Source: Raoultibacter phocaeensis (GTDB lineage Bacteria > Actinomycetota > Coriobacteriia > Coriobacteriales > Eggerthellaceae). Taken from it: DNA of 64,000 nucleotides. Below, one piece after another: positions 1 through 64,000 of the stretch. The DNA lies in NCBI RefSeq assembly GCF_901411515.1, contig NZ_CABDUX010000001.1:806001-870000 (forward strand), read 5' to 3'. Both the position numbers and the translations under genes were made by a program. The notes beneath the pieces were generated by a model. That model was not told the DNA's origin. It saw only the letters and a program-made list of their open reading frames with translations, and made no database searches. Within the stretch, counting starts at the first letter, position 1; each line of letters starts with the position of its first letter.

Positions 1-781
1 AGCTCACAAGCGCCCGTATGCCAAGGGAAAGGTAGTCGAGATCGGACCCGCCTAAGCCGCCCTCGAAAACCGTTCGGTAGTTTACGAACCCGAACGAGCA
101 GCACACGACGAGCAAGATAGCAAGGAAACGCGGATTGTACCGCGCGAGCCCCGTGCCGTTTAGGGCCCGTACAGCTCGTTTCCGCTGCATAGTCTCATTC
201 GCGAGCGCTTCGACAAGCGCCCTGTTGCGCTTCCGCGCGGTGAAAACCGCATAGCAGGCGGCAGAGGCGAGGGGAAGCGAAAGCGCGAAGACCACCGAGG
301 GAAGCGGTTGGAGGAACATGACGAAAAGGATCGCAAGCAGGTTGAACGGCAATGCCGTTGCAATGTGCACAAGAGCGTTCGTGGTCCCCTCGCACGTGAT
401 GAGCCCCCCGACGGTGACAATTCCTGCTCCCTGGTAGATGCCGACCAAGACACTGCCCGCAACAAGCAACGGCACCGAAGCCGCTTGAGCGCCGAGATAC
501 AGAAGGAGCGATCCGCCTGCACCGCAGACAAGCGAATTCAGTGCAAACGCTTTGGCGGTAACGATTCGGGAGCGTAACGGGGCATGCAGCGCAAGCACGC
601 CGAGCACGATCACGCTCACCGCCAGGGAAAGGGCAAGCGGCAAAGCGTCGGCGGGAGCTCCCGCAGCCGAAAACAGAGCGGGGCTGAAAGGAACGACGTC
701 GAACCACGACCAGTAAAACGATGACACGAGCAATGCGATGGGAGATATGTTGCCCGTGAATCTGTCGAGAAGTTTCTCCAT
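1..781 (-). CDS. Multi-TM membrane protein, probable N-terminal part of a membrane LuxR-family regulator (partial)
   Basis: The frame is open from an ATG at 781 down to base 1, so only the first 260 residues are inside the window. The protein starts MEKLLDRFTG and shows about seven hydrophobic segments, near residues 13-35, 45-65, 73-97, 99-125, 133-157, 160-180 and 200-217. A basic linker (TARKRNRALVEAL) follows the sixth. In Eggerthellaceae, proteins with many TM segments and a C-terminal LuxR helix-turn-helix are common, and one complete example lies at 8718-10184. The DNA-binding end would be outside the window, so this assignment is by resemblance. It could instead be a plain transporter. 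A TATAAT box six bases before the ATG suggests a leaderless transcript. Confidence 0.6.
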   Translation of the reverse strand, partial: MEKLLDRFTGNISPIALLVSSFYWSWFDVVPFSPALFSAAGAPADALPLALSLAVSVIVLGVLALHAPLRSRIVTAKAFALNSLVCGAGGSLLLYLGAQAASVPLLVAGSVLVGIYQGAGIVTVGGLITCEGTTNALVHIATALPFNLLAILFVMFLQPLPSVVFALSLPLASAACYAVFTARKRNRALVEALANETMQRKRAVRALNGTGLARYNPRFLAILLVVCCSFGFVNYRTVFEGGLGGSDLDYLSLGIRALVS

Positions 782-787
782 GGGAAG

Positions 788-793
788 ATTATA
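788..793 (-). promoter_or_regulatory. -10 box, probable leaderless promoter
   Basis: On the minus strand a perfect TATAAT ends six bases before the ATG at 781, and there is no Shine-Dalgarno sequence between them. Transcription would start at or next to the start codon, as is common in actinobacterial leaderless genes. No clear -35 box is visible. Confidence 0.45.
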
Positions 794-947
794 CCGTGGC
801 ACGAACAACCAATACCGCTCGATCGACGAAAAGAAGCGGGGGAATCTTCGGTCGAAATCCACCCTGGAAAGCATCGGCAAGAAGCATCAATCGTAGCTAG
901 TTTTTTCTCATTTCTTCCGCTGTACCGCTTCTATCTGCCAAAATAGC

Positions 948-977
948 TTGCGGATACCTATTTATTATCTCTATACT
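948..977 (+). promoter_or_regulatory. Predicted promoter of the GGDEF/EAL gene
   Basis: A TTGCGG (948-953) is separated by 18 bases from TATACT (972-977). It lies about 80 bases upstream of the chosen start codon in an AT-rich stretch. Confidence 0.4.
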
Positions 978-1057
978 TATAGTATGGTTTGCGGGGCATG
1001 CATTGCCCGCCTCACGTTGCTGCACAACTTGGCACCGCAACGGTCGAAAGGGATTTC

Positions 1058-4000
1058 ATGGAAGTGACGACTTCTGCACCGCACGGCACGACGGCAAGAA
1101 CCTCTTCGGTAGCGCGGGGGGCCAACCAGATAAACGACAATCGCGCGATGCGCGAGCGCTTCGGCGAGCTCATGGCTTCGGAAAAACGCTTCGGCGTGCT
1201 TGCGATCGGCATCGACGACTTCGATCGCGTCAACAACCTGTATTCGTACGCCTTCGGAGACGAGGTGCTCGATACGCTCAATTATTTCATTGATATTCGC
1301 ACCCCCCCCCAACGAACGTATAGGTTCGACGGCGATTGCTTCGGCATAATCCTTCCCGATACAAGCGATACCGAAGCACTGCTTTCCCTGTTCAACAGTC
1401 TTCTTGAGTTCACCTCTTCAGGATTCGCCATCGACGGTACTGCCGTTTCGTTCAAAATCTCCGGCGGAATCTGCTTATACCCCGACAACGGAGACAGCGC
1501 CGATGAGCTGTACCGCAATCTGCGCATCGCCCTTTCGGATGCCAAGCGAACAGGCGGATCCTGCACCGTCTGCACGCCATCGCTTTGCGCCGATTCGCGC
1601 AAAGCGCTCTTGCTCATGGAAACGCTCCAACGCTGCATTTCCGCTTCCTTCAGAGGCTTTTCGGCCCGCTTCCAGCCGGTAGCCGACGCGGACACGGGCG
1701 AAATCCACGGCTGCGAAGTGCTCATGCGCTGGGGCGACGAACTGTTCCCCGAGGGGGTAACGCCGTTCGAGTTCATCCCCTATCTCGAAGAAAGCGGTCT
1801 CATCACCGCGGCAACGACATGGCTCATGGATGTCGCCTTCGAACAGGCGCGCCAGTGGATCGACATCGATCCCGCATTCATCATGAACATCAACATATCC
1901 AAATACACGCTCGAAGACCCACTGTTCAGGTTCCACATCGTGAAAGCCGCGAAGAAGCACCGCGTCGATCCCCACCACATCATGCTCGAGCTCACGGAAA
2001 GCGGCATGATAACCGATGCGGAAGGACTCGATGACACGTTCGCCTTCCTGCGCAGCCAGGGGTTCGGCGTAGCGTTCGACGATTTCGGAACCGGGTACGC
2101 TTCGCTCAATCTGTTCCGGGTCATCGCCGCCGACGAGCTCAAGATCGATCGGAGCTTCCTTGAGCGCATCACCTACGACGTGAACGATCAGCGCATCGTC
2201 GCAAGCATCATCAGCCTTTGCCACAGCATGAACTTGAAGGTATGCGTCGAGGGCGTCGAAACGCGCGAGGTACTCGATCTCGTGCGCACCTTGGGAGCCG
2301 ACCTTATCCAGGGCTACCTCTACGACCAGCCGCTTTCCGCGCCCGTCTTCGAGCAGAAATACCTGGCACCCCTCGATGTGCGGGAAGCTGCCGCCGCTTC
2401 GCAACCGTCGATCGTGTACGCCAAAGCGCAGCCCGTGCAGCCGCTGCCACCCAGCGAGCTCATCGACCGCGCATACGCCGGCGTATTCCAGGTGGCCATG
2501 GACGAGAACTTCTCGTTCATTACGTGCAACGAGGGGTATCGCCGTATGCTCGGCTACACCGCGCCCGAAATAGAGGAAAAGCTCGGCAACCGCGCGCTCG
2601 CCATCGTGCACCCCGACGATACCGAGTATGTCAACGAGGAAATACGCCGCCAACTGGGGCAGGGCGATACCGTTCTCATCGAGTTCAGGGTCGTGAGGGC
2701 CGACGGGCAATCGCTGTGGATCACCGGCACGGGCAGTGTCGTGAGGCCGAAGACCGGAACGCCGTATCTCGTCGTCGTCATCATGGACACCGACCGCATC
2801 AAACGCGCGAACCTCGAAACGGAAAAGAACCTCAAAATTGCCGGTCACATTCTCGAAAACGCCCCCATCGCGATCAAGTGCATCGCATACGACAACCAGT
2901 TCACGATCAAGTACCTCTCCCCCGAGTTTCTCACGATCATCGGATATACGCGCGAAGAGGTGCGCGAGCGCTTCGACAACCGTTATGTGAGCTTGGTCCA
3001 CCCCGACGACATTGCGCCCGCCGTCGCGACGGTGCAGGAAAAAGCAAGGCCCGGGCATGCGTTCGACCTCTGCTACCGCGTGCGTGCAGGAAACGGAAGC
3101 ATGCTGTGGCTCAGCACCAAAACCAAATTGTGCGAGGCGAACGAGGATGGATCGAGCGATTTCGTATCGGTCGTCGTCGAGGTCGAAGGCCCCGACGCGC
3201 AAAGCGAAAGCCTGCTTTTGGCAAACCGTTTCCAAACGGCATCTGAGCGCTGGGGCGACATCCTATTCAACCTGTACCTCAAAACGGATACCATCGAGTT
3301 CACCGACAACTACGAGGAAGAGTTCGACGCGCCGCCGAAACACTCTCTTCCCGAGCAATTGGCGCTTTCCCCCGCCTCGGACAGAACGGCTGTTGCAGAG
3401 GCCATTGAAGAGGCAAAACGCGGAATCGTGCCTGCACCGCTCGAGATCCGCCTTTCCCCGCGCGACGACGGCGAGTACGTTTGGTGCGCCCTGTCGCTCA
3501 ACTGCGCCGAAACATCCGAAGGCGAGCCCTCGACTATTTTCGGTCGACTGCGAAACGTCGATTCGGAAAAGCGCAAGCGCGACGAGCTCGTACACGAATC
3601 GCAATCGGATCCGCTGTGCGACGTATACAACAAGATCACCATCGAGCGAAAGATCCAGGAGGTGCTCGACAACGCACAACCCGACGCGTGCTTTGCGTTC
3701 GCGGTAATCGACATCGACAACTTCAAAACCGTCAACGATACCGCAGGCCATCTTACGGGAGATCAGATGCTCGTGTTTGTTGCCGAGGTTCTGAAAAGCT
3801 CGGTCTCCGACGAAGGCTTGGTCGGACGCATTGGCGGCGACGAATTCGTCGTGCTGCAGCCATGCGAGGCCGCGGTAGGGGATGCCCTCGCGTTCGGAAC
3901 GGGCATCATCGAGCGGATCGATCGGACATGCTCTTCGGAAGAAAGCGATGTCACCCTGCAAACAAGCGCGGGCGTCGCGTGCTTCCCCGACGACGGTACG

Positions 4001-4090
4001 ACGTTTTACAGCCTGTTCAAATGTGCCGATGCCGCTTTGTACCTTGCCAAAGAGCAAGGGAAGAACCGGGCGTGCCTGTACGGGGGATAG
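1058..4090 (+). CDS. Cyclic-di-GMP signalling protein: degenerate GGDEF, EAL, PAS, PAS, GGDEF
   Basis: This 1010-residue protein probably makes and/or breaks cyclic-di-GMP. The start is the ATG at 1058, preceded by GAAAGGGA; an upstream TTG at 989 is in frame but has no such site. Domains in order: a degenerate GGDEF (residues 40-170, RFDGDCF in place of GGDEF), an EAL domain (200-455), two PAS domains (about 470-590 and 600-720), a less clear PAS-like stretch, and a C-terminal GGDEF (850-1010) with an intact RIGGDEF. The EAL motif reads EVL, but the other catalytic positions are present: NINIS, ELTES, FDDFGTGY, ELKID, VEGVE and IQGY. No RxxD inhibitory site precedes the final GGDEF. There is no TM segment, so it should be cytoplasmic. 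Having EAL before PAS and GGDEF is not the usual order. A run of nine C at 1302-1310 lies in frame inside the first domain. Confidence 0.88.
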   Translation: MEVTTSAPHGTTARTSSVARGANQINDNRAMRERFGELMASEKRFGVLAIGIDDFDRVNNLYSYAFGDEVLDTLNYFIDIRTPPQRTYRFDGDCFGIILPDTSDTEALLSLFNSLLEFTSSGFAIDGTAVSFKISGGICLYPDNGDSADELYRNLRIALSDAKRTGGSCTVCTPSLCADSRKALLLMETLQRCISASFRGFSARFQPVADADTGEIHGCEVLMRWGDELFPEGVTPFEFIPYLEESGLITAATTWLMDVAFEQARQWIDIDPAFIMNINISKYTLEDPLFRFHIVKAAKKHRVDPHHIMLELTESGMITDAEGLDDTFAFLRSQGFGVAFDDFGTGYASLNLFRVIAADELKIDRSFLERITYDVNDQRIVASIISLCHSMNLKVCVEGVETREVLDLVRTLGADLIQGYLYDQPLSAPVFEQKYLAPLDVREAAAASQPSIVYAKAQPVQPLPPSELIDRAYAGVFQVAMDENFSFITCNEGYRRMLGYTAPEIEEKLGNRALAIVHPDDTEYVNEEIRRQLGQGDTVLIEFRVVRADGQSLWITGTGSVVRPKTGTPYLVVVIMDTDRIKRANLETEKNLKIAGHILENAPIAIKCIAYDNQFTIKYLSPEFLTIIGYTREEVRERFDNRYVSLVHPDDIAPAVATVQEKARPGHAFDLCYRVRAGNGSMLWLSTKTKLCEANEDGSSDFVSVVVEVEGPDAQSESLLLANRFQTASERWGDILFNLYLKTDTIEFTDNYEEEFDAPPKHSLPEQLALSPASDRTAVAEAIEEAKRGIVPAPLEIRLSPRDDGEYVWCALSLNCAETSEGEPSTIFGRLRNVDSEKRKRDELVHESQSDPLCDVYNKITIERKIQEVLDNAQPDACFAFAVIDIDNFKTVNDTAGHLTGDQMLVFVAEVLKSSVSDEGLVGRIGGDEFVVLQPCEAAVGDALAFGTGIIERIDRTCSSEESDVTLQTSAGVACFPDDGTTFYSLFKCADAALYLAKEQGKNRACLYGG
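1302..1310. repeat. C9 homopolymer inside the GGDEF/EAL gene
   Basis: Nine consecutive C encode Thr-Pro-Pro-Gln near residues 82-85. The frame is intact in this sequence, but gain or loss of one base would truncate the protein. Confidence 0.9.
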
Positions 4091-4145
4091 CAAGGACGAT
4101 TGACGCTGGACGATTGACGGTGGATGGTTATTCGGGCTTTCGCCC

Positions 4146-4180
4146 GCACGGCATCGGTGCTCGGCGTCGCCTGGCGCGTC
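4146..4180 (-). pseudogene. 35-bp remnant of a molybdoenzyme gene
   Basis: This stretch matches 5775-5809, inside the downstream molybdoenzyme fragment, at about 33 of 35 bases and in the same orientation. On the minus strand it would encode TRQATPSTDAVR, against TRQATPNTDAVR in the gene. The two copies flank the ATPase gene at 4335-5558, so a paralog may have been lost when that gene arrived or by recombination. Confidence 0.5.
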
Positions 4181-4229
4181 AAAGCAACAGCATTTTACCC
4201 GGCTTTCCGCTCAGCAAAGTATACCCGAA

Positions 4230-4297
4230 TTGACAAGTTTTCCCGTTAATGATGGAAACTCTTGTTATATTTCCATTTTTTTCCGTTAATGACGGAA
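4230..4297 (+). promoter_or_regulatory. Promoter/operator region of the ATPase gene with two copies of a palindromic repeat
   Basis: A perfect TTGACA lies at 4230-4235. The motif CCGTTAATGAYGGAA occurs at 4243-4257 and again at 4283-4297, exactly 40 bp apart. The second copy sits in the palindrome TTCCGTTAATGACGGAA. The arrangement suggests a repressor or autoregulator binding two dyads over the promoter. The -10 box is not clear. Confidence 0.45.
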
Positions 4298-4334
4298 TAA
4301 TTTGCTAAACTCTGCACATAGCGAAAGGGAGGCC

Positions 4335-5558
4335 ATGCTTCTAAGACAAACATACCTTGAAAAACTGCTCGCAGCCAAAGGCGGCGGAGTGGTCAAAGTT
4401 CTAACAGGGGTAAGGCGCTGCGGAAAATCTTATCTTCTCAAGCTTCTCAAAAATGTACTTGTTGCGCAGGGCTACGACCAAGACAAGTTCATTGAAATCG
4501 ATTTTGAGCGTCTAGAATTCAGCGAGTTGCGGAATCCGCAAGAGTTCTACCGCTACGTAAAAGGACAGTGCGCGAAGCGTCAGATCCAATTTGTCTTCGT
4601 AGACGAGGTGCAAGAGCTTGACGAGTGGGCTAAAACGATCAACGGTATCCGAGCGGAGTTTAACCTCGACATATATGTAACGGGATCTAATTCTCGCATG
4701 TTCGTTGGAGAGCATCTGACCTACTTGTCCGGTCGCTATATCAAAATCGACGTTTACCCGCTCTCGTTCTCCGAATATCTGCAATTCAAAAACTTCGAGA
4801 TCGGCTCTGGTGTTGACTATGAGCAGACATATGATCGATACGTGCAAGAGGGTGGTTTTCCGGCAGTAGTTTTAGCCGAAGATCCTTTTCTCAAAGAATC
4901 GCTGATTGATGGGCTTTTCGATTCGATTTTCATGCGCGACATCATCCTTCGCGGCAATATAAAAGACGAGATGGCCTTTTCTCGCGTTGCGCGCTTTGCG
5001 CTTGACAACATAGGAAACGAAACGTCGGCGTACTCGATTGCAAAGACGTTCAAAGCTCAGAACCACTCAATAAAAAGCGATACTGTGGATAACTATCTCG
5101 GCCTCATGGTCAAGGCGTATTTGCTTTACCAGTGCAATCGCTATGACATCCGCGGGAAAGAGCACCTCAGCACAAACGGCAAATACTACGTTGTCGACCC
5201 TGGTCTACGGAATCGTGTTTTAGGGCAAAGCGGGACTAATCGCGGACATATGACCGAAAACATGGTGTACTTGGAACTGCTTCGAAAAGGCTATGCCGTT
5301 TCAGTCGGGGTATTCTCACGAATCGACACGGAAATTGACTTTGTTGCGACAAAAAAGGGAGAGCGTTTTTACATTCAAGTGAGCGAATCCGTTTTGGATG
5401 AGGCGGTGCTTGAACGGGAGATTGCGCCGTTCTCATACATTAGAGACGGGTATCCCCGCATCTTGATAACAAAGGATACAGCAGACTACTCTCACGGCTC
5501 TGTCAAGCATATAAACCTTTACAAGTTTTTGCTGGGCGAAAGCGAGCTGCTAACGTAG
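4335..5558 (+). CDS. AAA-family ATPase with C-terminal DUF4143
   Basis: This is a 407-residue protein of the prokaryotic AAA_14/DUF4143 ATPase family, whose cellular role is not settled. The ATG at 4335 has a strong AAAGGGAGG site just upstream. Walker A is TGVRRCGKSYLL near residues 22-33; Walker B is QFVFVDEVQELDEW around residue 85. A sensor-like TGSNSRM and GRYIKIDVYPLSFSEYL follow. The last half carries the DUF4143 nuclease-like region (MTENMVYLELLRKGY, then EIDFVATKKGERFYIQV). The gene is visibly more AT-rich than its neighbours, and its promoter carries tandem dyads. Both fit a horizontally acquired, self-regulated module. A second family member is at 45113-46411. Confidence 0.88.
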   Translation: MLLRQTYLEKLLAAKGGGVVKVLTGVRRCGKSYLLKLLKNVLVAQGYDQDKFIEIDFERLEFSELRNPQEFYRYVKGQCAKRQIQFVFVDEVQELDEWAKTINGIRAEFNLDIYVTGSNSRMFVGEHLTYLSGRYIKIDVYPLSFSEYLQFKNFEIGSGVDYEQTYDRYVQEGGFPAVVLAEDPFLKESLIDGLFDSIFMRDIILRGNIKDEMAFSRVARFALDNIGNETSAYSIAKTFKAQNHSIKSDTVDNYLGLMVKAYLLYQCNRYDIRGKEHLSTNGKYYVVDPGLRNRVLGQSGTNRGHMTENMVYLELLRKGYAVSVGVFSRIDTEIDFVATKKGERFYIQVSESVLDEAVLEREIAPFSYIRDGYPRILITKDTADYSHGSVKHINLYKFLLGESELLT

Positions 5559-5634
5559 TTGATTGCGAACAGACGGGCATGCTGCCACTTGGAAGCAATT
5601 TACTCGCCGCGCTACCTCCGACTGGCAAAGTTGC

Positions 5635-6207
5635 TCAGCTGCCCGACTCTGCAATAGTGAACTGATGCTCTGCCGGATGTGGGGATGCCTTCCCGTCCAC
5701 GTTCACCGCGCGAACCCGCATGGTGTACCTGCCAGCGGCTTCGGGCTTCCACTCGAAACTCCACCATACCCACCGAACGGCATCGGTGTTCGGCGTCGCC
5801 TGGCGCGTCCACGTGGCTCCCCCGTCGAGCGAGAACTCCACCGCGACGATCCGTTTGTCGAAATCGTCCGCCCAGCCTTCGAAGAGCAGAGCTTCCCCCA
5901 CCCGTCCGACAAACGGAGCCCTGCACGAAACGTTCGGACGGTTTGTGTAGTCGTGTCCGTCGTCGACGAAATCCGGCAATGCGGGAGGCTCTTCTTCTAC
6001 CGTGAACTCGATGTACGCGATGTCGCGTACGAAGTACTTGGCGGGAAAACCCGGGATCCAAAGCTGATTAGCGCACCCCATGAGCGCCGCGATGTCTTCG
6101 CCGTTGACTTTGTCGGCGATCACCGCACCGCGCTCGATGAGGAACTCGAGCGGAAAAGAGGCCCTATGGCCATCCGATGCGGTAAAGGTAACCGTATTGC
6201 ACTTCAT
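5635..6207 (-). pseudogene. C-terminal part of a sulfite-oxidase-like molybdopterin oxidoreductase (split gene, second part)
   Basis: These 190 residues begin MKCNTVTFTASDGHRASFPL. They contain the end of the molybdopterin-binding fold (NQLWIPGFPAKYFVRDIAYI) and then the immunoglobulin-like Mo-co dimerisation domain (VEFSLDGGATWTRQ, then RVRAVNVDG). The N-terminal part with the molybdenum-ligand cysteine is absent. The preceding reading frame (6281-6781) ends exactly where this one should begin, but in another frame and after a TAA. Together they make one normal-length enzyme. An AGAAGGACGG lies before the ATG at 6207, so separate translation as a second polypeptide is possible. A broken gene is the simpler reading. 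It is the last gene of the operon starting at 8411. Confidence 0.7.
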
Positions 6208-6280
6208 CGCGAACCGTCCTTCTGAGGTGCCACGCGAGCGAGGGAGTACCCGCGCAGCACCCGATTTGCCTACCTGACCG

Positions 6281-6781
6281 TTATTGCGCGCCCGCCATGG
6301 CCGCAAGCGATTCAAGCGTCACGCCCGAAACCTCTGCGTTGACGATCGCGCCACCTCCAGGAATGTTCGATGCACAGGCGCATGCCATAAGCAGACTTTT
6401 TGCTTCGGTTTTCTCTGCCATTTCTGACACCGTCGCAGCGAATGCGGTATCCACATCGCCGGACACCATGATCGATTGAGCCATGGTCATCATGCCGTAA
6501 TTCGGAAGACCGTTGCACAGCATTGCCGAAGCCTTAGCAAACACCTGCGTGATGCCCGCATTCGAACTCACCGTTGCCTGATCAAACCCGAATGTTCCCT
6601 GTACGTTGGCAACACCCTTTGCAGCTGCATCACCTGAAACGGCCGCTTCCGTCGTCTGCACGGCAGGTATCGCAGCGGGGTTCTCGCTTGCCAATGCGGG
6701 CATCGCGCCTGCAATCCCAGCGCTTGCAAGAGCCACTACTCCGACCACGGCTCCTGCTTTTTTCGCAGTTTGCTTTCCCAT
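6281..6781 (-). pseudogene. N-terminal part of a secreted sulfite-oxidase-like molybdoenzyme (split gene, first part)
   Basis: This 166-residue product starts MGKQTAKKAGAVVGVVALAS, a signal peptide ending near ALASEN. An ATG two codons upstream (6787) is less well placed behind GGGGTGAG. Its C-terminus reads LLMACACASNIPGGGAIVN and then VSGVTLESLAAMAGAQ. This aligns with the cysteine-ligand region of the neighbouring enzyme (YTRACATNGADGGWYIANIP, then LVSDLIEDCGG). The frame stops with TAA at 6281, and the rest of the enzyme is in a different frame from 6207. It lies 13 bases after the stop of the tri-haem molybdoenzyme, so it belongs to the same transcript. Confidence 0.65.
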
Positions 6782-6794
6782 TGTCATCTCACCC

Positions 6795-8411
6795 CTATTC
6801 CGTAACCGTGATAATCACATGGCCGTCGGTAATCGGCTTCTCATCGGTAAGATCGCTGCCGCAGCGAACGGTGAGGCAGTACGTCCCAGCCACCTCGGGC
6901 GTCCAATCGGCAGACCAGAGAACCCACTGATCAGCGTCGAAAGTTTCAGGTACGTCTATCGTCGTCCACGTATCACCGTAGTCGGCACTGATTTGAACCG
7001 ATGTCGTTTTATTCTTACCCTGCTCGGGAAGCGCCCATGCGTAGCCCTCAAGCGTGATGGTCTCGCCTACCTTGATCTCTGTATTGTCAACAGCAGGATT
7101 GAACCATCCCGCCCAAATGCTCGGGAATGCGCCGTTGAGAACATAGGATCGATCGGGATTGAGGTTGGGACCGTTGGTGAAAACAAGTTCTTTGAGCCAC
7201 TTGGCCATGGTTGTTGCCGGGCCGCCAGGTTGAATGAACTGAACAGGCCCACCATCCATATAGTCGATAGGCTCGCCCCAGTACTCGAATGCAACCATAG
7301 CGTTCGGATCGAGATAGCTCAAAGGGAACTCGCCCATAATCGGAGTGCTTCCGCCAAGCCATCCGTCGTAGCCGAGCCATCCGTACGATATGCTGCTATC
7401 GAGCAAGCCACCGCAATCTTCAATAAGATCGCTTACGAGAACGCCTTTCGCAGGAATGTTGGCGATGTACCAACCGCCGTCTGCTCCGTTCGTTGCGCAT
7501 GCTCTCGTGTAGGTAATCTCGGTTTGCGGCATCGCCTGCAGATCCTTGAGCGTGTAGGTCTTTTCGTTCACGACGCCCTTAAGCGTGAACGACCAGTTTT
7601 CTTCGTTTACGATGTCGGGGTCAGGATAGTCAAGGTTGGTTGCGCTATACAGATCGTCCGGGCTCGAGGGATCCTGACTGAGCTCTACGTTTTCGAGCAC
7701 GACATCCCGTTCAACGACGCCTCCCGTAACCGTGCCCGTAGAATACCCGCGACCGCCGATCCATGTTTCGAATTTCTCGACCGGAGCGGTGTTTCCGATG
7801 CCGATCATTTTCGTGTACTTCAATTCGTCCCACATGCCCAGTTCTCCGGTAACCACATCCACCTCATGGCAGCTAAAGCAGTTCCCGCCTTTATCTTCGA
7901 ACTCCTGGTTCGAAAAATGGTACCCGTGAATGCTCGGTGCCATGTAGGGACCGCACCCCCCGAGCGCAGACCCGGTTCCCGGCGCATGCACATGGCAGGT
8001 AGTGCAATCGTTCCACGTGTACACCTTCCCGTACGCTGGAGCCTTATCGACCTCATGGAGGCCCTTGCTGTTCATGCCCGAGGGCAGTACGGTAAACAAA
8101 TCCGCATGGCACGCGTTGCAGCCTCGATTGCCGGCATTCATCGCCTGAGCGTACTGCGTGTCGCCCCAAGCGCCTGAATCCAGGTTCATGAAGTTGCCCG
8201 GCTCTTCAAGATTGCTGCCTTCCGAACTATCCGTTTTGGCTTCACTGGCATTGCCGCCTCCGTTGGAAGCGGGCTGACAGCTTGCGAGCAAAACGAACGA
8301 GCAACAACAGAGAGCGCATGCCAAAAGCAGGATGATCCCTTTCTTCGATGATCCGAAGCGCCGCGGCTTACGCGAAACCGAAGCTTTTTTCTTCCCTGTA
8401 TCGTCAAACAC
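6795..8411 (-). CDS. Tri-haem c / molybdopterin oxidoreductase lipoprotein, sulfite-oxidase fold
   Basis: This 538-residue redox enzyme would sit outside the cytoplasmic membrane. A basic N-terminus and hydrophobic stretch end in the lipobox LLASC (Cys45). Three haem-binding motifs follow: CNACH (98-102), CTTCH (136-140) and CFSCH (178-182). The molybdopterin-binding domain runs from about 265 to 430 and carries the likely Mo ligand Cys304 in YTRACATNGADGGW. A Mo-co dimerisation domain closes the protein (SVQISADYGDTWTT). The start is the GTG at 8411 with GAGGTG upstream. The haem domain could feed electrons straight to the Mo centre, so the enzyme may act as a terminal reductase or dehydrogenase; the substrate cannot be told. 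The divergent gene at 8718 is the likely regulator. Confidence 0.85.
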   Translation of the reverse strand: MFDDTGKKKASVSRKPRRFGSSKKGIILLLACALCCCSFVLLASCQPASNGGGNASEAKTDSSEGSNLEEPGNFMNLDSGAWGDTQYAQAMNAGNRGCNACHADLFTVLPSGMNSKGLHEVDKAPAYGKVYTWNDCTTCHVHAPGTGSALGGCGPYMAPSIHGYHFSNQEFEDKGGNCFSCHEVDVVTGELGMWDELKYTKMIGIGNTAPVEKFETWIGGRGYSTGTVTGGVVERDVVLENVELSQDPSSPDDLYSATNLDYPDPDIVNEENWSFTLKGVVNEKTYTLKDLQAMPQTEITYTRACATNGADGGWYIANIPAKGVLVSDLIEDCGGLLDSSISYGWLGYDGWLGGSTPIMGEFPLSYLDPNAMVAFEYWGEPIDYMDGGPVQFIQPGGPATTMAKWLKELVFTNGPNLNPDRSYVLNGAFPSIWAGWFNPAVDNTEIKVGETITLEGYAWALPEQGKNKTTSVQISADYGDTWTTIDVPETFDADQWVLWSADWTPEVAGTYCLTVRCGSDLTDEKPITDGHVIITVTE

Positions 8412-8717
8412 GATCTTTGCACCTCATTTCTTTCTCATCGAACTTCCCCGTTGCTTTCCTTCGCCTCTCAGGGAAAAGCAACGAGCTTTTCGAATCCAAG
8501 GGTACGAAACGGGCCGTGTTCTGTATGCCCCAATAGTTGGGTATTTACCTGACGTGCCGCGAAGGCAGCCCGAAAGAAATGTGTGAGAAAAAATTGGTAT
8601 AACCTCTTGTCAAACACCGAATTCCCCAAAAATTGGGGAGCGTGTTTTACCCTCGGTGAGGTAGAGTATTTTCAGGGTATGCGGGGTATCGACCGTTCGG
8701 AAGGGGTTTTTGCAGGC
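8412..8717. promoter_or_regulatory. Divergent promoter region with two related inverted repeats
   Basis: This 306-bp spacer separates the molybdoenzyme operon from the LuxR-type regulator. It holds CCCAATAGTTGGG (8529-8541) and CCCCAAAAATTGGGG (8624-8638), the second extended by T and A on the two sides. Both have the form CCCAA-N3-TTGGG and their centres are 96 bp apart. They are good candidates for the operator of the regulator or of a third factor. A short in-frame extension of the regulator gene crosses the second repeat, but the better start is at 8718. Confidence 0.5.
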
Positions 8718-10184
8718 ATGCAAACACTATGCGATTTCAAGCTGTGGCAATCTCGCAAATCGATAACGATGGCACTTGTTGCCGGCATGTTCTGGATTTG
8801 GTGGGACTCGTTTCACGAAGCGGGTCGGTTCTTCATGCAAATGCCGCTGCCCTTCGACTCCATTTTTCTTCGCTACTCAACCGTTTCATGCTTTTCGAAA
8901 CAAGTCGGCGTGGTCATAGGCTGCATAGCTATCTGCGCGTTGTTGCGATACCGCAAGGAGGTTTTTAGCGTCCAACGACTTCCAGCATGCTTGTTCGCCA
9001 TCGAAATCGCATTGCATGTTCTGTACTATCTTCTGATCGGTTCACGTCAATTCTTCCCCGCATGCTTCGTGTACGTCGTGATTTCCCTCTTCGCCATTTT
9101 GTCCATCATTCTCATAGCCCTGCAGATGAGGCACTTCGAAAACCGCGAAATCGTGTTTGTTGTCATAGGAGCAATTGCCTGCTTCGGCGTATGCAACAAT
9201 TTCCTCTTTCCCTATTTCCTGCTTTCCGCTCCCCTGCCGCTGATCGCATTCGTGTATTTGCTCGCACTCGTTGCAGCATTTGCCCTATCGCGTACCTTCT
9301 CCGCCCAAAGCTTCAAGCTTGGCGAATCGAATAGGGAAAGCAGCGTGCGAACGCCTCTTCCGCTGGTCGCACATCTTTGCATTTACGGTTTGGCGTTCGG
9401 AATCCTCCACGTAATCGGAGGTGCCATCGCGAGGGGTCCCCACAGCATCAACGTGGCAGTTTTTTTCGCATGTATCGTAACGATTGCCTGCATTGCCTTT
9501 CTGTTCCTGAGAAAAAAGAGCAACCATGAGATATGGTCAAAAATTCGCTCGACAGTTTTCCCGCTCAGCGTTATCGGGTATCTGCTCATCCCCCTCGTCT
9601 CGAACAGCGACGCCGCTTTAGCGCTCACGGAAGCCGGCAACTTGCTGTACAACGCGATCTTCTTCATCGGTTGTTTTGTCCTGATGCGTAAAACCTACGT
9701 GGATCCCCGCGCGATCATTGCGAAAGGGCTTCTGTACAAGAACATCGGTTTCAGCATTGGAATCCTCTGGGCCCGCTACGCCTACGAACGAAACCTTCTT
9801 GAAGGATTCTATCCGACCCTTCTCCCCGTCATCATTGTTTTCTTGTTGACCGTTGCGACGTTTTGGGTCGGCTCTGACGAGCAGATCCGCAAGATTTGGG
9901 GCCTGCGAAAGAACCTCTCGCCGAAGCAGTACAACGATCTCATGATCCAGCTGAAAACCGACAAAGTCGCCGAAGAATACGGGTTGACGGCACGCGAAAG
10001 CGAAGTTCTGCTTTATCTCACCCAGGGAATGCGCGCCCCGGAAATCGCAGACAATCTTAGCGTGTCGGTCGACACCGTGCGGTCCCACATCAAGCACCTG
10101 TATACGAAGCTCGATATACACTCGCTTAAAGAGCTTCGTACGATGATGAAAGAAGTGGTGGTAGAAGAAATCGATTCCGCATGA
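8718..10184 (+). CDS. Membrane-embedded LuxR-family transcriptional regulator
   Basis: The 488-residue protein has a long multi-TM region (about twelve hydrophobic segments, residues 10-410) and a C-terminal LuxR helix-turn-helix (about 420-485). The DNA-binding part reads YGLTARESEVLLYLTQG, then VDTVRSHIKHLYTKLDIHS, both hallmarks of the family. The start is the ATG at 8718, behind GGAAGGGG; an in-frame GTG at 8583 would add 45 residues with no membrane or domain character. In Eggerthellaceae such regulators sit beside the redox operon they control. Here it is divergent from the molybdoenzyme operon, which is the likely target. It probably senses a hydrophobic compound or redox signal in the membrane. 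Confidence 0.88.
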   Translation: MQTLCDFKLWQSRKSITMALVAGMFWIWWDSFHEAGRFFMQMPLPFDSIFLRYSTVSCFSKQVGVVIGCIAICALLRYRKEVFSVQRLPACLFAIEIALHVLYYLLIGSRQFFPACFVYVVISLFAILSIILIALQMRHFENREIVFVVIGAIACFGVCNNFLFPYFLLSAPLPLIAFVYLLALVAAFALSRTFSAQSFKLGESNRESSVRTPLPLVAHLCIYGLAFGILHVIGGAIARGPHSINVAVFFACIVTIACIAFLFLRKKSNHEIWSKIRSTVFPLSVIGYLLIPLVSNSDAALALTEAGNLLYNAIFFIGCFVLMRKTYVDPRAIIAKGLLYKNIGFSIGILWARYAYERNLLEGFYPTLLPVIIVFLLTVATFWVGSDEQIRKIWGLRKNLSPKQYNDLMIQLKTDKVAEEYGLTARESEVLLYLTQGMRAPEIADNLSVSVDTVRSHIKHLYTKLDIHSLKELRTMMKEVVVEEIDSA

Positions 10185-10278
10185 AAACGCAATCGGCCAT
10201 AGCCTGCCGCTAGCACGGCACATACCAACGAGCTCCCAGAAAGCGAGAACCCTCGTCTACCCGACCGTTCTGCCCATT

Positions 10279-10313
10279 CTTCGAAAGCAAGGGCTTGGTT
10301 CGAAGCGCCTTTT
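10279..10313 (+). terminator. Possible terminator between convergent genes
   Basis: CTTCGAA at 10279-10285 pairs with TTCGAAG at 10299-10305, followed by CGCC and a T4 run. It lies about 100 bases after the LuxR-type gene and just before the end of the convergent LysR gene. Confidence 0.4.
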
Positions 10314-10314
10314 C

Positions 10315-11208
10315 TCAGCCTTTGAATTCAGCGATCTTCTGCTCGATAAATGCGCGGAACTGCTCGAAGGCCTCGTTGTCGTTACCGCGATTCCAAACGA
10401 AGAAATAGTCGATGTGATGGTTGGATTTGTACGGAATCCGAACCAGGTTGGGGCTTTCGATCCCGTATCCTTCGGGGAGGTTGATGACTGCGCTTCCGCG
10501 TTCAGCCACGCTCAAAGCACTTGGCTGGTGGAGGGTAACGGTGGAATGAGGGGTCCTTCCCCGTTCCTCGAAGTCTCGAGCGACGACGCTTTCACGGGAT
10601 GTGGGCTTGGTAAGCGGATACACGAAATCCTCGTCCAGCAGGTCATCGATGGTGATGCATGCACGGGTTGCCAGCGGATGCGTCTTCCCTACAAAGATGT
10701 TTTCTCCCATTGATGATGCAACGCGGCGCTTTTCCAGATAAGCCAGTATGAGTTCTTCTTTGGTCAAGCCAACGAAAACACAGTCGAGGCTCCCCGCCAA
10801 GAGCGCATCAAAAAGCTGCGGCGAAGGTTGCTCGACGACATCTACCACGATGCTTTCGCCGCAGTTCGATTCGTACTCCTCGAGCCAGGGTGTCGTGATC
10901 TGATCCATATACAGGTACTCATATCCAACGGAGAGCTTGCCGTTGCAGTTGTTCAGGGCTTTGCACTCTGCGATCCCCTTGTCGATAAGGAAGATTGCCT
11001 CGCGGGCTTTTTCGTAGAACAGATCCCCCGCCTTCGTAGGTGCAACGCTTCGTGTCGTGCGGGTGAAAAGCGGCCCGCCCAGCTCCTCTTCCAGATGCGC
11101 CAGATGCCTGGTGATTACTGGTTGGGAGGTGTAGAGCTGCGCAGCGGCTGCGGTAAAGGACGCCGTTTCGTAGAGAGCGATAAAGCTTCTGAGCTGTTCG
11201 GTACGCAT
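10315..11208 (-). CDS. LysR-family transcriptional regulator
   Basis: The 297-residue protein has the LysR winged helix at the N-terminus (residues 1-60: ALYETASFTAAAAQLYTSQP, then RHLAHLEEELGGPLFTRTTR). An effector-binding domain follows (about 90-290, NGKLSVGYEYLYMDQITTPW). The ATG at 11208 has AGAGG six bases upstream; a GTG two codons earlier is possible. It is divergent from the flavin reductase at 11352. LysR proteins usually control the divergent gene, so that reductase is the expected target. Confidence 0.9.
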   Translation of the reverse strand: MRTEQLRSFIALYETASFTAAAAQLYTSQPVITRHLAHLEEELGGPLFTRTTRSVAPTKAGDLFYEKAREAIFLIDKGIAECKALNNCNGKLSVGYEYLYMDQITTPWLEEYESNCGESIVVDVVEQPSPQLFDALLAGSLDCVFVGLTKEELILAYLEKRRVASSMGENIFVGKTHPLATRACITIDDLLDEDFVYPLTKPTSRESVVARDFEERGRTPHSTVTLHQPSALSVAERGSAVINLPEGYGIESPNLVRIPYKSNHHIDYFFVWNRGNDNEAFEQFRAFIEQKIAEFKG

Positions 11209-11252
11209 AGACACCTCTTTCAGCTACCATTCATACCAAACCATTATAAATC

Positions 11253-11268
11253 ATACTCAAATCGGTAT
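11253..11268. promoter_or_regulatory. Candidate LysR box
   Basis: ATAC and GTAT form an interrupted dyad (ATAC-N8-GTAT) in the spacer between the divergent LysR and flavin reductase genes. This is the expected place and size for a LysR recognition site. Confidence 0.35.
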
Positions 11269-11351
11269 TTCTCTTTTTGTTTGGCGGGTTGTTAACTTAT
11301 GGCAACGGGTTTTGGGGGGAACCAATCCGAAAAACACTTGAGGAGGATATC

Positions 11352-13100
11352 GTGAACAGCACCAAAATGAACAGGCGTCAGTTCGTGTCCATCGCGGGTA
11401 TCGGCGCAGGCGCTCTTGCAGCTATGGGCCTTATGGGGTGTCAAGCGCCGAAAGCGCAGGCAGGCAACGAATCGAACGCCAAGGAGGAGTCTGCTTCCTG
11501 GTTGGGCGAGGCTCCTGAGATCACCGAAGAGCAGATTGCGCGAACCGAATCCACCGATCTGCTGATCGTGGGCGCAGGCAATGCCGGCATGGTGGCCGCA
11601 GCGACCGCTGCCGATTTGGGCATGAACTTCAAGCTGTGCGACAAGGCGGGCGCCGTGCAGGCAACCCGTCACTTCGCGGGCGCAATCGACAGCAAGTGGC
11701 AGAAAGAAGCCGGCGTTGAAACCGACAAGGGCAAACTGCTGAACGAGTTGACCCGCTACGCTTCGGGCAAATGCTCCCAGGACGTATGGAAGGTTTGGAT
11801 CGATGAGAGCGGCGAGACGTTCGAGTACGTGCATGACATCATGGCGGCTGCCGGTATGGATATATACTTGGATACGGACGGCTACGATCACCCGACCGGC
11901 GGCACTGATTACTATATGCCGCCCCAACAGCACATGTGGTATCTCCCTGACGTTGCCGAAGCCGCTCCCCCCGCCCTTTGGGGCAATGCTTCCGCGGAGG
12001 CCGGATTCTCCCGCAACAAAGTCTTGGCAGACTACATTGCATCAAAGGGCAACGAGATTGCGTTCGGCTATACGCTGGCGAAGCTCGTTCGCGAAGAAGG
12101 CGGTCGCGTTACCGGTGCGGTCTTCGAAACCCGTGACGGGTATGTTCAGGTGAACGCAACCAAGGGCGTCCTCCTTGCCACCGGCGGTTATGCAGCGAAC
12201 CCGGTGATGCTCGAAGCGCTTTCCCCTGCCGTCTTGGAATCCTGCACCGCTATCGACAAGATGCCGAACTGCACCGGGGATGGCATCAAAGCGGGCATCT
12301 GGGCTGGCGCTCGGATGGATGCAGAATCTGCGCCGATGATCTTCGACCGCGGTGCCGTTCTTCCCGGCGTGGATTGCGGTCTTGTGGGCGAGGGCATGGA
12401 TGCAGACTTCCCCAGCGTCTGCTCGGAAAATGTTCTGGGCAGCTTGCCTTTCCTCAAAATCAATCGCCACGGCAAGCGTTTCTTCAACGAGTCCGCTCCG
12501 TATGATTGGTGCGCCAATGCTTCGGCAAACCAACCAGGCGGCGTGTGGTGTTCCGTCTTCGATGCCAACATCGCTGCCGACGTTGCACGATTCCAGGTTG
12601 TCGGTTGCGCGAAAATCGCCTCGCAGTTGCTGCAATCCGCCTCCCCGGAAGAAGCCGTCAGCGCGTTTCCGGGTGGCCAGCAGCTGCTCGAGCAGGGAGC
12701 CTTCTTCAAGGCCGACACCCTCGAATAGCTGGCTGATCTCCTTGAGGTGCCCAAAGATTCCTTTCTTGCCACAGTCAACCGCTATAACGAGCTCTACGAC
12801 AAGCAGGACGACGAGGACTATGGCAAAGAGGCTTTCCGCCTTTCGGGAATCCATACGCCTCCGTTCTATGGCTGTTGGTTCGGCGGCTCCATTCTCACCA
12901 CGCTTGACGGTTTGAAAATCAACGCGGATATGCAGGTTCTCGACAAGAAGATGGAGCCTATTGCCGGCCTGTATGCTGCAGGCGATTGCAGCGGCAGCAT
13001 GTTCTCGGGCAACTATCCCGAGTACCTCGTCGGTTGCGCAGTCGGCCGCACCATGACCCAGGGCCGTCACGCTGTTCGCTACATCAACGAGAACGAGTAA
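11352..13100 (+). pseudogene. Flavocytochrome-type FAD reductase interrupted by an in-frame amber codon
   Basis: The gene encodes a fumarate/urocanate-reductase-like flavoprotein (FAD_binding_2 family) of about 580 codons. The GTG at 11352 follows a strong AGGAGG. The N-terminus is a Tat-type signal with NRRQF and a possible lipobox (GLMGC). The FAD Rossmann motif is LLIVGAGNAGMVAAATAADL. Codon 459 is TAG (12726-12728). The same frame then continues with a normal family C-terminus (VPKDSFLATVNRYNELYDK, then GLYAAGDCSGSMFSGNYPEY), which completes the FAD site. The stop removes about 125 essential residues, so the product should be inactive unless the amber codon is read through. A single GAG-to-TAG change would explain it. 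The family acts on small unsaturated acceptors in anaerobic respiration; the substrate here is unknown. Confidence 0.85.
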
Positions 13101-13131
13101 TCCCAAGCATTGCGTACGCTGGAAGCCACAT

Positions 13132-13168
13132 GAAGGCGGGACCGATTCGGTTCCGCCTTCTTTTGCGT
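13132..13168 (+). terminator. Rho-independent terminator of the flavin reductase gene
   Basis: GAAGGCGG pairs with CCGCCTTC around a short loop that holds CCGATTCGG, followed by TTTTG. It starts 32 bases after the stop codon of the flavin reductase. Confidence 0.75.
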
Positions 13169-13375
13169 GTCGAACGCGTGTGCGCTTACAGTTAGTAAAA
13201 GCCTTGAACGCTGGAAGGTGAATCATGCTGGCTACAAGGGAGTTATGCTTCTTGCAACCGACAAGGTAACTCGATAGGAAACGGGCAGTCGGCCGCATGA
13301 CCAGCCTTGCGCTCTATCACTTCATAGGGGGACGCCCTTCATGCGGTACCCGAATCAACGATTGAGGCCGCCGAA
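13169..13375. other. Non-coding spacer with no recognised content
   Basis: No reading frame here resembles a known protein. The minus-strand frame at 13317-13844 runs through a palindromic element and a tRNA fragment, so it is not a gene. Confidence 0.6.
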
Positions 13376-13558
13376 AAGCCCAAAAAGTCAAGTCGTGAAG
13401 CGTCCAGCCGCCTTTTCCGACACGTTTCGGGCAGCACGGGGCTGCTGGCTTGCAAGCTGTCGAACTCGCAAGCCGCTGAACTGGAGCTTTTCGAAATACC
13501 AAATCGACGTGAAAAGGTAATGCAGTACATAGCACTTCACAGCTCGACTTTTTGGGAT
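13376..13558. repeat. Palindromic element, type F, copy C (183 bp)
   Basis: Imperfect terminal inverted repeats of about 25 bases (13376-13400 and 13535-13558) enclose 134 bases. The same design occurs at 29894-30078 and 46966-47150. Shared parts are AAGCCCAAAAA at one end, GTGAAG at the inner arm edge, and GGTAATG before the far arm. In this copy the arm centre is AGTC rather than CCGCC, and both arms have changed together. Confidence 0.65.
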
Positions 13559-13763
13559 TTGGACCCCGTTCGCCGCCAAGTTGGCGGGAAGGGACCGCTT
13601 TCGGGCCTCGAACGGCGCTTTCTCGTCGAGGTTCGCGCATCAACGGTTCGGGCCAGGTTCGAGTTCCACTTCCGACCTCGGGGCGTCCTATAAACCCAAT
13701 CGGAGCAAAAACCGGCAACTTGGCAATGGCTTCCAGTTTCCCTAAATTGTGGGTGTTCGACAT

Positions 13764-13830
13764 GAAAACAGGCCCAGAAGAAACCTGCATGCTGTACATG
13801 GTGGTCGGGAGGACTTGAACCCTCGGCATG
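13764..13830 (-). repeat. Duplicated tRNA-Phe 3' end with its terminator (possible attachment site)
   Basis: This stretch matches 14514-14583 over the terminator stem (GAAAACAGGCCC, then CCTGCATG), the TGGTGGTCGG acceptor end and the T-arm (GACTTGAACCCTCGGCA). It lacks the 5' half of the tRNA, so it cannot be a working gene. The two copies are 750 bp apart and flank the nuclease gene at 14012-14401. That is the pattern left by site-specific insertion at a tRNA 3' end. Confidence 0.6.
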
Positions 13831-13945
13831 TCTCCCCTGATCAAGAAGCTATATCACGATTTGGGAAGCTGCGTACTGCTAAAGGAAGCTCCGAACCGTG
13901 AATTTGGCTATAGTTTGTCCACACTCAACTTGTCAGCCGCAATGC

Positions 13946-13983
13946 AAAACGCCCGAGGGAGGTAACTGCGTACCGTTCGGGCG
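13946..13983 (-). terminator. Rho-independent terminator of the small nuclease gene
   Basis: On the minus strand CGCCCGA pairs with TCGGGCG, with an inner GGTA/TACC pair, followed by TTTT. It lies about 30 bases after the stop codon at 14012. Confidence 0.7.
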
Positions 13984-14011
13984 CTTAGCATCTATCACTA
14001 TACGGGGCGCA

Positions 14012-14401
14012 TCACTTTATGTCAATGACAGCCCCGCGACGGTTCACGAAAAGCACGTGCACCACTCCGTCTATCTCCGATGCGTGCTTGCGAAGCTCGC
14101 GCTCCACCGCCGCATCGGGAACGCCCTTCATGCGACGGGAGTCGAGTATGATGCATCCCGACTGCCATCGGGCGCGCTTCAGGTTGCGCTCGACGGCCTT
14201 GAGACTCGATGCCGTCGGCGACTTCATCTCCCACTGCTTCCCGTTGATCAGCACGTCGGCCGAAGTCGCATACAGCGCGTCGCTCTTCCTGACGAACTCC
14301 ACGTCGTACCCGGCGCGAGCGATGGCCTGAGCCGTCTTATGCTCGTGAGGCCACACGTTGGCGTCGCCAGGGACGATGATCTTTCCAATTTTCTTAGGCA
14401 T
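14012..14401 (-). CDS. Small PD-(D/E)XK-like nuclease, related to CdiA C-terminal toxin domains
   Basis: This 129-residue protein starts MPKKIGKIIVPGDANVWPHE at the ATG at 14401; an ATG three codons upstream is possible. The core has an acidic residue then WEMK: SADVLINGKQWEMKSP, near residues 48-63. This fits a D-(D/E)xK nuclease site. The spacing, and the LKRARWQSGCIILDSRR strand after it, resemble the tRNase domain found at the C-terminus of some CdiA toxins and in free-standing proteins of Firmicutes and Actinobacteria. No immunity gene is recognised next to it. It has its own terminator and lies between tRNA-Phe and a tRNA-Phe fragment, so it may be cargo of a small inserted element. The family call is moderate. 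Confidence 0.6.
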   Translation of the reverse strand: MPKKIGKIIVPGDANVWPHEHKTAQAIARAGYDVEFVRKSDALYATSADVLINGKQWEMKSPTASSLKAVERNLKRARWQSGCIILDSRRMKGVPDAAVERELRKHASEIDGVVHVLFVNRRGAVIDIK

Positions 14402-14514
14402 AGGATGCATTGTACTCTGCTTTGCACGCGCTAATGCCTGCTGATGGCAATTCTTTTCGAAACGCATTCACGGCACGTTTTGCCTATAAGCCAAGTGTAA
14501 CGAAGTCCGAAACG

Positions 14515-14538
14515 AAAACAGGCCCCCGTAGGAGCCTG
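14515..14538 (-). terminator. Rho-independent terminator of tRNA-Phe
   Basis: On the minus strand CAGGCTCC pairs with GGGGCCTG around TACG, followed by TTTT. It starts about 12 bases after the encoded CCA of the tRNA. Confidence 0.8.
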
Positions 14539-14549
14539 CATGGTGTAAA

Positions 14550-14625
14550 TGGTGGTCGGAGGGGGACTTGAACCCTCGGCACGCGGATTTTCAGTCCGCT
14601 GCTCTACCAACTGAGCTACCCGACC
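14550..14625 (-). tRNA. tRNA-Phe (anticodon GAA)
   Basis: The 76-base gene folds as a full cloverleaf. The acceptor stem GGTCGGG pairs with TCCGACC, the D-arm is AGCTCAGTTGGTAGAGC, the anticodon stem is GCGGA/TCCGC with loop CTGAAAA, and the T-arm holds GGTTCAAGT. The 3' CCA is encoded. A truncated copy of the 3' half is found at 13764-13830. Confidence 0.97.
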
Positions 14626-14914
14626 ATGTACGTTCCCGAACCTGCTGTTCGAGACGCGGGGCATTATTTTACCTGTACGATGCAGCGCGGTCAAGTTTTA
14701 TTCTGCATCCGATCGGATATCCGCAGCACGCACCGATCGATGCGCAATTTGTGGGCCGCAGCAGTCGCACTCGGCGGTTTAGCGTGGCGGTCGAAGATCG
14801 GCAGCTGTCGGCGGCTACTGCGACGGGCGGCAGTCGGCGGCTGGCAGCTACTGTGGCGACGGGCACCCGGATAACTGGCACCCGACGACAACTTGCGGCG
14901 CATAGCCGAGTCGG

Positions 14915-15514
14915 CTACTGCGTCTTCTTCTCTACCAGACCGTTGAGGCTTTCGGCTCCCGTGGGCGATTCGAAGTACGTCACTTCAAGCACCGCATTTA
15001 CATTCGTCACGGTACCGTCGGCCGTCATGGTCGCATCGAACGAGAAGTTGGTCACGTCACAGCGATACGCGCCGTTCTGCAATCTGTCCACAATGCCGAG
15101 CGCTTCTGCGTACGTGGGCACCGAAAACGTGATGTTCACAGGCCGACGTATCGTAGTGCCGTCCAGCTCGGGTGTTGAGAACTTCAGATCGTAGGATGTC
15201 GTGAACCTCAAGATGCCGTTCAGTTCATCGAGTTCGTTGCGCAGGTTGTCGTAGACGGCAACCTCGGGAAGGTTGGCAAGCGTGCCGAGCTCGTCAAGCT
15301 CGTGCTGCATCTTCTCGCGACCTTGTGCAAGTATCTTCTGCACTTCGATTTGGGTCTGCACGTCTTCGATAGCCGTCGCATTCGCCGCACGCGTCTCGGC
15401 CACGTTGCGGACAACCAAGAAATAATACGCTGCCACCAGAAGTACGACAACCAGTGTAAGGATGAGGGCCTTTTCGCGCGTGCTGAACGAACGGCTCAGG
15501 ATGCTTTTATTCAT
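14915..15514 (-). CDS. PilO-like type IV pilus assembly protein
   Basis: The 199-residue protein has a short cytoplasmic N-terminus, one TM segment (residues 16-35, ALILTLVVVLLVAAYYFLVV), a coiled-coil stretch (36-80) and a small C-terminal α/β domain. This is the PilO layout of the PilMNO inner-membrane platform that links the assembly motor to the growing pilus. The identification rests on layout and on being directly after the PilN-like gene, with which it overlaps by 8 bases. It is the last gene of the pilus operon. Confidence 0.75.
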   Translation of the reverse strand: MNKSILSRSFSTREKALILTLVVVLLVAAYYFLVVRNVAETRAANATAIEDVQTQIEVQKILAQGREKMQHELDELGTLANLPEVAVYDNLRNELDELNGILRFTTSYDLKFSTPELDGTTIRRPVNITFSVPTYAEALGIVDRLQNGAYRCDVTNFSFDATMTADGTVTNVNAVLEVTYFESPTGAESLNGLVEKKTQ

Positions 15515-16097
15515 TGCCCGCCCCCTTGAGCTCTATCTGAATAGTTGCCGATGATGCAACCCCGTCCCTTTCTTGAGCGGTCGATACCGTGACGTATTCG
15601 ACACGGCTGTCCTGTTCAAGCTCTTGCACGATCCCCGATACATCCTGCAAACCCACACCGACGCACGTGACCGTAACCGCGTTACCGACAACCTTGATTG
15701 ACGATAGATGCGTCGCGCCTAAAACCGTGCTCGACAACAGATCGATGAGCTCGTCGCGATCAGCCAGGTTAAGTTCTTCTTCGGTGAGGCCGGTGACCAC
15801 GTAGCGCGCATACTGCTCGGACAGCTCGGTGTAGCTCTCGTTTTCCGCAGTTAGCGCGGCGAGCTCTTCCTCCGCCGCTTCAAGTTCGCGACTGCTCTGC
15901 ATGCCCGAGGACAGCGGATCGACGACGGCGAACTTCACAAACAGGCCCAAAAGCACCAGAAAGATAAGGAACAGAGCGACATTCGCTGCGGTGTTTCCGC
16001 GTGTAGTTTCCGCTTTCATGAGGTTGATGGACGTTTTCGTCGGGTAGGCCGTTTTCTTGTTGGCGCCACCGAACGATATCTCTTTTTGCAGGTTCAT
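15507..16097 (-). CDS. PilN-like type IV pilus assembly protein
   Basis: The 196-residue protein starts at the ATG at 16097, three bases after the PilM stop and behind AGGGGG. It opens with MNLQKEISF, a short motif-bearing tail that in PilN proteins docks onto PilM. One TM segment (about residues 40-62), a coiled coil (65-100) and a ferredoxin-like C-terminal domain follow. The order M-N-O matches known pilus loci. Confidence 0.78.
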   Translation of the reverse strand: MNLQKEISFGGANKKTAYPTKTSINLMKAETTRGNTAANVALFLIFLVLLGLFVKFAVVDPLSSGMQSSRELEAAEEELAALTAENESYTELSEQYARYVVTGLTEEELNLADRDELIDLLSSTVLGATHLSSIKVVGNAVTVTCVGVGLQDVSGIVQELEQDSRVEYVTVSTAQERDGVASSATIQIELKGAGNE

Positions 16098-16099
16098 CT

Positions 16100-17092
16100 C
16101 TACCCCCTGCCCATCGTCGCGCCCACAGCGGCGGGGCACTGCGCAGCGTATGCTGGATCGCTTGAGCTTACAGGCATAATGTCTGCGATGCTGTACTGTT
16201 CGAGCTCGATATGGGAGGCAACCGTTTCAAGAAGCGGTGCAACCTGTGACCCGCCGCCGCACGTATACACGACGTCGATCACCGTATTCGGATTATTGAA
16301 CCCGTAGAAGTTGAGCGCGCGCCCGACTTCGACAGCAATCGATTCGTACACACCGCGCGCAGCTTCGCTCATCTGCGAATCCTGGTACCCTGTCTGGCGG
16401 TAGCCGCTCGCCACGTGCACATCGATGCCGTTCGCGTCGGCGATGGCGCGGTCGACGTCGGCAAGCCCGATATCGATGGCACGGGATACGTCGTAAGAGC
16501 CGTCGGCGAAAAAGTGCAGCTGCGTGGTTGCGTGAGAAAAATCGATGATGCAGCAGTTCGCATGAGCAGCCGGGTTGCCCTTTACCAGGTTCTGCAGTGC
16601 CGCAGCAGCAGGCAGCGCAACCGCAAGTTTCATGCCCGCACGCGAGAACATGGTCGTGTACTGGGCGATGACCTCCTTCGATGCGGCAACCGCTAAAAGG
16701 TCCATCGTATCGGGCGTCCCGTCGGGCAACGATTGCATGCCAAGGACCGCGTAATCGTAGTAGTACTTATCTTTGCCCTGCGCGATGTAATCGCGAAACT
16801 CGTACGGAAGATTCGTCTCGAGATCGCGCACGCTCATAGCTGGCACCTGCACGCGCCGAGTCAAACAATCGGCTTGCGGAATGACGAACGCCGCATGCTT
16901 CGCAACGCCGCCCGCCCGCTTCGCCGAGGCCTTGATGAAATCGGCCATTGCTTCGAAGCTCGTGATCCGCCCTTCGGCAATGAGCCCGTCGGGCAGCGTC
17001 TCGAGGACGATCTTACCCACATCGGTACCATCGCACACCGCCATTTTCAGCGTGCTGCTGCCGATGTCTATTCCCGTGTACGTTTTTCCCAT
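16100..17092 (-). CDS. pilM: PilM, actin-like type IV pilus assembly ATPase
   Basis: The 330-residue cytoplasmic protein has an FtsA/actin-like fold. The N-terminal phosphate-1 motif reads TGIDIGSSTLKMAV (residues 5-18), and the later nucleotide-binding part includes VVYTCGGGSQVAPL. In the family it binds the N-terminal tail of PilN and couples the cytoplasmic motors to the inner-membrane platform. The gene is followed at once by the PilN-like gene, which suggests translational coupling. Confidence 0.88.
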   Translation of the reverse strand: MGKTYTGIDIGSSTLKMAVCDGTDVGKIVLETLPDGLIAEGRITSFEAMADFIKASAKRAGGVAKHAAFVIPQADCLTRRVQVPAMSVRDLETNLPYEFRDYIAQGKDKYYYDYAVLGMQSLPDGTPDTMDLLAVAASKEVIAQYTTMFSRAGMKLAVALPAAAALQNLVKGNPAAHANCCIIDFSHATTQLHFFADGSYDVSRAIDIGLADVDRAIADANGIDVHVASGYRQTGYQDSQMSEAARGVYESIAVEVGRALNFYGFNNPNTVIDVVYTCGGGSQVAPLLETVASHIELEQYSIADIMPVSSSDPAYAAQCPAAVGATMGRG

Positions 17093-17153
17093 ACTTCAGT
17101 CTTTCGTTTCGTAAACAACTGTATGCGCAGAATATCTTCGTGCGCTTTTCGGG

Positions 17154-18083
17154 CTATACCAAAAGTCCCACGTACCATGTCACGCACGCAGGGCCGATGA
17201 GTAGGGTCAACACAATCGACAGAGCGATTGCAGGACCGAACGGTATCGCCCTTGTCCTGAAGCTTTCCGACTCCCCTGGCCCGCTTGACCGACCTTCGCG
17301 CACGGGGGCGCCTGGTTTCGATTTGGACGAGCCGCCGGAAAGCCTCAGGACAAACGCGAGCACAAGCCCGATGATGCAGGCGAGCAGCAATGCGAACAAT
17401 CCGAGCGGAACTCCGAGAAACAGTCCCGCCACAAAAAGCAGCTTCACATCGCCGCCGCCGAGCGATTCTCGCTTGGTCACCCACTCAAACAGAAGTGAGA
17501 GCACAAGCACACCGCCGCCGAGCGCAACGCCGCCCGCAACTCCGTCTGCAAGCATCGCCAGATTGCCGCTGCCGAGCTGAGCCTCAAACGCGCTGCCGGG
17601 ACCGAACCCGTTGGCAGGCGGAGCCAAAAACCACACCGTTGCCGCCCATACCGCGATCCCCGCAAGGATGAACCCGTTGGGGATCGTGTACGTGTCGAAA
17701 TCGACGAGCGCCACCCCGCACAAAATGCAGGCGAGCGCCGCATAGGCGAGGGCCTGCACCGTGAACCCGTAGCGAAGCGCAAGCAAGACGAACACCGCAG
17801 CCATCACGATTTCAACGATCAGGTAGCGCGGCGAGATCTTCGCCTTGCAATGCCGGCACCTTCCCCGCAGCGCCATCCACGATACGATCGGCACGAGATC
17901 GAGCGCCGTAAGCGTTGCGTTGCAGCTCGGACAGCGGCTGCGCCCCGAGAGAACGCTTTCACCCGCCACAAGTCTCCACGCCAGGCAGTTCATGAAGCTT
18001 CCCATGCACGCCCCCAGCACCGCGGCGATGACCAGCAGGTACGCCGCGAGTGCCGGGAACGATATGAGAGTCGATGCGCTCAT
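17154..18083 (-). CDS. pilD: Prepilin peptidase (PilD/TadV family A24)
   Basis: The 309-residue polytopic membrane enzyme cleaves and usually N-methylates prepilins. The N-terminal methylase part has two zinc-type cysteine pairs (CPSC at 51-54 and CRHC at 75-78). The two catalytic aspartates of A24 peptidases are visible in VDFDTYTIPNG and GGGDVKLLF. The stretch between the last TM segments is longer than usual and rich in Ser, Lys and Gly (SGGSSKSKPGAPVREGRS). It should process the five prepilin-like proteins of this operon. Confidence 0.92.
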   Translation of the reverse strand: MSASTLISFPALAAYLLVIAAVLGACMGSFMNCLAWRLVAGESVLSGRSRCPSCNATLTALDLVPIVSWMALRGRCRHCKAKISPRYLIVEIVMAAVFVLLALRYGFTVQALAYAALACILCGVALVDFDTYTIPNGFILAGIAVWAATVWFLAPPANGFGPGSAFEAQLGSGNLAMLADGVAGGVALGGGVLVLSLLFEWVTKRESLGGGDVKLLFVAGLFLGVPLGLFALLLACIIGLVLAFVLRLSGGSSKSKPGAPVREGRSSGPGESESFRTRAIPFGPAIALSIVLTLLIGPACVTWYVGLLV

Positions 18084-18124
18084 GGGGTCGTGGGTGGATG
18101 TCAGCGTGGGGACATGGGTTGGCT

Positions 18125-18535
18125 TTACGCCGTGCCGCCACCTTCGCCGCCATCCTCGGTCACAGTTGCCTGCACTTTTGCGTTCTCTCCTTCTCCATTT
18201 AGTTTGACTTCGATCTTGTATTTGTATTTGGCGGTTGCGTCCTTTGTACCCGTATCTCCAGAGAAGAAGTACAGTTCATCGCCCTTGTCAGAGTATCCAG
18301 CATAATAGACCACGGTTTGATTCGTGTTTCCTGCAAGCATGTACTCGGAAAGCGCTTCGGATTTTGCTGAACGCTCGTTTGCGCTTTTCACCGCATCATC
18401 AGCATTCCCCAAAGCGCCCGAGAACACCGGGACCGCGATAGCGATCAGCACCAGCAGAATCGCCACGACGATGAGGAGCTCGGCCAGCGTGAAGCCGCCC
18501 TTCTCCTCGCGCACCCTCTTAACCATCTCTTTCAT
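18125..18535 (-). CDS. Major type IV pilin candidate
   Basis: The 136-residue prepilin has a basic leader (MKEMVKRVREEKGG) and the cleavage motif G|FTLAELLIVVAI with Glu5, then a hydrophobic helix. The short C-terminal domain has no cysteine pair and ends in EDGGEGGGTA. It is the smallest prepilin with a compact globular domain. It lies between pilC and pilD, the usual place for the major subunit. AGGAAGAGAT precedes the ATG. Confidence 0.85.
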   Translation of the reverse strand: MKEMVKRVREEKGGFTLAELLIVVAILLVLIAIAVPVFSGALGNADDAVKSANERSAKSEALSEYMLAGNTNQTVVYYAGYSDKGDELYFFSGDTGTKDATAKYKYKIEVKLNGEGENAKVQATVTEDGGEGGGTA

Positions 18536-18646
18536 ATCTCTTCCTTTCTCGCATCCGCCGTATCGATCGGATACCTATCCCCGGCCCTATGGCCAGATTT
18601 CTTCTATCTGCACGGTGCATGATCGTCGGCTTGCAGCCGAACAACC

Positions 18647-19855
18647 TCACATCGACGCATACAACTGAAACATCGGCAGGTACAGAGCAACCACGATGCC
18701 ACCTGCAAACAGCGCCATCAGCACGAGCAGCGCAGGCTCCAACAGCGATAGGGCGCGGTCGGTCACGCGCTGTGTTTCGCTGTCGTAGAACTCGCCGATC
18801 GTCTGCAGCGTTTCTTCAAGCTCGCCCGTCTGCTCGCCCACCGTAGCCATCTCGATGAGCGTGCGCGGGAAGTAATTCGTTTCCTCCATGCATTCGCCGA
18901 GGCTTTTGCCTTCGGTCAGACCTGCGAGCATCGCGCCCGTTTCTCGGGAAAGCAGGTAGTTTTCAAGCACGCGCGAGGTCACTTGGACGGCGCGCGTCAT
19001 CGGCAAGCCCGCGGCAATGAGCGTGGCCATGGAGTTCGCAAACTCCGCCGCGCCCGAATACACCGAAATCACGCCTACAATGGGAGCCTTGAGCTTCATG
19101 AGCGCGAACACCGATTTGCCCGAATCGCTTCGGCCATAGAGCTTGAGGGCCGCAAGCACGAGCGCGATCACGAGAACGACCCAGAGGATGTTCGCCTGCA
19201 GCCAATCGGATGAATCGATGAGCAGCTGCGTGATCCAGGGCATATCGGTTCCCAGCGACGAGATCATGCCCGTCATGGCAGGAATGACCGCCACCATCAT
19301 GACAGCTACCACAACCACCGCGATGATCACGACGAAGATCGGATACGTGAGCGCGCTTGCCACTTTCGCCGCGATCTTCGAACGCTTGTCGAAATACGTA
19401 TGCAGACGCGCGAACGCCTCGGGCAAGTGCCCGCTTTCCTCGCCCGAGCGGATCGTCTCGATGAACATCGTGGGCAGCGTATCGCCCTTGTTCTCAAGGC
19501 TGTCTGCAAGGCTGTGGCCCGCCGCAACATCGGAAGACACATCGGCAAGCACGCTTTTGAGGTACTTGTCGGTCGTTTGATCGGCCACGAGCGCAACCGC
19601 GCGTCCGATGGGCAGCCCCGCATTTAGAATAATCGAGAACTGCGAGCACATGATCGCGAGGTTCTTGAGCTTTGCCTTGGGCTTGGTGATGTTGATTGCC
19701 AGCAGGTTCGTGCGCGCTCGCACCCGTTTGACTTCCTGCACCACCCGGCATTGGGCGCGCGCAAGCTCCATCGCCTCGATTTCGTCGAACGCTTCGACAA
19801 CCCCGTTCGCCGGCATTCCGCCTGCAGTGATTCCTTTGTAGGTAAAGGTCGGCAT
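18647..19855 (-). CDS. pilC: PilC, type IV pilus inner-membrane platform protein
   Basis: The 402-residue protein is in the GspF/PilC family. It starts MPTFTYKGITAGG at the ATG at 19855, whose A overlaps the last base of the pilT stop codon (TAATG). The reading frame is open far upstream, but only as a shadow of pilT. It has two GspF repeats (about 65-190 and 270-395) and three TM segments. Typical motifs are LAIMCSQFSIILNAGLP and RSGEESGHLPEAF. It transmits ATPase movement to the pilin subunits. Confidence 0.93.
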   Translation of the reverse strand: MPTFTYKGITAGGMPANGVVEAFDEIEAMELARAQCRVVQEVKRVRARTNLLAINITKPKAKLKNLAIMCSQFSIILNAGLPIGRAVALVADQTTDKYLKSVLADVSSDVAAGHSLADSLENKGDTLPTMFIETIRSGEESGHLPEAFARLHTYFDKRSKIAAKVASALTYPIFVVIIAVVVVAVMMVAVIPAMTGMISSLGTDMPWITQLLIDSSDWLQANILWVVLVIALVLAALKLYGRSDSGKSVFALMKLKAPIVGVISVYSGAAEFANSMATLIAAGLPMTRAVQVTSRVLENYLLSRETGAMLAGLTEGKSLGECMEETNYFPRTLIEMATVGEQTGELEETLQTIGEFYDSETQRVTDRALSLLEPALLVLMALFAGGIVVALYLPMFQLYASM

Positions 19856-20901
19856 TACATCGTGTTCTTTCTCATGTAGTCCTGATCGTGCGCGTTCTCG
19901 CGAGCCGTTGCCGCATCGATGGCGCGGGCCCGGTACAAGGCGAGAAGCGCGTTGTCCATCGTCACGCTGCCGGCAGCCGCCGAGGTGGCAAGCGAGCTTG
20001 CGATCTGCGGAGTCTTCCCCTCGCGGATGAGGTTGCGGATGGCGGGCGTCACCATCATGAGCTCGCAGGCGAGCGAGCGGCCCTGCCCGTCGCGCCTCGG
20101 AAGAAGCTGCTGGGAGAGCACCGCCACCAGACACGTCGAAAGCTGCATGCGAATCTGGCGCTGCAGGCCTTCGGGGAACACATCCACCATACGATCGATC
20201 GATTCGGCCGCCGATTTGGTATGGAGCGTCGCGAGCACGAGGTGCCCGGTTTCAGCTGCGGTAAGCGCGGTCTGGATGGTTTCGAGATCGCGCATTTCGC
20301 CGATCAGGATGATGTCAGGATCTTCGCGCAGCACGGCGCGCAGCGCGTTGTGGTAGCTTTCCGTATCCTGTCCGATCTCGCGCTGCGAGATGATCGATTG
20401 GTCGGGCTTATATACGTACTCGATGGGATCTTCCATCGTGATGATGTTCTCGGCCCGCGTGTGGTTGATGCGGTCGATGAGCGCTGCGAGCGTGGTTGAT
20501 TTGCCACTGCCCGTTTCACCCGTGACCACGATGAGGCCGCGCTGCATGCTGGAAAACTCACTGACCGCAGGAGGCAATCCGAGCGATTCGAGCGGGGGGA
20601 TCGCATCGGACAACAGGCGCAACGCTATACTCACGCTGCCCTGCGCGCGGAACAGGTTGATGCGCACGCGCACTCCCTCGAACGTTTCGGCAAGATCGAG
20701 CTCCCCGATCGTCTTCATCTCGTCGTAGCGGCCGCCCGCAAGCTCGCGGGCGAACAGCTCGCAGTCTTCGTGCGTAAGCGGCTCATCGATCGCAGAAACG
20801 AGTGCTCCGTTCACGCGGAATTTCGGGGGGATGCCGCACACGAGGTGAATGTCGGAAGCGTTCGCTTCGTGTGCCAACGCTATGAGTTCGCGGATATCCA
20901 T
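19855..20901 (-). CDS. pilT: PilT, pilus retraction ATPase
   Basis: The 348-residue hexameric ATPase depolymerises the pilus for twitching. Walker A is VTGETGSGKSTTLAAL. Walker B is EDPDIILIGEMRDLETI. The PilT signature AIRNLIREGK is present near residue 285 and separates it from the PilB type. Its presence implies retractile pili. The stop codon shares a base with the pilC start. Confidence 0.93.
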   Translation of the reverse strand: MDIRELIALAHEANASDIHLVCGIPPKFRVNGALVSAIDEPLTHEDCELFARELAGGRYDEMKTIGELDLAETFEGVRVRINLFRAQGSVSIALRLLSDAIPPLESLGLPPAVSEFSSMQRGLIVVTGETGSGKSTTLAALIDRINHTRAENIITMEDPIEYVYKPDQSIISQREIGQDTESYHNALRAVLREDPDIILIGEMRDLETIQTALTAAETGHLVLATLHTKSAAESIDRMVDVFPEGLQRQIRMQLSTCLVAVLSQQLLPRRDGQGRSLACELMMVTPAIRNLIREGKTPQIASSLATSAAAGSVTMDNALLALYRARAIDAATARENAHDQDYMRKNTM

Positions 20902-20909
20902 GTGCGCCC

Positions 20910-22604
20910 CTATTCCATCGCCGTCATCGTTTTACGGGCTTCTTCGGCGGTGGTAGTGCCTTCGAGCACGAGCCGCTGCAATCCGTGCAGCATGCTTTTG
21001 TGCTTGCCCGTTGATTCGATGGCCTCTTGCAGTGCCGCACGCGTAGCTCCCCCCGTGATGCGCGATCGCAGGTCGCGGTCAAGTATGAGGATCTCGAACA
21101 CGCCGGTGCGTCCGCGATACCCCGTGTTGAAGCACATGGGGCAGCCAGCGCCACGGTAGAAACGGGTTTCGGAATTGTAGACCATGCCGATCGCCTCGAA
21201 TTCCTCGGGATCGGGTATGTAGGCCTCGCGGCAGTGGGGGCAGACGCAGCGAACGAGGCGTTGCGAGATGATGCCGCGCACGCCGCTCGCGATAAGATAG
21301 GGTTCCACGCCAATGTCGATGAGGCGATCGATCGTGGAAGCCGCGTCGTAGGTGTGCACCGTGGAAAGCACGAGATGGCCCGTGATGGCAGCCCGCGTGG
21401 CGATTTCGGCGGTTTCCCCATCGCGGATTTCGCCGACGGCAACGATGTCGGGATCCTGGCGCAAGACCGCCCGCAGCGCACCGGCAAAGGTCATGCCTAC
21501 CTTCTCGTTGATCTGCACCTGGTTCACGCCGTCGATGTTGTACTCGACCGGATCTTCAAGCGTCACAAGATTGACCGCATCGGTGTTGAGCTCGCGGATC
21601 ATCGTGTACATGGTGGAACTCTTGCCCGATCCGGTCGGCCCCACGATGAGGACCATCCCGTTGCTCGAGCTTATGAGCGTGCGGTACTTCACAAGATCAT
21701 CGCCCGTAAGCCCGATGCCCTCGGCCTCGAGCAGCTTTTCGTCCTTGTCGAGCAAGCGGATGACCACCGTTTCGCCGTGGATCGTCGGTAACGTTGAAAT
21801 ACGCAGGTCGATGTCTTGCTTCTTGATGCGCACGTTTGCACGCCCGTCCTGCGGGATGCGGCGCTCCGAGGTATTCATGGTTCCCATGATTTTGAGGCGC
21901 GCGATCACGCTTTGCTGCAGCTCTTTGGGAACCGTAAGAATGGTGCGCATGATACCGTCGATGCGCATGCGCACATGCACGTCGGTCTCGCGCGGCTCGA
22001 TGTGGATATCGCTTGCCCGTTCGGTGGCCGCCCGCTCGATGATGCTGTTTACGAGGCGCACCGTGGGAGCGCTCTGGGCATCGGCATCGTCGCCGAGCGT
22101 TGCCGAAGAAAACGTCGATTCTTCGTCGCCCTGCCTAACCTCGCGCTTCATCTCTTCGATGGCACGGGCAGCACCCTCGTTGCCGTATAGCGTCATGATG
22201 GCGCGCTGTAGGGCATCGTGTGTGGCAACCATGGGAACGACGCGCTTGCGGGAGGCGGTTTTCACCGCTTCGATTGCAAGGAAGTTCAGCGGGTCGCTCA
22301 TCGCAAGGTATACTTCCTCGGGCGTGGATTTCACCGGCACGACGCTGTAGGTGCGCGCGACGTTTTTCGATACGACGCGGCTCATTTCGGGATTGATATC
22401 GTACTGGGACAGATCGATGAACTCGATGCCGAGCTGCATCTGCAGCGCCTCGATGAGCTCCGCTTCGGTAATAACCCCCTCGTCGATAAGTACTTCGCCC
22501 AGACGGCGGTTCGTGCCCTTTTGATGGGCAAGCGCACGCTCGAGTTGATCGTTGCTGATCAAACCCGCATCGATAAGCACGTCGCCCAGTCGTTTATAAG
22601 CCAT
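20910..22604 (-). CDS. pilB: PilB/GspE-type pilus extension ATPase
   Basis: The 564-residue ATPase has an N-terminal MshEN-type domain (residues 1-150, KRLGDVLIDAGLISNDQLER and a second GEVLIDEGVIT). MshEN domains bind cyclic-di-GMP in several homologs, so extension may respond to the many c-di-GMP proteins of this region. Walker A is VGPTGSGKSSTMYT; Walker B is QDPDIVAVGEIRDGETAEI. Two cysteine pairs (CVCPHC and CPMC) form the zinc site. It overlaps the preceding minor pilin gene by 11 bases. Confidence 0.93.
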   Translation of the reverse strand: MAYKRLGDVLIDAGLISNDQLERALAHQKGTNRRLGEVLIDEGVITEAELIEALQMQLGIEFIDLSQYDINPEMSRVVSKNVARTYSVVPVKSTPEEVYLAMSDPLNFLAIEAVKTASRKRVVPMVATHDALQRAIMTLYGNEGAARAIEEMKREVRQGDEESTFSSATLGDDADAQSAPTVRLVNSIIERAATERASDIHIEPRETDVHVRMRIDGIMRTILTVPKELQQSVIARLKIMGTMNTSERRIPQDGRANVRIKKQDIDLRISTLPTIHGETVVIRLLDKDEKLLEAEGIGLTGDDLVKYRTLISSSNGMVLIVGPTGSGKSSTMYTMIRELNTDAVNLVTLEDPVEYNIDGVNQVQINEKVGMTFAGALRAVLRQDPDIVAVGEIRDGETAEIATRAAITGHLVLSTVHTYDAASTIDRLIDIGVEPYLIASGVRGIISQRLVRCVCPHCREAYIPDPEEFEAIGMVYNSETRFYRGAGCPMCFNTGYRGRTGVFEILILDRDLRSRITGGATRAALQEAIESTGKHKSMLHGLQRLVLEGTTTAEEARKTMTAME

Positions 22605-23256
22605 GTTCGTTCCCTATCCGCGCTACTGACATGTCGGTAGCCGCTAAAACCCTGTTCTGTCCGTTTTGACGCACCTCGATGGTGAACGTCCATATGCCTT
22701 TGGCGCTTGCAGATTCATCTTCGCTGTAGGCTACGTTCGAAATCGACACCGTAAGTCCTGCGGTGCTGGAAGCCTGTATCGGGTCGAGCGCTGAGGCGAC
22801 GAGCAGCGTTGTCGGCGATGCGTCCACTGCAAGGCTCGTCTGTGTCTCAGCGTCGGTCTGCGCGATGAGCGCAATGCCCTTTCCATTCTCGGCGTTGCCG
22901 ATCTTCACCGGCGTCTTCGTCGTAGGGCTCACGTAAATGGGGTCGTCGCCAACCGTCTTGACCGACAAAGCGAACGCAAGCTCGTCGCCCACCTCCTGCA
23001 CGGCCCGCGTGAGAAGCTCGTTCGCGCGGGTGGATTCGTTCGCCGTGCGGTACGCCTGCATGGCAGCGCTCAGCCCAGCCCCGATGACCACGATAAGCAA
23101 TCCGAGGAACAAAATGCCGATAAGCTGCTCGGCGAGCGCGAAGCCGTGCGTGTCGCGAAGCTTTGCACGCACGGGGCCTGTTTGTTGCGACGCGCATGCA
23201 TCCGTAGAATACGGTTGCGCGCTGAACGCAGTCTGCGAAGAGAGAAAGCGACTCAT
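22594..23256 (-). CDS. Minor type IV prepilin
   Basis: The 220-residue protein has an unusually long leader (about 38 residues) before the cleavage motif HG|FALAEQLIGILFLGLLIVV. Glu5 of the mature protein is kept. The rest is a β-rich domain with no recognised motif. It overlaps both neighbours by a few bases. It could be a PilW-type minor pilin at the tip. Confidence 0.75.
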   Translation of the reverse strand: MSRFLSSQTAFSAQPYSTDACASQQTGPVRAKLRDTHGFALAEQLIGILFLGLLIVVIGAGLSAAMQAYRTANESTRANELLTRAVQEVGDELAFALSVKTVGDDPIYVSPTTKTPVKIGNAENGKGIALIAQTDAETQTSLAVDASPTTLLVASALDPIQASSTAGLTVSISNVAYSEDESASAKGIWTFTIEVRQNGQNRVLAATDMSVARIGNEHGL

Positions 23257-23657
23257 GACACATCACCGTTCTCGACTCCAAAATTGGGTTCGTAGCGGGT
23301 AAGGCCATCCTGCGAATACACGTACACCTTATACGTATTGGTTCCCAGAGCGCCCCCATCTACGGTGACCAATCCCGTGGGAAACTCAGGTTCAGGCTGT
23401 GTCGCAAGCGCCGTCTGAGCAGCAAACAGAGTGTTCATCCGAGCTTCGTTTTTTGCGGTGATGTTGGCTGCCGCAGCAAGCATCGTTGCCATGAGCACAA
23501 CTGCGATTACGGTAATCATAAGGGCGGAAAGCACTTCGATGAATGTATCGCCCGAATTGGACGAAAGCTTCGCCCGTATGCAGGTATGCATCTGCGAAGC
23601 GCACCTGCGCAGAGCGATAACCGAGGTCCTTTGCGGGAGCTTGCGCTTGACGCTCAT
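23253..23657 (-). CDS. Minor type IV prepilin, PilV-like
   Basis: The 134-residue protein has a leader of about 37 residues and the motif SGDTFIEVLSALMITVIAVV. This is a type III signal-like segment with Glu at position 5 from the usual start. The globular part is short (about 75 residues) and contains TYKVYVYSQDG. Overlaps with both neighbours suggest coupled translation. Confidence 0.7.
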   Translation of the reverse strand: MSVKRKLPQRTSVIALRRCASQMHTCIRAKLSSNSGDTFIEVLSALMITVIAVVLMATMLAAAANITAKNEARMNTLFAAQTALATQPEPEFPTGLVTVDGGALGTNTYKVYVYSQDGLTRYEPNFGVENGDVS

Positions 23658-24346
23658 ACTGCATCACCCCCGGTCGGGGGATTTTGCTCGGTGGCGGAAG
23701 AGGCTTTGGCAACGGTATACGAATCCCACGAGACCGCAAGCAGCTTTCCCGTCCGATCGAATTCCGGAATCGCTTGAAGGCTCACCAGCATCGAATAGCC
23801 GCTGGCAGCCTCGGCATCGGGATCGAGCGAAAGCGTCACGGTGATGTTCAGGTCGCGGTCGAACTCGATCGTGGCATGCACCTCGTCTAAAGAATCGGCT
23901 GAAACGGTCAGCGTCTCGGGCACAGTGTACGGCTTGACCTGCGCACTCTGGGTCGTCCGCATATCCCAAATATCATTTCCGTACTCCTGCCATATTCCTG
24001 CAATGGTGCCGAACGCATCTTGATAGCTTCCGCTTTCGGAAAAGATCGGCTTGCCCTCGCCATCGTAGGCCCACGTTGCCTTTGTTCCCGCGAGCATGCT
24101 TCCCAGCAAATCGGCCGCACTGGTAACGGTGTATTCAGCCTGCTGCGCCTCTTGGTACGTGGAGGTCGCCTTCGAGTTCACCGATGCGGCGGTGAGCACG
24201 ATGCTGCCGACAATCGCGCAGATCAAGAAGAATACAAGCGCAAGGATGATCGACGAGCCGGAGGTGTCGATCAGTTTCGAGCCGCATTGCAAAGCGCGGC
24301 GCGGCGATGCGGCGGATGCGGATATACGCATACGTTGCTGCTTCAT
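23654..24346 (-). CDS. PilX-like minor pilus protein
   Basis: The 230-residue protein has the segment DTSGSSIILALVFFLICAIV near residues 27-46. PilX-type minor pilins likewise have a Gly followed by Ser and a hydrophobic helix, without the classic Phe-Thr start. The remainder is β-rich. It lies between the giant prepilin and the PilV-like gene, overlapping both by a few bases. Confidence 0.65.
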   Translation of the reverse strand: MKQQRMRISASAASPRRALQCGSKLIDTSGSSIILALVFFLICAIVGSIVLTAASVNSKATSTYQEAQQAEYTVTSAADLLGSMLAGTKATWAYDGEGKPIFSESGSYQDAFGTIAGIWQEYGNDIWDMRTTQSAQVKPYTVPETLTVSADSLDEVHATIEFDRDLNITVTLSLDPDAEAASGYSMLVSLQAIPEFDRTGKLLAVSWDSYTVAKASSATEQNPPTGGDAV

Positions 24347-27300
24347 AAGGGCGCACCTCCCCCTTGCGCCTGATCGGAGGCTGCCGGCGCTTCGGCCGGC
24401 GAATCGTCGGACGCTGCTGGGGGCTCGCCCTGCTGACCGGAATCGGGGTCCGTCGGCGATTCGGTGCCAGAATCGCCCTCAGGCTCAGGTCCGCCTTCCG
24501 AGCCGGGATCACGCTCTGCGGCGGAGCCTTCTTCGGGGGCGGGCGTAAACTCGGGGTCAACCGTTTGCCCGAGGTCACCCGCTTGCCCGAGATCGGCGAT
24601 TTGCTCTGCTTCGACTGACGCGGGATCAGCCGGCTCGGGCTTCATTCCGGCCGCCTCGGCAACCTCATGCTTCCCGTCCCCCGCTTCGAGCGAGATGGTC
24701 TCGAAGGTGTCTGACTCTCCCAACGCGACTTCGCTCGTTCCTGCCAGCCCTCCGAAGTACAAGCCGCGCTTCCACGTAGCATCGTATTGTTCGGCGGCAA
24801 CGCGCAGCGTAACATCGTGAGCCTTTACTTGCGTGCACGTACTTGTTTCGCCCGTAATTTCGCCGACAAGACCGCCGATGTACACGACTCCCTTGTCCTG
24901 ATTCTGCCTGACTTCCTCGGTTATGTGCGTCGTTCCCACCGTAACGTTTTCGACGGTGCACTCGTTGATCGCTGTCGAGATGGCCTGTCCGCCGAGACCT
25001 CCAATGCGGGGGCTCCCGTTCCAAACTCCCTCGGAATTCCTTGATGCCACAAAGGTGATCGACTCGACCCTGCAGGAGCTGACCGTGCAGTTTTCAGCGC
25101 CGCCGAACAGCACGCCCCAGCCCCGCACCTGGCCCGACAAAAGAACCAGGTTTATCGTCGGTACGCTCTCTTCGCTCCCCACGATCGAGCAGTTCTGCAC
25201 ATCGCAATACTCCATCGTGCCGATCAGTATGCCCACATGGGCATAGGGACTGTTCGTGCTCCATCGGTATACGCCGCCTGCGTCTTCCCCGAAATCAGAA
25301 CCGCTGATCTCGATTGCGATGTTTTTGATTTCGGCTCTCTCTGATTTTGTGCCTTCGATCTTAGGGAACATGCCGCTGCCGCGCGATACGCTTGTATTCG
25401 ACGAATCACCCACGTAGTAGCTCACATCCAGGCAGCGCTGCACGTTCTTGACCGTGCACCCCGCCTCGCTGCCGCCATCGTAGGACCCCGTGAACACGTT
25501 GTCGAACTTGATGGTTTTCGCATCCGCCATATCAAGGGTATGCGTTTGCTCGAAAGCATGCCCGGCATACGCCGCCTGCACCTTGTCGTTCAGGGGAAGC
25601 GCCCCGGGGAACTGCGTAGCATAACGCACCTTCCAGGGGGACTCGTTTTCGCCCCAGGCGCCGACATCTGTCGAATTCGTTGCAACCGCACAGGCGAAGT
25701 TGACGTTGATGACGTAGGAGTATTTCTTGTCGGCATCACCGGTAAGGAAGAACGAGGCCTGGAGATTGCCCACCCTGTTCTTGTTCCCCCGTGCGGTCAC
25801 CTGGTAGGCCTTGTACCGCCCGCCGCCGATAGTCACGTCGATCGGGGTTTTCGCAATCGAAACGTCGCTGCCCGTTGCTTTGGGAGCAACGCCGGTATCA
25901 CTGGCTGCGGGAACAAGGACGTAGTATCCCCAGCTCTGAATTGCCGTACTGTTGTCGAGCAACTTTTCAAGTCTACTTTGACCAGGTGTTAAATACCCGG
26001 AATACCCCATCACCTGCTCATTGACAGCACTGCCCGCTTTATCGGGCCCCGGCTGTGCGCCGAATTCCAGATACATCATGCCGATGCCGACATCTCGATA
26101 CTGGGCGTACAACGAGGTACCAACGTACGCGAGGTTCTCTTCGTATGTTCCGAGCACCTCGTCTGCGTAAAGGGAAAGCTCGAAGGCTTCGGGGCGCGTC
26201 TCTTCGGTCGTCCAACGGTCGAACACCTTTGCGATGTTCCCCGATCCGTCCTCGATTGCATTGCCGTAAGGAATCGTAGCAACGTTCCTATCGTCTTGAA
26301 GCGAGAAGGGAACGTACTGCGGAGTGGTACCGAGAGCGGCGTAAGAGCCGTCGACGCCGGTCTGGCCGTAGAACGTGAGCAATCGGTAGAACAAATCGTC
26401 CCGATCGTATTTGAACTCGAAATCGGCAACGATGCTCTGGCCATCCTTCGTCGCATGGAGATAGTATCCCTTTTGAGGGCTGCTATCTCCATGGTTATCT
26501 ACCATGGCCTGGGGATACACGCGGTTCTCGGATCGCGAGAAGTACCAGAGCGCCGCGTTGGTGGATTCGTAGTTCGGATCGGTGAGGCTGTTCGCCGTGA
26601 GCCCGTCGCTGAAGCCGTAAGCAGGCGTTATTCCGTAGTAAATGCGTATATCCCTATGGTCTGTCGGGAATGGCTTATCGTCGTAGGTGTACTGTCCCGA
26701 TCGAGTTTGACGGGCAATCGTCCACATGGACACCGACGAAGCGCACCCGAACTCGTTTTCGAAAGCCGCACGAAACGCGCTACCGTGGTTGATGCCGCGG
26801 GCACCGGTCGTTCGGTTGGTGGTCATGCCTGCGATGATGTCGTCGAGCAAACCGCCTGGCATCGTATTTTTTTCGTACGAGCCTCCGTACACGCTCTCTT
26901 TCCCGGTGAAAAACAGGCGCGTCTCATCGACGTTTGGAGCCGTGCGCAGATAGATCGAGATGACTTCGCCGTCGATATTCAATTCCTTTGCAGCCTCGGC
27001 CAGTTCTTCCGTATCCACGATGAGCTGCAGTATGCCGTTCGTATTTTCGCCTTCGACGATGCCGTCGGTTTCTCCTTGCACCGAAACGCCGATGCAGCCT
27101 TTCAACGTTGTGCCCGATCCGACCCAGCGCCATGCGTTGTCGGTCAAATAGCCGATCCGCTCTTTCGTGCTCTTGTCCGGATCAGCCCCCACCCCGAGCC
27201 AAATTTCCTGAACCTGGTACCAATGGACCTTTCTTGTCGTCAAGCTCGTATAAAAACCGACGGCTGCCTCGATGTTCACTCGATCTTGCACCGCTTGCCC

Positions 27301-28632
27301 GACTTCGATCTGCCCCCCAACGTAGCGTTGCCAGGCAGATTCCGCATTCTCTTCGATCAGCTTGCCGTTGGTCGATTGTATCGCGTGCGACTCCCGGAAG
27401 GTTTCCAAATGGTTATCGCCGACAAACGACCCCCCCCCGGATAGCCTGAGCTTCACTTCGGGTGCCGAGTACGTCCCCTTGATGTGTGTCCCGCCCGCCT
27501 TATTCTCTTCGGTTGCAGGATCCGTCACCAACACGCGCACGGTCGTGACGGTTTTGGGCCACTCCATATACGCGGTCGATTCCGCCGGGGTATAGGGCAC
27601 CTCGTGAGTAGCGACGCGAGCCGTCACCTTGATGGGTTTGCCGGAATCGAAGCCTTGGCCGAGCTCCCGCAGCGCTTCCGACGACGTTGTTGTGAACATA
27701 TCGAGATCGAACACGTACACATCGGCACCCGCGCTGAACTGATCGCGCTCCTGAACTTCGTAGAGCTTCGTATCGTTGGTATTGTCGAAAACGGTAAGGC
27801 CTCCCTCGCCGTTACTGTCTTTCTCGAAGCTCGTACCTGCTGCATACGTCATCATCCCGCCGCTGGCCTGCAAGCCCGCCAAAGCGAGGGTCTTGGACGT
27901 GCCGTCCTGTCCCTCGATGAGTACCTCAAGATAGGTATTCCATTCAGAATGCTTCGAGAGATTCGGATCCTGGATGCAGAGCCGACCTTGGTCATTCACC
28001 CAAATGTTTGGGTTGGCGAGCGCAACCGCGTTGGTCGCTCCGGCAGGCGTTCCGCCGAAGTATCCGATCAAAGGATCGTTGCCCATGCGGCTTTGCTGCG
28101 TGCGCTTTGTCGCTGATTCGATTTGGTAGTATTCTTGCGCCTTGGGCTCACCCGTGGGCGTCTGGAAGAACCCCGTTTTCCCGTCGGTGTAGAACACGCC
28201 GAAAATCGATGCCGTCGAAGCGCTGTACTCGATGATGTAATCGCCATCGCGCACCGTGTCGTCGATCGAACCTGAGGGAAGGATGCCGAGATCGCGCGCT
28301 TGAGCGGCGGTGAGGTAGTACAGATCGTTCGGCTCGGGATGAGCGTCGGTAACCTGGCTGGGAACGCCGGTTGCCTTCGCTTCGTTTTTTGTCAGTTCGG
28401 AATGCTCGTCGAGCAGCGCCACCCAAGTGCCGGACACCTTCATGGCCGTCATTTGGTGTTGAGCGGCTATCGCGATATCGCTTGCGGCGGCGTCCAGTTC
28501 GACCATCCGCATGTTTTTCTGTATGGAGAAAATCGAGGGTACCGCGAGCGCAAAGAGCACGACCATAATCGCTATGGCAAGCAGAAGCTCAGCGAGCGTG
28601 AAGCCACGTATGTCGTGTGCGCGATCTACCAT
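24343..28632 (-). CDS. Giant type IV prepilin (1429 residues), probable tip adhesin
   Basis: The first gene of the pilus operon encodes a protein about ten times the length of a pilin, yet it begins as a true prepilin: MVDRAHDIRG then FTLAELLLAIAIMVVLFALA. The body is β-rich. Near residues 1100-1330 are Gly-rich repeats of the GLUG type (IGGLGGQ, YIGGLVGEI, YFGGLAG), a motif seen in adhesins and cell-wall proteins. The last 100 residues are acidic and rich in Pro, Ala, Ser and Glu. A protein of this size with one pilin helix is best placed at the pilus tip, where it could bind a host or mucin ligand. Nine G in a row (27430-27438 on the plus strand as C) encode Gly-Gly-Gly near residue 400. 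Confidence 0.85.
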   Translation of the reverse strand: MVDRAHDIRGFTLAELLLAIAIMVVLFALAVPSIFSIQKNMRMVELDAAASDIAIAAQHQMTAMKVSGTWVALLDEHSELTKNEAKATGVPSQVTDAHPEPNDLYYLTAAQARDLGILPSGSIDDTVRDGDYIIEYSASTASIFGVFYTDGKTGFFQTPTGEPKAQEYYQIESATKRTQQSRMGNDPLIGYFGGTPAGATNAVALANPNIWVNDQGRLCIQDPNLSKHSEWNTYLEVLIEGQDGTSKTLALAGLQASGGMMTYAAGTSFEKDSNGEGGLTVFDNTNDTKLYEVQERDQFSAGADVYVFDLDMFTTTSSEALRELGQGFDSGKPIKVTARVATHEVPYTPAESTAYMEWPKTVTTVRVLVTDPATEENKAGGTHIKGTYSAPEVKLRLSGGGSFVGDNHLETFRESHAIQSTNGKLIEENAESAWQRYVGGQIEVGQAVQDRVNIEAAVGFYTSLTTRKVHWYQVQEIWLGVGADPDKSTKERIGYLTDNAWRWVGSGTTLKGCIGVSVQGETDGIVEGENTNGILQLIVDTEELAEAAKELNIDGEVISIYLRTAPNVDETRLFFTGKESVYGGSYEKNTMPGGLLDDIIAGMTTNRTTGARGINHGSAFRAAFENEFGCASSVSMWTIARQTRSGQYTYDDKPFPTDHRDIRIYYGITPAYGFSDGLTANSLTDPNYESTNAALWYFSRSENRVYPQAMVDNHGDSSPQKGYYLHATKDGQSIVADFEFKYDRDDLFYRLLTFYGQTGVDGSYAALGTTPQYVPFSLQDDRNVATIPYGNAIEDGSGNIAKVFDRWTTEETRPEAFELSLYADEVLGTYEENLAYVGTSLYAQYRDVGIGMMYLEFGAQPGPDKAGSAVNEQVMGYSGYLTPGQSRLEKLLDNSTAIQSWGYYVLVPAASDTGVAPKATGSDVSIAKTPIDVTIGGGRYKAYQVTARGNKNRVGNLQASFFLTGDADKKYSYVINVNFACAVATNSTDVGAWGENESPWKVRYATQFPGALPLNDKVQAAYAGHAFEQTHTLDMADAKTIKFDNVFTGSYDGGSEAGCTVKNVQRCLDVSYYVGDSSNTSVSRGSGMFPKIEGTKSERAEIKNIAIEISGSDFGEDAGGVYRWSTNSPYAHVGILIGTMEYCDVQNCSIVGSEESVPTINLVLLSGQVRGWGVLFGGAENCTVSSCRVESITFVASRNSEGVWNGSPRIGGLGGQAISTAINECTVENVTVGTTHITEEVRQNQDKGVVYIGGLVGEITGETSTCTQVKAHDVTLRVAAEQYDATWKRGLYFGGLAGTSEVALGESDTFETISLEAGDGKHEVAEAAGMKPEPADPASVEAEQIADLGQAGDLGQTVDPEFTPAPEEGSAAERDPGSEGGPEPEGDSGTESPTDPDSGQQGEPPAASDDSPAEAPAASDQAQGGGAPL
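27430..27438. repeat. G9 (C9) homopolymer inside the giant prepilin gene
   Basis: On the coding strand TCC is followed by nine G and TCG, read as Ser-Gly-Gly-Gly-Ser. The frame is open in this sequence, but slippage by one base would remove the last 70% of the adhesin. Confidence 0.9.
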
Positions 28633-28922
28633 GTCCCACGGTCAACTCCATCTTGAAAAACGAGGGAGCACCCAGTATAACCGATATGGTTGATCATATA
28701 TTAGTAGCAGTGTAACTATTCATGCATTTGCACAAGTTGTTCAACGAATGATTGAATCGCAAAGTGATCTGGGATTCCTTTGCTTTCTGCACGCGAAGGC
28801 ACGCTCGAAGCACCCACACGTGCACCCTATGGATTACGGACAACGGCACTCATTCGGAGTGAGCGGAACGGCTCCTGTCAGAAGCGGGATGGGTTGAGAT
28901 TTGAGATGTGTCGCGTTGCTGC

Positions 28923-29285
28923 TTAGGAGCGCGTGCGTTCGAGCGCCGCCGTCACATCTTCGTGCGCTTTTGCGACCGACGGCATGAGGGGACGCGCAGC
29001 ATCGATATCGCCTGCACGAAGGGCTTCGGTCAGCGGCTCGAGCAGTTCAAAGTACGATGCGAACGAGAGATTGCCGACAACGCCTTTGAGGGTATGGGCT
29101 ACGCGGAAGCCCTCTTCGGCATCGCCCGCTTCGATTGCTTGGACCAACAATTCGTAATGATCGTCGTCGAGATAGCGGAAAATGAACTTTTCGAACATGG
29201 CTGCGTTACCGCCAAAGCGTTCCACGCCGCCGCGATAATCGACGCCATGCGCGATCAGATCGTCGATCTGCGTTTCGTCCAGCAT
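28923..29285 (-). CDS. Stand-alone HPt phosphotransfer protein
   Basis: The 120-residue helical protein starts MLDETQIDDLIAHGVDY at the ATG at 29285; the longer frame upstream has no domain character. The HPt signature RVAHTLKGVVGNL is at about residues 60-72, with the phospho-accepting histidine in AHTLKG. It would pass phosphate between a histidine kinase and a response regulator encoded elsewhere. No kinase is next to it. Being just upstream of the pilus operon and near the c-di-GMP genes, it may link a phosphorelay to attachment. Confidence 0.85.
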   Translation of the reverse strand: MLDETQIDDLIAHGVDYRGGVERFGGNAAMFEKFIFRYLDDDHYELLVQAIEAGDAEEGFRVAHTLKGVVGNLSFASYFELLEPLTEALRAGDIDAARPLMPSVAKAHEDVTAALERTRS

Positions 29286-29554
29286 ACGATAGTCTCGCTT
29301 CCTGCTTGTCTTTTGTCCGACTGAGCCATCCTCGTGCACGGTGCGAGCACGGGCATGGCACACCGCCACCGCCTCGCTACGATACACGGGCATGGAAGTT
29401 TCAGTATAAGGCCGCGCTGGTGCACTGCTGCACGAAGCCCCTGTTTGTCAAGTATTTGTCACTCGACGGTTGCATGGGTGTTATGCGTAAGCGGTAAGTG
29501 GCTGCCCGAGGCTTTGCACCGAGGAGGCGGGAGCTTGCACGCGGAAGGGGCCTG
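29286..29554. other. Spacer with no recognised gene
   Basis: Short frames here do not resemble proteins. It leads into two inverted-repeat elements that fill most of the space to the EAL gene at 30122. Confidence 0.6.
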
Positions 29555-29721
29555 TTCTGGCCAATTGTCTCGGCCGTCCCACAAAAAGGGCCGCGAAAGG
29601 TTTAATGGGCTGCTCATGGCATTGCCCCCAGATTCGTATGGCCAGTTCAGGAGGATGCAGCGCTTTCGGTCGCTGCGGTTGTGGCAGGAGAACGTGGGAC
29701 GGCCGAGACAATTGGCCAGAA
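29555..29721. repeat. Element D: perfect 28-bp inverted repeat around 111 bases
   Basis: The arms at 29555-29582 and 29694-29721 are exact reverse complements over all 28 bases (outer end TTCTGGCCAATTG, inner end CCGTCCCAC). They enclose exactly 111 bases. There is no open frame of note inside. The design fits a MITE-like element or a long hairpin RNA. The element at 49419-49571 has a different arm sequence but the same 111-base centre length. Confidence 0.8.
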
Positions 29722-29893
29722 ACGCCGCTCCGCCGTCAAACCGGGATCGGCATGCGCCCGTTCGGAGCACCGTGCGCCGGACGGCCGCCAAGTGCCATGC
29801 CGGATCGTGTCAACATCGGCTTAAAAGCGGCAGAACCCCTCACGACGGCGGAGTCCCTCACAGAGGTGGACCACATGGCGGCGGGGCCCCAAA

Positions 29894-30078
29894 AAGCCCA
29901 AAAATCGCCGCTGTGAAGGACTTCGTAATGCATTACCGATGTACGCGAATTCCCTGAAAACGATAACCCCTGTTCACCGGCCTGTTGGTTTTTCGGTGCA
30001 TGCGGCAGGCTCTTGCTAGTGCGTCCCGTCGGTGCTTTAAGGCCCGCCGAACGCTTCACGGCGGCGATTTTTGGGCTT
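29894..30078. repeat. Palindromic element, type F, copy A (185 bp)
   Basis: Arms at 29894-29918 and 30054-30078 enclose 135 bases. Its reverse complement aligns along its full length with 46966-47150. It also aligns for about 150 bases beyond one end (29745-29893 with 47151-47300), so the copied unit may be about 330 bp. The centre shares GAAAAACCAAC and GGCCGGTGAACAGG with copy B. It lies 43 bases after the EAL gene stop. Confidence 0.75.
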
Positions 30079-30121
30079 CTAGCGGCCTTCCGCCGCCAAA
30101 TCACTATCGGCGTACGCGCCT

Positions 30122-31663
30122 CTACCCCACAACCCGGCCGAAGGCCATGCGCTCGAACTCGGCGGGCGGGAGGGCTGGGGCGACCGCGAATCCCTGGGCG
30201 AGATCGCAACCCATTGCGGCAAGCTGGTCGAGCTGCTCCTTTGACTCCACGCCCTCGCAGACGACCTGCATGCCGAGGCGCTTGGCCATGGCGACGACCG
30301 ACTCGACCACGGCCGAGGCGCGGGGGGAGCCGTCTGGCTGCGGCGCGGCGGGCGGCTTGCGCGGGTCTGCTGCGGGTGCGGGAGCGGCAGGCTGGGCGGG
30401 TTGCGCCGAGCACGGGCCAGGCGGCGCCCCCGGACCTGCAGTAAATTCGGGGGTAGAGGCAAGTGTGGCGACTGGTTCAGGGGCGGCGGCGCGCAGGAAT
30501 TCGCGGTCGAGCTTCAGGGTGTCGGCGCGGACGTCTTTGAGCATGCCGAGGGACGAGTAACCGCTGCCGAAGTCGTCGATGGAGCAGCGATAGCCCGCCG
30601 CGCGAATGCGGTCGACCAGGGCGGGCACGGCGTCCATGTTCTTCGCCACCAGGGTTTCGGTCAGCTCCAGGTCGAGCATGCACGCGGACACGGCGTAGCG
30701 CTTCCGCACCTCGTCGAACTGCGCGAGGAAATCCGGGTCGTCCAAGTGCACGCGCGAGAGGTTGACCGAGATCGGCAGCGGGCCCACTCCCGCGTCGGTC
30801 CACTTTTGCACGTAAGAACACGCCTGCTCGAACACGAACAGGTCGATTCGGGCGACGAAACCGTTCTTCTCGAAGAAGGGGATGAAATCGTCGGGCATGA
30901 CGAGGCCCCGTTCGGGATCGATCCAGCGCACGAGCGCCTCTGCCCCCGCTATCTGGCGCGTGCGCACGTCGAGCTTCGGCTGGAGAAATACCGCGAGCTC
31001 GCCGCTTTCGATGAGGTCGCCCATCCTGTTCTCGAGATCCTTCTCGCGCTGGAGCCTGCAGCGGTCGGCGTCGGAGTAGAAGCCGCACGCGTACAGGGCG
31101 CGGGAATCAGATTCCGTGGCGTTGCGCCGAGCCACGTTGGAGCGGTCGCGCATCTGCACGAGCGAAAGCGACGGATCGTCGATCACGTACACCCCGGCCG
31201 ACACGACGAGGTAGTATGTGCGCTCGGCGCGCTCGTTGAACCGGTTCAGTTCTTCGGACAGCATCTTCATGCGGCAGGCGATTTCTTCGCGGGGTATCGT
31301 TTTCACGAGCAGGACGAAGTGATCGGCGAACGTGCGGCAGAGCAGATCGCCCTCGTCCATCACGTGCAGGATGGCGCGGTGCATGTGCCGCAGCGTCGCA
31401 TCGCCGCGCTCGCTTCCGAACGCGTCGTTTACCAGCTTGAACCCGGCCAGGTTCACGGTCACGAGCATGTAGTCGCCCGGCGAGGCGGCACGGATTAGCG
31501 CGAGCGCCTCGGCTTCGAAACGGGCGGGTGAGTAGCCGCCCGTAACCGGATCGACGTAGGCCAGGTCGTACAGGCGCTTGTTCCTCTTCCGATACGCCTG
31601 GTAGACGACCAATGCAGCACCGAGGGAAAGCGCAAGAACCGCAGCAGCGAACGCACCGCCCAT
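30122..31663 (-). CDS. Cassette 1 gene g: membrane EAL protein with degenerate GGDEF
   Basis: The 513-residue protein has one N-terminal TM segment (residues 4-23), a degenerate GGDEF domain (about 35-190, TFADHF at the active site) and an EAL domain. All EAL catalytic motifs are kept: EALVRW, SVNLSR, LELTE, IDDFGSGYSS, LKLDREF, CEGVES and AQGF. It is therefore probably a working cyclic-di-GMP phosphodiesterase controlled by the inactive GGDEF. An Ala/Pro-rich insert of about 55 residues (with PGAPPGPCSAQPAQPA) splits the EAL barrel between LKLDREF and the ESVVAMAKRLG helix; the loop is normally only a few residues. The start at 31663 is three bases from the stop of the HTH gene. Its paralog is 49906-51531. 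Confidence 0.9.
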   Translation of the reverse strand: MGGAFAAAVLALSLGAALVVYQAYRKRNKRLYDLAYVDPVTGGYSPARFEAEALALIRAASPGDYMLVTVNLAGFKLVNDAFGSERGDATLRHMHRAILHVMDEGDLLCRTFADHFVLLVKTIPREEIACRMKMLSEELNRFNERAERTYYLVVSAGVYVIDDPSLSLVQMRDRSNVARRNATESDSRALYACGFYSDADRCRLQREKDLENRMGDLIESGELAVFLQPKLDVRTRQIAGAEALVRWIDPERGLVMPDDFIPFFEKNGFVARIDLFVFEQACSYVQKWTDAGVGPLPISVNLSRVHLDDPDFLAQFDEVRKRYAVSACMLDLELTETLVAKNMDAVPALVDRIRAAGYRCSIDDFGSGYSSLGMLKDVRADTLKLDREFLRAAAPEPVATLASTPEFTAGPGAPPGPCSAQPAQPAAPAPAADPRKPPAAPQPDGSPRASAVVESVVAMAKRLGMQVVCEGVESKEQLDQLAAMGCDLAQGFAVAPALPPAEFERMAFGRVVG

Positions 31664-31665
31664 CG

Positions 31666-31983
31666 TCAGGACAGGCGCCTGCGCGCATGGATGAGCGCGT
31701 CGAAGTCGCGGAACTGCCGCAGGAGGATCTTCGCCCGCGAGTAGCATTCACGGCCGAACGGCGTCGGGCTCGTACCCTCCTTGCCGCGCACGAGCAGGCG
31801 CGCGCCGATCTCACGTTCGAGGTCGGCGACCGCCTGGGACAGGCCCTGCACCGTGATGTCCTTCTCTTCGGCGGCGGCCGTGAAGCTGCCGCATTCCACC
31901 GCTGCGACGAAGTACTCGATCTGCCTGATCGTCACCGGGCTCCGTTTTCCCTGGCCCGTTTCGAGAATCACCGAGGTGCTCAT
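31666..31983 (-). CDS. Cassette 1 gene f: LysR-type HTH protein lacking an effector domain
   Basis: The 105-residue protein is essentially one winged helix: IRQIEYFVAAVECGSFTAAA, then QAVADLEREIGARLLVRG. Full LysR proteins are about 300 residues, so the ligand-binding half is missing. The frame is intact, and the paralog at 51531-52130 is short in the same way, so this looks like a settled form rather than decay. Its ATG overlaps the TGA of gene e (ATGA), and its stop is followed directly by gene g. It may read out the c-di-GMP or surface state set by e and g, but no such link is shown by the sequence. Confidence 0.85.
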   Translation of the reverse strand: MSTSVILETGQGKRSPVTIRQIEYFVAAVECGSFTAAAEEKDITVQGLSQAVADLEREIGARLLVRGKEGTSPTPFGRECYSRAKILLRQFRDFDALIHARRRLS

Positions 31984-34900
31984 CGGCGCACCGTCCTTTT
32001 GCGCGCGCGGTTTCGGCCGACGGCCGTCCGGCGGGTCGCGCCGATTCCGGGCCGTCCGCCGCTGCCGACAGATACGCGACGGTCGCTGGGCCCGCTGCCG
32101 CCCGAACCGCTTCCGCGCCGCCCGCCTCCCGGGCTGTCACCCGGGCCGTCGGGCTCGCCCTTCCGTGAGAGCCGCCATGCTGCGGCGAGCATGAGCGCGG
32201 CCAGCAGCAAGATGAGCCCGACGAGCGAGAAGGCATCGCCGTCGCCCGTGGTCGCGAGCCGCTTCGCCATGGCGTCGGCGGGATCGGCCGGCTTGGGCGA
32301 GGCGACGGCACCGAACGTCACCTCGATCTCGTGATCGGTCTGGACGTTGGAGAACGCGTAGCTATCGGGCGCGGGGGAAAGCTGCTCGCCGTCGACCGCC
32401 ACGCTCTCGACACGGTACCCCGCGTCGGGGTAGAAGTAGAACGAAGCGCCCGAACCCCGCTCGACGGTCGCGCTCTCGGGCGAAACGGTGCCGTTGCCGC
32501 CGTTCACCCGAGCGGTTATCATGCAGGACGCCGCCTGGCCGTCGGCCTCGAACGTGGCTACCACCTCGGCATCCGCCGTCACGTTGGAAAGCTCGTACGT
32601 GCCGATGGAGACGGGCTCGCCCGACCGCGCCGATCCGGTGTTTTGGATGGAGCCCGAAACGTCCTCGCCGTTCACCGCAAGCGAACTCAGATGGAAGCCC
32701 TCGTCGGCCTTCACCGTATACTCCACCGAACCGCTCAGCGGAACGAACGTCGTACCCGCAGGCGAGATCATGCCGCCTTCGCCCTCGGTCGACGCGCTGA
32801 CCTCGCAGAAATCGACCGGGTGCGGGGTATGCTCGTCCTCTCCGAGCTTCCTGAACTCCACTTCCACCACAAGGTCCTTCGTCACGTTGTCGAGCGTGAA
32901 CCAGTAACCCCCTGCCGAGGTGGCCGTGCGCGCGAACAGCGATCCGTCGGTGATGGGGTACGTGGGAATCTCTGCGCCCTCGCAGGTAACGCGCACGAGA
33001 TCGTAGCCCTCGTCGGGGTAGACATAGAAGGTGTGCGACAGGCCGCTCATGCCCTTGATGGCATCGGGCGTGACCGTGCCGCCGCCCCCCGAAACCGCGT
33101 TCGTCTTCACGCGCACGTTGATATCCACGAGCGGAACCGTCGGATCGGGCTCGGTCGCCTTCCTGAACGACACCTCGACCCGCGTATCGGCGCGCACGTC
33201 GGAAAGCAGGTAGCTCGAACCGCCCATCTGCAGGGCCTTGCCGTCAACGGTCACGAAATCGGTGATCCAGCCTTCGTCCGGAACGATCTCGATGAGGAGC
33301 GAATCGCCATCTTTGACCGTCGTCTCGCCGGACGGCGAAACGGTGCCGCCGCCGGCAGCCCCTACCCCGACCGTAACCGTATGGGCGTCGCGGTCGTCGG
33401 GATCGACGATGCCGCCCTCGGATTTCTCGAACACGGCTTTGATGGTATGGTCGTCATCGACGTCGTCGAAGCGGTAGACCGACGGGGCGTTTGCGGCGGC
33501 ACGCGTGTCGTTGTCGTAGCAGACCGTACCATCGACAACGAGGTTCGCCAGCTCAAAGCCCTCGTCGGGGGCGAGCGAGAACGTGCACGTGGAGCCCTTC
33601 TCGACCTGAACCTCGCCGCATGGCGAGATCGCGCCGCCGCCCTCGCACGCTGCCGTGATGATATGCTTCTCCGCCTCATCCTTCTCGAATGAGACCTCGA
33701 GTTTGTGGTCGCGCACGACGCTCTCGAACGTGAATGCGGAGCCTTCGACCCGATCGGTCACATCGATGCCGTCGACAGTGACTGCCTTGATCCGGTTGCC
33801 CGCGTCGGGCGCGAAGGCAAACGTCTGGTCGAGGCCGTTGGGCACGCGCACCTCGCCTTCGGGCGAGACGGTGCCGCCGACGCCTGCCGATGCGTCGATC
33901 GTGCGCGCAGGGACAGGCGGCGTCATGCCGGGCTTGTACGTGACGGTGACGGTCGTATTCTCGGCGATCGCACCCAGTTTGAACAGGGAGTTCGCAGGCC
34001 GCACCGGCACGCCGTTCACCGTGACCGCATCGACCGTGTAGCCCTCGTCGGCTGCGAACTCGACGGTCGCATCGGTGCCGACCGCGAGCACGGCGGAATC
34101 CAGCGCCGAAGCTTCCCCGCCGTTCAGCTTGATGCGGCCGTGGCCGTTGAGCACCTGCGCCGATACGAGCACGGTTTCTTCTTGGGCGTCGACGGGCTTG
34201 AACGCGGCCCGGATCGCATGGTCGGCGCGCACGTCGGAAAGCGTGTAGAAGTTCGCGCCCAAAAGCTCGATGCGGTTTCCGGCCTCGTCCCCGTCGAGGT
34301 ACACGGCGTCCACGGCGAAGCCCTTGTCGGGCAGCAGGAAGTACGTCTGATCGCTGCCAGCGGGGAGCCGGCTCGTGCCCACCGGGGTGATCTGGCCGCC
34401 CGCGCCCGCCGAGGCCTCGACCGCGAACACGTCCTTTCCGCTGTCGTAGACGACCGCGAACGCGCCGCCGAAGGTTTCGGTCGCGAACACGGCGAAGCGG
34501 TTGCCGTGCTCGTCTGTTTCGACGGCGGCCTCGTAGGTGCGCATGGCGCCCGCCGCATCGATGCCGATGACCGAAACCGTGCCCGCATCCGAAGGCACGG
34601 CGTCGCCGAGCGGGATCGACACGTCGAGGGAACCGAGGAACAGTGGCAGGTTCGACACGTCGTAGCGGCCCAGATCGAGCTGCCACACGCCCTCGACCGC
34701 CTTACCGCAAGCCGCCTGCTGCAGAAGACTGTAGGTAATGGTTTCCTTATCGTAGGCGCTCACCGAAAGGAACCCGAGGTTCCATATCCATTTCCCGTGC
34801 ACGATCACACCGCTCGGCGAGTCGATGAGCGTCTGCTCGCTGTAGTTGTCGCTCGTGACGACGGTTATCGTCTCTTCGGCTTTGTCGCCTGCGGCGTCGG

Positions 34901-35513
34901 TCACGGATACGGTGAACTCGTAGATGCGCTCGTCGACGAGCTCGGCGTTGTACGGATCTTCGTTCAGCGGAAGCGAGATGGCCCCGTCGGCGCTCTCACC
35001 CGCGAAAAAGCTCTCGTTCGCCGCCACTTCTTCGCCATGTACGCCGTAGGCGACGTAGGACCAAGAAAACGCGTAGGGTGCTGTGCCCTCGGCTTTTGCG
35101 CGCAGATCGTAGCCCTCGGAGGCGATCGTGTGCTTCGTCGACCCGAAATCGGGGGTTTTGGATACGATCACGAGCGGCGAGAAGGTGATCACCTCGACGG
35201 ACGTGGATACCTGGTTCGTGGCGGGATCGACAGTGGCGGTTTCGCTCGACACGCCCACCGCAGCGGATTTGGAAGCGGAGCCTTGGCCGGGCACGCCCGT
35301 CGATGCGGAGCCTTGGCCGGGCACTCCAACCGCGACGGATGCGGGGCCTTGGCCGGGTGCGCCCGCCTGCGCGAACGCGAATCCCCGGCCGGGCGCTCCC
35401 GTCAACGCGGAGGCGGCCCCGACGGGAGCGCACGATATGAGCAGGCACACGCACAACAGCGCAGCCAATCTCTTGTGAAAGCGTCTTCCCATACCGTTGT
35501 TGTTCTTCGCCAT
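31980..35513 (-). CDS. Cassette 1 gene e: giant membrane-anchored repeat protein
   Basis: The 1177-residue protein starts MAKNNNGMGRRFHKRLAALL with a signal peptide. Short Gly/Pro repeats follow (several PGQG units, residues 41-80), then an N-terminal β-domain. About ten repeats of the type GGTVSPEG, DQTFAFAPDAG, VTVDG and SFE run from residue 370 onward; this is the Flg_new_2/bacterial-repeat type common in adhesins. A TM segment near residue 1085 (LVGLILLLAALMLAAAW) is followed by a Gly/Ser/Arg-rich cytoplasmic tail ending RKRTVRR. There is no LPXTG motif, so anchoring is by the membrane segment. The paralog at 52127-57682 has the same start, end and repeats but is longer. Confidence 0.85.
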   Translation of the reverse strand: MAKNNNGMGRRFHKRLAALLCVCLLISCAPVGAASALTGAPGRGFAFAQAGAPGQGPASVAVGVPGQGSASTGVPGQGSASKSAAVGVSSETATVDPATNQVSTSVEVITFSPLVIVSKTPDFGSTKHTIASEGYDLRAKAEGTAPYAFSWSYVAYGVHGEEVAANESFFAGESADGAISLPLNEDPYNAELVDERIYEFTVSVTDAAGDKAEETITVVTSDNYSEQTLIDSPSGVIVHGKWIWNLGFLSVSAYDKETITYSLLQQAACGKAVEGVWQLDLGRYDVSNLPLFLGSLDVSIPLGDAVPSDAGTVSVIGIDAAGAMRTYEAAVETDEHGNRFAVFATETFGGAFAVVYDSGKDVFAVEASAGAGGQITPVGTSRLPAGSDQTYFLLPDKGFAVDAVYLDGDEAGNRIELLGANFYTLSDVRADHAIRAAFKPVDAQEETVLVSAQVLNGHGRIKLNGGEASALDSAVLAVGTDATVEFAADEGYTVDAVTVNGVPVRPANSLFKLGAIAENTTVTVTYKPGMTPPVPARTIDASAGVGGTVSPEGEVRVPNGLDQTFAFAPDAGNRIKAVTVDGIDVTDRVEGSAFTFESVVRDHKLEVSFEKDEAEKHIITAACEGGGAISPCGEVQVEKGSTCTFSLAPDEGFELANLVVDGTVCYDNDTRAAANAPSVYRFDDVDDDHTIKAVFEKSEGGIVDPDDRDAHTVTVGVGAAGGGTVSPSGETTVKDGDSLLIEIVPDEGWITDFVTVDGKALQMGGSSYLLSDVRADTRVEVSFRKATEPDPTVPLVDINVRVKTNAVSGGGGTVTPDAIKGMSGLSHTFYVYPDEGYDLVRVTCEGAEIPTYPITDGSLFARTATSAGGYWFTLDNVTKDLVVEVEFRKLGEDEHTPHPVDFCEVSASTEGEGGMISPAGTTFVPLSGSVEYTVKADEGFHLSSLAVNGEDVSGSIQNTGSARSGEPVSIGTYELSNVTADAEVVATFEADGQAASCMITARVNGGNGTVSPESATVERGSGASFYFYPDAGYRVESVAVDGEQLSPAPDSYAFSNVQTDHEIEVTFGAVASPKPADPADAMAKRLATTGDGDAFSLVGLILLLAALMLAAAWRLSRKGEPDGPGDSPGGGRRGSGSGGSGPSDRRVSVGSGGRPGIGATRRTAVGRNRARKRTVRR

Positions 35514-35514
35514 G

Positions 35515-36090
35515 CTAATTCGCCACCAAAATCGTGAGTTTCGCGCCTGCCCGCCCGACGAGATCCTCGGTTTCGGGATCGTGGGCCGAGAACAGCGCCG
35601 TGCATTCGTATTCGCCGGGATCGAGATCCTGATCGAGCTTCGCCTTCTGGATGTGGTGATTCGGCTCGATCATGCCTGAGCGGAACACGAGCTCCCCCGT
35701 ATCGTCGCGGGTTATGTCCACCTGCATGAGGTAGCGGTTGCCCGGAACGTTCTCGATGCGCAGCTCGCCTTCGGAGAGCCCGTCGGCGAACTCCACCTTC
35801 GAGGTGATGGAGATGTTGAACATGCCCTCCTCCACCACGCGATCGAGCTCGGCCTGTATCTCTTCCTGCGTCTTGTTCTCCAGCTGGCCGAACTCTGCGT
35901 TCGGATCGCGCAGGGAACCGCCCGTGCACGATCGGACGAGGAGAAGGAGCGCGACGATGACGAGCACGACGGCCACGCCGATGAGCACCCTGCGGCGGAT
36001 GTTCGCGCGGCGGGCTTCTTCGGTTTGTTGCCCGTCGGGCGCACCGTCTTTTGGCTGCTCGCCGTATGCGGTGCCGTTCGGCTCGTTCAT
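35515..36090 (-). CDS. Cassette 1 gene d: single-pass membrane protein of an unnamed family
   Basis: The 191-residue protein has a short cytoplasmic N-terminus, a TM segment (about residues 30-50) and an outer domain of about 130 residues. The start of that domain reads NPNAEFGQL-like, then TQEEIQAELDRVVEEGMFNI. Later come ENVPGNRYLM, DDTGELVF, and a closing AKLTILVAN. Four proteins of this kind occur in the window (genes b and d of each cassette). The d type shares IEPNHHIQKA; the b type has IKPDSYLE. Similar small β-domain proteins occur in other Gram-positive surface loci. No function is known to me; a helper or anchor for the secreted partner is a guess. Confidence 0.75.
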   Translation of the reverse strand: MNEPNGTAYGEQPKDGAPDGQQTEEARRANIRRRVLIGVAVVLVIVALLLLVRSCTGGSLRDPNAEFGQLENKTQEEIQAELDRVVEEGMFNISITSKVEFADGLSEGELRIENVPGNRYLMQVDITRDDTGELVFRSGMIEPNHHIQKAKLDQDLDPGEYECTALFSAHDPETEDLVGRAGAKLTILVAN

Positions 36091-36124
36091 GGTTCGCTCC
36101 TCCTCTCGGTTCGTTCAGTCGATG

Positions 36125-36155
36125 CGGCCGGCCTGCGGGGGAAGCGGGCCGGCCG
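36125..36155 (-). promoter_or_regulatory. Hairpin between cassette 1 genes c and d
   Basis: CGGCCGGCC (36125-36133) pairs perfectly with 36147-36155 around a 13-base loop, about 20 bases after the stop of gene c. There is no T-run. Cassette 2 has an unrelated strong hairpin at the same place (58447-58485). It may stop or slow most transcription, or protect the 3' end of the gene c message. Confidence 0.5.
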
Positions 36156-36174
36156 TCATGCGTATGCCGCGCGG

Positions 36175-36885
36175 TTAGGCGGTCGGGGCGTCCGGATCCG
36201 GGGTCGGGTCCGGGTCGGGAGTCGGATCGGGGGTCGGATCGGGAACTACGGGGGTGCTGGGCTCGGTCGTGTCGAGTGCCACCGTGTAGGTGATGGTGAA
36301 CGCCTTCGTCGCGGTGCTGAGCGCCTTGTTGAGCTGCGAGTTCGTTGCAGCGACCGTGAAGGCGAGTTCGCCGTTCACGTCTTCCGCACCGTCGACGCCC
36401 GCCGTTTTGGCGACGATCTTCCAATCGAGGTCGGTCGCGGTCTCCGTCACGGTCCATGCCGTGCCGGTCCCGGGCGTGAGCTTCATGTTCATATCGCCGT
36501 AGGTCTCGGTGCTCGTGCTGGCCGTAGTGAGCGCGGTGTCCTTCAGGGCCCATCCGCTTTCAACCTTAGTCTCGGCCTTCGTCACCTTGACGGGGAGCGC
36601 CGACTTGTTGACCATCTTGTACACGCCCGCGGTCGGAACCGTCGTGGTGCCGCCGACGGTGGGCGCGGCGACGGTCATGGTGAGGGGCAGGGCAACGTCG
36701 ATCTGCGCCGCGAACGTTTCCACGAGCACTTCGGTCTTCGCAGGAGCCTCGGCCTTGCCGTCGGGCACTTCGAGCGGACTGGTGTTCATAGTGCCCACGC
36801 CCGCTGCTGCGAACGCCGCGGGCGCGGTTCCGAGCACGAGTGCGGCCGAGAGGGCGGTCGCCAGGGCTATGTTCTTCTTTTTCAT
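36175..36885 (-). CDS. Cassette 1 gene c: small secreted β-domain protein, strong RBS
   Basis: The 236-residue protein has a signal peptide (MKKKNIALATALSAALVL, cut after AFA), one β-rich domain, and a tail of Asp-Pro-Thr repeats (about residues 205-235). The domain carries VDVALPLTMTV-like strands and YKMVNKSALPVKVTKA. The same pattern occurs in gene c of cassette 2 (YNIVNNSVYPIKVASV). AGGAGG lies seven bases before the ATG, the strongest site in the cassette, so it is probably the most abundant product. Hence it could be a fibre or coat subunit that the larger proteins join. The fold and role are inferred; I recognise no named family. Confidence 0.7.
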   Translation of the reverse strand: MKKKNIALATALSAALVLGTAPAAFAAAGVGTMNTSPLEVPDGKAEAPAKTEVLVETFAAQIDVALPLTMTVAAPTVGGTTTVPTAGVYKMVNKSALPVKVTKAETKVESGWALKDTALTTASTSTETYGDMNMKLTPGTGTAWTVTETATDLDWKIVAKTAGVDGAEDVNGELAFTVAATNSQLNKALSTATKAFTITYTVALDTTEPSTPVVPDPTPDPTPDPDPTPDPDAPTA

Positions 36886-36985
36886 GGGTACCTCCTATTG
36901 TCGTATTCCTTCTGGTTTCTCCCCCGTAGCGCCGGCCGCCGGGTTCAGCTGCCGCGGCCACGGGCTTCGTGCTCCGGCATCGGCA

Positions 36986-37567
36986 TCACCCCTTCACGAT
37001 CAGCGTTACTTTTGCAGCAGCCTTGCCAACTTCTTCATGCGAGTCCTGGTCGAGGGCCGTGAACAGCGCCGTGGCCGGGTAGTTACCCTCGTCGAGGTCT
37101 TGGATGAGCTCGATGGTCTCGAGGTAGCTGTCGGGCTTGATGGCCTTGGACTCATATACCGTCTCGCCCGTATCGTCGAGGGTGATGGCAACCTGCATGA
37201 GGTAGCGGTTGCCCGGCACGTTCTCGATGTAGGCGGTTCCGGGCGATGCGCCGTCGTCGAACTCGATGGCGCTTGCGATGGAGATGTTGAACATGCCCTC
37301 CTCCACTACGCGGTCGAGCTCGGCCTGGATCTCCTCCTGCGTCTTGTACGGGGCCTGGCCCGTCTTCGCGTTCGGGTCGAAGATGTCCCCGCCGGCGAAG
37401 AAGAGCGCCGCCCCACCTGCGATCAGGAGCAGAAGCAGCAGCACGAGCACGATGAGGATGCGCTTCTTGCGCTTCTTGTTCGCCTCGCCCGCATCGCCCT
37501 CTGCAGCGAGCTGCGCGCCTTCGAGCCCTTCCGAGCCTGCCTGATCCTGTACGTCCGTATCTGCCAT
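36986..37567 (-). CDS. Cassette 1 gene b: single-pass membrane protein of the same unnamed family as d
   Basis: The 193-residue protein starts MADTDVQDQAGSEGLEG, has a basic stop-transfer (NKKRKKR), a TM segment (about 38-58), and an outer domain. The domain opens DIFDPNAKTGQAPYKTQEE and closes KAAAKVTLIVKG. It keeps EEGMFNISI and ENVPGNRYLM like its three paralogs. The frame is open much further upstream, but only as a shadow of gene a. The start at 37567 is 24 bases after the stop of gene a. Its counterpart in cassette 2 (59246-59806) is 186 residues. Confidence 0.75.
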   Translation of the reverse strand: MADTDVQDQAGSEGLEGAQLAAEGDAGEANKKRKKRILIVLVLLLLLLIAGGAALFFAGGDIFDPNAKTGQAPYKTQEEIQAELDRVVEEGMFNISIASAIEFDDGASPGTAYIENVPGNRYLMQVAITLDDTGETVYESKAIKPDSYLETIELIQDLDEGNYPATALFTALDQDSHEEVGKAAAKVTLIVKG

Positions 37568-37590
37568 GGTTCGCCTGTCTCCCTTTCCCG

Positions 37591-40500
37591 TTACTTGCCC
37601 TGCCATGCGCCCGCACCCTCGATGGTGAAGACGATTCCCGCGAAGTTCTGCGGCCCGTCCTGCGGCTTCCATTCGACGCCCTCGGGGATGGTCAGGCCGA
37701 ACTCCACGTCGAGCGTCGAGGGGTTCGTCTGCGTCCCCTTGGCCAGCACGAAATCGGGAGCCGCGCCCGCCGCAAGCGACGCCTCGCCGCCGAGCTTGAG
37801 CGCGAGATCGTTGCCCTTGCCGTCGCTCATTGTGAGCTCGACGTCGGCCGAGCCCTGCGGGAACACCTTCTCGGCGTCTGCTGCCGCCGTGCACGCCGCC
37901 GCAGCCACGCGCACGTCGCCCGAGCTGCGCGACGAGAACGCGCCCTTGGCCGCGCTCACCTCGCCCGTGTAGGCCTCGATGCCGATGCACGGCTTGATGG
38001 GGGCCGTCACGTCGATGACGAGGAGCTCCTGCCACTGCGCGTACAGGGTGACCGTCTTGTTCTTCTCGCTGGTGACGTTGTTGGCCTCGGCCTGGTCGGC
38101 GAACGCGTCGCCCGAGCCGTCGGCCTTCGTGTTCCAGCCCGTGAACGCGAAGCGCCTGCCGTCCGCCGTGCACACAAACGCGTTCTTCGGCAGGTTCTTG
38201 GCCGTGTCGTAGACCATGTCGACGTCGGCCATGCTGCCCGACAGCGTGCTGCCCTCGGGCTTGTTCGCGTCGAAGTGGAGCTTGTAGGGGTTGGCGGTCC
38301 ATCGGATGAGAAGCCATACCGCATCCTTCGGCTCACCCGGATTGCCCGTACCGAAGTTCGCTTTCTTCACCACTTCGCCGGGTTGGTGAACCGAGGTGCT
38401 GCCGTCGGCATGGTTACAGGTCCAGCCCGTTGCCGTGTAGCCCGTTTTCCAACATTCCGTCGTCGGCGGGAACTGGGGGATGGTGACATCTCGATCGTAT
38501 TCGGCCTCCATGGTGTCGCGCCAAGCGGCCGATGTCGGATAATTGCCGTCCATAGTGATAGTGTATTTGTTATGCTGCCAATGCACGTACAGGTAGATGA
38601 TGCCTCCGCGTGTGTCGGCCTCGGGCTGTTCGGCTAACACATCAACAACCTTCATGGAAGCACTTGCAGCGGTCGTAGTGCCTTGGCAGTTCGGTCGCGT
38701 GTTCCATCCGCTGAACCAGTATCCCGTGCGGAAATAAGGATTATTGGGCATCGTTATGGTTCCATCGTAGGTCACGGTGAGTTCTTGGGGGTCGGTTCCC
38801 GTCGTCGCATCGGTACCATTGCGGTTGAACCTCACTTTGTACTGCTTTGGGACCCACTTGGCATAGAGCGAAACGGTTACGTTGTCCTGCAGTGTAAGAT
38901 TCGCATACGCCTTTCCCGCTTCGTAGGTAGCGCCCTTGCCGTCCGCCTGCGTGTTCCAGCCACCGAATGTATAGCCTTCTCGAGCAAGGTTACCAACCCC
39001 CGGCATGGTCACGTTGACTGAAGTGGTAGTGCTGATAGAGCTGGGCGCGTTTCCCGAACCCCCATTTGCACCGAAGGAGATCCTGTAGTTGTTCAAGCGC
39101 CACTGCGCGTAGAGCGTCACGCGGGCTCCATCGGTAGCGGTAAGGTTTCTTTTCTTCGCACCTGGCTGATAGATCGTGCCGCCGTTGCGCTCGGTACCCC
39201 AGCCAGTGAACGTCTTGCCGGGAAGATTGAGCGAGCCTTTGTCAGAGAACGTGAGGTCCTGGTCGTACTTGACCGTCTGTTGCGCTGGGCGCGAACCTGC
39301 TCCGTAATTCTCGTCATAGTACACGTAATAGGTGATCGGCTCCCATACGGGATAGAACGAGACCTTTCCTGTTGTCTCGCCCTCGTTGTTTTCCGCAAGC
39401 ACGCTAATTACGTTGGCGGAAGCCCCTACGCTGTAGGTGGTGCCCTTGCCGTCATAGCGCGTATTCCAGCCAACGAATTTGTAGCCCGTTTTCGTGAACC
39501 GGTTCTGCGGCACGGTCACCTTCCCGCCGTAATAGCACGTCGGACTATCGGCAATCGGGTAATCGCCCGAAACGCCTTCGGGGCCTGTTATGCTGTACTT
39601 GGAGAAACCGACCGTGTATGTTCTACCCTTCCATTGGGCGTAGAGCGTAATGGTTGCCTTGTCGCTTGCGGAGAGCTTCGAGACCACCTGGCCTGCTTTA
39701 TACGAGGTGCCCGATCCGTTTTGTTGCGTGTTCCAGCCGTTGAATACGTAGCCGAATTTCCCCCATGCGCAGCTCGATAGGGTGACGTTTGCATCGTAGT
39801 TAATATTGGTATGGCTAGCTGGCCCTGAGCCAGAGTCGGAGCCGTTGCCGTTGTATACGATGTTGTACTTTACGATCGACCACTGCGCATAGAGCGGAAC
39901 CGTAGCATCTGGCCCCGGATCAAGGTTTAGCGATTGATTTGAGCTGTACGATGTACCGCTACCGTTTTCTGCCGTATTCCACTGAGTGGACGTATACCCT
40001 TGGCGCGAGAATCCGCAGGTCGAAACATTGGGCACCAATACCGATTGCCCATAGGTAACCGTTTGAACGTAAGGACTTGGGCCACTGCCGCCATTTGCGT
40101 TGTACACGATCTTGTACGTATAACCTTCGACTTTGATCGTGAAAGAAGTCTCAGCTACATTGTTTATCGTCACTCCGCGATACGTGCAATTGAGGGTAAA
40201 CTTGACTGTGGTTGTTCCGACATTGACCGGCAGATAACCGTACACTTTTGAGGAACCTACTCCACTTCCGTCGTCTATACCAGGCCCAACGTATTTTGCA
40301 ACCTTCCCATCTGGCGCTGTTCTAGGAATGCTCGCCTGAACCGAGCCAAAACCCAACGTAGAGAAGTTGGTCGTCGCAGTCACATCTTTAGGATCAGAAG
40401 ACACTCTATAGGTAAGCTTCAATTCGGAAACGCTTGCAGACACAGTTATGGGCTTAGCCTTGCTGGTGCCTACCTTCGTCGCCCATCCGGCAACAGCGCT

Positions 40501-43500
40501 CTTCGGGCTGTACACCGTGGGCAGAACGCCCCCGAATGGCGAGTTCCCTCCTGATGGAGCGGCGGATCCGAGGCTGAGCACGTCTGTAAGCTTTGTGCAG
40601 CCCCTAAATACGTTGTCTTCCACCTTCGTAACGTTTGGACCGAGAATGACCTTCGAGATGTTCGTGCAGCCGTTGAACGCGTACGAGCCGATCGTCGTAA
40701 GCTTGATCGGCGCTTCGAAGGCCGTAAGGGATGTGCAGTTGCTGAACGTCGAACCGCCGATGGTTGTCACGTTTTCGGCACCGTTCACCGTCGCAAGGCT
40801 CGTGCAGTCCGAAAACGCTGCGTTGCCGAGGATGGTCACCTTGTCTGAGATGTCGATGGACGGCAAAGCAGAGCATCCGTAGAATGCAGAATTGCCGATT
40901 GACGAAATTTTGTCCATGCCAACAACGGACTTGAGCTTGACGCAGCCGTAGAATACCTCGTCTTTCAGCTCGGTGACGCCAGACGAAATATTCGCCGTTG
41001 TGAGCGATGCGCAGTCTTTGAAAGCCCATGCGCCTACGCTCGCCGTACCGTAGGGCAAGTTAAGCTCTTTGATGGCCGTTCGCTCGAACGCCGCGTCGCC
41101 GATCGTTAGGCCGTCTGCCACAGAAAGCTTGCCGTTAGCCCGGCTGATGGTCAAAGTTCCGCCGAGGCTGGCGCAGCCTTTGAACGCATTGTTGCCTATG
41201 CTTTGCAACGAGCCTTCCATGGTGAAGCCCGAATTACCCGTAAAGCCGTTCCACGAAAGGCTTGTGCACCCTTGGAAGGTTCCCACTTCGATTCGATGGA
41301 TCTGATACGGAAGCGTTACGTGGCTTACCTTCGTACAATTCGCGAAAGCATAGGGCCCGATGTAGGTGAGCGTGTCCGGAAGGTTCTTGACGCTACCCAT
41401 GTTCGAACAGCCCTCGAACGCTCGGGGGCCGATGTACTCGAGATCCGTCGCGAGCTTGACGCGGTTCCACTGCATGCCGGTGCAGCCTTGGAAGGTTCCC
41501 TCTTCGATGCGTTTGACGGAGGGGATTCTTAAGAATCTCGTGTTCGCATCGTCAACGTCTTTGGCCAGATTCGTGCAGCCGGCGAACGCGTAGGAACCGA
41601 TGCTCGTAACGGTTTCGGGTATGGTGACGGCACGCATGTACGTCGAATTCCTGAACGCGCTCGGGCCGACGGATGTCAGCGTGGTCGGCATTTTGAAGTA
41701 CGTCCAGCTGAGTTTGGGCGTATCCCGGAAGCAGCTGTCGGGGATGGACGGCACGGAGGTTGCGGAGAAGTCAAAGCGCTCGAGAACCGTGCAGCCCTTG
41801 AACGCCTGCGCCCCCATACTCTTGATGGTGCTCGGGAGCTTCACGCGCCGAAGGCCCGTGTTGCCCGCGAAACCTCGGGCCGTCACGGCCGAAACCGTGT
41901 AGCTCTTGCCGCCGTACGACACCGATGAGGGGAACGTAACGAGAGACGTACTGTTGGGCACGCTCGCGCTCGCCTGCCCGATCGACACGGTGCCGTCGGC
42001 GAGCATGGTGTAGGTGTAGTTGCCGCTCACGAACGTGTCGCCCGTTGCGCGGGGGGCGACCTCCGCCGTCGCGAGGGGCTCGGCCGAAAGCGCGGCGGTC
42101 GAGCGCAGGATGGCGTAGTCGGGGACCACCGGCTCGGCCGGCTCCTCGGTTCCGGGTTCGGGTTCGGTGCCTTCCGCGGGCTCTTCGCCTTCCGGGGTCT
42201 CGCCCGGCTCGCCTTCCGCAGGTGCGTCGCCTTCGTTGCCCTCGGTCCCGTCGTCAGCGGGAGCTTCGGGATCGCCCTCGGTCCCGTCGTCCGCGGGTTT
42301 ATCGCCCTCGGTGCCTTCCCCACCTTCTGCGGGGGGCTCTTCGGCGGATGCTTCCACCACCTCGACGGTGCGGGATGCGCGGGCGAGCGTTATGCCGTCG
42401 AGCTCGAGCGACACGGCCACCTCGGTGGCGCCCGCCTTCCTGCCCTCGACGGTGCCGTCGGCGTCGACCGAGAGGGGCTTGGCCGCGTAGGCGAACGACG
42501 CCTCCACGCCTTCCGGCGCTTCGAGGGTCCCGCCGTCGAACAGGTCCGCGGTCTCGCCGACTTCGACGGTCAAGGGCTCGGCTGGAAGGGCCACGCCGTA
42601 GGGCAGCACGTGGTTGCCGCTTGCCACGACGCCGGGGTTCCACGCGTAGCCTTCCGCTTCAGTAGCCGGGCAGTAGAGGGAAACGCCGCTACATCCCTCG
42701 ACGGCGCTCGGGGCCGCATCGACCTCGGAGAGCGCGACGATGCGCGCAAGCGACGCGCAGTCCGCGAAGGCGCGCTCGCCCGCGGCCTCGACCGACGCGG
42801 GAAGCACGACGTCTTCGAGGGCCGTTCCCTCGAACGCCGAGGCGCCGACGGTGCGCAGGCCCTCTTCGAGCGAAGCCGCCGCGAGGTTCCCGCATCCTGC
42901 GAACGCGGATTCGCCGATGGCCGTTACGGAGGCAGGCACGGCCACCGACGCTATCCCCGTTCCCGCGAAGCCGCGCGGGGCGATCTCGGAGACGCGGTAG
43001 GTCACGCCGTCGACCGTTCCCGTCGAGGGGACGGCGAGCTCGCTTTCCGGCTCGCCCTCGCCCTGCCAGAAAACCGACAGCGTGTAGTCATTGAGCAGCG
43101 TGTAGGCGAAGCCCGCTTCGTCGGGCTCCGGCGGGGCGGCCGGTTCGCCTTCGCCGTCGGGGGAGGGGGTCGGTGCGGCAGGCTCTTTGAAGCTCGCGAA
43201 GCCCGCTTCCTCCCATACGGCTTTGCGCTCGGCGCGGGCCTCTTCGCCGGGAAGCACCACAGTGGCTTCCGCCTTCGTCTCGTCGGCAAACGCGGCGGAG
43301 TCGATGGAATCCACGTGCCCCGGAGCGACGATGGTCGAAAGCGACGTCGCGTCTGCGAAGGCCGCCTCGGCGATCATAGTGGTTTCGGGGGTGATGACCG
43401 CAGATTCGCGTCCCGCTGCGGGCGCGTACAGAAGCTCGGCGAGGTCGCGGGTGTAGAGCATGCCGTCGCGCGCCGCGAGCGCCTGGTTGCCCTCGCCCAC

Positions 43501-44366
43501 CGAGACGGCCGCGAGCTCGGCGGTTCCCGAGAACACGGAGGCGTCGGCGGAAGTTGTCTCATCCGGGAGGTACGCGACACCCTTTTTTGCCGCGGGGACG
43601 AAGAGGAGCTCGGCGAGGCCCCGGTCGAAGAGCATGCCGTCGAAGCTCGCGTAGGTTTCGCTCTTCTCGTCGACGAAGACGGATTCGAGGCCCGCGAGCG
43701 CCTCGAGCGATTCGATGTCGATGTCCCGGACGGTTCCGGGTAGCGAGAGCGACCTTACTTCAGATGCGCTGAGATTTGCGCCCCCCCCCGAATGGTGACG
43801 GCCGAAACGGAGTACGTATCGTCGCCCGTTTTGATTTCAGTCGGCACGACGACCTCGGTCGGGGCCTGATCACCGTAGAAACCCGTGAGGGTGACAGTGG
43901 TGCCTTCGGGGTTCACGCTGTATTCGAGGCCGTCGAACACGAGCGTGCCCACTTGGGCTTTCGGGGCCTCGGACGCAAGCGGCACTTCGCTTACCGCTTG
44001 GCTCTGCTGGGGCGCTTTTCCGGCTTGGCCAGCGGCGTCAGCGGTTGCCGACTTTTCGGCGGCCTTGCCGAGCTCGACGGTTTCGGAGATGCGCTCGGGG
44101 GTAATTGCCGGTGTGCCTTCTTCGGCGGGCTGCTCGGGCTCGGCTGCAGGCTCGTGGACGGGCTCCTTCGCAGAGTCGTCCGAGGCGGCGGGAGGTGCGG
44201 AAGCGTCGGGAGCGGCCTTGCCAGACGCGGCGCCCAAACCCTCGTCGGCCATGGCCCACGGCACGCCGGTCACCATCAAGGAAAACGCGAGCACGACGGA
44301 TAGTACGACTTTCGCGCCCTTGCGGGCCGATATCTTCCCCATTGTATTGCGTTTCATTGTACTCAT
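37591..44366 (-). CDS. Cassette 1 gene a: giant secreted LRR/InlB-repeat protein, out of frame at a G9 tract
   Basis: The signal peptide and first 200 residues (MSTMKRNTMGKISARKG to about VTIRGGAQ) are in one frame, 44366-43755. The rest, about 2050 residues, is in another from the tract at 43781-43789 to the stop at 37591. One more G (or two fewer) would join them: VTIRGGG, then NLSASEVRSLSLPGTVR, with no stop between. The joined protein of about 2259 residues has BspA-type leucine-rich repeats in two blocks. An acidic Pro/Glu linker (GEEPAEGTEPEPGTEE) lies between the blocks. Eight or more InlB_B repeats (NANGGSG, GW.T and LYAQW pattern) follow, then a C-terminal β-domain (APIKPCIGIEAYTGEV). 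In this sequence the gene is OFF. LRR/InlB proteins bind host surfaces in other bacteria. No C-terminal anchor is seen. Confidence 0.8.
43781..43789. repeat. G9 (C9) tract at the frame break of gene a
   Basis: Nine C on the plus strand (nine G on the coding strand) lie exactly where the reading frame switches. With nine G the protein ends 8 codons later at TAA. With ten G the frame runs on into the 2000-residue body. This is a classic slipped-strand switch, or a base-calling error in a homopolymer. Confidence 0.85.
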
Positions 44367-44421
44367 CCCTTGCAGAACCTTGGTAATTGCTTCGCTGCGG
44401 CCCTAGCGGGTCGATGATGAC

Positions 44422-44450
44422 ATAATTGGTTCGAATTAGATCGGTGTCAA
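44422..44450 (-). promoter_or_regulatory. Predicted promoter of cassette 1
   Basis: On the minus strand a perfect TTGACA (44445-44450) is followed after 17 bases by AATTAT (44422-44427). This lies about 55 bases before the start of gene a in an AT-rich patch. No other clear promoter is seen before the next six genes. Confidence 0.6.
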
Positions 44451-45112
44451 TTCAATTTTTTCTTGCACATGGAAGTGGGGAGCGCTTGGGGATGGCTTCA
44501 ACCCATGGTTTCGGTGGAGTTTTACGAAACAGCAGCCCATCAGGCGCTATTGCCCGTTCTTTAGCCCAGTCGGTTCCTCGGATTTAGACGAATTCACAAT
44601 TCCTACACATTTTGCGGGGCGCCTTGCGGCGGGCGCATCGGGGCTCGCTGGGGGTGCCTTGCGGCGACATTGTCCAGGCTCGCAAAGGGCGTCGGGAACG
44701 AGTGGTGCGCGCGGCGGAGCGGCCATCATCGGATCCCGAGGACGCCTCGCTAGGTTTCGGAAGTTGCACTTCGGGCAGGGAGGCTCCGGCATACTCTGCG
44801 GTTTCGGAAGCGGCTAGCCTTCGCGCGGGGTTTTCCAGCGGCACGCTCTGCGGCATCGGCCGCGTCGAGGCACAGGACGCGGTCCTCGGTGACGTAGCGC
44901 GCCACTTCGCGCAGTCCCCACGACTCGTCGAGCATCTTGGCGGCGGTGCCGTACTCGGGCTCTAGCATGCGGTGCATGTCCTCGCGCTGCGGCCCGGTGC
45001 CGGCCTGTCGTGCTTTCTGGGCTGGGATACTAGCACATGTTCGCGGGTAAACGGCGAACCTGAACGCTTCGAGGCGGAGGCCGACCATTCCCGTTAACCG
45101 GAAGGCTTTTGC
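44451..45112. other. Spacer with at most a gene remnant
   Basis: The only stretch with protein-like codon use is 44750-44977 on the minus strand (75 codons, MHRMLEPEYGTAAKMLDES, then REVARYVTEDRVLCLDAADA), preceded by GCGAGG. I recognise no family, and the end of the frame loses coding character. It may be a remnant. The rest holds nothing I can identify. Confidence 0.3.
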
Positions 45113-46411
45113 CTACGGGCCGAATGCCCTGAGAGGGATAACGTACACGCCTTCCTCGGCTTGATAGGCGTATTCGCCGATGCCGGTGAGCACGGCCAAG
45201 AATTCCGGGGGACGCATGCGCGCTTTGGGGTTCTCGCTCACTTTCGCTCGCAGCCGCTTCAGCGAGGCGATTCCCGCATCCGCTTTGACGCTTCCCAGCT
45301 TGAACTCGAATGCGCACCAGCGACCGTCGGCCAGCTCTATCACGGCGTCGGCCTCCAGGCCGCTGTCGTCGCGGTAATACCTTATGGGGGTAGAGGCGGC
45401 TTCGTTCAGGGCGCGGGCGTAAACCGAGAGGTCGCGGATGCAAAGGTTCTCGAAGATGAGCCCAAAGGTCTGCCAGTCTTCCAAGATGGAGCGCTCGTTC
45501 ATACCGAGGAGGGCAACCGCCAAAGAGGAATCGGCCAAATAGCGCTTCGGTTTGACGGAAAAGCGCTTCGGAGAACGGCGCTGCGGAACCCACCCAGGCA
45601 CTTCCTCTACGAAATAGAGCGCTTTGAGAAGCTCGAGGTACGAGGCAAGGGTCTCCGCTGTTATGAAGGGCTCTTCTCCGTTGGAGAGATCAGCAAGGAT
45701 GGTTTTGTGCGTGGCGGATTGTCCAAGGGTGCGTGCGAGCGATTGGGCCACTCGTCGAGCCGTCCCGGCGCTTTTCCCATGGCGGGGGACGCTTTCCTCG
45801 AAGAGAAGGCTGAGGTACTCCCTTGCTGTTATCTGGGCTTGAGAGGGAGTCAGATCGAGCACCTCCGGCCAGCCTCCCCGGCAAGCCGCCGCTGCAAGAG
45901 AGGCGGCGTCGGGAATGGCGACGGCACGCTTGAACTTCCCCTCGAACAGGGCGGAAAGCGAAACTTCGGCGGACGAGTCGCCCGACTCCGCAAGACTGAG
46001 AGGATGCATTCGAACCCGCCCGATTCGGCCTGCACCGCTGTGAAGCGACTTCGCCTCGGGATTGTCTTTCCTTATAGGCGTGGAGGATCCTGTGAGAAGC
46101 CATGCGCCTCGTAGGCCGCGCTTTTGGTCGACGGCATGGCGAACGGTGTTCCAGATGTTGGGGGCAAGTTGCCATTCGTCTATGACGTGGGGACGAGTGC
46201 CTTCGAGCATAGCTTGCGGATCCGACTGGGCGAGGTCAAGCGCGCGATCCACGTAGCTGATGCTTCGACCGTGTCGGCATGCAGTCCATGTCTTGCCGCA
46301 CCATTTCGTGCCCGCCACCTCCACCGCGCCGAAGATATCCAGGTAACGTTCCACTTGCGCGTCAACGATGCGCGGGATGTAATCTGCAAGGTCGGGAAGG
46401 GGGTCGATCAT
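45113..46411 (-). CDS. Second AAA-family ATPase with DUF4143
   Basis: The 432-residue protein belongs to the same family as 4335-5558 but to a different branch. Walker A is VAGTKWCGKTWTA (about residues 32-44), with a Trp in the loop. Walker B is HVIDEWQLAPNIW, and LLTGSSTPI follows. The C-terminal DUF4143 part has FGLIFENLCIRDLSVYARA, YYRDDSGLEADAVIELADG and CAFEFKLG, which resembles a D-ExK nuclease core. Its upstream region has repeated TTCCG motifs, like the first ATPase gene. It lies between the two adhesin cassettes with no cofactor genes around it. Confidence 0.88.
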   Translation of the reverse strand: MIDPLPDLADYIPRIVDAQVERYLDIFGAVEVAGTKWCGKTWTACRHGRSISYVDRALDLAQSDPQAMLEGTRPHVIDEWQLAPNIWNTVRHAVDQKRGLRGAWLLTGSSTPIRKDNPEAKSLHSGAGRIGRVRMHPLSLAESGDSSAEVSLSALFEGKFKRAVAIPDAASLAAAACRGGWPEVLDLTPSQAQITAREYLSLLFEESVPRHGKSAGTARRVAQSLARTLGQSATHKTILADLSNGEEPFITAETLASYLELLKALYFVEEVPGWVPQRRSPKRFSVKPKRYLADSSLAVALLGMNERSILEDWQTFGLIFENLCIRDLSVYARALNEAASTPIRYYRDDSGLEADAVIELADGRWCAFEFKLGSVKADAGIASLKRLRAKVSENPKARMRPPEFLAVLTGIGEYAYQAEEGVYVIPLRAFGP

Positions 46412-46478
46412 GGGGCCTCCTCGCTCGGAAGGACGAATAAGGGTATTCTACTCTTCCCTTAGCGAAGATTCTAGCACT

Positions 46479-46622
46479 ATTCGTGAAAATCCGAGTTTTC
46501 CATTCGTGAAATTCCGAGTTTTCCATTCCGCATTTTCCGAATGTAAGGCAATGGTGCCAGATGTTTTTATCCTTTGCTTAGCTGTTCCGAAATTGTAGTA
46601 GATTTAATTCCGAAAATGTAGG
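46479..46622. repeat. Tandem TTCCG-type repeats upstream of the second ATPase
   Basis: A 23-bp unit (ATTCGTGAAAWTCCGAGTTT core) occurs head to tail at 46479-46501 and 46502-46524. TTCCG recurs at 46526 and 46535. A second motif, TTCCGAAAWTGTAG, occurs at 46585 and 46608, again 23 bp apart. They span the promoter side of the ATPase gene and look like operator arrays. Confidence 0.6.
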
Positions 46623-46965
46623 AATAATCTGTGGCAGCGTACCATCAAACCACCAGGAGGCACGAATCACAAATCTGTTCTGCCGTCGAACCCGGATCGG
46701 CCGCACGATTGCGGCGCGCGCGGCGGATGCGCCGGATCGCTGCCAGGCGCTGTAGGGGACGTGGAAGGGTGCCCCGCTCTACGATGCGACCACCGGAAGG
46801 GCATCGGGGAAAGGGGCCGCCGTGGGAATCATGGGCCGGACGGAGGGCGCCCCGCCGAGAAGCGCGACCCCACCCGACGCGCTCGGAGGCCGCCGCATCG
46901 ACGGGCGGCCGGCCGGTGGGTACGGGCATATGCAGACGGCAGTTTAGCGGCGGAAAGCCGCCCGA
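46623..46965. other. GC-rich spacer without recognised genes
   Basis: A plus-strand open frame (46631-47377) runs through here and through element B, but it has no domain, no codon pattern and no ribosome binding site. GTCGAACCCGGATCGGCCG near 46685 resembles a stretch near 29740. Nothing else is identified. Confidence 0.55.
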
Positions 46966-47150
46966 AAGCCCAAAAACCGCCGTCGTGAAGCGTTTTACGG
47001 GCTCTTACGTACCAACGGGACGCGCAAGCGAGAGGCTGCCGTACGCATCGAAAAACCAACGGGCCGGTGAACAGGAGTTACCTCTATCGAGAAATTTGCT
47101 TGTATCGGTAATGTATTATGAAACCCTTCACAGCAGCGGTTTTTGGGCTT
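46966..47150. repeat. Palindromic element, type F, copy B (185 bp)
   Basis: Arms at 46966-46990 and 47126-47150 enclose 135 bases. Left arm AAGCCCAAAAACCGCCGTCG and the reverse complement of the right arm differ at only a few bases. It aligns end to end with the reverse complement of copy A, and over the arms and part of the centre with copy C. Similarity to copy A continues to about 47300. Confidence 0.75.
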
Positions 47151-47329
47151 CGGGGGGCTCTGCTGCCGCGGGGGGCTCCGCCGCTGCTCGGGGCTCCGCC
47201 GCCGTGGGGGCCTCCGCCGCTTCTGACCCGATATCGGCGCGACCCGGCATAGCGCCTGACGGCCATCTAGCGCATCAGTGCTCCGAGCGGACACACGTCA
47301 ACGATGGTTTACCGGCGAACCGAACGCGA

Positions 47330-47464
47330 ATTGTCCGCCAACCTTCGCTAAACGACATATTATGCGGCTCAAAATAATACATGGCCTTCCCTTTGCCTGA
47401 TCGCAGGAAATACGTGCGTGTTCGCCTCTTTCGAAATGTCGTTTAGCGAGCCTTGACGGACAAT
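47330..47464. repeat. Element G: imperfect 29-bp inverted repeat around 77 bases
   Basis: Arms 47330-47358 and 47436-47464 match at about 25 of 29 bases. Both contain ATTGTCCG at the outer end and CGCTAAACGACAT at the inner end. No gene is seen inside. It lies between copy B and the Schlafen-like gene. Confidence 0.6.
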
Positions 47465-47659
47465 CGGACCGCGATCCGCTGGCATGCAAAGCGAGCGTAT
47501 ACGGGTCGCAATCCCCCGTCATACTAGTTGGGCATCAGAGCCATGATGTGCTGTCAAACAAATGTCTGTTACAGTAAAATGAATGTCTGGCAAAGACGGA
47601 AATCGAGCACCGGCCAAAACCATATGCCCAACCGCCGATAATAGAGAAAGGCGCTTGCA

Positions 47660-49180
47660 GTGGAGCTTTCAGATTTCGAGAACTTGAGGGAAGCAAATCG
47701 TCTGGAGGCGAAGGACGCTCGAGGCGGGTTGCCTAAAAGCATGTGGGAGACGTATTCCGCTTTTGCCAACACCGAAGGCGGCACCATTCTTCTCGGCATC
47801 GAAGAGAAAGGCGACCGCACGTTGCGCGTTGTTGGCGTCGGCAAGCCAGAAACCCTGCTAGACGACCTGTGGAACACCATCAACAATTCCCAGAAAGTGA
47901 GCGCGAACATCCTTGTTGAGAGCGATGTGGCCGTCCGCGAAATCAACGGCAAGCACGTGATAACCATCGAGGTACCTCGTGCAGATAGACGTGCGAAACC
48001 GGTCTTCATCAACAACAATCTTCTTACGGGAACGTTTAGGCGCAACCATGCGGGCGATTACCATTGCAGATACGAAGAAGTTCAGTCCATGATGAGAGAT
48101 GCGGCATCGGAAAGCCAGGATGCCAAGATCGTAGAGGCGCGATTGGACGAGCTGGATCAGGACACAATCAGGCGCTATCGAAACGTCTACGAAGGAAAGC
48201 ATGTAGGGCATCCATGGAATGGACTTTCCGACGAAGAGTTCCTTCGCTGTATCGGAGCGGCTGCTGAAGAAGAGACTGGTACGCTGCTACCCACAGGTGC
48301 CGGACTGCTCATGTTCGGCAAGGAGTGGAACATCGTGAGGGTGTTTCCCCACTATTTTCTCGATTACCGTCAAGAAACCGATCCGAGCAATCGTTGGGAA
48401 GACCGCATCACATCCCAGACTGGAGACTGGTCGGGCAACTTATTCGACTTCTATCAGCGCGCTTACAATAAACTCTAGCAGGCGCTCAAGGTTCCGTTTC
48501 AAATGGAAGGAACCTACCGTGTAGACGACACGCCCGCGCATCGTGCCCTGCGCGAAGCCCTTGTCAACTGCCTTACCAACGCAAATTACTATGAGCGCCG
48601 CGGAATCGTGTGCCTGAGGGAGCAAAATGCGCTGAGCCTCGCGAATCCGGGCGATTTCCGCATTGACATCGAACGTGCGATGAGGGGCGGTGTATCCGAT
48701 CCGCGAAACGAAACGCTTATGAAGATGTTCGCACTCGTTGACATTGGCGAACGCGCGGGTAGCGGTCTTCCGAAGATTTTCAGAGGCTGGGCGGAGTGCG
48801 GCTATCTTAGCCCGTTTTACAAAGAGGAGTTCGGACCTGACCGCACAACTCTGACACTGCCGCTTACAATAAAGGCAGATCAAAGCGCCTCCGATTCGAC
48901 CGCTCAAACGAAAGTCGAAGAGCGGTCAAAAAGAGCGGTCAAAAAGAGCGGTCAAAAAGCAGGCGCTTCGGATATCCGAAAAGAACGCTACGAAGCAAAC
49001 AGGAAAGCGATCATAGAATACTTGGACAACGAAGACACGGCTCGCTCCTTGGATATCGCGGCAGCCATCGGCCTTGGCAAAACTCGCACCAACGAGATAC
49101 TGAAGAGCATGGTTGAAGAAGGCGTGATACAAGCGGAAGGCACGACACACAACAGGATGTACCGTCTCGGCGGCGCCTAG
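47660..49180 (+). pseudogene. Schlafen AlbA_2-domain protein interrupted by an in-frame amber codon
   Basis: The gene would encode about 505 residues of the AlbA_2 / RecG-C-like family, often found in defence or regulatory settings. The N-terminal AlbA_2 domain reads RLEAKDARGGLPKSMWETYS, then NTEGGTILLGIEEKG. Codon 273 is TAG (48476-48478). The frame then continues unchanged with QALKVPFQMEGTYRVDDTPA, HRALREALVNCLTNANYYER and a C-terminal winged helix (DIAAAIGLGKTRTNEILKSM). The GTG at 47660 is taken as start. The stop cuts the protein in the middle, so it is probably dead unless the amber is suppressed. Three copies of a 13-bp repeat lie at 48920-48958. Confidence 0.85.
48920..48958 (+). 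repeat. Three tandem copies of GAGCGGTCAAAAA
   Basis: The 13-bp unit is perfect in all three copies. Three units make 39 bases, so the frame is kept now, but gain or loss of one unit would shift it. It encodes a Lys/Arg/Ser-rich linker before the winged helix of the Schlafen-like protein. Confidence 0.9.
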
Positions 49181-49418
49181 GACGATGCTCGTTGTCGCAC
49201 CGATGCGGTTGCACGGCTGGCGCATTCGGCATTGGCGCATAGGCATCCGAAGGCCTCGCCATGAGAGAACGTGCTGCGGCCCGCGCTTGCGCCGTGACAG
49301 AACTTGCTGCGGCTCCCGCTTGCGCCGACGACCCCTCGGCGATGGCCCTTGGTGCACCACAAATCGGGACGCTACCATTGTTTCTCGAGTTTTGTCGGAA
49401 AACGGCTTCGGATTGGTT
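49181..49418. other. Spacer without recognised genes
   Basis: Short frames only. Two near copies of a 20-odd-base unit (GTGCTGCGGCCCGCGCTTGC and TTGCTGCGGCTCCCGCTTGC) lie near 49270 and 49308. Confidence 0.5.
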
Positions 49419-49571
49419 GCGAAGGCACGCTTTGCGAAGTTCGGTCGTGCTCGGACGGTCTTTTTCGGCTTGAAAGTTTGCCTCGGCGAACCGCGATCTG
49501 GGATTTTCTCGAGTCATTTCGCAACTGGAGGCCCCTGCCGGCTCGCAGCGCTTCGCAAAGCGTGCCTTCGC
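49419..49571. repeat. Element E: perfect 21-bp inverted repeat around 111 bases
   Basis: Arms 49419-49439 and 49551-49571 are exact reverse complements (outer GCGAAGGCACG, inner TTTGCGAAG). The centre is 111 bases, the same length as in element D (29583-29693), though the sequences do not clearly match. Confidence 0.75.
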
Positions 49572-49693
49572 AGCCATTTTGGGGGCGTTTCCGTGCGGAA
49601 ACGCATTATCAATAAATCTTGGGCGGGCTCCCGGCGACAGTCGGGCGCGGGAGCTGTGAGCAGAAATCCTGCAACCCCGCCGAAAACAAGCCA

Positions 49694-49849
49694 GCCAAAA
49701 TTGATCCAAATGGATGATCTTTGCCGAGAATAATCGAAGGATTCCCATCCAAGGCAGCCTTGAACAGGCACGATGAATATGCGCTTGAAACGCGGCGGCA
49801 AAGAGCCGACTGACCGTGGCAGAAATCGTCCATTTGGCACGATTTTGGC
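49694..49849. repeat. Element H: imperfect 32-bp inverted repeat around 92 bases
   Basis: Arms 49694-49725 and 49818-49849 match at about 25 of 32 bases (GCCAAAAT, CCAAATGGA and TGCC shared). It lies 56 bases after the stop of the EAL gene, a position like that of copy A after the first EAL gene. Confidence 0.5.
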
Positions 49850-49905
49850 GCACGGGCCGCAGCCTTCGTTTTCGCGGCGAGTAGGTCGCAGGTTGCCAGG
49901 TTCGC

Positions 49906-51531
49906 CTACCCCACGGCCCGGCCGAAGGCCATGCGCTCGAACTCGGCGGGCGGGAGGGCTGGGGCGACCGCGAAGCCCTGGGCGAGGTCGCAGCCCATGG
50001 CGGCGAGCGCTTCGAGCTGCTCCTTTGACTCCACGCCCTCGCAGACGACCTGCATGCCGAGGCGACGGGCCATGGCGACCACCGACTCGACCACGGCCGA
50101 GGCGCGGGGGGAGCCACCGGGCTGCGGCTCGTCAGACGACGGGTACGTTGCGGGCTGGGCGGGCTGCGGCGCGGCGAGCGCAGGTGCGGCGGCTAGCGGG
50201 GCGAAGCGTGCGGGATCGGTAGCCGCGGACGTAGCAGGGTGTGCGAGATCGGTAGCCGCGGCCGTTGCGGGCTGGGCGGGGCGCGCCGAGCACGGGCCAG
50301 GCGGCGCCCCCGGATCTAGGGCGGGTTGAGGGGCGGCGGCCTTCTCGTCACCCGCCCCGTGCAGGAACTCGCGGTCGAGCTTCAGGGTGTCGGCGCGGAC
50401 GTCTTTGAGCATGCCGAGGGACGAGTAGCCGCTGCCGAAGTCGTCGATGGAGCTTTTGAAGCCTGCGGCGCGGATGCGGTCGACGGCCTCGACCGCGAGG
50501 GCGGGGGCGGTAGCCGCGAGCGTCTCGGTGAGTTCGAATTCGAGCAGGTGCGCGGGCACGCCGTAACGCTCGCGGATTGCTACCAGGGGCGCAGGGAACC
50601 GCGGATCGTCCAAATGCGCGCGCGACAGGTTTACCGAAATCGGTACGGGGTCTTCGCCCGCGTCGATCCACCGTCTCAGATTGAGACATGCCTGTTCGAA
50701 CACCCAAAGATCGATCCGCACAATGTAGCCGTTCCTCTCGAAGAACGGGATGAACTCGTCGGGCATGACAAGGCCCTGCTCGGGATCCTGCCAACGCACA
50801 AGCGCCTCGGCCCCCGCCACCGTGCGGGTTTGCAGGTCGAGCTTGGGCTGGAGGTAGGCTGCGAGCTCGCCGCTTTCCACAAGATCGCCCATCCTGTTCT
50901 CAAGCTGCTTCTCGCGCAGAAGCCCCAGACGATCGGCATCGGAGTAGAAGCCGCAACGGCAAAGGGAGTCCGATCCCGCCGTATTCGCATTGCGCCTGGC
51001 CACGTTGGAGCGGTCGCGTATCTGCACGAGCGAAAGCGAGGGATCGTCGATCACGTAGGCACCCGCGCTCGTAGAAAGGTAGTACTTTGCACAAGCGCCC
51101 TCGTTGAACCGATTGAGCTCGCGGGAAAACACCTCCATGCGCCGTATGATCTCTGCCTCGGGCATCACCGTGCACAGCAGGATGAAATGGTCGGCGAACG
51201 TGCGGCAGAGCAGATTGCCCTCGTCCATCAAACGCGCGATGGTGCGGTGCACGTGGCGAAGCGTTGCATCGCCCCGCTCGCTTCCGAAGGCGTCGTTCAC
51301 GAGCTTGAACCCGTCAAGATTGAACGTCACGAGCACGTACGTTCCTGCAGGAGCCGATCGGATACGCTCGACAGCCTCGGCCTCAAAGCGGATCCACGAG
51401 TACCCGCCCGTCACCGGATCGACGTACGCGAGCTCTCTCAACCGACGGTTTCTTCTTCGATACGTGGCGTACGCAAACAGTGCGCCTACGACCAAAAAAG
51501 CAAACGCTGCTGTGTGTATTGCGCCGTGCAT
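49906..51531 (-). CDS. Cassette 2 gene g: membrane EAL protein with degenerate GGDEF
   Basis: The 541-residue protein is the paralog of 30122-31663. One TM segment (residues 4-22), a degenerate GGDEF (TFADHF), then an EAL domain with all key motifs (EALVRW, SVNLSR, FELTE, IDDFGSGYSS, LKLDREF, CEGVES, AQGF). The Ala/Pro/Thr insert in the barrel is about 83 residues here, 28 more than in copy 1. It shares PGAPPGPCSARPAQPA with that copy. The ATG at 51531 overlaps the TGA of gene f (TGATG); a GTG one codon before is possible. It is probably a cyclic-di-GMP phosphodiesterase. Confidence 0.9.
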   Translation of the reverse strand: MHGAIHTAAFAFLVVGALFAYATYRRRNRRLRELAYVDPVTGGYSWIRFEAEAVERIRSAPAGTYVLVTFNLDGFKLVNDAFGSERGDATLRHVHRTIARLMDEGNLLCRTFADHFILLCTVMPEAEIIRRMEVFSRELNRFNEGACAKYYLSTSAGAYVIDDPSLSLVQIRDRSNVARRNANTAGSDSLCRCGFYSDADRLGLLREKQLENRMGDLVESGELAAYLQPKLDLQTRTVAGAEALVRWQDPEQGLVMPDEFIPFFERNGYIVRIDLWVFEQACLNLRRWIDAGEDPVPISVNLSRAHLDDPRFPAPLVAIRERYGVPAHLLEFELTETLAATAPALAVEAVDRIRAAGFKSSIDDFGSGYSSLGMLKDVRADTLKLDREFLHGAGDEKAAAPQPALDPGAPPGPCSARPAQPATAAATDLAHPATSAATDPARFAPLAAAPALAAPQPAQPATYPSSDEPQPGGSPRASAVVESVVAMARRLGMQVVCEGVESKEQLEALAAMGCDLAQGFAVAPALPPAEFERMAFGRAVG

Positions 51532-52130
51532 CACCGCGGAGAACGCTTTTGGCTACGCAGAAACATATCGAATTCGTTGAAATGCAGCAGAAGCGATTTC
51601 GCCCGCGCGTAGCACTCGAACCCGAATGCCGTCGGCGCCGTTCCCTGCCGCCCTCGTTCGAGCAGCAGCGTGCCGATCTCGCGCTCGAGATCGGCCACCG
51701 CTTGCGATATGCCCTGTACCGTGATGTCCTTCTCCTCGGCAGCGGCCGTGAGGCTTCCGCACTCCACCGCCGCCACGAAGTATTCTACCTGCTTGATCGT
51801 GAGCGGGCGGCGCTTGGCGGGTTCGCCGTGCACGGCCTGACCGGCGTGCGCGCGCTGCTGGGGCTGTGCCTCGCGGGCGCGCGCGTGCTGCACCTCACGC
51901 TCGCCATGCGCACGCTGCCCCGTCTGCGCCTCGCGGCCGCTCGAATGCTGCGCTTCCTGCGTTTCGCGATCGTCGCCGTGCGGGTGCTGCCCCGCTTGGC
52001 CAAAGCGACTGCCGTGGCCGATCTGGCCTGTGTGCGTCTGCCCGCCGACGCGGCTTTTCTGCCCGAACAGCAGGGCAGCTTCCGGACTCATGAACGCAGG
52101 TGCAGGCCGTGGAGGCGTTTGCGTGCTCAT
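51531..52130 (-). CDS. Cassette 2 gene f: LysR-type HTH with a long low-complexity N-terminus
   Basis: The 199-residue protein has the same winged helix as 31666-31983 (IKQVEYFVAAVECGSLTAAA), with no effector domain after it. The first 115 residues are new: a Gln/His/Arg/Ala-rich stretch with loose repeats of the form REAQ..QRAHG. The ATG at 52130 overlaps the stop of gene e (ATGA). A longer frame upstream is only a shadow of gene e. The long N-terminus may be disordered. Confidence 0.82.
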   Translation of the reverse strand: MSTQTPPRPAPAFMSPEAALLFGQKSRVGGQTHTGQIGHGSRFGQAGQHPHGDDRETQEAQHSSGREAQTGQRAHGEREVQHARAREAQPQQRAHAGQAVHGEPAKRRPLTIKQVEYFVAAVECGSLTAAAEEKDITVQGISQAVADLEREIGTLLLERGRQGTAPTAFGFECYARAKSLLLHFNEFDMFLRSQKRSPR

Positions 52131-55100
52131 CGGCGAACCGTCCTTTCCCGTGTCGAGGAACGACGCCACGCAACGGCGGCAACGCCCGCCGCCAGAGCCG
52201 CAGCGCCTATCGCAAGCAGAACGAGTGCAAGCGTCGCATCGCCTGTTTGCGCGAAGCGGTTGATAGCCTGACCAGGGCTGTTGGGTACGGGCGCGGTTTG
52301 CGCCTCGAACACCACTTCGAGCGTATGGTCGGCCTGCACGTTCGCAAACGTGTACCCGGCTGCTGCGGGCACTTCTGCGCCATCCACCTTCACCGTACCG
52401 ACCTCGAAGCCAGCCTTGGGAACGAAGGAGAAGGTTTTGCTCGCACCCTTCGCCACTTTGACCGCACCCGACGAAGCGCCGCTTAGATCGGACACGCATC
52501 CCTGGCCCGCCGCAGTGACGTTAATGGTGAAGAACGTGCCGGCGGGATCGGGGTTCAGATCGGGGTTCGGATCTGGGTCAGGATCGGGATCCAGATCAGG
52601 CCCAGGCCCAGGGTCAGGCCCGGGGCCAGGTCCCGGACCCGGATCGCCGCCGCTTTGCTTGAACGCGGCGTGGATGGACGTATCGGCCGTGATGTCGAAG
52701 AGCGTGTAGGTGGAGCCGCTGTATTCGAACGTGCGGCCGTCGACCGTAAGCGTATCGAGCTCGTAGCCGGTATCGGGCACCATCGTGAACACGCGCGATT
52801 CGCCGCGCAGTACGATCACTTCGCCCGTCGGGTCGATCGCACCGCCCTCGCTTGACGAAGCGCTCACAGTCACGGTGTTCGGCACGGGAGGATCGACCGA
52901 TTTGGGCGCGAACACGGCGTGGATGCTATGGCCGGCATCGACGTTCTCGAAACGGTACGAGCCGCCCGCGAACACATCGGCTGCAACGGGCGAGCCGTCC
53001 ACTTCAACGCGCGAAAGCCCGTATCCTTCGTCGGGCACGAAGGTGAACAGCGCCGATGTGCCCTGCGCCACCTTCACCTCGCCCAGAGGCGAGACGGTGC
53101 CGCCCGCAGAGGCGCTTGCCGTAATCGAATGCACAGTGGGCAGCACCGGATCAGACTCGTCGGGCCCAAGAGCGCGAAACGTGGCTGCAACCTCGGTATC
53201 GCCCGCAATATCGAACAGAGTGTACACGAAATCGATCGGGACCACGGGGTTTCCGTTAACTGTCACCTCGTCGACCGTGTAGCCCGCATCGGGCAGCAGC
53301 GTAAACGAAAGGCTCTCGCCCCGCTTCACGCGGATCTCGCCCGCAGGCGAGATGGCGCCGCCCGCACCCGCCGTTGCCTTAACCGTCGCATAGGTGGGAT
53401 CGTCGGGCCTGCCCGCATCGGCAGCGAACGCCGCATGCACGACGGTATCCGCAGATACGCCCGTCAGCGTGTAGGTCGAGTTTGCCACCTGATCGGTCAC
53501 TTCGACGCCGCCGACCGTGAGCGATTCGAGATGGTAGCCCGCATCGGGCTTGAGCGCGTAGGAGACCGTTCCGCCATCGGCCACCCGCACCGTTCCGGAC
53601 GGCGATATCATGCCGCCCGTGGTTGCCGAAGCCGTCACGCGATGGACGGTCACCGGGGGCGGTACCGGATCGTCCTCGGCGAGCTTCTTGAACGTCACCC
53701 GCACAAGCATGTCTTCGGTCACCGAATCAATGGTGAACCAGTAGCCACCGCCCGCACCCGCAGCCGAGCGCGCCGAAAGCAGGGTGGCCGGCGTGAGCGG
53801 ATGGGCAACCGTCGGCTCGTCGTTCACGTACACCGCATCGAGGTCGTAGCCTTGGTCGGGATACACGTAGAACGTCTGCGACGATCCGTGCGCCATAACG
53901 AGCGAGCCAGAGGGGGAAACGATGCCGCCCCTTTCGCCATCAGCGCCAACCTCGATCTTCACATTCACGTTTATGAAGGGGTCGTCGGGCACGGGCGAAT
54001 CGACCTGCTTGAACGAAACGGTCACGGCGGTATCGGCTCGCACATCTGAAACGCGGTACGACGTGCCGCCGAGCTGGACCGTCGAACCGTCTACCTTGAC
54101 TTCATCCACTTCGTAGCCTTCGTCGGCGATGAGGGCGACGAGCAAACTCGCGCCGTCGAGCACCGTTACGGGGCCTTCGGGCGAAACCGAGCCGCCGCTT
54201 CCCTCGACCGACGCCGTCACCGTATGGGTGAGCATCGGCATCGGCGGATCGTCGGTATCGGCGAACTCGACCCGAACCGTCGTATCGGCCTTCACGCCGA
54301 ACAGGGTGTAGCTCGATCCCGTGAAGGCGAACGTGCGACCTGCCACCGTGAGCGAGGCCACCTTCTTGCCGGCATCGGGTAGGAAGGTAAACGTCTGCGA
54401 CTGCCCGTCGGGCACGAGCACCGCACCCGCAGGCGAAACGGTGCCGCCTTCCCCGGCTTCGGCCGTCACGGTGTGGAAGACGAGCGGATTATCCCCGCCG
54501 CCAGACGCGGGGGCGAACGCGGCCTCGATGGTGTGATCGGCCGCGAGATCGCGGAAGCGGTAGGACATGCCGTCAAGCGTGGCGGTAATATCAACGCCGT
54601 CCACCTTCACCGTATCGAGCTCGTAGCCCGCATCGGCGACGAACGTGTAGAGCACCGAGCCGCCCGCGGCCATGCGCGTCTCCCCCAAAGGCGAGATGGA
54701 GCCGCCCCTGCTCGCGCTCGATGCGATGGTGTACACGACGGGCTTATCGGGATCGGGCTCGCCGCTGCCGAGCTCGCGGAACGTCGCGTGTATCGTCGTG
54801 TCGGCTTTGATGTTGAACAGCGTGTAGGTGAAGCCCGTCACCTCGACCTTCTGGCCGTCCACGCGCACCTCGTCGAGCGTGTATCCCTCGTCGGGCTCGA
54901 ACAAGAACATCTGCGCCGAGCCGTAGGCCACACGCACATCACCCGCAGGCGAGATGGAGCCGCCGTCGCCCGCGCTCGCGTGCACCGTGGCGTAGGCGGG
55001 CGTCGGCACATCGGGGTCCGGATCGGGGTCGGGATCGGGGTTGTCGGGATCGTCGGGATCAACCGGCACGGTTCCCTCTTTCGCAAACAGCGCGCGAACG

Positions 55101-57682
55101 CTGTGCTCTGCCTCCACGTTGTCGAAGCGGTAGGCGCCGTCTGTTATCTGCGCAAGCGGCACGTCGGCGCCGTCGACCACCACGCGGAACAGCTCGTAGC
55201 CCGCAAACGGCACGAACGAAAAGCTCAGCGAGCCGCCTCGAACCACCGAGGTGGACCCGTCGGGCGAGACGATGCCGCCCGCAGATGAGCTCGACGTGAT
55301 GGCGAAGGTTTCGGGGGTGACGGCACCTGGTTCCACCTTGAACGACACCGCTATCCGAGCGTCGGCTTTCACCTCGGCGAGCGTGTAGGTGTTGCCCGTC
55401 GGCTGCACGGGGCTCCCGTTCACGGTCACCTCGTCCACCGCGTAGCCATCATTCGGAATGAGCGAGTACGTTTGAGATCCGCCATCGGCCACGAGCACGC
55501 TACCCGCAGGCGAGATGGAGCCGCCCTCGCCCGCCGAGGCGCTCACGGTATGGAACACGGTTTCGGGCCCGTCTTCGCCCGACTTCGCCTTGAAACTTGC
55601 AGCTATCGTGTGGTTCGCAACCACACCGTCGAAACGGTACGCGCCAGCTTGCGCAGTGACGGGAGCGCCATCGACGAGCACCTGATCAAGCTCGTAGCCT
55701 GCGAAAGGTATGAACGAGAACAGCATCGAGCCCTGGTCGAGCACCGAAACCTTACCTGCAGGCGAGATGGTGCCGCCCGATCCTGCCGAAGCATCGATCG
55801 TATGGACAAGAGGCACGTCGGGGTCGGGCTCGCCCGGCGTCACAGTGCTGAACGATGCATGAACAGCGGTGTTGGCCCGAATGTTTGCAAGCGTGTAGGC
55901 AAATCCCGCTACCTGCACCTTTTCGCCGTTCACCGTGACCTCGTCGAGCTTGTAGCCCTCGTCGGGAATGAAATAGAACGTCTGGCTCGCACCGGCGGCC
56001 AGGCGCGTCGTGCCTGCGGGCGAGATGGTACCGCCCTCGCCGGCCGTTGCGGTGACCGCGTAGTACGTATCATCGGGGGGCACGACCGACGAGCGGGCGA
56101 ACGAAGCTGCAAGCGCGTGGTCGCAGACGATGTTCTCGATGGCAAGCGTCGCGCCATCGCCTTGGGCGACCCGGTGCGTGACATCGGCGCCGTTCAAGGT
56201 GACCGCATCGAGCTCGTAGCCCGCATCGGGCACGAACGCGAACGATGCGGAGCGGCCGTGCGGCACCGTCGCGCTTTCGGGCGAGATGGAACCGCCCTCG
56301 GTGAGCACCTCGGTCTGCACGCTGTGCACGGGCAAGGGCGGCGTGGCTCCGGGAGCGAACGTCACTTCCACCGTCGCATCCGAGGTCATGCACGGCAGCA
56401 GATACGACGTGCCCAGAACCGCGTGCGCCACCCCGTTCACCGTCAGGGAGCCCACCGTGTAGCCCGCGTCGGGCAGAAGCTCGATGAGCGTGGGCTCGCC
56501 GTGCTTCATCGTCGCATCGACCGAAGCGGCGGGCGCGCCTCCCCCCACCGACACCGTGCCGTGGCCGCCGTTCACGACCACATGAAGCGCATGGTCGGTG
56601 GCCTCGTCGCGCGGCTCCTGCTTAAACGTTACGGCGATGCGGTGGTTTGCATCGATGGAGGAGAACGTGTAGGTGTTGCCCGTAAGCTCTGCGGGTGCAT
56701 CGTCCACGAGCACCCCGTCGACCACGTAGCCCGAATCGGGCAGCACCACGTAGGTTTGGCTCGCCCCCTCGGCGAAGGTCGCGGTGCCGAGGGGCGTGAT
56801 CTGGCCGCCCTCGCCCGCCGACGCGTCGATGGTGAAGCGCTCTTTGTCAGGGTGATCGTAGGCGACGGCGAAGGCCCCGAGCGCGTCCGCTTTGAACGTG
56901 ACCGTGCCGCCGGAAACGGAAGCGGAGTACGTGGCGAGCTCGCCCGACGCGTCGAGGCCGATGATCTGCACGTGTTCGCCTTCCGGCGCGCCGGGCGCGG
57001 GAAGCGTCACCTCGGCCCGGCCCACGAGCGCCCGCTTGCCTTCGGGAGCGCCTGCGACCACGGCATGCCATGCGCCCACAACGAGCGCGCCTTCGGCAGC
57101 CTGCTGCAGGTGGGCGTACGCGGCGCACGCGGGATCGAGCGCGTAGGCGGAAAGCGACGCCTGCTTGTGGATGTAGCCCGCCACGCCCACGTCGCCATCG
57201 GAAAGCGTTCGGTACGCGTACTCGTCCGATACGACTAACGTGATGGTCGCGCTGGCCGTTTTGCCGGCGCCATCGGTTACCTCGACGGTGTAGGCGTACT
57301 CGCTTTCATCGGCGAAGGTATCGGTTGCAAGCGGACGGGCAAGCGCCGTTTCGCTCGTGGTACCTTCGTCGGCGAAGGCGGCGTCGGGCTGCCCGTTTAC
57401 CGTGCGGCTCCACGTATAGGAGTACGGCGCGGAGCCTCCCGCAAACGCCACTTTGAGCTCGAAGCCCTTCGCCTCGTCGGCCGTTGCCGCGAAGTCGGGC
57501 GTCTGCTCGTAGATCTTGAAGCCCTCGACCGTGAGCACTTGCACGTCGGTCGACGCGGTTACCGTGTTGCCCGCCTCAGCCGATGCGGGCAGAGGCGCGT
57601 ACGATATGAGCAGGCACATGCACAGAAGTGCCGCCAATCCCTTGTGTAGGTGTCTTCTCATAGCATTCATCCTTCTACCCAT
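52127..57682 (-). CDS. Cassette 2 gene e: giant membrane-anchored repeat protein
   Basis: The 1851-residue protein has a signal peptide (HKGLAALLCMCLLISYAPLP), an N-terminal β-domain, and about twenty repeats of the bacterial-repeat type (ASAGEGG, ISPAGT, FIPDEGY, DEVTVNG, SF). A linker of Pro, Gly and Asp repeats lies at about 1680-1720. A TM segment near the C-terminus (ATLALVLLAIGAAALAAG) is followed by a short basic tail ending RERTVRR. Gene e of cassette 1 has the same start, end and repeat type but half the repeats. The difference suggests repeat gain and loss. It likely reaches far out from the cell, as many repeat-rich adhesins do. Confidence 0.87.
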   Translation of the reverse strand: MGRRMNAMRRHLHKGLAALLCMCLLISYAPLPASAEAGNTVTASTDVQVLTVEGFKIYEQTPDFAATADEAKGFELKVAFAGGSAPYSYTWSRTVNGQPDAAFADEGTTSETALARPLATDTFADESEYAYTVEVTDGAGKTASATITLVVSDEYAYRTLSDGDVGVAGYIHKQASLSAYALDPACAAYAHLQQAAEGALVVGAWHAVVAGAPEGKRALVGRAEVTLPAPGAPEGEHVQIIGLDASGELATYSASVSGGTVTFKADALGAFAVAYDHPDKERFTIDASAGEGGQITPLGTATFAEGASQTYVVLPDSGYVVDGVLVDDAPAELTGNTYTFSSIDANHRIAVTFKQEPRDEATDHALHVVVNGGHGTVSVGGGAPAASVDATMKHGEPTLIELLPDAGYTVGSLTVNGVAHAVLGTSYLLPCMTSDATVEVTFAPGATPPLPVHSVQTEVLTEGGSISPESATVPHGRSASFAFVPDAGYELDAVTLNGADVTHRVAQGDGATLAIENIVCDHALAASFARSSVVPPDDTYYAVTATAGEGGTISPAGTTRLAAGASQTFYFIPDEGYKLDEVTVNGEKVQVAGFAYTLANIRANTAVHASFSTVTPGEPDPDVPLVHTIDASAGSGGTISPAGKVSVLDQGSMLFSFIPFAGYELDQVLVDGAPVTAQAGAYRFDGVVANHTIAASFKAKSGEDGPETVFHTVSASAGEGGSISPAGSVLVADGGSQTYSLIPNDGYAVDEVTVNGSPVQPTGNTYTLAEVKADARIAVSFKVEPGAVTPETFAITSSSSAGGIVSPDGSTSVVRGGSLSFSFVPFAGYELFRVVVDGADVPLAQITDGAYRFDNVEAEHSVRALFAKEGTVPVDPDDPDNPDPDPDPDPDVPTPAYATVHASAGDGGSISPAGDVRVAYGSAQMFLFEPDEGYTLDEVRVDGQKVEVTGFTYTLFNIKADTTIHATFRELGSGEPDPDKPVVYTIASSASRGGSISPLGETRMAAGGSVLYTFVADAGYELDTVKVDGVDITATLDGMSYRFRDLAADHTIEAAFAPASGGGDNPLVFHTVTAEAGEGGTVSPAGAVLVPDGQSQTFTFLPDAGKKVASLTVAGRTFAFTGSSYTLFGVKADTTVRVEFADTDDPPMPMLTHTVTASVEGSGGSVSPEGPVTVLDGASLLVALIADEGYEVDEVKVDGSTVQLGGTSYRVSDVRADTAVTVSFKQVDSPVPDDPFINVNVKIEVGADGERGGIVSPSGSLVMAHGSSQTFYVYPDQGYDLDAVYVNDEPTVAHPLTPATLLSARSAAGAGGGYWFTIDSVTEDMLVRVTFKKLAEDDPVPPPVTVHRVTASATTGGMISPSGTVRVADGGTVSYALKPDAGYHLESLTVGGVEVTDQVANSTYTLTGVSADTVVHAAFAADAGRPDDPTYATVKATAGAGGAISPAGEIRVKRGESLSFTLLPDAGYTVDEVTVNGNPVVPIDFVYTLFDIAGDTEVAATFRALGPDESDPVLPTVHSITASASAGGTVSPLGEVKVAQGTSALFTFVPDEGYGLSRVEVDGSPVAADVFAGGSYRFENVDAGHSIHAVFAPKSVDPPVPNTVTVSASSSEGGAIDPTGEVIVLRGESRVFTMVPDTGYELDTLTVDGRTFEYSGSTYTLFDITADTSIHAAFKQSGGDPGPGPGPGPDPGPGPDLDPDPDPDPNPDLNPDPAGTFFTINVTAAGQGCVSDLSGASSGAVKVAKGASKTFSFVPKAGFEVGTVKVDGAEVPAAAGYTFANVQADHTLEVVFEAQTAPVPNSPGQAINRFAQTGDATLALVLLAIGAAALAAGVAAVAWRRSSTRERTVRR

Positions 57683-57683
57683 G

Positions 57684-58307
57684 TCAGTTCGCCACCAAAA
57701 TCGTCATCTGCACGGCCGCCTGGCCGATCAGTTCTTCTGTTTCCGTATCAAATGCATAGAACACCGCGGTGCAGGGGTACGTTCCCGCATCGAGGTCTTC
57801 GCTGAGCGCCGCCTTCTGGATATGGCGGTTCGGCTCGATCAGGCCCGATGCATACACGACCTCGCCGGTATCGTCGCGCGCGATCTCAACCTTCATGAGA
57901 TAGCGGTTGCCGGGCACGTTCTCGATGCGCAGCTCGCCTTCGGAAGCGCCGTCGGCGAACTCCACGGTGGTTGCGATGGCCACGTTGAACATGCCCTCGT
58001 CTACCACGCGGTCGAGCTCGGCCTGGATTTCCTCCTGGCTCTTGCCGTCGAGCTGCCCCACCTCGGCGTTCGGGTCGCGCGCGCCTGTGGTATCGGAGCA
58101 GGAGCGAAACACCAGCACGCACGCGACGATGAGCGCGATCGCCGCGACGGCGACGGCTACGTAGAAGCCGATCGGGCGACGGCGTTGCTGCGGGTCGGGC
58201 GCAGCCGAGGGCGTGGGAGGCTTATGGTTGAGCGGCGCGGCCGCGTGCTTTCGCGGCGCGGGCTCGGGCCGTTCGATCTGCTGGTTCCCGTCATCTGGTG
58301 CGTGCAT
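57684..58307 (-). CDS. Cassette 2 gene d: single-pass membrane protein
   Basis: The 207-residue protein has a cytoplasmic tail of about 50 residues, a TM segment (about 49-68, FYVAVAVAAIALIVACVLVF) and an outer domain (DPNAEVGQLDGKSQEE, then EEIQAELDRVVDEGMFNVAI, IEPNRHIQKAALSEDLD and closing QMTILVAN). It is closest to 35515-36090. Two bases separate its stop from the start of gene e. The cell role is unknown. Confidence 0.75.
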   Translation of the reverse strand: MHAPDDGNQQIERPEPAPRKHAAAPLNHKPPTPSAAPDPQQRRRPIGFYVAVAVAAIALIVACVLVFRSCSDTTGARDPNAEVGQLDGKSQEEIQAELDRVVDEGMFNVAIATTVEFADGASEGELRIENVPGNRYLMKVEIARDDTGEVVYASGLIEPNRHIQKAALSEDLDAGTYPCTAVFYAFDTETEELIGQAAVQMTILVAN

Positions 58308-58343
58308 GGCGTTTTTGATTCCTTTACTTCGTTTTCATCGTGC

Positions 58344-58363
58344 GATGTTTCACGTGAAACATC
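58344..58363. promoter_or_regulatory. parS-like site (ParB-binding palindrome)
   Basis: GATGTTTCACGTGAAACATC is a perfect 20-bp palindrome. Its inner 16 bases, TGTTTCACGTGAAACA, match the widely conserved bacterial parS consensus (TGTTNCACGTGAAACA), the loading site for ParB. It lies between genes d and c of cassette 2. parS sites usually cluster near the replication origin. No parA/parB gene is in the window. Confidence 0.85.
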
Positions 58364-58446
58364 CGTTCGTGTTTGCGCGGGTCGAGGGCCGGGGGCCGCG
58401 GCGTGCGGGCGGTTGGGGCTCGCAGTCGGGCTGAAGCCCGGCAACC

Positions 58447-58485
58447 CCGCGGCGCGCCGACTGTGAGCCGGAGAGCGCCGCGGGC
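58447..58485 (-). promoter_or_regulatory. Hairpin between cassette 2 genes c and d
   Basis: CCCGCGGCGC (58447-58456) pairs perfectly with 58476-58485 around 19 bases, starting about 10 bases after the stop of gene c. A second small stem (CGGGCTTCAGCCCG) follows. There is no T-run. Cassette 1 has a hairpin at the same place. Confidence 0.5.
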
Positions 58486-58494
58486 GGGAGCTGT

Positions 58495-59142
58495 TTATGC
58501 AACCGGATCGGGATCCGGAGCCGGAGCGGGCTCGGCAACCGAGGTCGCGGCGATGGTGTACTGCACCTTCACGGCCGTGGTAGCCGCATCCTTCACCGAT
58601 TTGATCTGCGAGAGCGATCCGGCGACGGCGATGTTCTTCGTCGTGCCCGCATCGGCGGTTTTCGCGTCGACGATCCAGTCGGTCAGATCCTGCGAGGTGG
58701 TCTTCACCGTAAGGGGCGCAGCCGCACCCGTCATCTGCAGCGTCAGGTTGATGTCGCCGATCTTGGCGGTGCTTTCGCTCTGATCGGTCAAGGCGGTTTC
58801 GGAAATGCCCCAGTTGCCAGCTTCGTCGGCTGTGGCGATCACGCTAGCCACCTTGATGGGGTACACCGAGTTGTTCACGATGTTGTAGTTGGTGGGCACG
58901 CCCGAAAGCGCGCCGCCCTCGGCGGGGCCGACTACCTTGATCTGCAGCGGCACGGTAACCGAGATGTTGGTTGCCACGGTTTCCACCATGACGGTGGTGT
59001 CACCCGTGCCGTCGCCCTGGATGTTGCTGTCGGCCGAGGTGTCGGCATTGGTGTTGCCGTCGGCCGCGAACGCCACGGGAGCGGCTCCAAGGGCGAGCAG
59101 GGCGGTAAGCGCCACTGCGGTTGCTGTCTTCTTCAGTTTCAT
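58495..59142 (-). CDS. Cassette 2 gene c: small secreted β-domain protein, strong RBS
   Basis: The 215-residue protein has a signal peptide (MKLKKTATAVALTALLAL, cut near AFAADG) and one β-rich domain. This keeps the pattern of its cassette 1 counterpart: VTVPLQIKVVGP, YNIVNNSVYPIKVASV, INLTLQMTG. The tail is short and Pro/Asp-rich. AAGGAGGAACA directly precedes the ATG, the best ribosome binding site of cassette 2. The gene is followed by a hairpin. I infer a high-copy secreted subunit; no family name is known to me. Confidence 0.7.
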   Translation of the reverse strand: MKLKKTATAVALTALLALGAAPVAFAADGNTNADTSADSNIQGDGTGDTTVMVETVATNISVTVPLQIKVVGPAEGGALSGVPTNYNIVNNSVYPIKVASVIATADEAGNWGISETALTDQSESTAKIGDINLTLQMTGAAAPLTVKTTSQDLTDWIVDAKTADAGTTKNIAVAGSLSQIKSVKDAATTAVKVQYTIAATSVAEPAPAPDPDPVA

Positions 59143-59245
59143 TGTTCCTCCTTAGGTCTTCTTCACGTTCTCTTTCTGTGCTGGTATCGGTTCGGGTTCT
59201 TCCATCAACCACCCCGATCCTGCACGAGTTGATCTTCCATACGCA

Positions 59246-59806
59246 TCACTTCCTCACGATCAAGGTCACCTTGGCGGCGGCCTTGCCCACTTCCTCGAGG
59301 GAATCGGGATCGAGGGCGGTGAACGTGGCGGTGGCCACGTAGTTGCCGGGTTCGAGATCCTGGTTGAGCGTTATGCTTTCGATGTAGCTGTCGGGCTTGA
59401 TGGCTTTCGATTCGTACACGGTCTCGCCCGTATCGTCGAGCGTGATGTCCGCTTTCATGACGTAGCGGTTGCCCGGCACGTTTTCGATGTAGGCGTTGCC
59501 CGCCGACTCGCCGTCTGCGAACTCGATCACGCTCACGATGGAAATGTTGAACATGCCCTCCTCGACGATGCGGTCGAGCTCGGCCTGCATTTCCTCCTGC
59601 GACTTGTACGGCGCCTGCCCGCTTTTGGCGTTCGTATCGAAGATGTCGCTCGGCTGGCCGAGAAACAGCCATGCCGCAACGCCCGCCGCAATGAGGACGA
59701 GTACCGCTATCAGGGCGATCAGGATGCGCTTGCGCGAACCGCGGGGGCGATCGTGCGTATGCGCGGGTTCGCGATCATGGTCTTGTTCGAAGTCGGACGT
59801 GCTCAC
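59246..59806 (-). CDS. Cassette 2 gene b: single-pass membrane protein
   Basis: The 186-residue protein starts with GTG at 59806, overlapping the stop of gene a (GTGA), with AAAGGAGA upstream. It has a His/Asp/Arg-rich cytoplasmic part, a TM segment (about 28-50), then DIFDTNAKSGQAPYKSQEE, EEGMFNISI, ENVPGNRYVM, IKPDSYIE and KAAAKVTLIVRK. It is the clear counterpart of 36986-37567. The b and d types have stayed distinct across the two cassettes, so each has its own job. Confidence 0.75.
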   Translation of the reverse strand: MSTSDFEQDHDREPAHTHDRPRGSRKRILIALIAVLVLIAAGVAAWLFLGQPSDIFDTNAKSGQAPYKSQEEMQAELDRIVEEGMFNISIVSVIEFADGESAGNAYIENVPGNRYVMKADITLDDTGETVYESKAIKPDSYIESITLNQDLEPGNYVATATFTALDPDSLEEVGKAAAKVTLIVRK

Positions 59807-62800
59807 AGAGTCTCCTTTATCGGTTCGAAGGTGTAGGTAAGGTGCGCGAGGGGCACCGCCTCGTCCAGCAGGGTCACCGGGGTGCCCGCTCCAGCCGTCA
59901 GGCCGAACTGCACGGGCAGGGTGCCGGGGCCGTCGTCGCTCGAAGCTCCGATGACGAACGAGGGGCGCGACCCAAAGATGAGGTCGTTGCCGAGCGCGAT
60001 GCGCACGCTGTTGCCGTCGAGCGCATCCATGCTCACGGCCACGTTGGGCCACGAGGCGCGGTCGGGGAACGCGAGCGGTGCGCCCGCCTCATCGGGATCG
60101 CACGTCATCGAGGCGATGCGCAGCTTGACCGGGGTGCGCGATGCGAACGCGGCGTCGGTCAGCCCGGCGGACGTCAGCGCACCGGTCTCGCCGTCGGCCG
60201 TGACCTTGAGCACCGGCTTCACGGGCGCGGCCACGCTGATCACGGGCGTCCACTGCGCGTACAGCGTGACCTCGTTCTGCCCGGCTTGCGGGAGGTCGCG
60301 CACGTTCGCCCCGTCGGCGTAGGCGCTACCCGAGCCGTCGGCCGCGGTGTTCCAGCCCGAAAATGCCCAGCCGTCGCGCTTGAACGAGCCCGCGGGCAGG
60401 TCGGCCCGCACGCCCCAGTTGAGCTCGAGGTCATCCATGGCGCCGGTGGCGTCCGCGGCGTTCTTGTCGAACTTGACCGTGTAGGCCGAGCCGCGCCACT
60501 GGGCGTAGAGGGAAAACGCGCTCGTCGTCGAGACGAGGTTCAGCACCTCTGCCCCGTCGGCGAACGAGTCGCCCGAGCCGTCGGCCTTCGTGTTCCAGCC
60601 GGCGAACTCGTAGCCCGAGCACGAGAAGGGCGTGGGCGCGAGGTTCGCCTTCGTATCGTAGGTGAACGTCTGGGTCATCGAGCCCGTGGTGGACACCGTG
60701 GCCCCTTCCGGCGCGTTCGGGAAGAAGAACGCGAAGTACGTGTTGGCCTCCCACTTGGCATAGAGGGTCACGGTACCCGACTCGGCGAGGTTCTTCACCG
60801 GGTCCTTGTCGGGGCGCAGGGTGCCCGTGCCGTCGGCGTTCTCCGCCCAGCCCTTGAACGTGTAGCCCGTGCGCTCGTAGGCGTTGGCGGCCAGGGCCTG
60901 CGGGTCGGCGTCGTAGGTGAAGGTCTGGTCGGACATGGATCCGCCGGTGAGGCCCTGATCTGCCGTGGCGTTCGGGTCGAACTTCACCGTGTAGGTGTTC
61001 GCCTGCCACACGGCGTGGAGGGTGGCGGTGCCGCCCGGGTCGCTCGTGAAGTTGGGCGTTGTCAGGGTCTGGCCCGCGGAGTACTCGGCGGCCGTCGCGC
61101 CCGCTGTCTCCGACCAGCCGAGGAAGGCGTAGCCCTTGCGCGACGGCTCGGCGGAAGGCAGCGTCACGTCCTGGTCGAAGGTGGCCGCCATCTGGGCGGG
61201 GACCTCGCCAAGCGAGCCCGCGCCCGCGTCGAACTTCACCGTATAGGAGTTCGCGGACCACTGCGCGTGCAGCGTCACGGGCGCGCCCGTCGAGAGGCCC
61301 GTGGCCACGCCTGCCCCGTCGGCGAAGACCGTGCCCGAGCCGTCGGCGGCGACCGTCCAGCCTGCGAACGCGTAGCCGGTCTTGGAGAAGCCGAGCTCGG
61401 CGACCGCGGGCAGGTTCTGGCCGGCCGCCTCGTAGGTGTAGGAGCGCGACGTGAGGATGCCCGCGCCCGCGCCGGGGTCGAGCGTGACCGTGAAGCAGTT
61501 GGCGGTCCACTTGGCGTGGAGCGTTACGCCGTCCACGGGCACGGTGTCGGATGCGAAGTTCCAGGCGCTCCCTGCGAACGAGGAGCTCGCGTACCATCCC
61601 CCGAACGTGTAGCCCGCGCGGGCGGGCGCGCCGGGATCAGCGACGAGCTCGCCGTAGCCCACCGTCTGGCCCTCGACGTCGGAGCCGCCGTTGGAGTCGA
61701 ACGCCACGCTGTACTCGTTCTGCGTCCACTGCGCGTAGAGGTGGAACTGGCCGCTCGTTGCCAGGGGCGAGGACACGAGGGCCTTGTCGGCGTAGTTCGT
61801 ACCCGTGCCGTCGGCCGCCGTGTTCCACTTGTCGAACGTCCAACCCGTGCGCGCAAACGCATTGGGCGAGAGCGTCTTGGTAGTCTCGTTGTAGCGGAAG
61901 CTTTGCGTGGAGGTGGAGGAGTCGCCCGGGTGGTTGGCATGGAATACCACGGTGTAGGGGTTGGCCTCCCACACGGCGTAAAGCGTCACCTTAGCGCCCT
62001 GCACCTCGGAGAGGTCGCGCACCTGGGCGCCGTTCGCGTAGGTGGCCGTCGTCGCGCTGGGGTCGGTCGACCAGCCCAAGAACGTGTAGCCCGTGCGCGA
62101 GTAGCCGCACTGCGAGAGGTTGGCGGCCACGCCGTAGGTCATGCCCTGGTCGGCCATGCCGGTGCCGCTGCCGCCGTTGGCGTGGAAGGCGACGGTATAC
62201 GTGTTGGCCTTCCACGACGCGGTGAGCGTGAGGGCGTCGGCGGGCATGGTGCCCGAGCTGAAGTTCCACGCGCTGCCGTCGGGCTGGTTCCACGACTGGA
62301 ACGTGTGGCCCTTCTTGGACACCGAGGGCGGGGCGTAGGAGTCCGCGAGCAGCGAGCCGTAGGGGACGGTCGCCGTCTTCTGGGTCGCGCCGTCGGAGAC
62401 GTACTCGAGGGCGTAGCTGTTGGCGCTCCACTGGGCGCGCAGCATGACCGTCGCCCCGGCGACCGCCGTGAGCTCGTTGACCGACTGCTTGTCGGTGTAG
62501 GTTCTGCCCGCGTCGTCCTTCCACCCGGTGAACGTGTGGCCCGTGCGGGTGAAGCCGTTCGGAGTGAGGGTCTTCGCGGTGCCGTACACCATGGACATGG
62601 GGGCCGTCGAGCCCGTACCGCCGTTCGCGTCGAACTGGATCGTGTAGGTGCTCTTCCAGTTGGCGGTGTACGACTTGTCGCCCGTCGATCCCGCAGGGAT
62701 GGTCACCGACGTCTGCGGCGTCGTGCCGTTCGAGCCGGTCCAGCCGACGAAGACGTGGTTCGCGCGCGTCGGGGCCTTGAGCGCGATGGCGGCCGACTCG

Positions 62801-64000
62801 ATCGTATACGCGCCCGGGTTGCCGGTAGCCGTTCCGTCGCCGAGGTCGTATTCGATCGTGTAGGTGACGGGCGTCCACTTGGCGTAGAGCGTCACGGTGG
62901 AGCCCGCGGTCGTCGTGAGGTTGTTGACCGACTGCTTGTCGGCGTAGGTGACGCTGCCGTCAGCCGAGGTCGCCCAGCCCGCGAAGGCGTAGCCCGAGCG
63001 CGTGAAGCTGTTGGCCGTGAGGTTCTTCGCGGTGCCGTGCACCATGGACATGGACGCCGTCGTGCCCGTGCCGCCGTTGGCGTTGAAGGCGATGCTGTAG
63101 TTGTTCGCCCAGTTGGCGGTGTACGACTTGTCGCCCGTCGATCCCGCGGGGATGGTCACCGACGTCTGCGGCGTCGTGCCGTTCGAGCCGGTCCAGCCGA
63201 GGAACGTGTGGTTCGCCTTCGTGGGGGCCTTGAGTGTTATGGCCGCCGACTCGACCGTGTATGAGGTCGGGTTGCCCGACGCCGTTCCGTCACCGAGGTC
63301 GTATTCGATCGCGTAGGCGACGGGCGTCCACTTGGCGTAGAGCGTCACGGTGGCGCCGGGCACGGTTGACAGGTTGTTCACCGACGCCCCGTTCGAGTGG
63401 ACCACCGCGCCGGCGGAGGACGTGGCCCAGCCCGCGAAGGTGTAGCCCGAGCGCGTGAAACCGTTCGCCGTGAGGTTCTTCGCGGTGCCCTCGACCATCG
63501 ACATCGACGTCATGGAACCGGTGCCGCCGTTGGCGTTGAAGGTGATGGTGTAGTTGGCCTTCCAGTTGGCGGTGTACGATTTGTCGCCCGTAGAGCCCGC
63601 GGGGATGGTTACGCTGGTCTGCGGCGTCGTGCCGTTCGAGCCGGTCCAGCCCGCGAAGGTGCAGTTGGCCTTTGTGGGGGCCTTGAGCGCGATGGCGGCC
63701 GACTCGATCGTATACGCGCCCGGGTTGCCGGTAGCCGTTCCGTCGCCGAGGTCGTATTCGATCGTGTAGGTGACGGGCGTCCACTTGGCGTAGAGCGTCA
63801 CGGTGGAGCCCGCGGTCGTCGTGAGGTTGTTGACCGACTGCTTGTCGGAGTAGGCCACGCTGCCGTCAGCCGAGGTCGCCCAGCCCGCGAAGGCGTAGCC
63901 CGTGCGGGTGAAGCCGTTGGCGGTCAGGTTCTTCGCGGTGCCGTGGACCATTGACATGGAGGCCATCGTGCCTGTGCCGCCGTTGGCGTTGAAGGCGATG
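59803..64000 (-). CDS. Cassette 2 gene a: giant InlB-repeat secreted protein (partial)
   Basis: The frame is open to the window end, so the N-terminus is missing; about 1398 residues are seen. The visible part is nearly all InlB_B/Flg_new repeats of 70-80 residues (FDANGGTGS, GYTFAGW.T.ADG, TLYAKW). Upstream (62600-64000) they form 151-residue blocks that are almost identical in DNA. The C-terminal 170 residues are a β-domain (APVKPVLKVTADG, then RTPVKLRIASMTC) like the end of gene a in cassette 1. No membrane anchor or sortase motif is present. Its stop overlaps the gene b start. Confidence 0.85.
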   Translation of the reverse strand, partial: IAFNANGGTGTMASMSMVHGTAKNLTANGFTRTGYAFAGWATSADGSVAYSDKQSVNNLTTTAGSTVTLYAKWTPVTYTIEYDLGDGTATGNPGAYTIESAAIALKAPTKANCTFAGWTGSNGTTPQTSVTIPAGSTGDKSYTANWKANYTITFNANGGTGSMTSMSMVEGTAKNLTANGFTRSGYTFAGWATSSAGAVVHSNGASVNNLSTVPGATVTLYAKWTPVAYAIEYDLGDGTASGNPTSYTVESAAITLKAPTKANHTFLGWTGSNGTTPQTSVTIPAGSTGDKSYTANWANNYSIAFNANGGTGTTASMSMVHGTAKNLTANSFTRSGYAFAGWATSADGSVTYADKQSVNNLTTTAGSTVTLYAKWTPVTYTIEYDLGDGTATGNPGAYTIESAAIALKAPTRANHVFVGWTGSNGTTPQTSVTIPAGSTGDKSYTANWKSTYTIQFDANGGTGSTAPMSMVYGTAKTLTPNGFTRTGHTFTGWKDDAGRTYTDKQSVNELTAVAGATVMLRAQWSANSYALEYVSDGATQKTATVPYGSLLADSYAPPSVSKKGHTFQSWNQPDGSAWNFSSGTMPADALTLTASWKANTYTVAFHANGGSGTGMADQGMTYGVAANLSQCGYSRTGYTFLGWSTDPSATTATYANGAQVRDLSEVQGAKVTLYAVWEANPYTVVFHANHPGDSSTSTQSFRYNETTKTLSPNAFARTGWTFDKWNTAADGTGTNYADKALVSSPLATSGQFHLYAQWTQNEYSVAFDSNGGSDVEGQTVGYGELVADPGAPARAGYTFGGWYASSSFAGSAWNFASDTVPVDGVTLHAKWTANCFTVTLDPGAGAGILTSRSYTYEAAGQNLPAVAELGFSKTGYAFAGWTVAADGSGTVFADGAGVATGLSTGAPVTLHAQWSANSYTVKFDAGAGSLGEVPAQMAATFDQDVTLPSAEPSRKGYAFLGWSETAGATAAEYSAGQTLTTPNFTSDPGGTATLHAVWQANTYTVKFDPNATADQGLTGGSMSDQTFTYDADPQALAANAYERTGYTFKGWAENADGTGTLRPDKDPVKNLAESGTVTLYAKWEANTYFAFFFPNAPEGATVSTTGSMTQTFTYDTKANLAPTPFSCSGYEFAGWNTKADGSGDSFADGAEVLNLVSTTSAFSLYAQWRGSAYTVKFDKNAADATGAMDDLELNWGVRADLPAGSFKRDGWAFSGWNTAADGSGSAYADGANVRDLPQAGQNEVTLYAQWTPVISVAAPVKPVLKVTADGETGALTSAGLTDAAFASRTPVKLRIASMTCDPDEAGAPLAFPDRASWPNVAVSMDALDGNSVRIALGNDLIFGSRPSFVIGASSDDGPGTLPVQFGLTAGAGTPVTLLDEAVPLAHLTYTFEPIKETL
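62600..64000. repeat. 453-bp tandem DNA repeats in gene a of cassette 2
   Basis: The stretch GTACGAYTTGTCGCCCGT recurs at 62668, 63121 and 63574, exactly 453 bp apart, with the surrounding sequence nearly identical. One unit is 151 codons, two InlB_B repeats. The array runs off the window end. Such arrays change copy number by recombination and are hard to assemble. Confidence 0.85.

Follow-up and report, generated by a model that had tools for sequence, protein, structure and literature searches.

We propose that the segment between a tRNA-Phe gene and a decayed copy of its 3' end holds a toxin-antitoxin module with an RNA antitoxin, which would resemble type III systems but with reversed gene order and a different toxin fold; our confidence in this reading is slightly better than even. 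The segment lies in what we call the window, the whole 64-kb stretch of DNA that was analysed. According to this proposal, the toxin would be a small PD-(D/E)XK nuclease of the same tRNase type as CdiA-CT(1026b), translated from a leaderless mRNA, and the antitoxin would be a hairpin RNA of roughly 47 nt, expressed from its own sigma70-type promoter with the -35 box in the last codons of the nuclease gene. The hairpin RNA would bind and block the nuclease, perhaps by imitating a tRNA arm and thus acting as a pseudo-substrate. From the observations described below we infer a nuclease that is toxic and cleaves tRNA, and a hairpin RNA that is transcribed and inhibits this nuclease. An antidote is the simplest reading of the RNA, because the nuclease is of a toxin type, the cassettes appear to share no partner gene, the RNA gene is constant and has a promoter held by codon choice, and it is the nuclease, not the hairpin, that has been lost.

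The nuclease gene and its product

The nuclease gene is located on the reverse strand at 14012-14401 and encodes a protein of 129 amino acids. An alternative start at 14467 was set aside in favour of 14401, which is the likely start because both the homology to related genes and the conserved promoter begin there. The protein matched the Pfam family CdiA_C (PF18451) with an E-value of 4.5e-10 and 40.0 bits (cut-off 26.6), which places it in this domain family, and CdiA_C was the only family above the Pfam cut-off in all seven cassette nucleases scanned. The earlier note had described the product as a D-ExK nuclease. This description was borne out, since D49, E58 and K60 are the same in all 42 aligned proteins; in total, there are ten such invariant positions, including E20, D49, E58, K60, D87 and R90. 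An AF2 model of the window nuclease (pLDDT 88.6) was compared with known structures by Foldseek. The sole match at E ≤ 0.001, among the best 50 of 850 matches at E ≤ 10, was 4G6V, the CdiA-CT of B. pseudomallei 1026b with a PD-(D/E)XK fold (E 3.2e-7, TM 0.74), and a profile search of PDB sequences again led to 4G6V (E 0.0012).

In the review PMC9086364, the CdiA-CT of strain 1026b is described as cutting tRNA-Ala at the acceptor stem with an active site formed by E187, D214, D223 and K242, and other PD-(D/E)XK CdiA toxins (TA271, YPIII) are described as DNases. Since the 4G6V toxin cuts tRNA-Ala but TA271 and YPIII are DNases, tRNase would be the likeliest activity of the window nuclease, although not a certain one. 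The window protein shares with the CdiA-CT of 1026b the fold as well as the acidic residues and the lysine of the PD-(D/E)XK site, but it is encoded by a stand-alone gene with no delivery protein and no shared adjacent immunity gene. A contact-dependent inhibition (CDI) system comprises a large CdiA exoprotein, CdiB and an adjacent CdiI. According to PMC9086364, this fold is paired with immunity proteins in such systems. In the window, by contrast, the 129-aa gene stands alone, and the DNA homology between cassettes ends at the hairpin. The nuclease belongs to the CdiA_C domain family but not to a CDI system.

The nuclease gene is under purifying selection. pN was lower than pS in all nine gene pairs computed (of ten chosen), and in the seven pairs with a finite dS the values ranged from 0.138 to 1.72, compared to dN values of 0.013 to 0.183. 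For the nuclease genes of the window and of locus L047, dN was 0.104 and dS 0.469.

An origin as phage or plasmid cargo was considered and rejected. In viral contigs searched with the nuclease protein as a single query a relative was not found, the phage search yielded only two MuF-type head proteins (four records) with a related stretch, and the plasmid search four weak Leptolyngbya records. In PHROGs, the nuclease matched a head maturation protease family (E 5.5e-9). The resemblance to the MuF polymorphic toxins of temperate phages concerns a stretch in the head proteins of MalagasyRose (E 1e-5, annotated as a MuF-like fusion) and TPA4 (E 5e-7). There it is part of a head protein, whereas in the window it forms a free gene accompanied by a hairpin RNA.

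The -10 box of the nuclease promoter (TACAAT, 14409-14414, reverse strand) lies 7 nt before the start codon. A TATAAT-like box (at least 5 of 6 positions) ending 6-8 nt before the ATG was present in 34 of 42 nuclease genes, compared to 11 of 190 control ORFs, and Shine-Dalgarno-like sequences were rarer than in the controls (5/42 versus 45/190). Because the TATAAT-like box lies so close to the ATG and Shine-Dalgarno-like sequences are scarce, the nuclease mRNA is predicted to be leaderless.

A hairpin RNA gene with a promoter in the nuclease codons

The hairpin behind the nuclease gene had been taken in the earlier note for the terminator of that gene. It is more plausibly interpreted as a small RNA gene under a sigma70-type promoter of its own. 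The predicted gene, about 47 nt long, is located at 13943-13990 on the reverse strand and consists of a stem, an asymmetric internal loop, an inner stem and a T-rich end. The hairpin model R1, trained on 42 sequences including the window's own hairpin, detected it in the window with an E-value of 6.5e-14; in the window genome, R1 gave one strong match (1.2e-10), the next best having an E-value of 0.008. A2 and R1 comprise 42 of the 48 family hairpins and omit those of L059, L073 and L086 (near copies) and of L092-L094 (divergent). In the hairpin alignment (42 sequences, 41 of them distinct), 96.9% of the cells were paired and covariation was strong, with changes on both sides in 9 of 14 pairs, a value reached by none of 500 shuffles. 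The sequences of the internal loop and of the inner stem are conserved. A known Rfam family was rejected as an identity for the hairpin: when positions 13000-15000 of the window and ten loci were searched, it matched no Rfam 15 family at or above the gathering score, nor at lax E-values.

The -35 box of the RNA promoter (TTGACA, 14020-14025) lies within the last codons of the nuclease gene and is separated by a spacer of 17 nt from the -10 box (TATAGT, 13997-14002; both on the reverse strand), from which the transcription start of the hairpin was deduced. At the 48 loci, the best-scoring promoter pair included an exact TTGACA in 27 cases and none in 21, with spacers of 16-18 nt and the -10 box mostly 8-10 nt before the stem. 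The mean promoter score was 9.07, compared to 5.23 for 1960 random positions under the same scoring.

In the window nuclease gene, the codons for Ile-Asp-Ile at the C-terminus contain the TTGACA sequence. We analysed the codon usage at this site in 23 genes that encode Ile/Val/Leu-Asp-Ile/Met near the C-terminus and have no internal stop. In these related and hence not independent genes, the codon before the C-terminal Asp ended in T in 23/23 cases, compared to 89/448 of the remaining Ile/Val codons of these genes (p 7e-16), and GAC encoded the Asp itself in 23/23 cases, compared to 79/139 elsewhere (p 8e-6). As the codon choice is biased in this way, the TTGACA box is not a by-product of the protein sequence: the RNA promoter is held by the codon choice of the nuclease gene.

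These features bear on the notion that the hairpin merely terminates transcription of the nuclease gene and has persisted in relics by chance. With its GC-rich stem, the T residues behind it and its position shortly past the stop codon, it does look like such a terminator, but the promoter between gene and hairpin and its retention by codon choice, the conserved sequences of internal loop and inner stem, and the solo copies without the gene (see below) make this explanation rather improbable.

The distances between hairpins and between proteins were correlated in 38 pairs (Mantel r 0.54, not reached by any of 2000 permutations), as expected for a pair that is inherited together. A small RNA adjoining a toxin-like gene is also reminiscent of type I modules, in which the RNA would silence the nuclease mRNA via base pairing. 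However, the cognate RNA:mRNA duplexes, calculated with the first ~88 nt, were stronger than the non-cognate ones in just 17 of 38 cases (mean difference +0.11 kcal/mol), which leaves antisense pairing unsupported, and the mRNA is predicted to be leaderless. We therefore attach hardly any weight to this alternative.

Occurrence of the cassette in the family

Relatives of the nuclease were detected at E ≤ 0.001 in 37 of 138 genomes of the family Eggerthellaceae. For the analysis of individual loci we used those 49 with a tblastn E-value ≤ 1e-10 among 53 (the window region and L047-L098), some of which are pseudogenes. At 48 of the 49, the nuclease gene and a hairpin of related sequence formed a pair of ~480 bp, here called the cassette, with the hairpin mostly some 20-30 nt past the nuclease stop codon. 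The hairpins of L066, L072, L073, L092 and L094 were placed by hand, since the automatic finder took another stem. The single locus without a good hairpin, L088, carries a decayed gene, and none of the 49 loci contained an intact nuclease gene without a hairpin.

The boundaries of the conserved unit were deduced from the 60 best pairs listed, i.e., the best of those covering the gene. DNA homology began at position -17 of the ATG or later in 54 of these pairs and in most of them stopped 60-80 nt past the nuclease stop codon; six close pairs share more sequence upstream. The neighbouring ORFs, inspected by eye among those listed, differ between cassettes, and by this comparison there appears to be no partner gene common to them.

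At L064, L065 and L103, the cassette or hairpin is directly preceded by an ORF whose end resembles that of a small XRE-type regulator (by eye), and L064 and L065 are situated near tRNA-Thr. A TATAGG...AAACG-like motif recurs 60-100 nt before several cassettes and was also seen after tRNA-Phe in L147 (G108), where there is no cassette (both by eye).

The tRNA-Phe locus and the insertion of the cassette

The complete tRNA-Phe gene (anticodon GAA) was located at 14550-14625 on the reverse strand by ARAGORN and with Rfam RF00005 (66.6 bits). The upstream copy of the repeat, comprising tRNA-Phe positions 45-76 and the terminator, covers 14505-14581, and the decayed downstream copy of the tRNA-Phe 3' end and terminator covers 13755-13828 (both reverse strand), with only about 0.75 kb from repeat to repeat. 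The two copies are identical in 64 of 77 alignment columns (83%). Their alignment score was 42, whereas none of 300 first-order Markov resamples drawn from the downstream region exceeded 18, which rules out a chance origin. As the earlier note had stated, the nuclease gene sits between the two copies. The repeat and its terminator, which it had described as a 67-bp direct repeat of the tRNA 3' half, are real, but the repeat is degenerate rather than an exact 67 bp and extends over the T-arm and the acceptor end, not over the whole 3' half. The reported lack of an integrase was also confirmed for the 64-kb window with respect to tyrosine integrases (PF00589); a search of the genome gave six matches, all of them outside the window.

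A tRNA-Phe match was present in all 137 family genomes searched, and 20 of these loci were fetched and read. In the congeneric genome G001, the gene order is kept on both sides and an equivalent decayed tRNA-Phe 3' end is present, located at +1455..1560 from the tRNA compared to +677..784 in the window (76.9% identity over 108 bp). The DNA between tRNA-Phe and the decayed end of G001 did not align with that of the window, and an R1 hairpin was not found in the slot of this genome. G107 carries a cassette at tRNA-Phe that is 84% identical, and a repeat was not detected there. In G090, tRNA-Phe is accompanied only by the hairpin (R1 E 5.6e-8) and the final codons of the nuclease gene, TTGACA box included, with a run of G in place of the -10 box; because the -10 box is lost in this run, the hairpin copy may be dead or misassembled. 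Among the 20 loci, three genomes have a second tRNA-Phe 3' end (45-50 nt) at a distance of 3-7 kb, and in two genomes a 413-aa ORF, by eye a putative integrase, adjoins tRNA-Phe.

Since G001, G107, G090 and other loci differ at this position, the comparison supports the view of tRNA-Phe as a tRNA-bounded slot, the contents of which differ between species. The footprint of tRNA-targeted insertion postulated in the earlier note is thereby supported, G001 having the same decayed end with other DNA in between. We rejected the alternative of an old, fixed tRNA duplication: the duplicated end predates the split from G001, yet the contents vary, and the arrangement is not fixed in the relatives read. 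Of the idea that the locus is a remnant island or a minimal cargo unit, the tRNA-bounded slot remains; the cargo is a two-gene cassette that recurs elsewhere, mostly away from tRNA genes.

Beyond the tRNA fragment, about 40 nt at 13306-13345 (reverse strand) resemble the interior of a nuclease gene (82.5% identity to L149, E 1e-4) and include 18 bp that are 94% identical to the window's own nuclease gene and read RMKGVP. This stretch may be what is left of a second cassette that has decayed.

A tRNA or tRNA fragment was located within 600 bp of 13 of the 49 cassettes, compared to 8 of 103 control gaps (Fisher p 0.0026, without correction for relatedness), and for complete tRNAs only the numbers were 8/49 and 5/103 (p 0.023, likewise uncorrected). 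The remaining 36 cassettes had no tRNA or fragment within this distance. The modest excess fits cargo of tRNA-targeted elements. The fragments begin at tRNA positions 29, 33, 40, 45 and 56, which we take to be reminiscent of integrase attachment sites. Duplicated 3' ends of genes lie on both sides of the cassette in the window, in L055/L059 (tRNA-Asp), in L070 (tRNA-Leu) and in L067 (ychF by eye). With these tRNA-end repeats, the cassette could be mere cargo of lost integrative elements.

The repeat of L070 (G027:C20) is a direct repeat of 1131 bp that starts from the tRNA-Leu 3' end, flanks the cassette and is 99.9% identical; it represents either a very recent duplication or an assembly effect. 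In L067 (G097:C2), the cassette is located after the ychF 3' end (by eye) and is followed by a decayed ychF end, and in L106 (G004:C1) a solo hairpin lies after the 3' end of ychF (by eye).

The flanking 3' ends in the window, L055/L059, L070 and L067 and the tRNA association of 13 of 49 cassettes versus 8 of 103 control gaps could also be explained by a homing-type cassette. In this case the nuclease would cleave the DNA of conserved genes at their 3' ends, the cassette would be copied in and the displaced end would be left as a repeat, the hairpin serving as an end or as an immunity mark. However, most cassettes are without such a repeat and have nothing in common beyond the cassette, the decayed tRNA end of the window is also present in G001 where the cassette is absent, the fold match is a tRNase, and the start points of the tRNA fragments presumably recall integrase attachment sites. 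Homing is therefore unlikely. Another explanation is an ordinary remnant of an integrative island, in which the nuclease would be unremarkable cargo with no functional link to the hairpin. This would agree with the tRNA-end repeats, the polymorphic slot and the lack of a tyrosine integrase in the window, but the gene-hairpin pair is constant across many different contexts, which makes this explanation very unlikely.

Islands that are bounded by tRNA ends and have no integrase are known as cis-mobilisable elements. The tRNA-Phe slot is similar to tRNA-bounded islands in being flanked by direct repeats of the tRNA 3' end, in having contents that differ between relatives, and in the lack of a tyrosine integrase. 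It differs from them in its size of about 0.75 kb only and in that the cassette lives away from tRNA genes too, and from a tRNA-integrated island with its own integrase in that PF00589 found no match in the window.

Hairpins without a nuclease gene

R1 was used to scan 137 of the 138 genomes of the nuclease search, with stricter filters, and gave matches at E ≤ 0.01 in 75 of them. Of the 82 matches at E ≤ 1e-6, 42 were located within 700 bp of a nuclease gene and 40 were not. Based on a nuclease list of 47 of 59 rows (the 12 weakest were left out), 22 solo hairpins were present in 18 genomes without a listed nuclease. G066 and G067 have weak nuclease rows, G067 with a profile match at 2e-12, and without these two genomes 20 solo hairpins in 16 genomes remained. 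At least five of the 16 (G001, G004, G008, G096, G112) have no match to the nuclease profile.

We fetched 40 loci (L101-L140), of which 35 were solo at E ≤ 1e-6 and five were weaker or near a nuclease fragment. At these 40 loci, the -10 score averaged 4.1 of 6 (intact cassettes 4.4, random 2.5) and the -35 score 3.9 of 6 (intact 5.0, random 3.0), i.e., the -10 box is better kept than the -35 box. For 19 solo loci a related intact cassette served as reference, and in 14 of them the alignment extended into the final codons of the nuclease gene. In L114, positions -45 to +365 of the gene, present in L059, are missing between flanks that are 92% and 99% identical, and L126 lacks the gene present in L048, with an RNA side that is 99% identical and a non-aligning replacement of 360 bp. 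Of the loci near tRNA-Thr, L064 and L065 have an open nuclease gene, and L112 and L119 yielded only the hairpin. The nuclease has thus been lost repeatedly with the hairpin retained. Because the promoter lies inside the toxin codons, a deletion of the toxin may leave the putative antidote functional.

The good structure of the solo hairpins is partly a result of selection, because they were found by the hairpin model itself. Some copies are possibly relics, since the -35 boxes are partly decayed and the -10 box of G090 is lost. The solo hairpins fit an antidote but also neutral relics. Tandem hairpins with two or three copies were observed in L184, L239, L118, L121 and L074 (three each in L184 and L239), and L109 (G101:C36) contains two hairpins in opposite orientation about 90 bp apart.

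The solo copies are also relevant for the idea of a defence effector, in which the small RNA would activate or guide the nuclease rather than inhibit it. A nuclease with a fixed small RNA in distant bacteria would be compatible with this function, as would a weak match of the L084 nuclease to the RT-associated PDDEXK model of PADLOC (E 7.4e-4). On the other hand, the hairpin is without a variable guide part, solo hairpins lacking the nuclease would be useless, and four of the five nucleases tested, including that of the window, had no PADLOC match. We consider a role in defence quite improbable.

Relatives outside the family

A contig scan revealed 164 relatives of the nuclease, of which 80 were kept. 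Their titles named Saccharibacteria, Nomurabacteria, Atopobiaceae, Rickettsiales, Elusimicrobia, Lachnospiraceae, Propionibacteriaceae, Lactococcus termiticola and Mycetocola, among others. Many of the 80 are metagenome bins, some of them titled from ruminant guts, and because several hosts are such bins, the phylum labels of single loci may be wrong. R1 was applied to 54 of the 80 loci; the other 26 were left out as matching genomes already used, as judged by eye. Near copies among the 54 are L208/L210 and L231/L233.

Although R1 was built from Coriobacteriia, it detected at E ≤ 0.05 a hairpin just after the nuclease gene in 27 of these 54 loci outside the training set, among them 12 of 20 from Saccharibacteria and 2 of 3 from Nomurabacteria. 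R1 matched elsewhere at three further places in the 54 loci; in L211 the hairpin is located about 105 nt before the nuclease gene. An R1 match just after the nuclease was absent in the other 27 of the 54 loci, many of which have another hairpin by eye; in L223 and L224 no hairpin was seen by eye. At the Rickettsiales, Endomicrobia and Lactococcus loci, hairpins of other types occupy the position after the nuclease (by eye). In L226, L229 and L235-L237, titled Rickettsiales and Endomicrobia, a different hairpin follows the nuclease and carries the related core CCACTGCTGGATAGCGGAG or a version with one or two letters changed (by eye).

Comparison with type III systems

In type III systems, the RNA antitoxin is encoded upstream of the toxin under a single promoter with a terminator in between, as described in PMC5086642. 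Like ToxIN, CptIN and TenpIN, the cassette combines a small nuclease-type protein gene with a small structured RNA, the RNA occurs in tandem at some loci, and it also exists where the protein gene is absent, as an antitoxin would be expected to do. In contrast to these systems, the RNA of the cassette follows the gene and has its own -35 and -10 boxes, the promoter lying within the codons of the gene. Further differences are that the hairpin is mostly single, as in the window, that the mRNA is predicted to be leaderless, and that the putative toxin has a PD-(D/E)XK CdiA_C fold rather than belonging to ToxN, CptN or TenpN, with no other Pfam family above the cut-off.

The novelty of the cassette was assessed against Rfam 15, Pfam, PHROGs, NCBIfam, PADLOC and the open-licence literature in PubMed Central. 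Titles and abstract starts of the matches listed in the latter contained no CdiA_C nuclease paired with an RNA. PMC8040213 deals with structured RNAs that adjoin ToxN, and the word CdiA is absent from its accessible part; the hairpin may be an unrecognised entry in the supplements of that study.

Implications

In its widest form, our proposal is that of a new class of modules, in which a leaderless CdiA-type tRNase would be combined with an antidote RNA of ~47 nt whose promoter lies in the toxin codons. Such modules would occur in Coriobacteriia, Saccharibacteria and further distant bacteria, and the solo RNAs would represent inherited immunity. We offer this wider claim tentatively, with a confidence that falls a little short of even.

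The comparison of related loci shows tRNA-Phe as a slot with exchanged contents. If the proposal is true, it would add a family of RNA-controlled toxins with a fold that is otherwise paired with immunity proteins in CDI, and Saccharibacteria would gain an RNA-toxin pair to test. Whether a 47-nt hairpin can neutralise a tRNase would become directly testable. The design would be a simple one, in which loss of the toxin spares the antidote, and it would account for the many solo hairpins in the genomes of Eggerthellaceae.

Follow-up and report, generated by a model that had tools for sequence, protein, structure and literature searches.

A multi-copy surface-protein cassette of Raoultibacter phocaeensis headed by giant genes with G runs, a candidate for slipped-strand phase variation

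The region analyzed here (the window) is a stretch of 64,000 nucleotides, C1:806001-870000, where C1 is one of the two contigs of the 3.86 Mb genome of Raoultibacter phocaeensis, which belongs to the family of Eggerthella, Gordonibacter and Adlercreutzia. Seven genes occur in identical order, all on the minus strand, at 30122-44366 and again at 49906-64000; this was reported in an earlier note on the same DNA and is confirmed by the open reading frames (ORFs) and their domains. The features are given below from the head gene downstream, in window coordinates unless a contig position is stated.

Cassette 1
44422-44450, minus: promoter-like site TTGACA-17-AATTAT, 5' of the head gene (consensus match only)
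43755-44366, minus: gene b1, 5' part; signal peptide and N-terminal domain, 203 aa, stopping shortly past the G run
43781-43789, minus: run of nine G (C9 on the plus strand) that splits b1 into two frames
37591-43635, minus: gene b1, remainder, a 2014-aa ORF; LRR_5 (BspA-type) and Listeria-Bacteroides (Flg_new) repeats, D-like C-terminal domain
36986-37567, minus: gene c1; single-pass membrane protein with an extracytoplasmic CE-family domain (c type)
36175-36885, minus: gene d1; small secreted protein with one D domain
35515-36090, minus: gene e1; second CE-family membrane protein (e type), predicted transmembrane (TM) helix and Ig-like beta-sandwich
31980-35513, minus: gene f1; secreted InlB-B-like repeat protein (Flg_new_2) with a LATTG-type sorting signal
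31666-31983, minus: LysR-type HTH protein without effector domain, its start overlapping the f1 stop
30122-31663, minus: membrane GGDEF-EAL protein; GGDEF degenerate (FADHF), EAL catalytic motifs kept

Cassette 2
C1:871741-871749, beyond the window: run of nine G of gene b2
59803-64000, minus: gene b2, 3' part; Flg_new repeats, D-like C-terminal domain, continuing to C1:873289
59246-59806, minus: gene c2 (CE family)
58495-59142, minus: gene d2 (small D-domain protein)
57684-58307, minus: gene e2 (CE family)
52127-57682, minus: gene f2; Flg_new_2 repeats, FAQTG-type sorting signal
51531-52130, minus: LysR-type HTH-only protein
49906-51531, minus: degenerate GGDEF-EAL protein

Domain searches recovered in both copies the content first described, namely two repeat giants, a small secreted protein, two membrane proteins, a LysR-type HTH-only protein and an EAL protein. 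The arrangement of starts and stops is also alike in both: gene f and the HTH gene, and the HTH and EAL genes, overlap or abut, and the joins in the HTH/EAL region of the genome's own cassettes do the same where they were read. The EAL gene of copy 1, previously given a start at 31747, most likely starts at 31663 instead, judging by its reading frame and the HTH stop. The matching hairpins described for the two copies were not borne out, terminator-like sites being fewer than in shuffled sequence. The site at 44422-44450 is the sole minus-strand promoter-like site in 29700-46600 (three found, 2.6 expected). Since only one such site precedes cassette 1, within which no convincing terminator was found, a single transcript, and with it polarity, appears plausible from sequence. 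The stretch that separates the two cassettes (45113-49180) encodes an AAA/DUF4143 ATPase as well as a Schlafen AlbA_2 protein, the latter apparently split into two ORFs.

The number of cassettes is larger than the two originally counted, because the edge of the window hides the rest. The genome holds four full cassettes, three in tandem on C1 and one on the other contig (C2), and two partial cassettes of one membrane protein and one D protein each (C1:1248801-1251833 and C2:1739776-1743844, with the pair at C2:1742543). The CE membrane family has ten clear members in this genome, in four pairs and two singles. Position 64000, taken earlier as the end of the second copy, is not a boundary, the head gene starting at C1:873289, about 3.3 kb past the window; this gene is itself preceded by a further giant. 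The partial type at C1:1248801 is conserved in Gordonibacter and Eggerthella, and the partial cassette on C2 lies downstream of a pectate-lyase-like adhesin.

The proposal that the cassettes encode a surface structure is well supported by signal peptides, wall-sorting signals, repeat domains and the homology of the giant's end to the small protein. Over their last 165 residues the giants align with d, at hhalign probabilities of 97-98.5% and best HMM E values of 7e-24 to 3e-11, the HMM match being weaker or absent for some giants. Members of the d family often carry GWxx and DWxx motifs and a final YTV/WTV strand; the AlphaFold2 model of d, from six sequences, reached a pLDDT of 36 and gave no fold. 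The membrane protein is predicted to consist of an N-terminal helix and an Ig-like sandwich (pLDDT mostly about 90 or above there), and the model resembles CopC-like, PapD-like and pilin folds only weakly. Gene f ends in LATTG or FAQTG, a hydrophobic stretch and a basic tail, and the genome has six sortases. Searches of Pfam, NCBIfam and the PDB yielded no convincing relative of c, d or e, and no family members were found in viral contigs.

The relatives compared include Adlercreutzia sp. ZJ304, A. murintestinalis, Eggerthella sinensis, Enteroscipio rubneri and Gordonibacter sp. Marseille-P2775. Conservation of the seven-gene order in Eggerthellaceae, raised in the earlier note, holds for the core and, within the flanks that could be read, not for the rest: giant, c, d, e and second giant keep their order in Eggerthella, Gordonibacter, Enteroscipio and Adlercreutzia, and the HTH and EAL genes were not seen beyond the core. 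The order giant-c-d-e is also kept in Anaerotruncus and in another Oscillospiraceae genome. Of 140 genomes from the bacterial family, 51 gave CE-family matches (E<=0.001; many of the matches are weak). In a tree of 86 membrane-protein sequences the c type (before d) and the e type (after d) separate and both phyla occur in each group, which suggests that the c and e roles are old, within the limits set by long branches and few alignment columns.

One intercistronic gap of the window holds, at 58346-58361, TGTTTCACGTGAAACA, a perfect parS palindrome, which also occurs in the c-d gaps of five other loci. In Adlercreutzia sp. ZJ304, six of the 26 parS copies of the genome lie at cassette c-d gaps, far above chance. 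The palindrome may act as a site for ParB or form a hairpin in RNA.

All four full cassettes of R. phocaeensis end in an HTH-only LysR gene followed by a GGDEF-EAL gene. The EAL domain (Pfam E 9e-61) keeps the EAL, NLS, ELTE, DDFGSG, K and EGVE motifs in the four copies; with the GGDEF site altered to FADHF and the EAL motifs kept, a phosphodiesterase is likely. After its DREFL motif the EAL domain is split in all four copies by an insert rich in Pro and Ala, some 60 residues long or longer. It has been suggested that the amount of the surface structure is set mainly by cyclic-di-GMP through this EAL protein, a view that gains from the kept EAL and degenerate GGDEF sites in every copy and from another GGDEF/EAL protein at 989-4090. 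We consider it rather unlikely, as the HTH and EAL genes were not found adjoining the core in relatives and the surface proteins have no detected c-di-GMP-binding part. Neither gene followed the five-gene core in the relatives that keep it (flanks of 1.2-2.9 kb read at several loci), so the pair looks like an addition of this lineage. The general tie to c-di-GMP proposed before is left unsupported, a cassette with HTH and EAL genes having been found only in R. phocaeensis itself.

The clearest control device of the cassette is the G run in the head gene, which had been overlooked. The 203-aa ORF at 43755-44366 had been taken for a separate gene; it forms one gene with the 2014-aa ORF at 37591-43635, split between frames at nine G, and it carries the signal peptide that the longer ORF lacks. 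In computed variants of b1, runs of 7, 10 or 13 G give one ORF of about 2258 aa, and nine G give 203 aa. All five head giants of the genome have nine G in their 5' part: the heads of cassettes 1, 2, 3 and 4 are broken, always at the nine G, and the extra giant before cassette 2 is in frame. ORFs computed for 7-14 G leave four giants unbroken at 7, 10 or 13 G; for the fifth giant the unbroken lengths are 9 and 12.

The genome has 25 runs of at least nine G, 24 of them exactly nine and none of 10 or 11, with the G on one strand per chromosome arm throughout. That five of the 25 should fall in the 5' parts of the five giants has a probability of about 1e-8 (assuming uniform spread and approximate region sizes). 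Several of the other 20 lie at genes for secreted proteins or sugar transfer; runs of at least nine G are present in a LicD-like gene, a glycosyltransferase, a pilin-like giant and several secreted proteins. Further runs in the window are found at 1302-1310 and 27430-27438, and an operon of type IV pilus type at 15507-28632 (minus strand) has as its first product a 1429-aa protein that begins with a pilin methylation motif and whose gene holds an in-frame run of nine G.

The near uniformity of run length bears on how the split genes are to be read. If the G runs contained sequencing or assembly errors, the genes would be intact and non-switchable, and the 24 of 25 runs of exactly nine G would be in keeping with this, as would the finding that one added G puts four of the five giants in frame. 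The same added G breaks the fifth giant, however, errors would not position long runs in giants at a probability of about 1e-8, and in four other species, each assembled independently, homologous giants carry runs of G8-11, in both on and off states. Error as the full explanation is thus unlikely. Since nearly all runs of this genome are of nine G, the consensus may have shortened runs that are longer, and the on and off states given for R. phocaeensis are provisional.

The 2.0 Mb of Adlercreutzia sp. ZJ304 contain only six runs of at least eight G, four of them in cassette giants (at loci of 44-51% GC), where G8 is on, G9 off, G10 on and G11 off. The giant of A. murintestinalis has G10 and is in frame, an Eggerthella giant of 3.8 thousand codons has G10 and is out of frame, and a Gordonibacter giant has G11 near its start and is out of frame if a weak start codon is assumed. 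Counted across paralogs and species, a run of G8-G11 lies in the 5' part of 12 giants; four of these are in frame and eight out, which is the one third expected of random frames. In eight of the 12 the run is surrounded by a similar N-terminal domain; in the other four it lies elsewhere in the 5' part, suggesting separate origins. Many relatives have the cassette and no G run.

Nine G in a row make a slippery site for both ribosome and polymerase, and four of the genome's own genes have an equal offset, so that a programmed frameshift or a site of transcription slippage with a fixed ratio of short to long product has to be considered. Paralogs and relatives would need shifts in different directions, which means that no one programmed frameshift serves them all, and four giants are in frame without any shift; this explanation is very unlikely. 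Transcription slippage could still add some of the long form in any state, as a side effect. Decay of the cassettes into pseudogenes in a repeat-rich region would be compatible with tandem copies and with frameshifts in four of five head genes. It is extremely unlikely nonetheless, given downstream ORFs of 0.9-2 thousand codons with no other stop, breaks that all lie at G runs, and genes c, d and e that are intact in every copy with conserved residues.

MutSL normally limits slippage of such runs. No match to MutS_I or MutL_C was obtained in the R. phocaeensis genome (99.2% complete), each of which was found in 11 of 14 control genomes. The random distribution of frames, the differing shifts, the lack of MutS_I and MutL_C matches and the 20 other G runs all fit slipped-strand phase variation. 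We therefore favor, with a probability of roughly three in four, the reading that the cassette encodes a wall-attached surface platform whose giant is switched by slipped-strand changes of the G run. It builds on what can be read from the sequences, namely the 5' G runs, their differing lengths and frames in relatives, the c-d-e core and the giant end homologous to d.

Gain or loss of G near the 5' end would turn the giant LRR/InlB-repeat protein on or off at random. When on, the giant would be exported and form the outermost, presumably adhesive part of the platform. Its C-terminal D domain, along with the small D protein, would keep it at the wall with the help of the membrane-tethered Ig-like proteins c and e and the sortase-type wall protein f, as has been proposed for WxL clusters. 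The giant gene stands at the head of a closely spaced series of genes, so an off-frame run may reduce downstream expression as well, by polarity; in the lineage of R. phocaeensis the genes affected would include those for the HTH regulator and the putative c-di-GMP phosphodiesterase. A more ambitious version, tentative and in our view doubtful, has c, d and e as an unnamed assembly system of Coriobacteriia and Clostridia, in which D polymerizes as a fiber or layer with the giant as its tip and the G run switches the operon by polarity, in the lineage of R. phocaeensis thereby coupling the surface state at random to the c-di-GMP level.

The gut Eggerthellaceae have been studied for their metabolism of drugs and steroids, and their contact with host and phages is little known. 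Random switching of a giant surface protein would be a bet-hedging trick. If the favored reading is true, giants switched by G runs would offer escape from phages and immunity; they would also make clonal cultures mixed and mislead strain comparisons and assemblies. The CE and D families, unnamed and kept together across two phyla, present a new surface platform that is open to test.

The closest known system in plan is the WxL (csc) cluster of Bacilli, which comprises a small WxL protein, a large WxL protein, a DUF916-DUF3324 protein (WxLIP) and an LPxTG protein (PMC10599100, PMC9772566). Both systems have a one-domain small protein, a large repeat protein ending in such a domain, a membrane-tethered Ig-like protein and a sortase-type protein. 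They differ in phylum and in the domain common to giant and small protein, which is D here and not WxL; moreover, the cassette has two membrane proteins with an N-terminal TM helix, whereas the helix of WxLIP is C-terminal. The Pfam WxL model (PF13731) had no match at E<=10 in R. phocaeensis or in the Hungatella and Anaerotruncus carriers, both Bacillota, d had no WxL match when compared with all of Pfam, and c and e had no Pfam match to DUF916 or DUF916-DUF3324. With no match to these models, the cassette is WxL-like in plan and not a member. Chaperone-usher pili offer a more distant likeness, having a tip adhesin with a C-terminal pilin domain and a PapD-like chaperone where the cassette has a giant with a subunit-like C-terminal domain. 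The Ig-like membrane proteins weakly resemble FaeE, SafB, PsaA and MyfA in structure (best E about 3e-3), but the cell is monoderm and there is no sequence match.

Reversible surface variation in the same family is documented for Eggerthella lenta, whose capsule varies in phase by large inversions (PMC13174815; no mention of homopolymers or poly-G was found in that paper). The E. lenta system works by DNA inversion on capsule genes, as opposed to the G-run slippage on protein cassettes proposed here. No report of slipped-strand switching in Coriobacteriia was found in the open-access literature. Contingency loci of this kind are established elsewhere, with 29 poly-G loci in Campylobacter jejuni (PMC4965091), 54 variable runs in Cutibacterium acnes (PMC4746626) and G-run phase variation in Gardnerella (PMC11287997). 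The G or C runs there, as here, lie in or before genes for surface factors and have lengths that span all frames; what differs in R. phocaeensis is that the run stands at the head of a surface cassette of several genes, of which the genome has multiple copies.

Follow-up and report, generated by a model that had tools for sequence, protein, structure and literature searches.

A run of exactly nine G on the minus strand of Raoultibacter phocaeensis DNA, at positions 43781-43789 of the 64,000-nucleotide stretch analyzed here (the window), sets the reading frame of a gene for a giant repeat protein. Judged from its anatomy and from comparison with other loci, the tract is best explained, with a probability of roughly 0.7, as a slipped-strand contingency locus in a multi-gene phasome that is OFF as assembled. 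According to this explanation, slippage at the replication fork within the G run would alter the tract length by one unit, and each such change would shift the ~2060 codons downstream of it into or out of the frame of the signal peptide. A random on/off pattern of the surface protein among cells would follow, with the OFF genotype yielding only an exported stub of 203 aa and the ON genotype the full protein. We infer slippage, reversibility, surface display, and benefit as parts of this best explanation. The term "OFF" describes the assembled consensus and is conditional on a correct call of the tract length.

The interrupted gene and its paralogues

The tract and its flanks read ...CACCATTC-GGGGGGGGG-CGCAAATC... 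on the minus strand (43789 to 43781; C9 on the plus strand) and lie ~580 bp into a 6.8-kb gene, i.e., in its 5′ tenth. The ORF at 44366-43755 crosses the G9 tract and encounters a stop 26 bp beyond it, giving a product of 203 aa, and the register that is open 3′ of the tract is stop-free as far as 37591. Codon-usage scoring, which is blind to stops at the junction, also assigns one register to the coding sequence ahead of the tract and another to that beyond it. Hence, the sequence, the ORFs, and the codon-usage frame bear out the sequence-only reading that the frame breaks exactly at nine G, and run-length statistics (see below) likewise mark the tract. The frame is set by the tract length at this point and the gene is open elsewhere. 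The size of 2259 residues given in that reading needs a small correction, since 44366-37591 corresponds to 2259 codons including the stop and hence to 2258 residues.

The 5′ ORF (43755-44366, minus strand), which is the product of the assembled OFF genotype, comprises a signal-peptide-like N-terminus, an Ala/Pro-rich linker, and the start of an N-terminal module, as read from its translation and from the presence of the module at four other loci in the same genome. The 3′ part (37591-43780, minus strand), ~2060 codons in the other register, carries BspA-type LRR_5 repeats together with Flg_new (List_Bact_rpt) repeats, scoring 434.7 bits (cut-off 27.7) and 169.7 bits, respectively, against Pfam. 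No other stops or frameshifts are present within these ~2060 codons, and an ATG downstream of the tract is not associated with a signal peptide. A search of the C-terminus by sequence and Pfam revealed no LPXTG motif and no other anchor domain. The gene is thus predicted, on its domain content and its N-terminus, to encode a BspA-type LRR_5 surface protein that would be exported via the signal-peptide-like start and displayed on the surface. Surface proteins with BspA-type LRR_5 and Listeria-Bacteroides repeats constitute a protein family that is not generally defined by a phase-variable tract; the likeness to this family lies in the domain content as identified by Pfam.

Direct reading of the sequence upstream of the start codon points to a putative promoter (TTGACA-17 bp-AATTAT; 44422-44450, minus strand). 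The next gene (36986-37567, minus strand) encodes a ~193-aa single-pass membrane protein, and the gene that follows (36175-36885, minus strand) a 236-aa secreted protein of no known family, as judged from its sequence. The ORF at 35402-36553 was rejected as a gene since it represents an arginine-rich wrong frame. DNA homologous to that encoding the small membrane protein follows the other LRR genes as well, which corresponds to a cassette arrangement. Such repeated cassettes are seen in the window at 30122-44366 and 49906-64000 and at loci L077, L078, and L085; they contain an LRR/Flg_new giant, a small membrane protein, small secreted proteins, a Flg_new_2 giant, and an EAL/GGDEF gene.

Four further loci of the same genome match the first 192 residues of the protein. 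In 20 relatives, these residues gave nothing except one weak match in another genus, and no orthologue carrying the N-terminal module was found in the congener. All five module loci encode LRR_5/Flg_new giants and all five carry a G9 (43781-43789 and, in contig coordinates, C1:871741, C1:877565, C1:889705, and C2:570317). The frame is broken at the G9 in four of them, the locus at 43781-43789 included; the paralogue at C1:877565 has flanks of different length and its gene is open across ~1500 codons. The 3′ part of one paralogue, with Flg_new repeats (59803-64000, minus strand; Pfam and codon frame), continues past the window and has its own G9 break at C1:871741. Moreover, relative to C2:570317 and to the open paralogue, the gene has diverged mainly at third codon positions, both before and after the tract, so the 3′ half, although out of register, remains conserved at the protein level. 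The same test was uninformative for C1:871741 and C1:889705, where the downstream regions have diverged too far.

G9 tracts across the genome

In the 3.86-Mb genome, the numbers of G7, G8, G9, G10, G11, and G12 runs are 25, 5, 24, 0, 0, and 1, respectively. Extrapolating the decay from 25 to 5 gives ~1.25 expected runs of at least nine vs 25 observed. In the window, G/C runs of length 4, 5, 6, 7, 8, and 9 occur 274, 80, 18, 0, 0, and 3 times; the three runs of at least nine compare with 0.44 expected in dinucleotide shuffles (P ~0.013), and a pattern lacking 7s and 8s yet having three 9s appeared in 0 of 300 shuffles. The plain 8-mer count in the window is borderline (3 of 100 shuffles). The excess of tracts is moderate within the window alone and clear genome-wide; the within-window excess taken by itself is borderline and was set aside as support. 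In the congener, 21 of 24 tracts of at least eight with no ambiguous base within 1.4 kb are nine long. The congener has seven tracts that exceed nine; ambiguous bases lie within 75 bp of five of them, and these longer tracts were not taken as length variation. Tract lengths are therefore near-invariant at nine in two species, with one genome for each, and nine represents either a mutational equilibrium or a biased length calling. Raw counts of G9 words reach the hundreds in some of the relatives G028, G011, G004, G005, and G023 (~1600 in G028). A contig search for same-species loci had as its sole match one locus in a distant Clostridia MAG.

The second G9 in the window (27430-27438, minus strand) is in frame in the gene for a 1429-aa N_methyl (pilin-like) protein (24343-28632; Pfam and codon frame), and the congener homologue of this gene (L111) also has a G9. 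The region 18647-28632, which holds this tract, is a type IV pilus-like locus (T2SSE, T2SSF, N_methyl). The third (1302-1310, minus strand) is antisense, giving a C9 in the sense strand of the plus-strand EAL/GGDEF ORF at 989-4090, again in frame (Pfam and codon frame). Elsewhere in the genome, the G9 at C1:1075620 breaks a gene for an RCC1/SpaA/Cna_B protein with an LPXTG anchor, unrelated to the LRR paralogues, and direct reading of the flanks shows that the one at C2:1050499 probably interrupts a 515-aa gene within its signal peptide. The latter is the sole broken locus with the opposite offset; the other five of six share one offset. In-frame G9 tracts are found in a LicD gene, a glycosyltransferase family 2 gene, and the genes for a solute-binding protein and a 1476-aa Glug-motif protein, and also within the signal peptide of a Flg_new/DUF11 surface protein. 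Sense-strand C9 runs, likewise in frame, occur in the GGDEF/EAL gene (window 1302), a sigma-54 activator gene, and a gene for an Ig-repeat surface protein. On our own gene calls, ~10 of ~16 coding tracts are in frame and 6 are out; tracts in frame occur in non-surface genes too, and the one G12, in a lysA-like gene, has a called length that maintains the frame.

Tracts outside coding regions include a G9 immediately upstream of a GGDEF gene's start codon, an arrangement that is identical in the congener (L146), and a G9 that separates TTGACA from a -10-like box ahead of a 1586-aa ORF (L083 5001-5009). Two congener loci (L141 6001 and 11109) have TTGACA-15 bp-TATCCT/TATCAT with the G9 in the spacer, an arrangement expected at ~0.35% per tract. 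This location suggests that transcription may be controlled by tract length. One intergenic G9 is part of a ~34-44 bp block that is conserved in the congener in poorly alignable surroundings. For some tracts, e.g., between the ends of convergent genes, it is not evident what a change in length would do.

Two G7/C7 runs interrupt genes as well, one for a conserved membrane protein (L126 ~2002, i.e., C2:468712) and one for a probable surface protein (L127 ~2002, i.e., C2:734919); these are real variants or assembly indels. A G7 at C1:236010 was rejected as a frame break since it concerns two adjacent genes, nusB- and xseB-like.

The proposed phasome would hence encompass about two dozen G9 tracts. 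Genic tracts, some of them in signal peptides, would act on translation, and a G9 that forms part of a -35/-10 spacer probably acts on transcription. The targets would be LRR adhesins, other surface proteins, enzymes for cell-surface sugars, and c-di-GMP genes.

Mismatch repair, strand polarity, and rival explanations

MutS_I was found in 0 of 21 genomes of the order searched, compared with 11 of 14 control genomes. If canonical mismatch repair is missing, slipped G runs should stay largely uncorrected. In meningococci, the instability of G5-G13 tracts depends on both length and mismatch repair; insertions are possibly favored up to G10, and a model that includes such a bias has its peak at G9 (PMC4085013). 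The gene dnaA, at C1:929551, lies between the last minus-strand and the first plus-strand G9 of its contig. With the polarity switch point in C2 taken as the terminus region, an assumption, the G is on the inferred leading strand in 25 of 25 tracts of at least nine vs 21 of 25 G7 runs, a difference that is not significant (Fisher p 0.11). In genes on the lagging strand (three cases), the sense strand carries C9, suggesting that polarity follows replication and not translation; tract strand and gene strand are associated with an exact p of ~0.002, using hand-assigned genes. The polarity was rejected as proof of a special mechanism, since most G7 runs (21/25) likewise have G on the leading strand; only the association of tract strand with gene strand points toward one. 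Polarity is weaker in another genus. The idea that G9 tracts form a length-pinned, replication-oriented class, in which lineage-specific replication biases beyond per-gene selection maintain a genome-wide set of switches in this MutS-less lineage, appears doubtful to us.

The uniformity of tract lengths bears on the possibility that the G9 reflects a sequencing or assembly miscall, such that the true run length differs, the gene is intact, and the platform compresses longer G runs to nine. The genome without any run of 10 or 11 fits such compression, as do the common offset of five of six broken loci and the two G7 runs that interrupt genes, one of them the conserved membrane protein gene. Yet the G12 in the lysA-like gene is called in frame, the congener, which is a separate assembly, likewise has its peak at nine where the sequence is clean, a length of nine keeps about ten coding tracts in frame, and the remaining broken locus has the opposite offset. 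We consider a miscall unlikely, if still worth weighing. The same preference for nine, fixed across many genes, together with the one offset common to most breaks, could also be expected if RNA polymerase or the ribosome slipped on a fixed G9 and thereby produced some full-length protein. Such programmed recoding is highly improbable given the opposite offset at one broken locus and the many tracts that are in frame or in promoters, where recoding is needless.

That a single frameshift inactivated the gene permanently, and that it is now decaying, would explain the disrupted consensus frame and is in keeping with the intact orthologue not found in the congener. However, ~2060 codons persist with no further stop or frameshift, a G9 break of like kind recurs in three paralogues, and conservation at the protein level is seen on either side of the tract, which makes permanent inactivation very unlikely. 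The two G7 interruptions leave room for assembly indel noise or mutational decay. Collectively, the site has the anatomy expected for a member of the contingency-locus class, and the layout proposed from the letters gains from this anatomy, from G9 in paralogues, other surface genes, and promoter spacers, from the conservation of some tracts between species, and from a genome without MutS. The part that fits less well is that lengths are uniformly nine in two species, which is not obviously predicted for freely slipping tracts.

Relation to known systems and biological meaning

The proposed mechanism is, in principle, ordinary simple-sequence phase variation, which is already known. In Neisseria, poly-G/C located between the -35 and -10 elements controls the promoter. 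One locus here and two congener loci, each with a G9 separating TTGACA from a -10-like box, resemble this arrangement as far as the sequence goes. In Campylobacter jejuni, ~29 poly-G/C tracts, mostly concerned with surface structures, include loci such as capA and cj1295 (PMC4965091). As in C. jejuni, which belongs to a different phylum, tracts of similar length are present within and between genes, and the frame is set by length. In-frame lengths in C. jejuni are 8-11 and switching at ~1e-3 per division has been measured (PMC4965091), whereas nearly all tracts here are nine and are known from the sequence. Propionibacterium (Cutibacterium) acnes has 54 variable tracts with variation across 90 strains, and the length variation followed clades and was judged to be a slow accumulation (PMC4746626). 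The likeness to C. acnes is that both are actinobacterial, with almost only G/C tracts that are located in genes and upstream of genes; variation in C. acnes was drawn from 90 strains, while each species here is represented by one genome. Inversions at the capsule locus of Eggerthella lenta, which probably belongs to the same bacterial family as the present genome, also give reversible surface variation; these are recombination-based, with no homopolymer mechanism reported (PMC13174815). Two E. lenta papers describe other routes of variation and no homopolymer mechanism, and our searches of one literature library returned no report of a poly-G phasome for Coriobacteriia.

The absence of MutS, the sharp preference for nine, and the strand polarity together provide a natural test of how the length of G tracts is set. 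If the tracts slip, a poly-G phasome comparable to the Campylobacter and Neisseria ones would set the expression of giant adhesin, surface sugar, and c-di-GMP genes. In this scenario, strain phenotypes, immune recognition, and phage sensitivity would be partly random between colonies.
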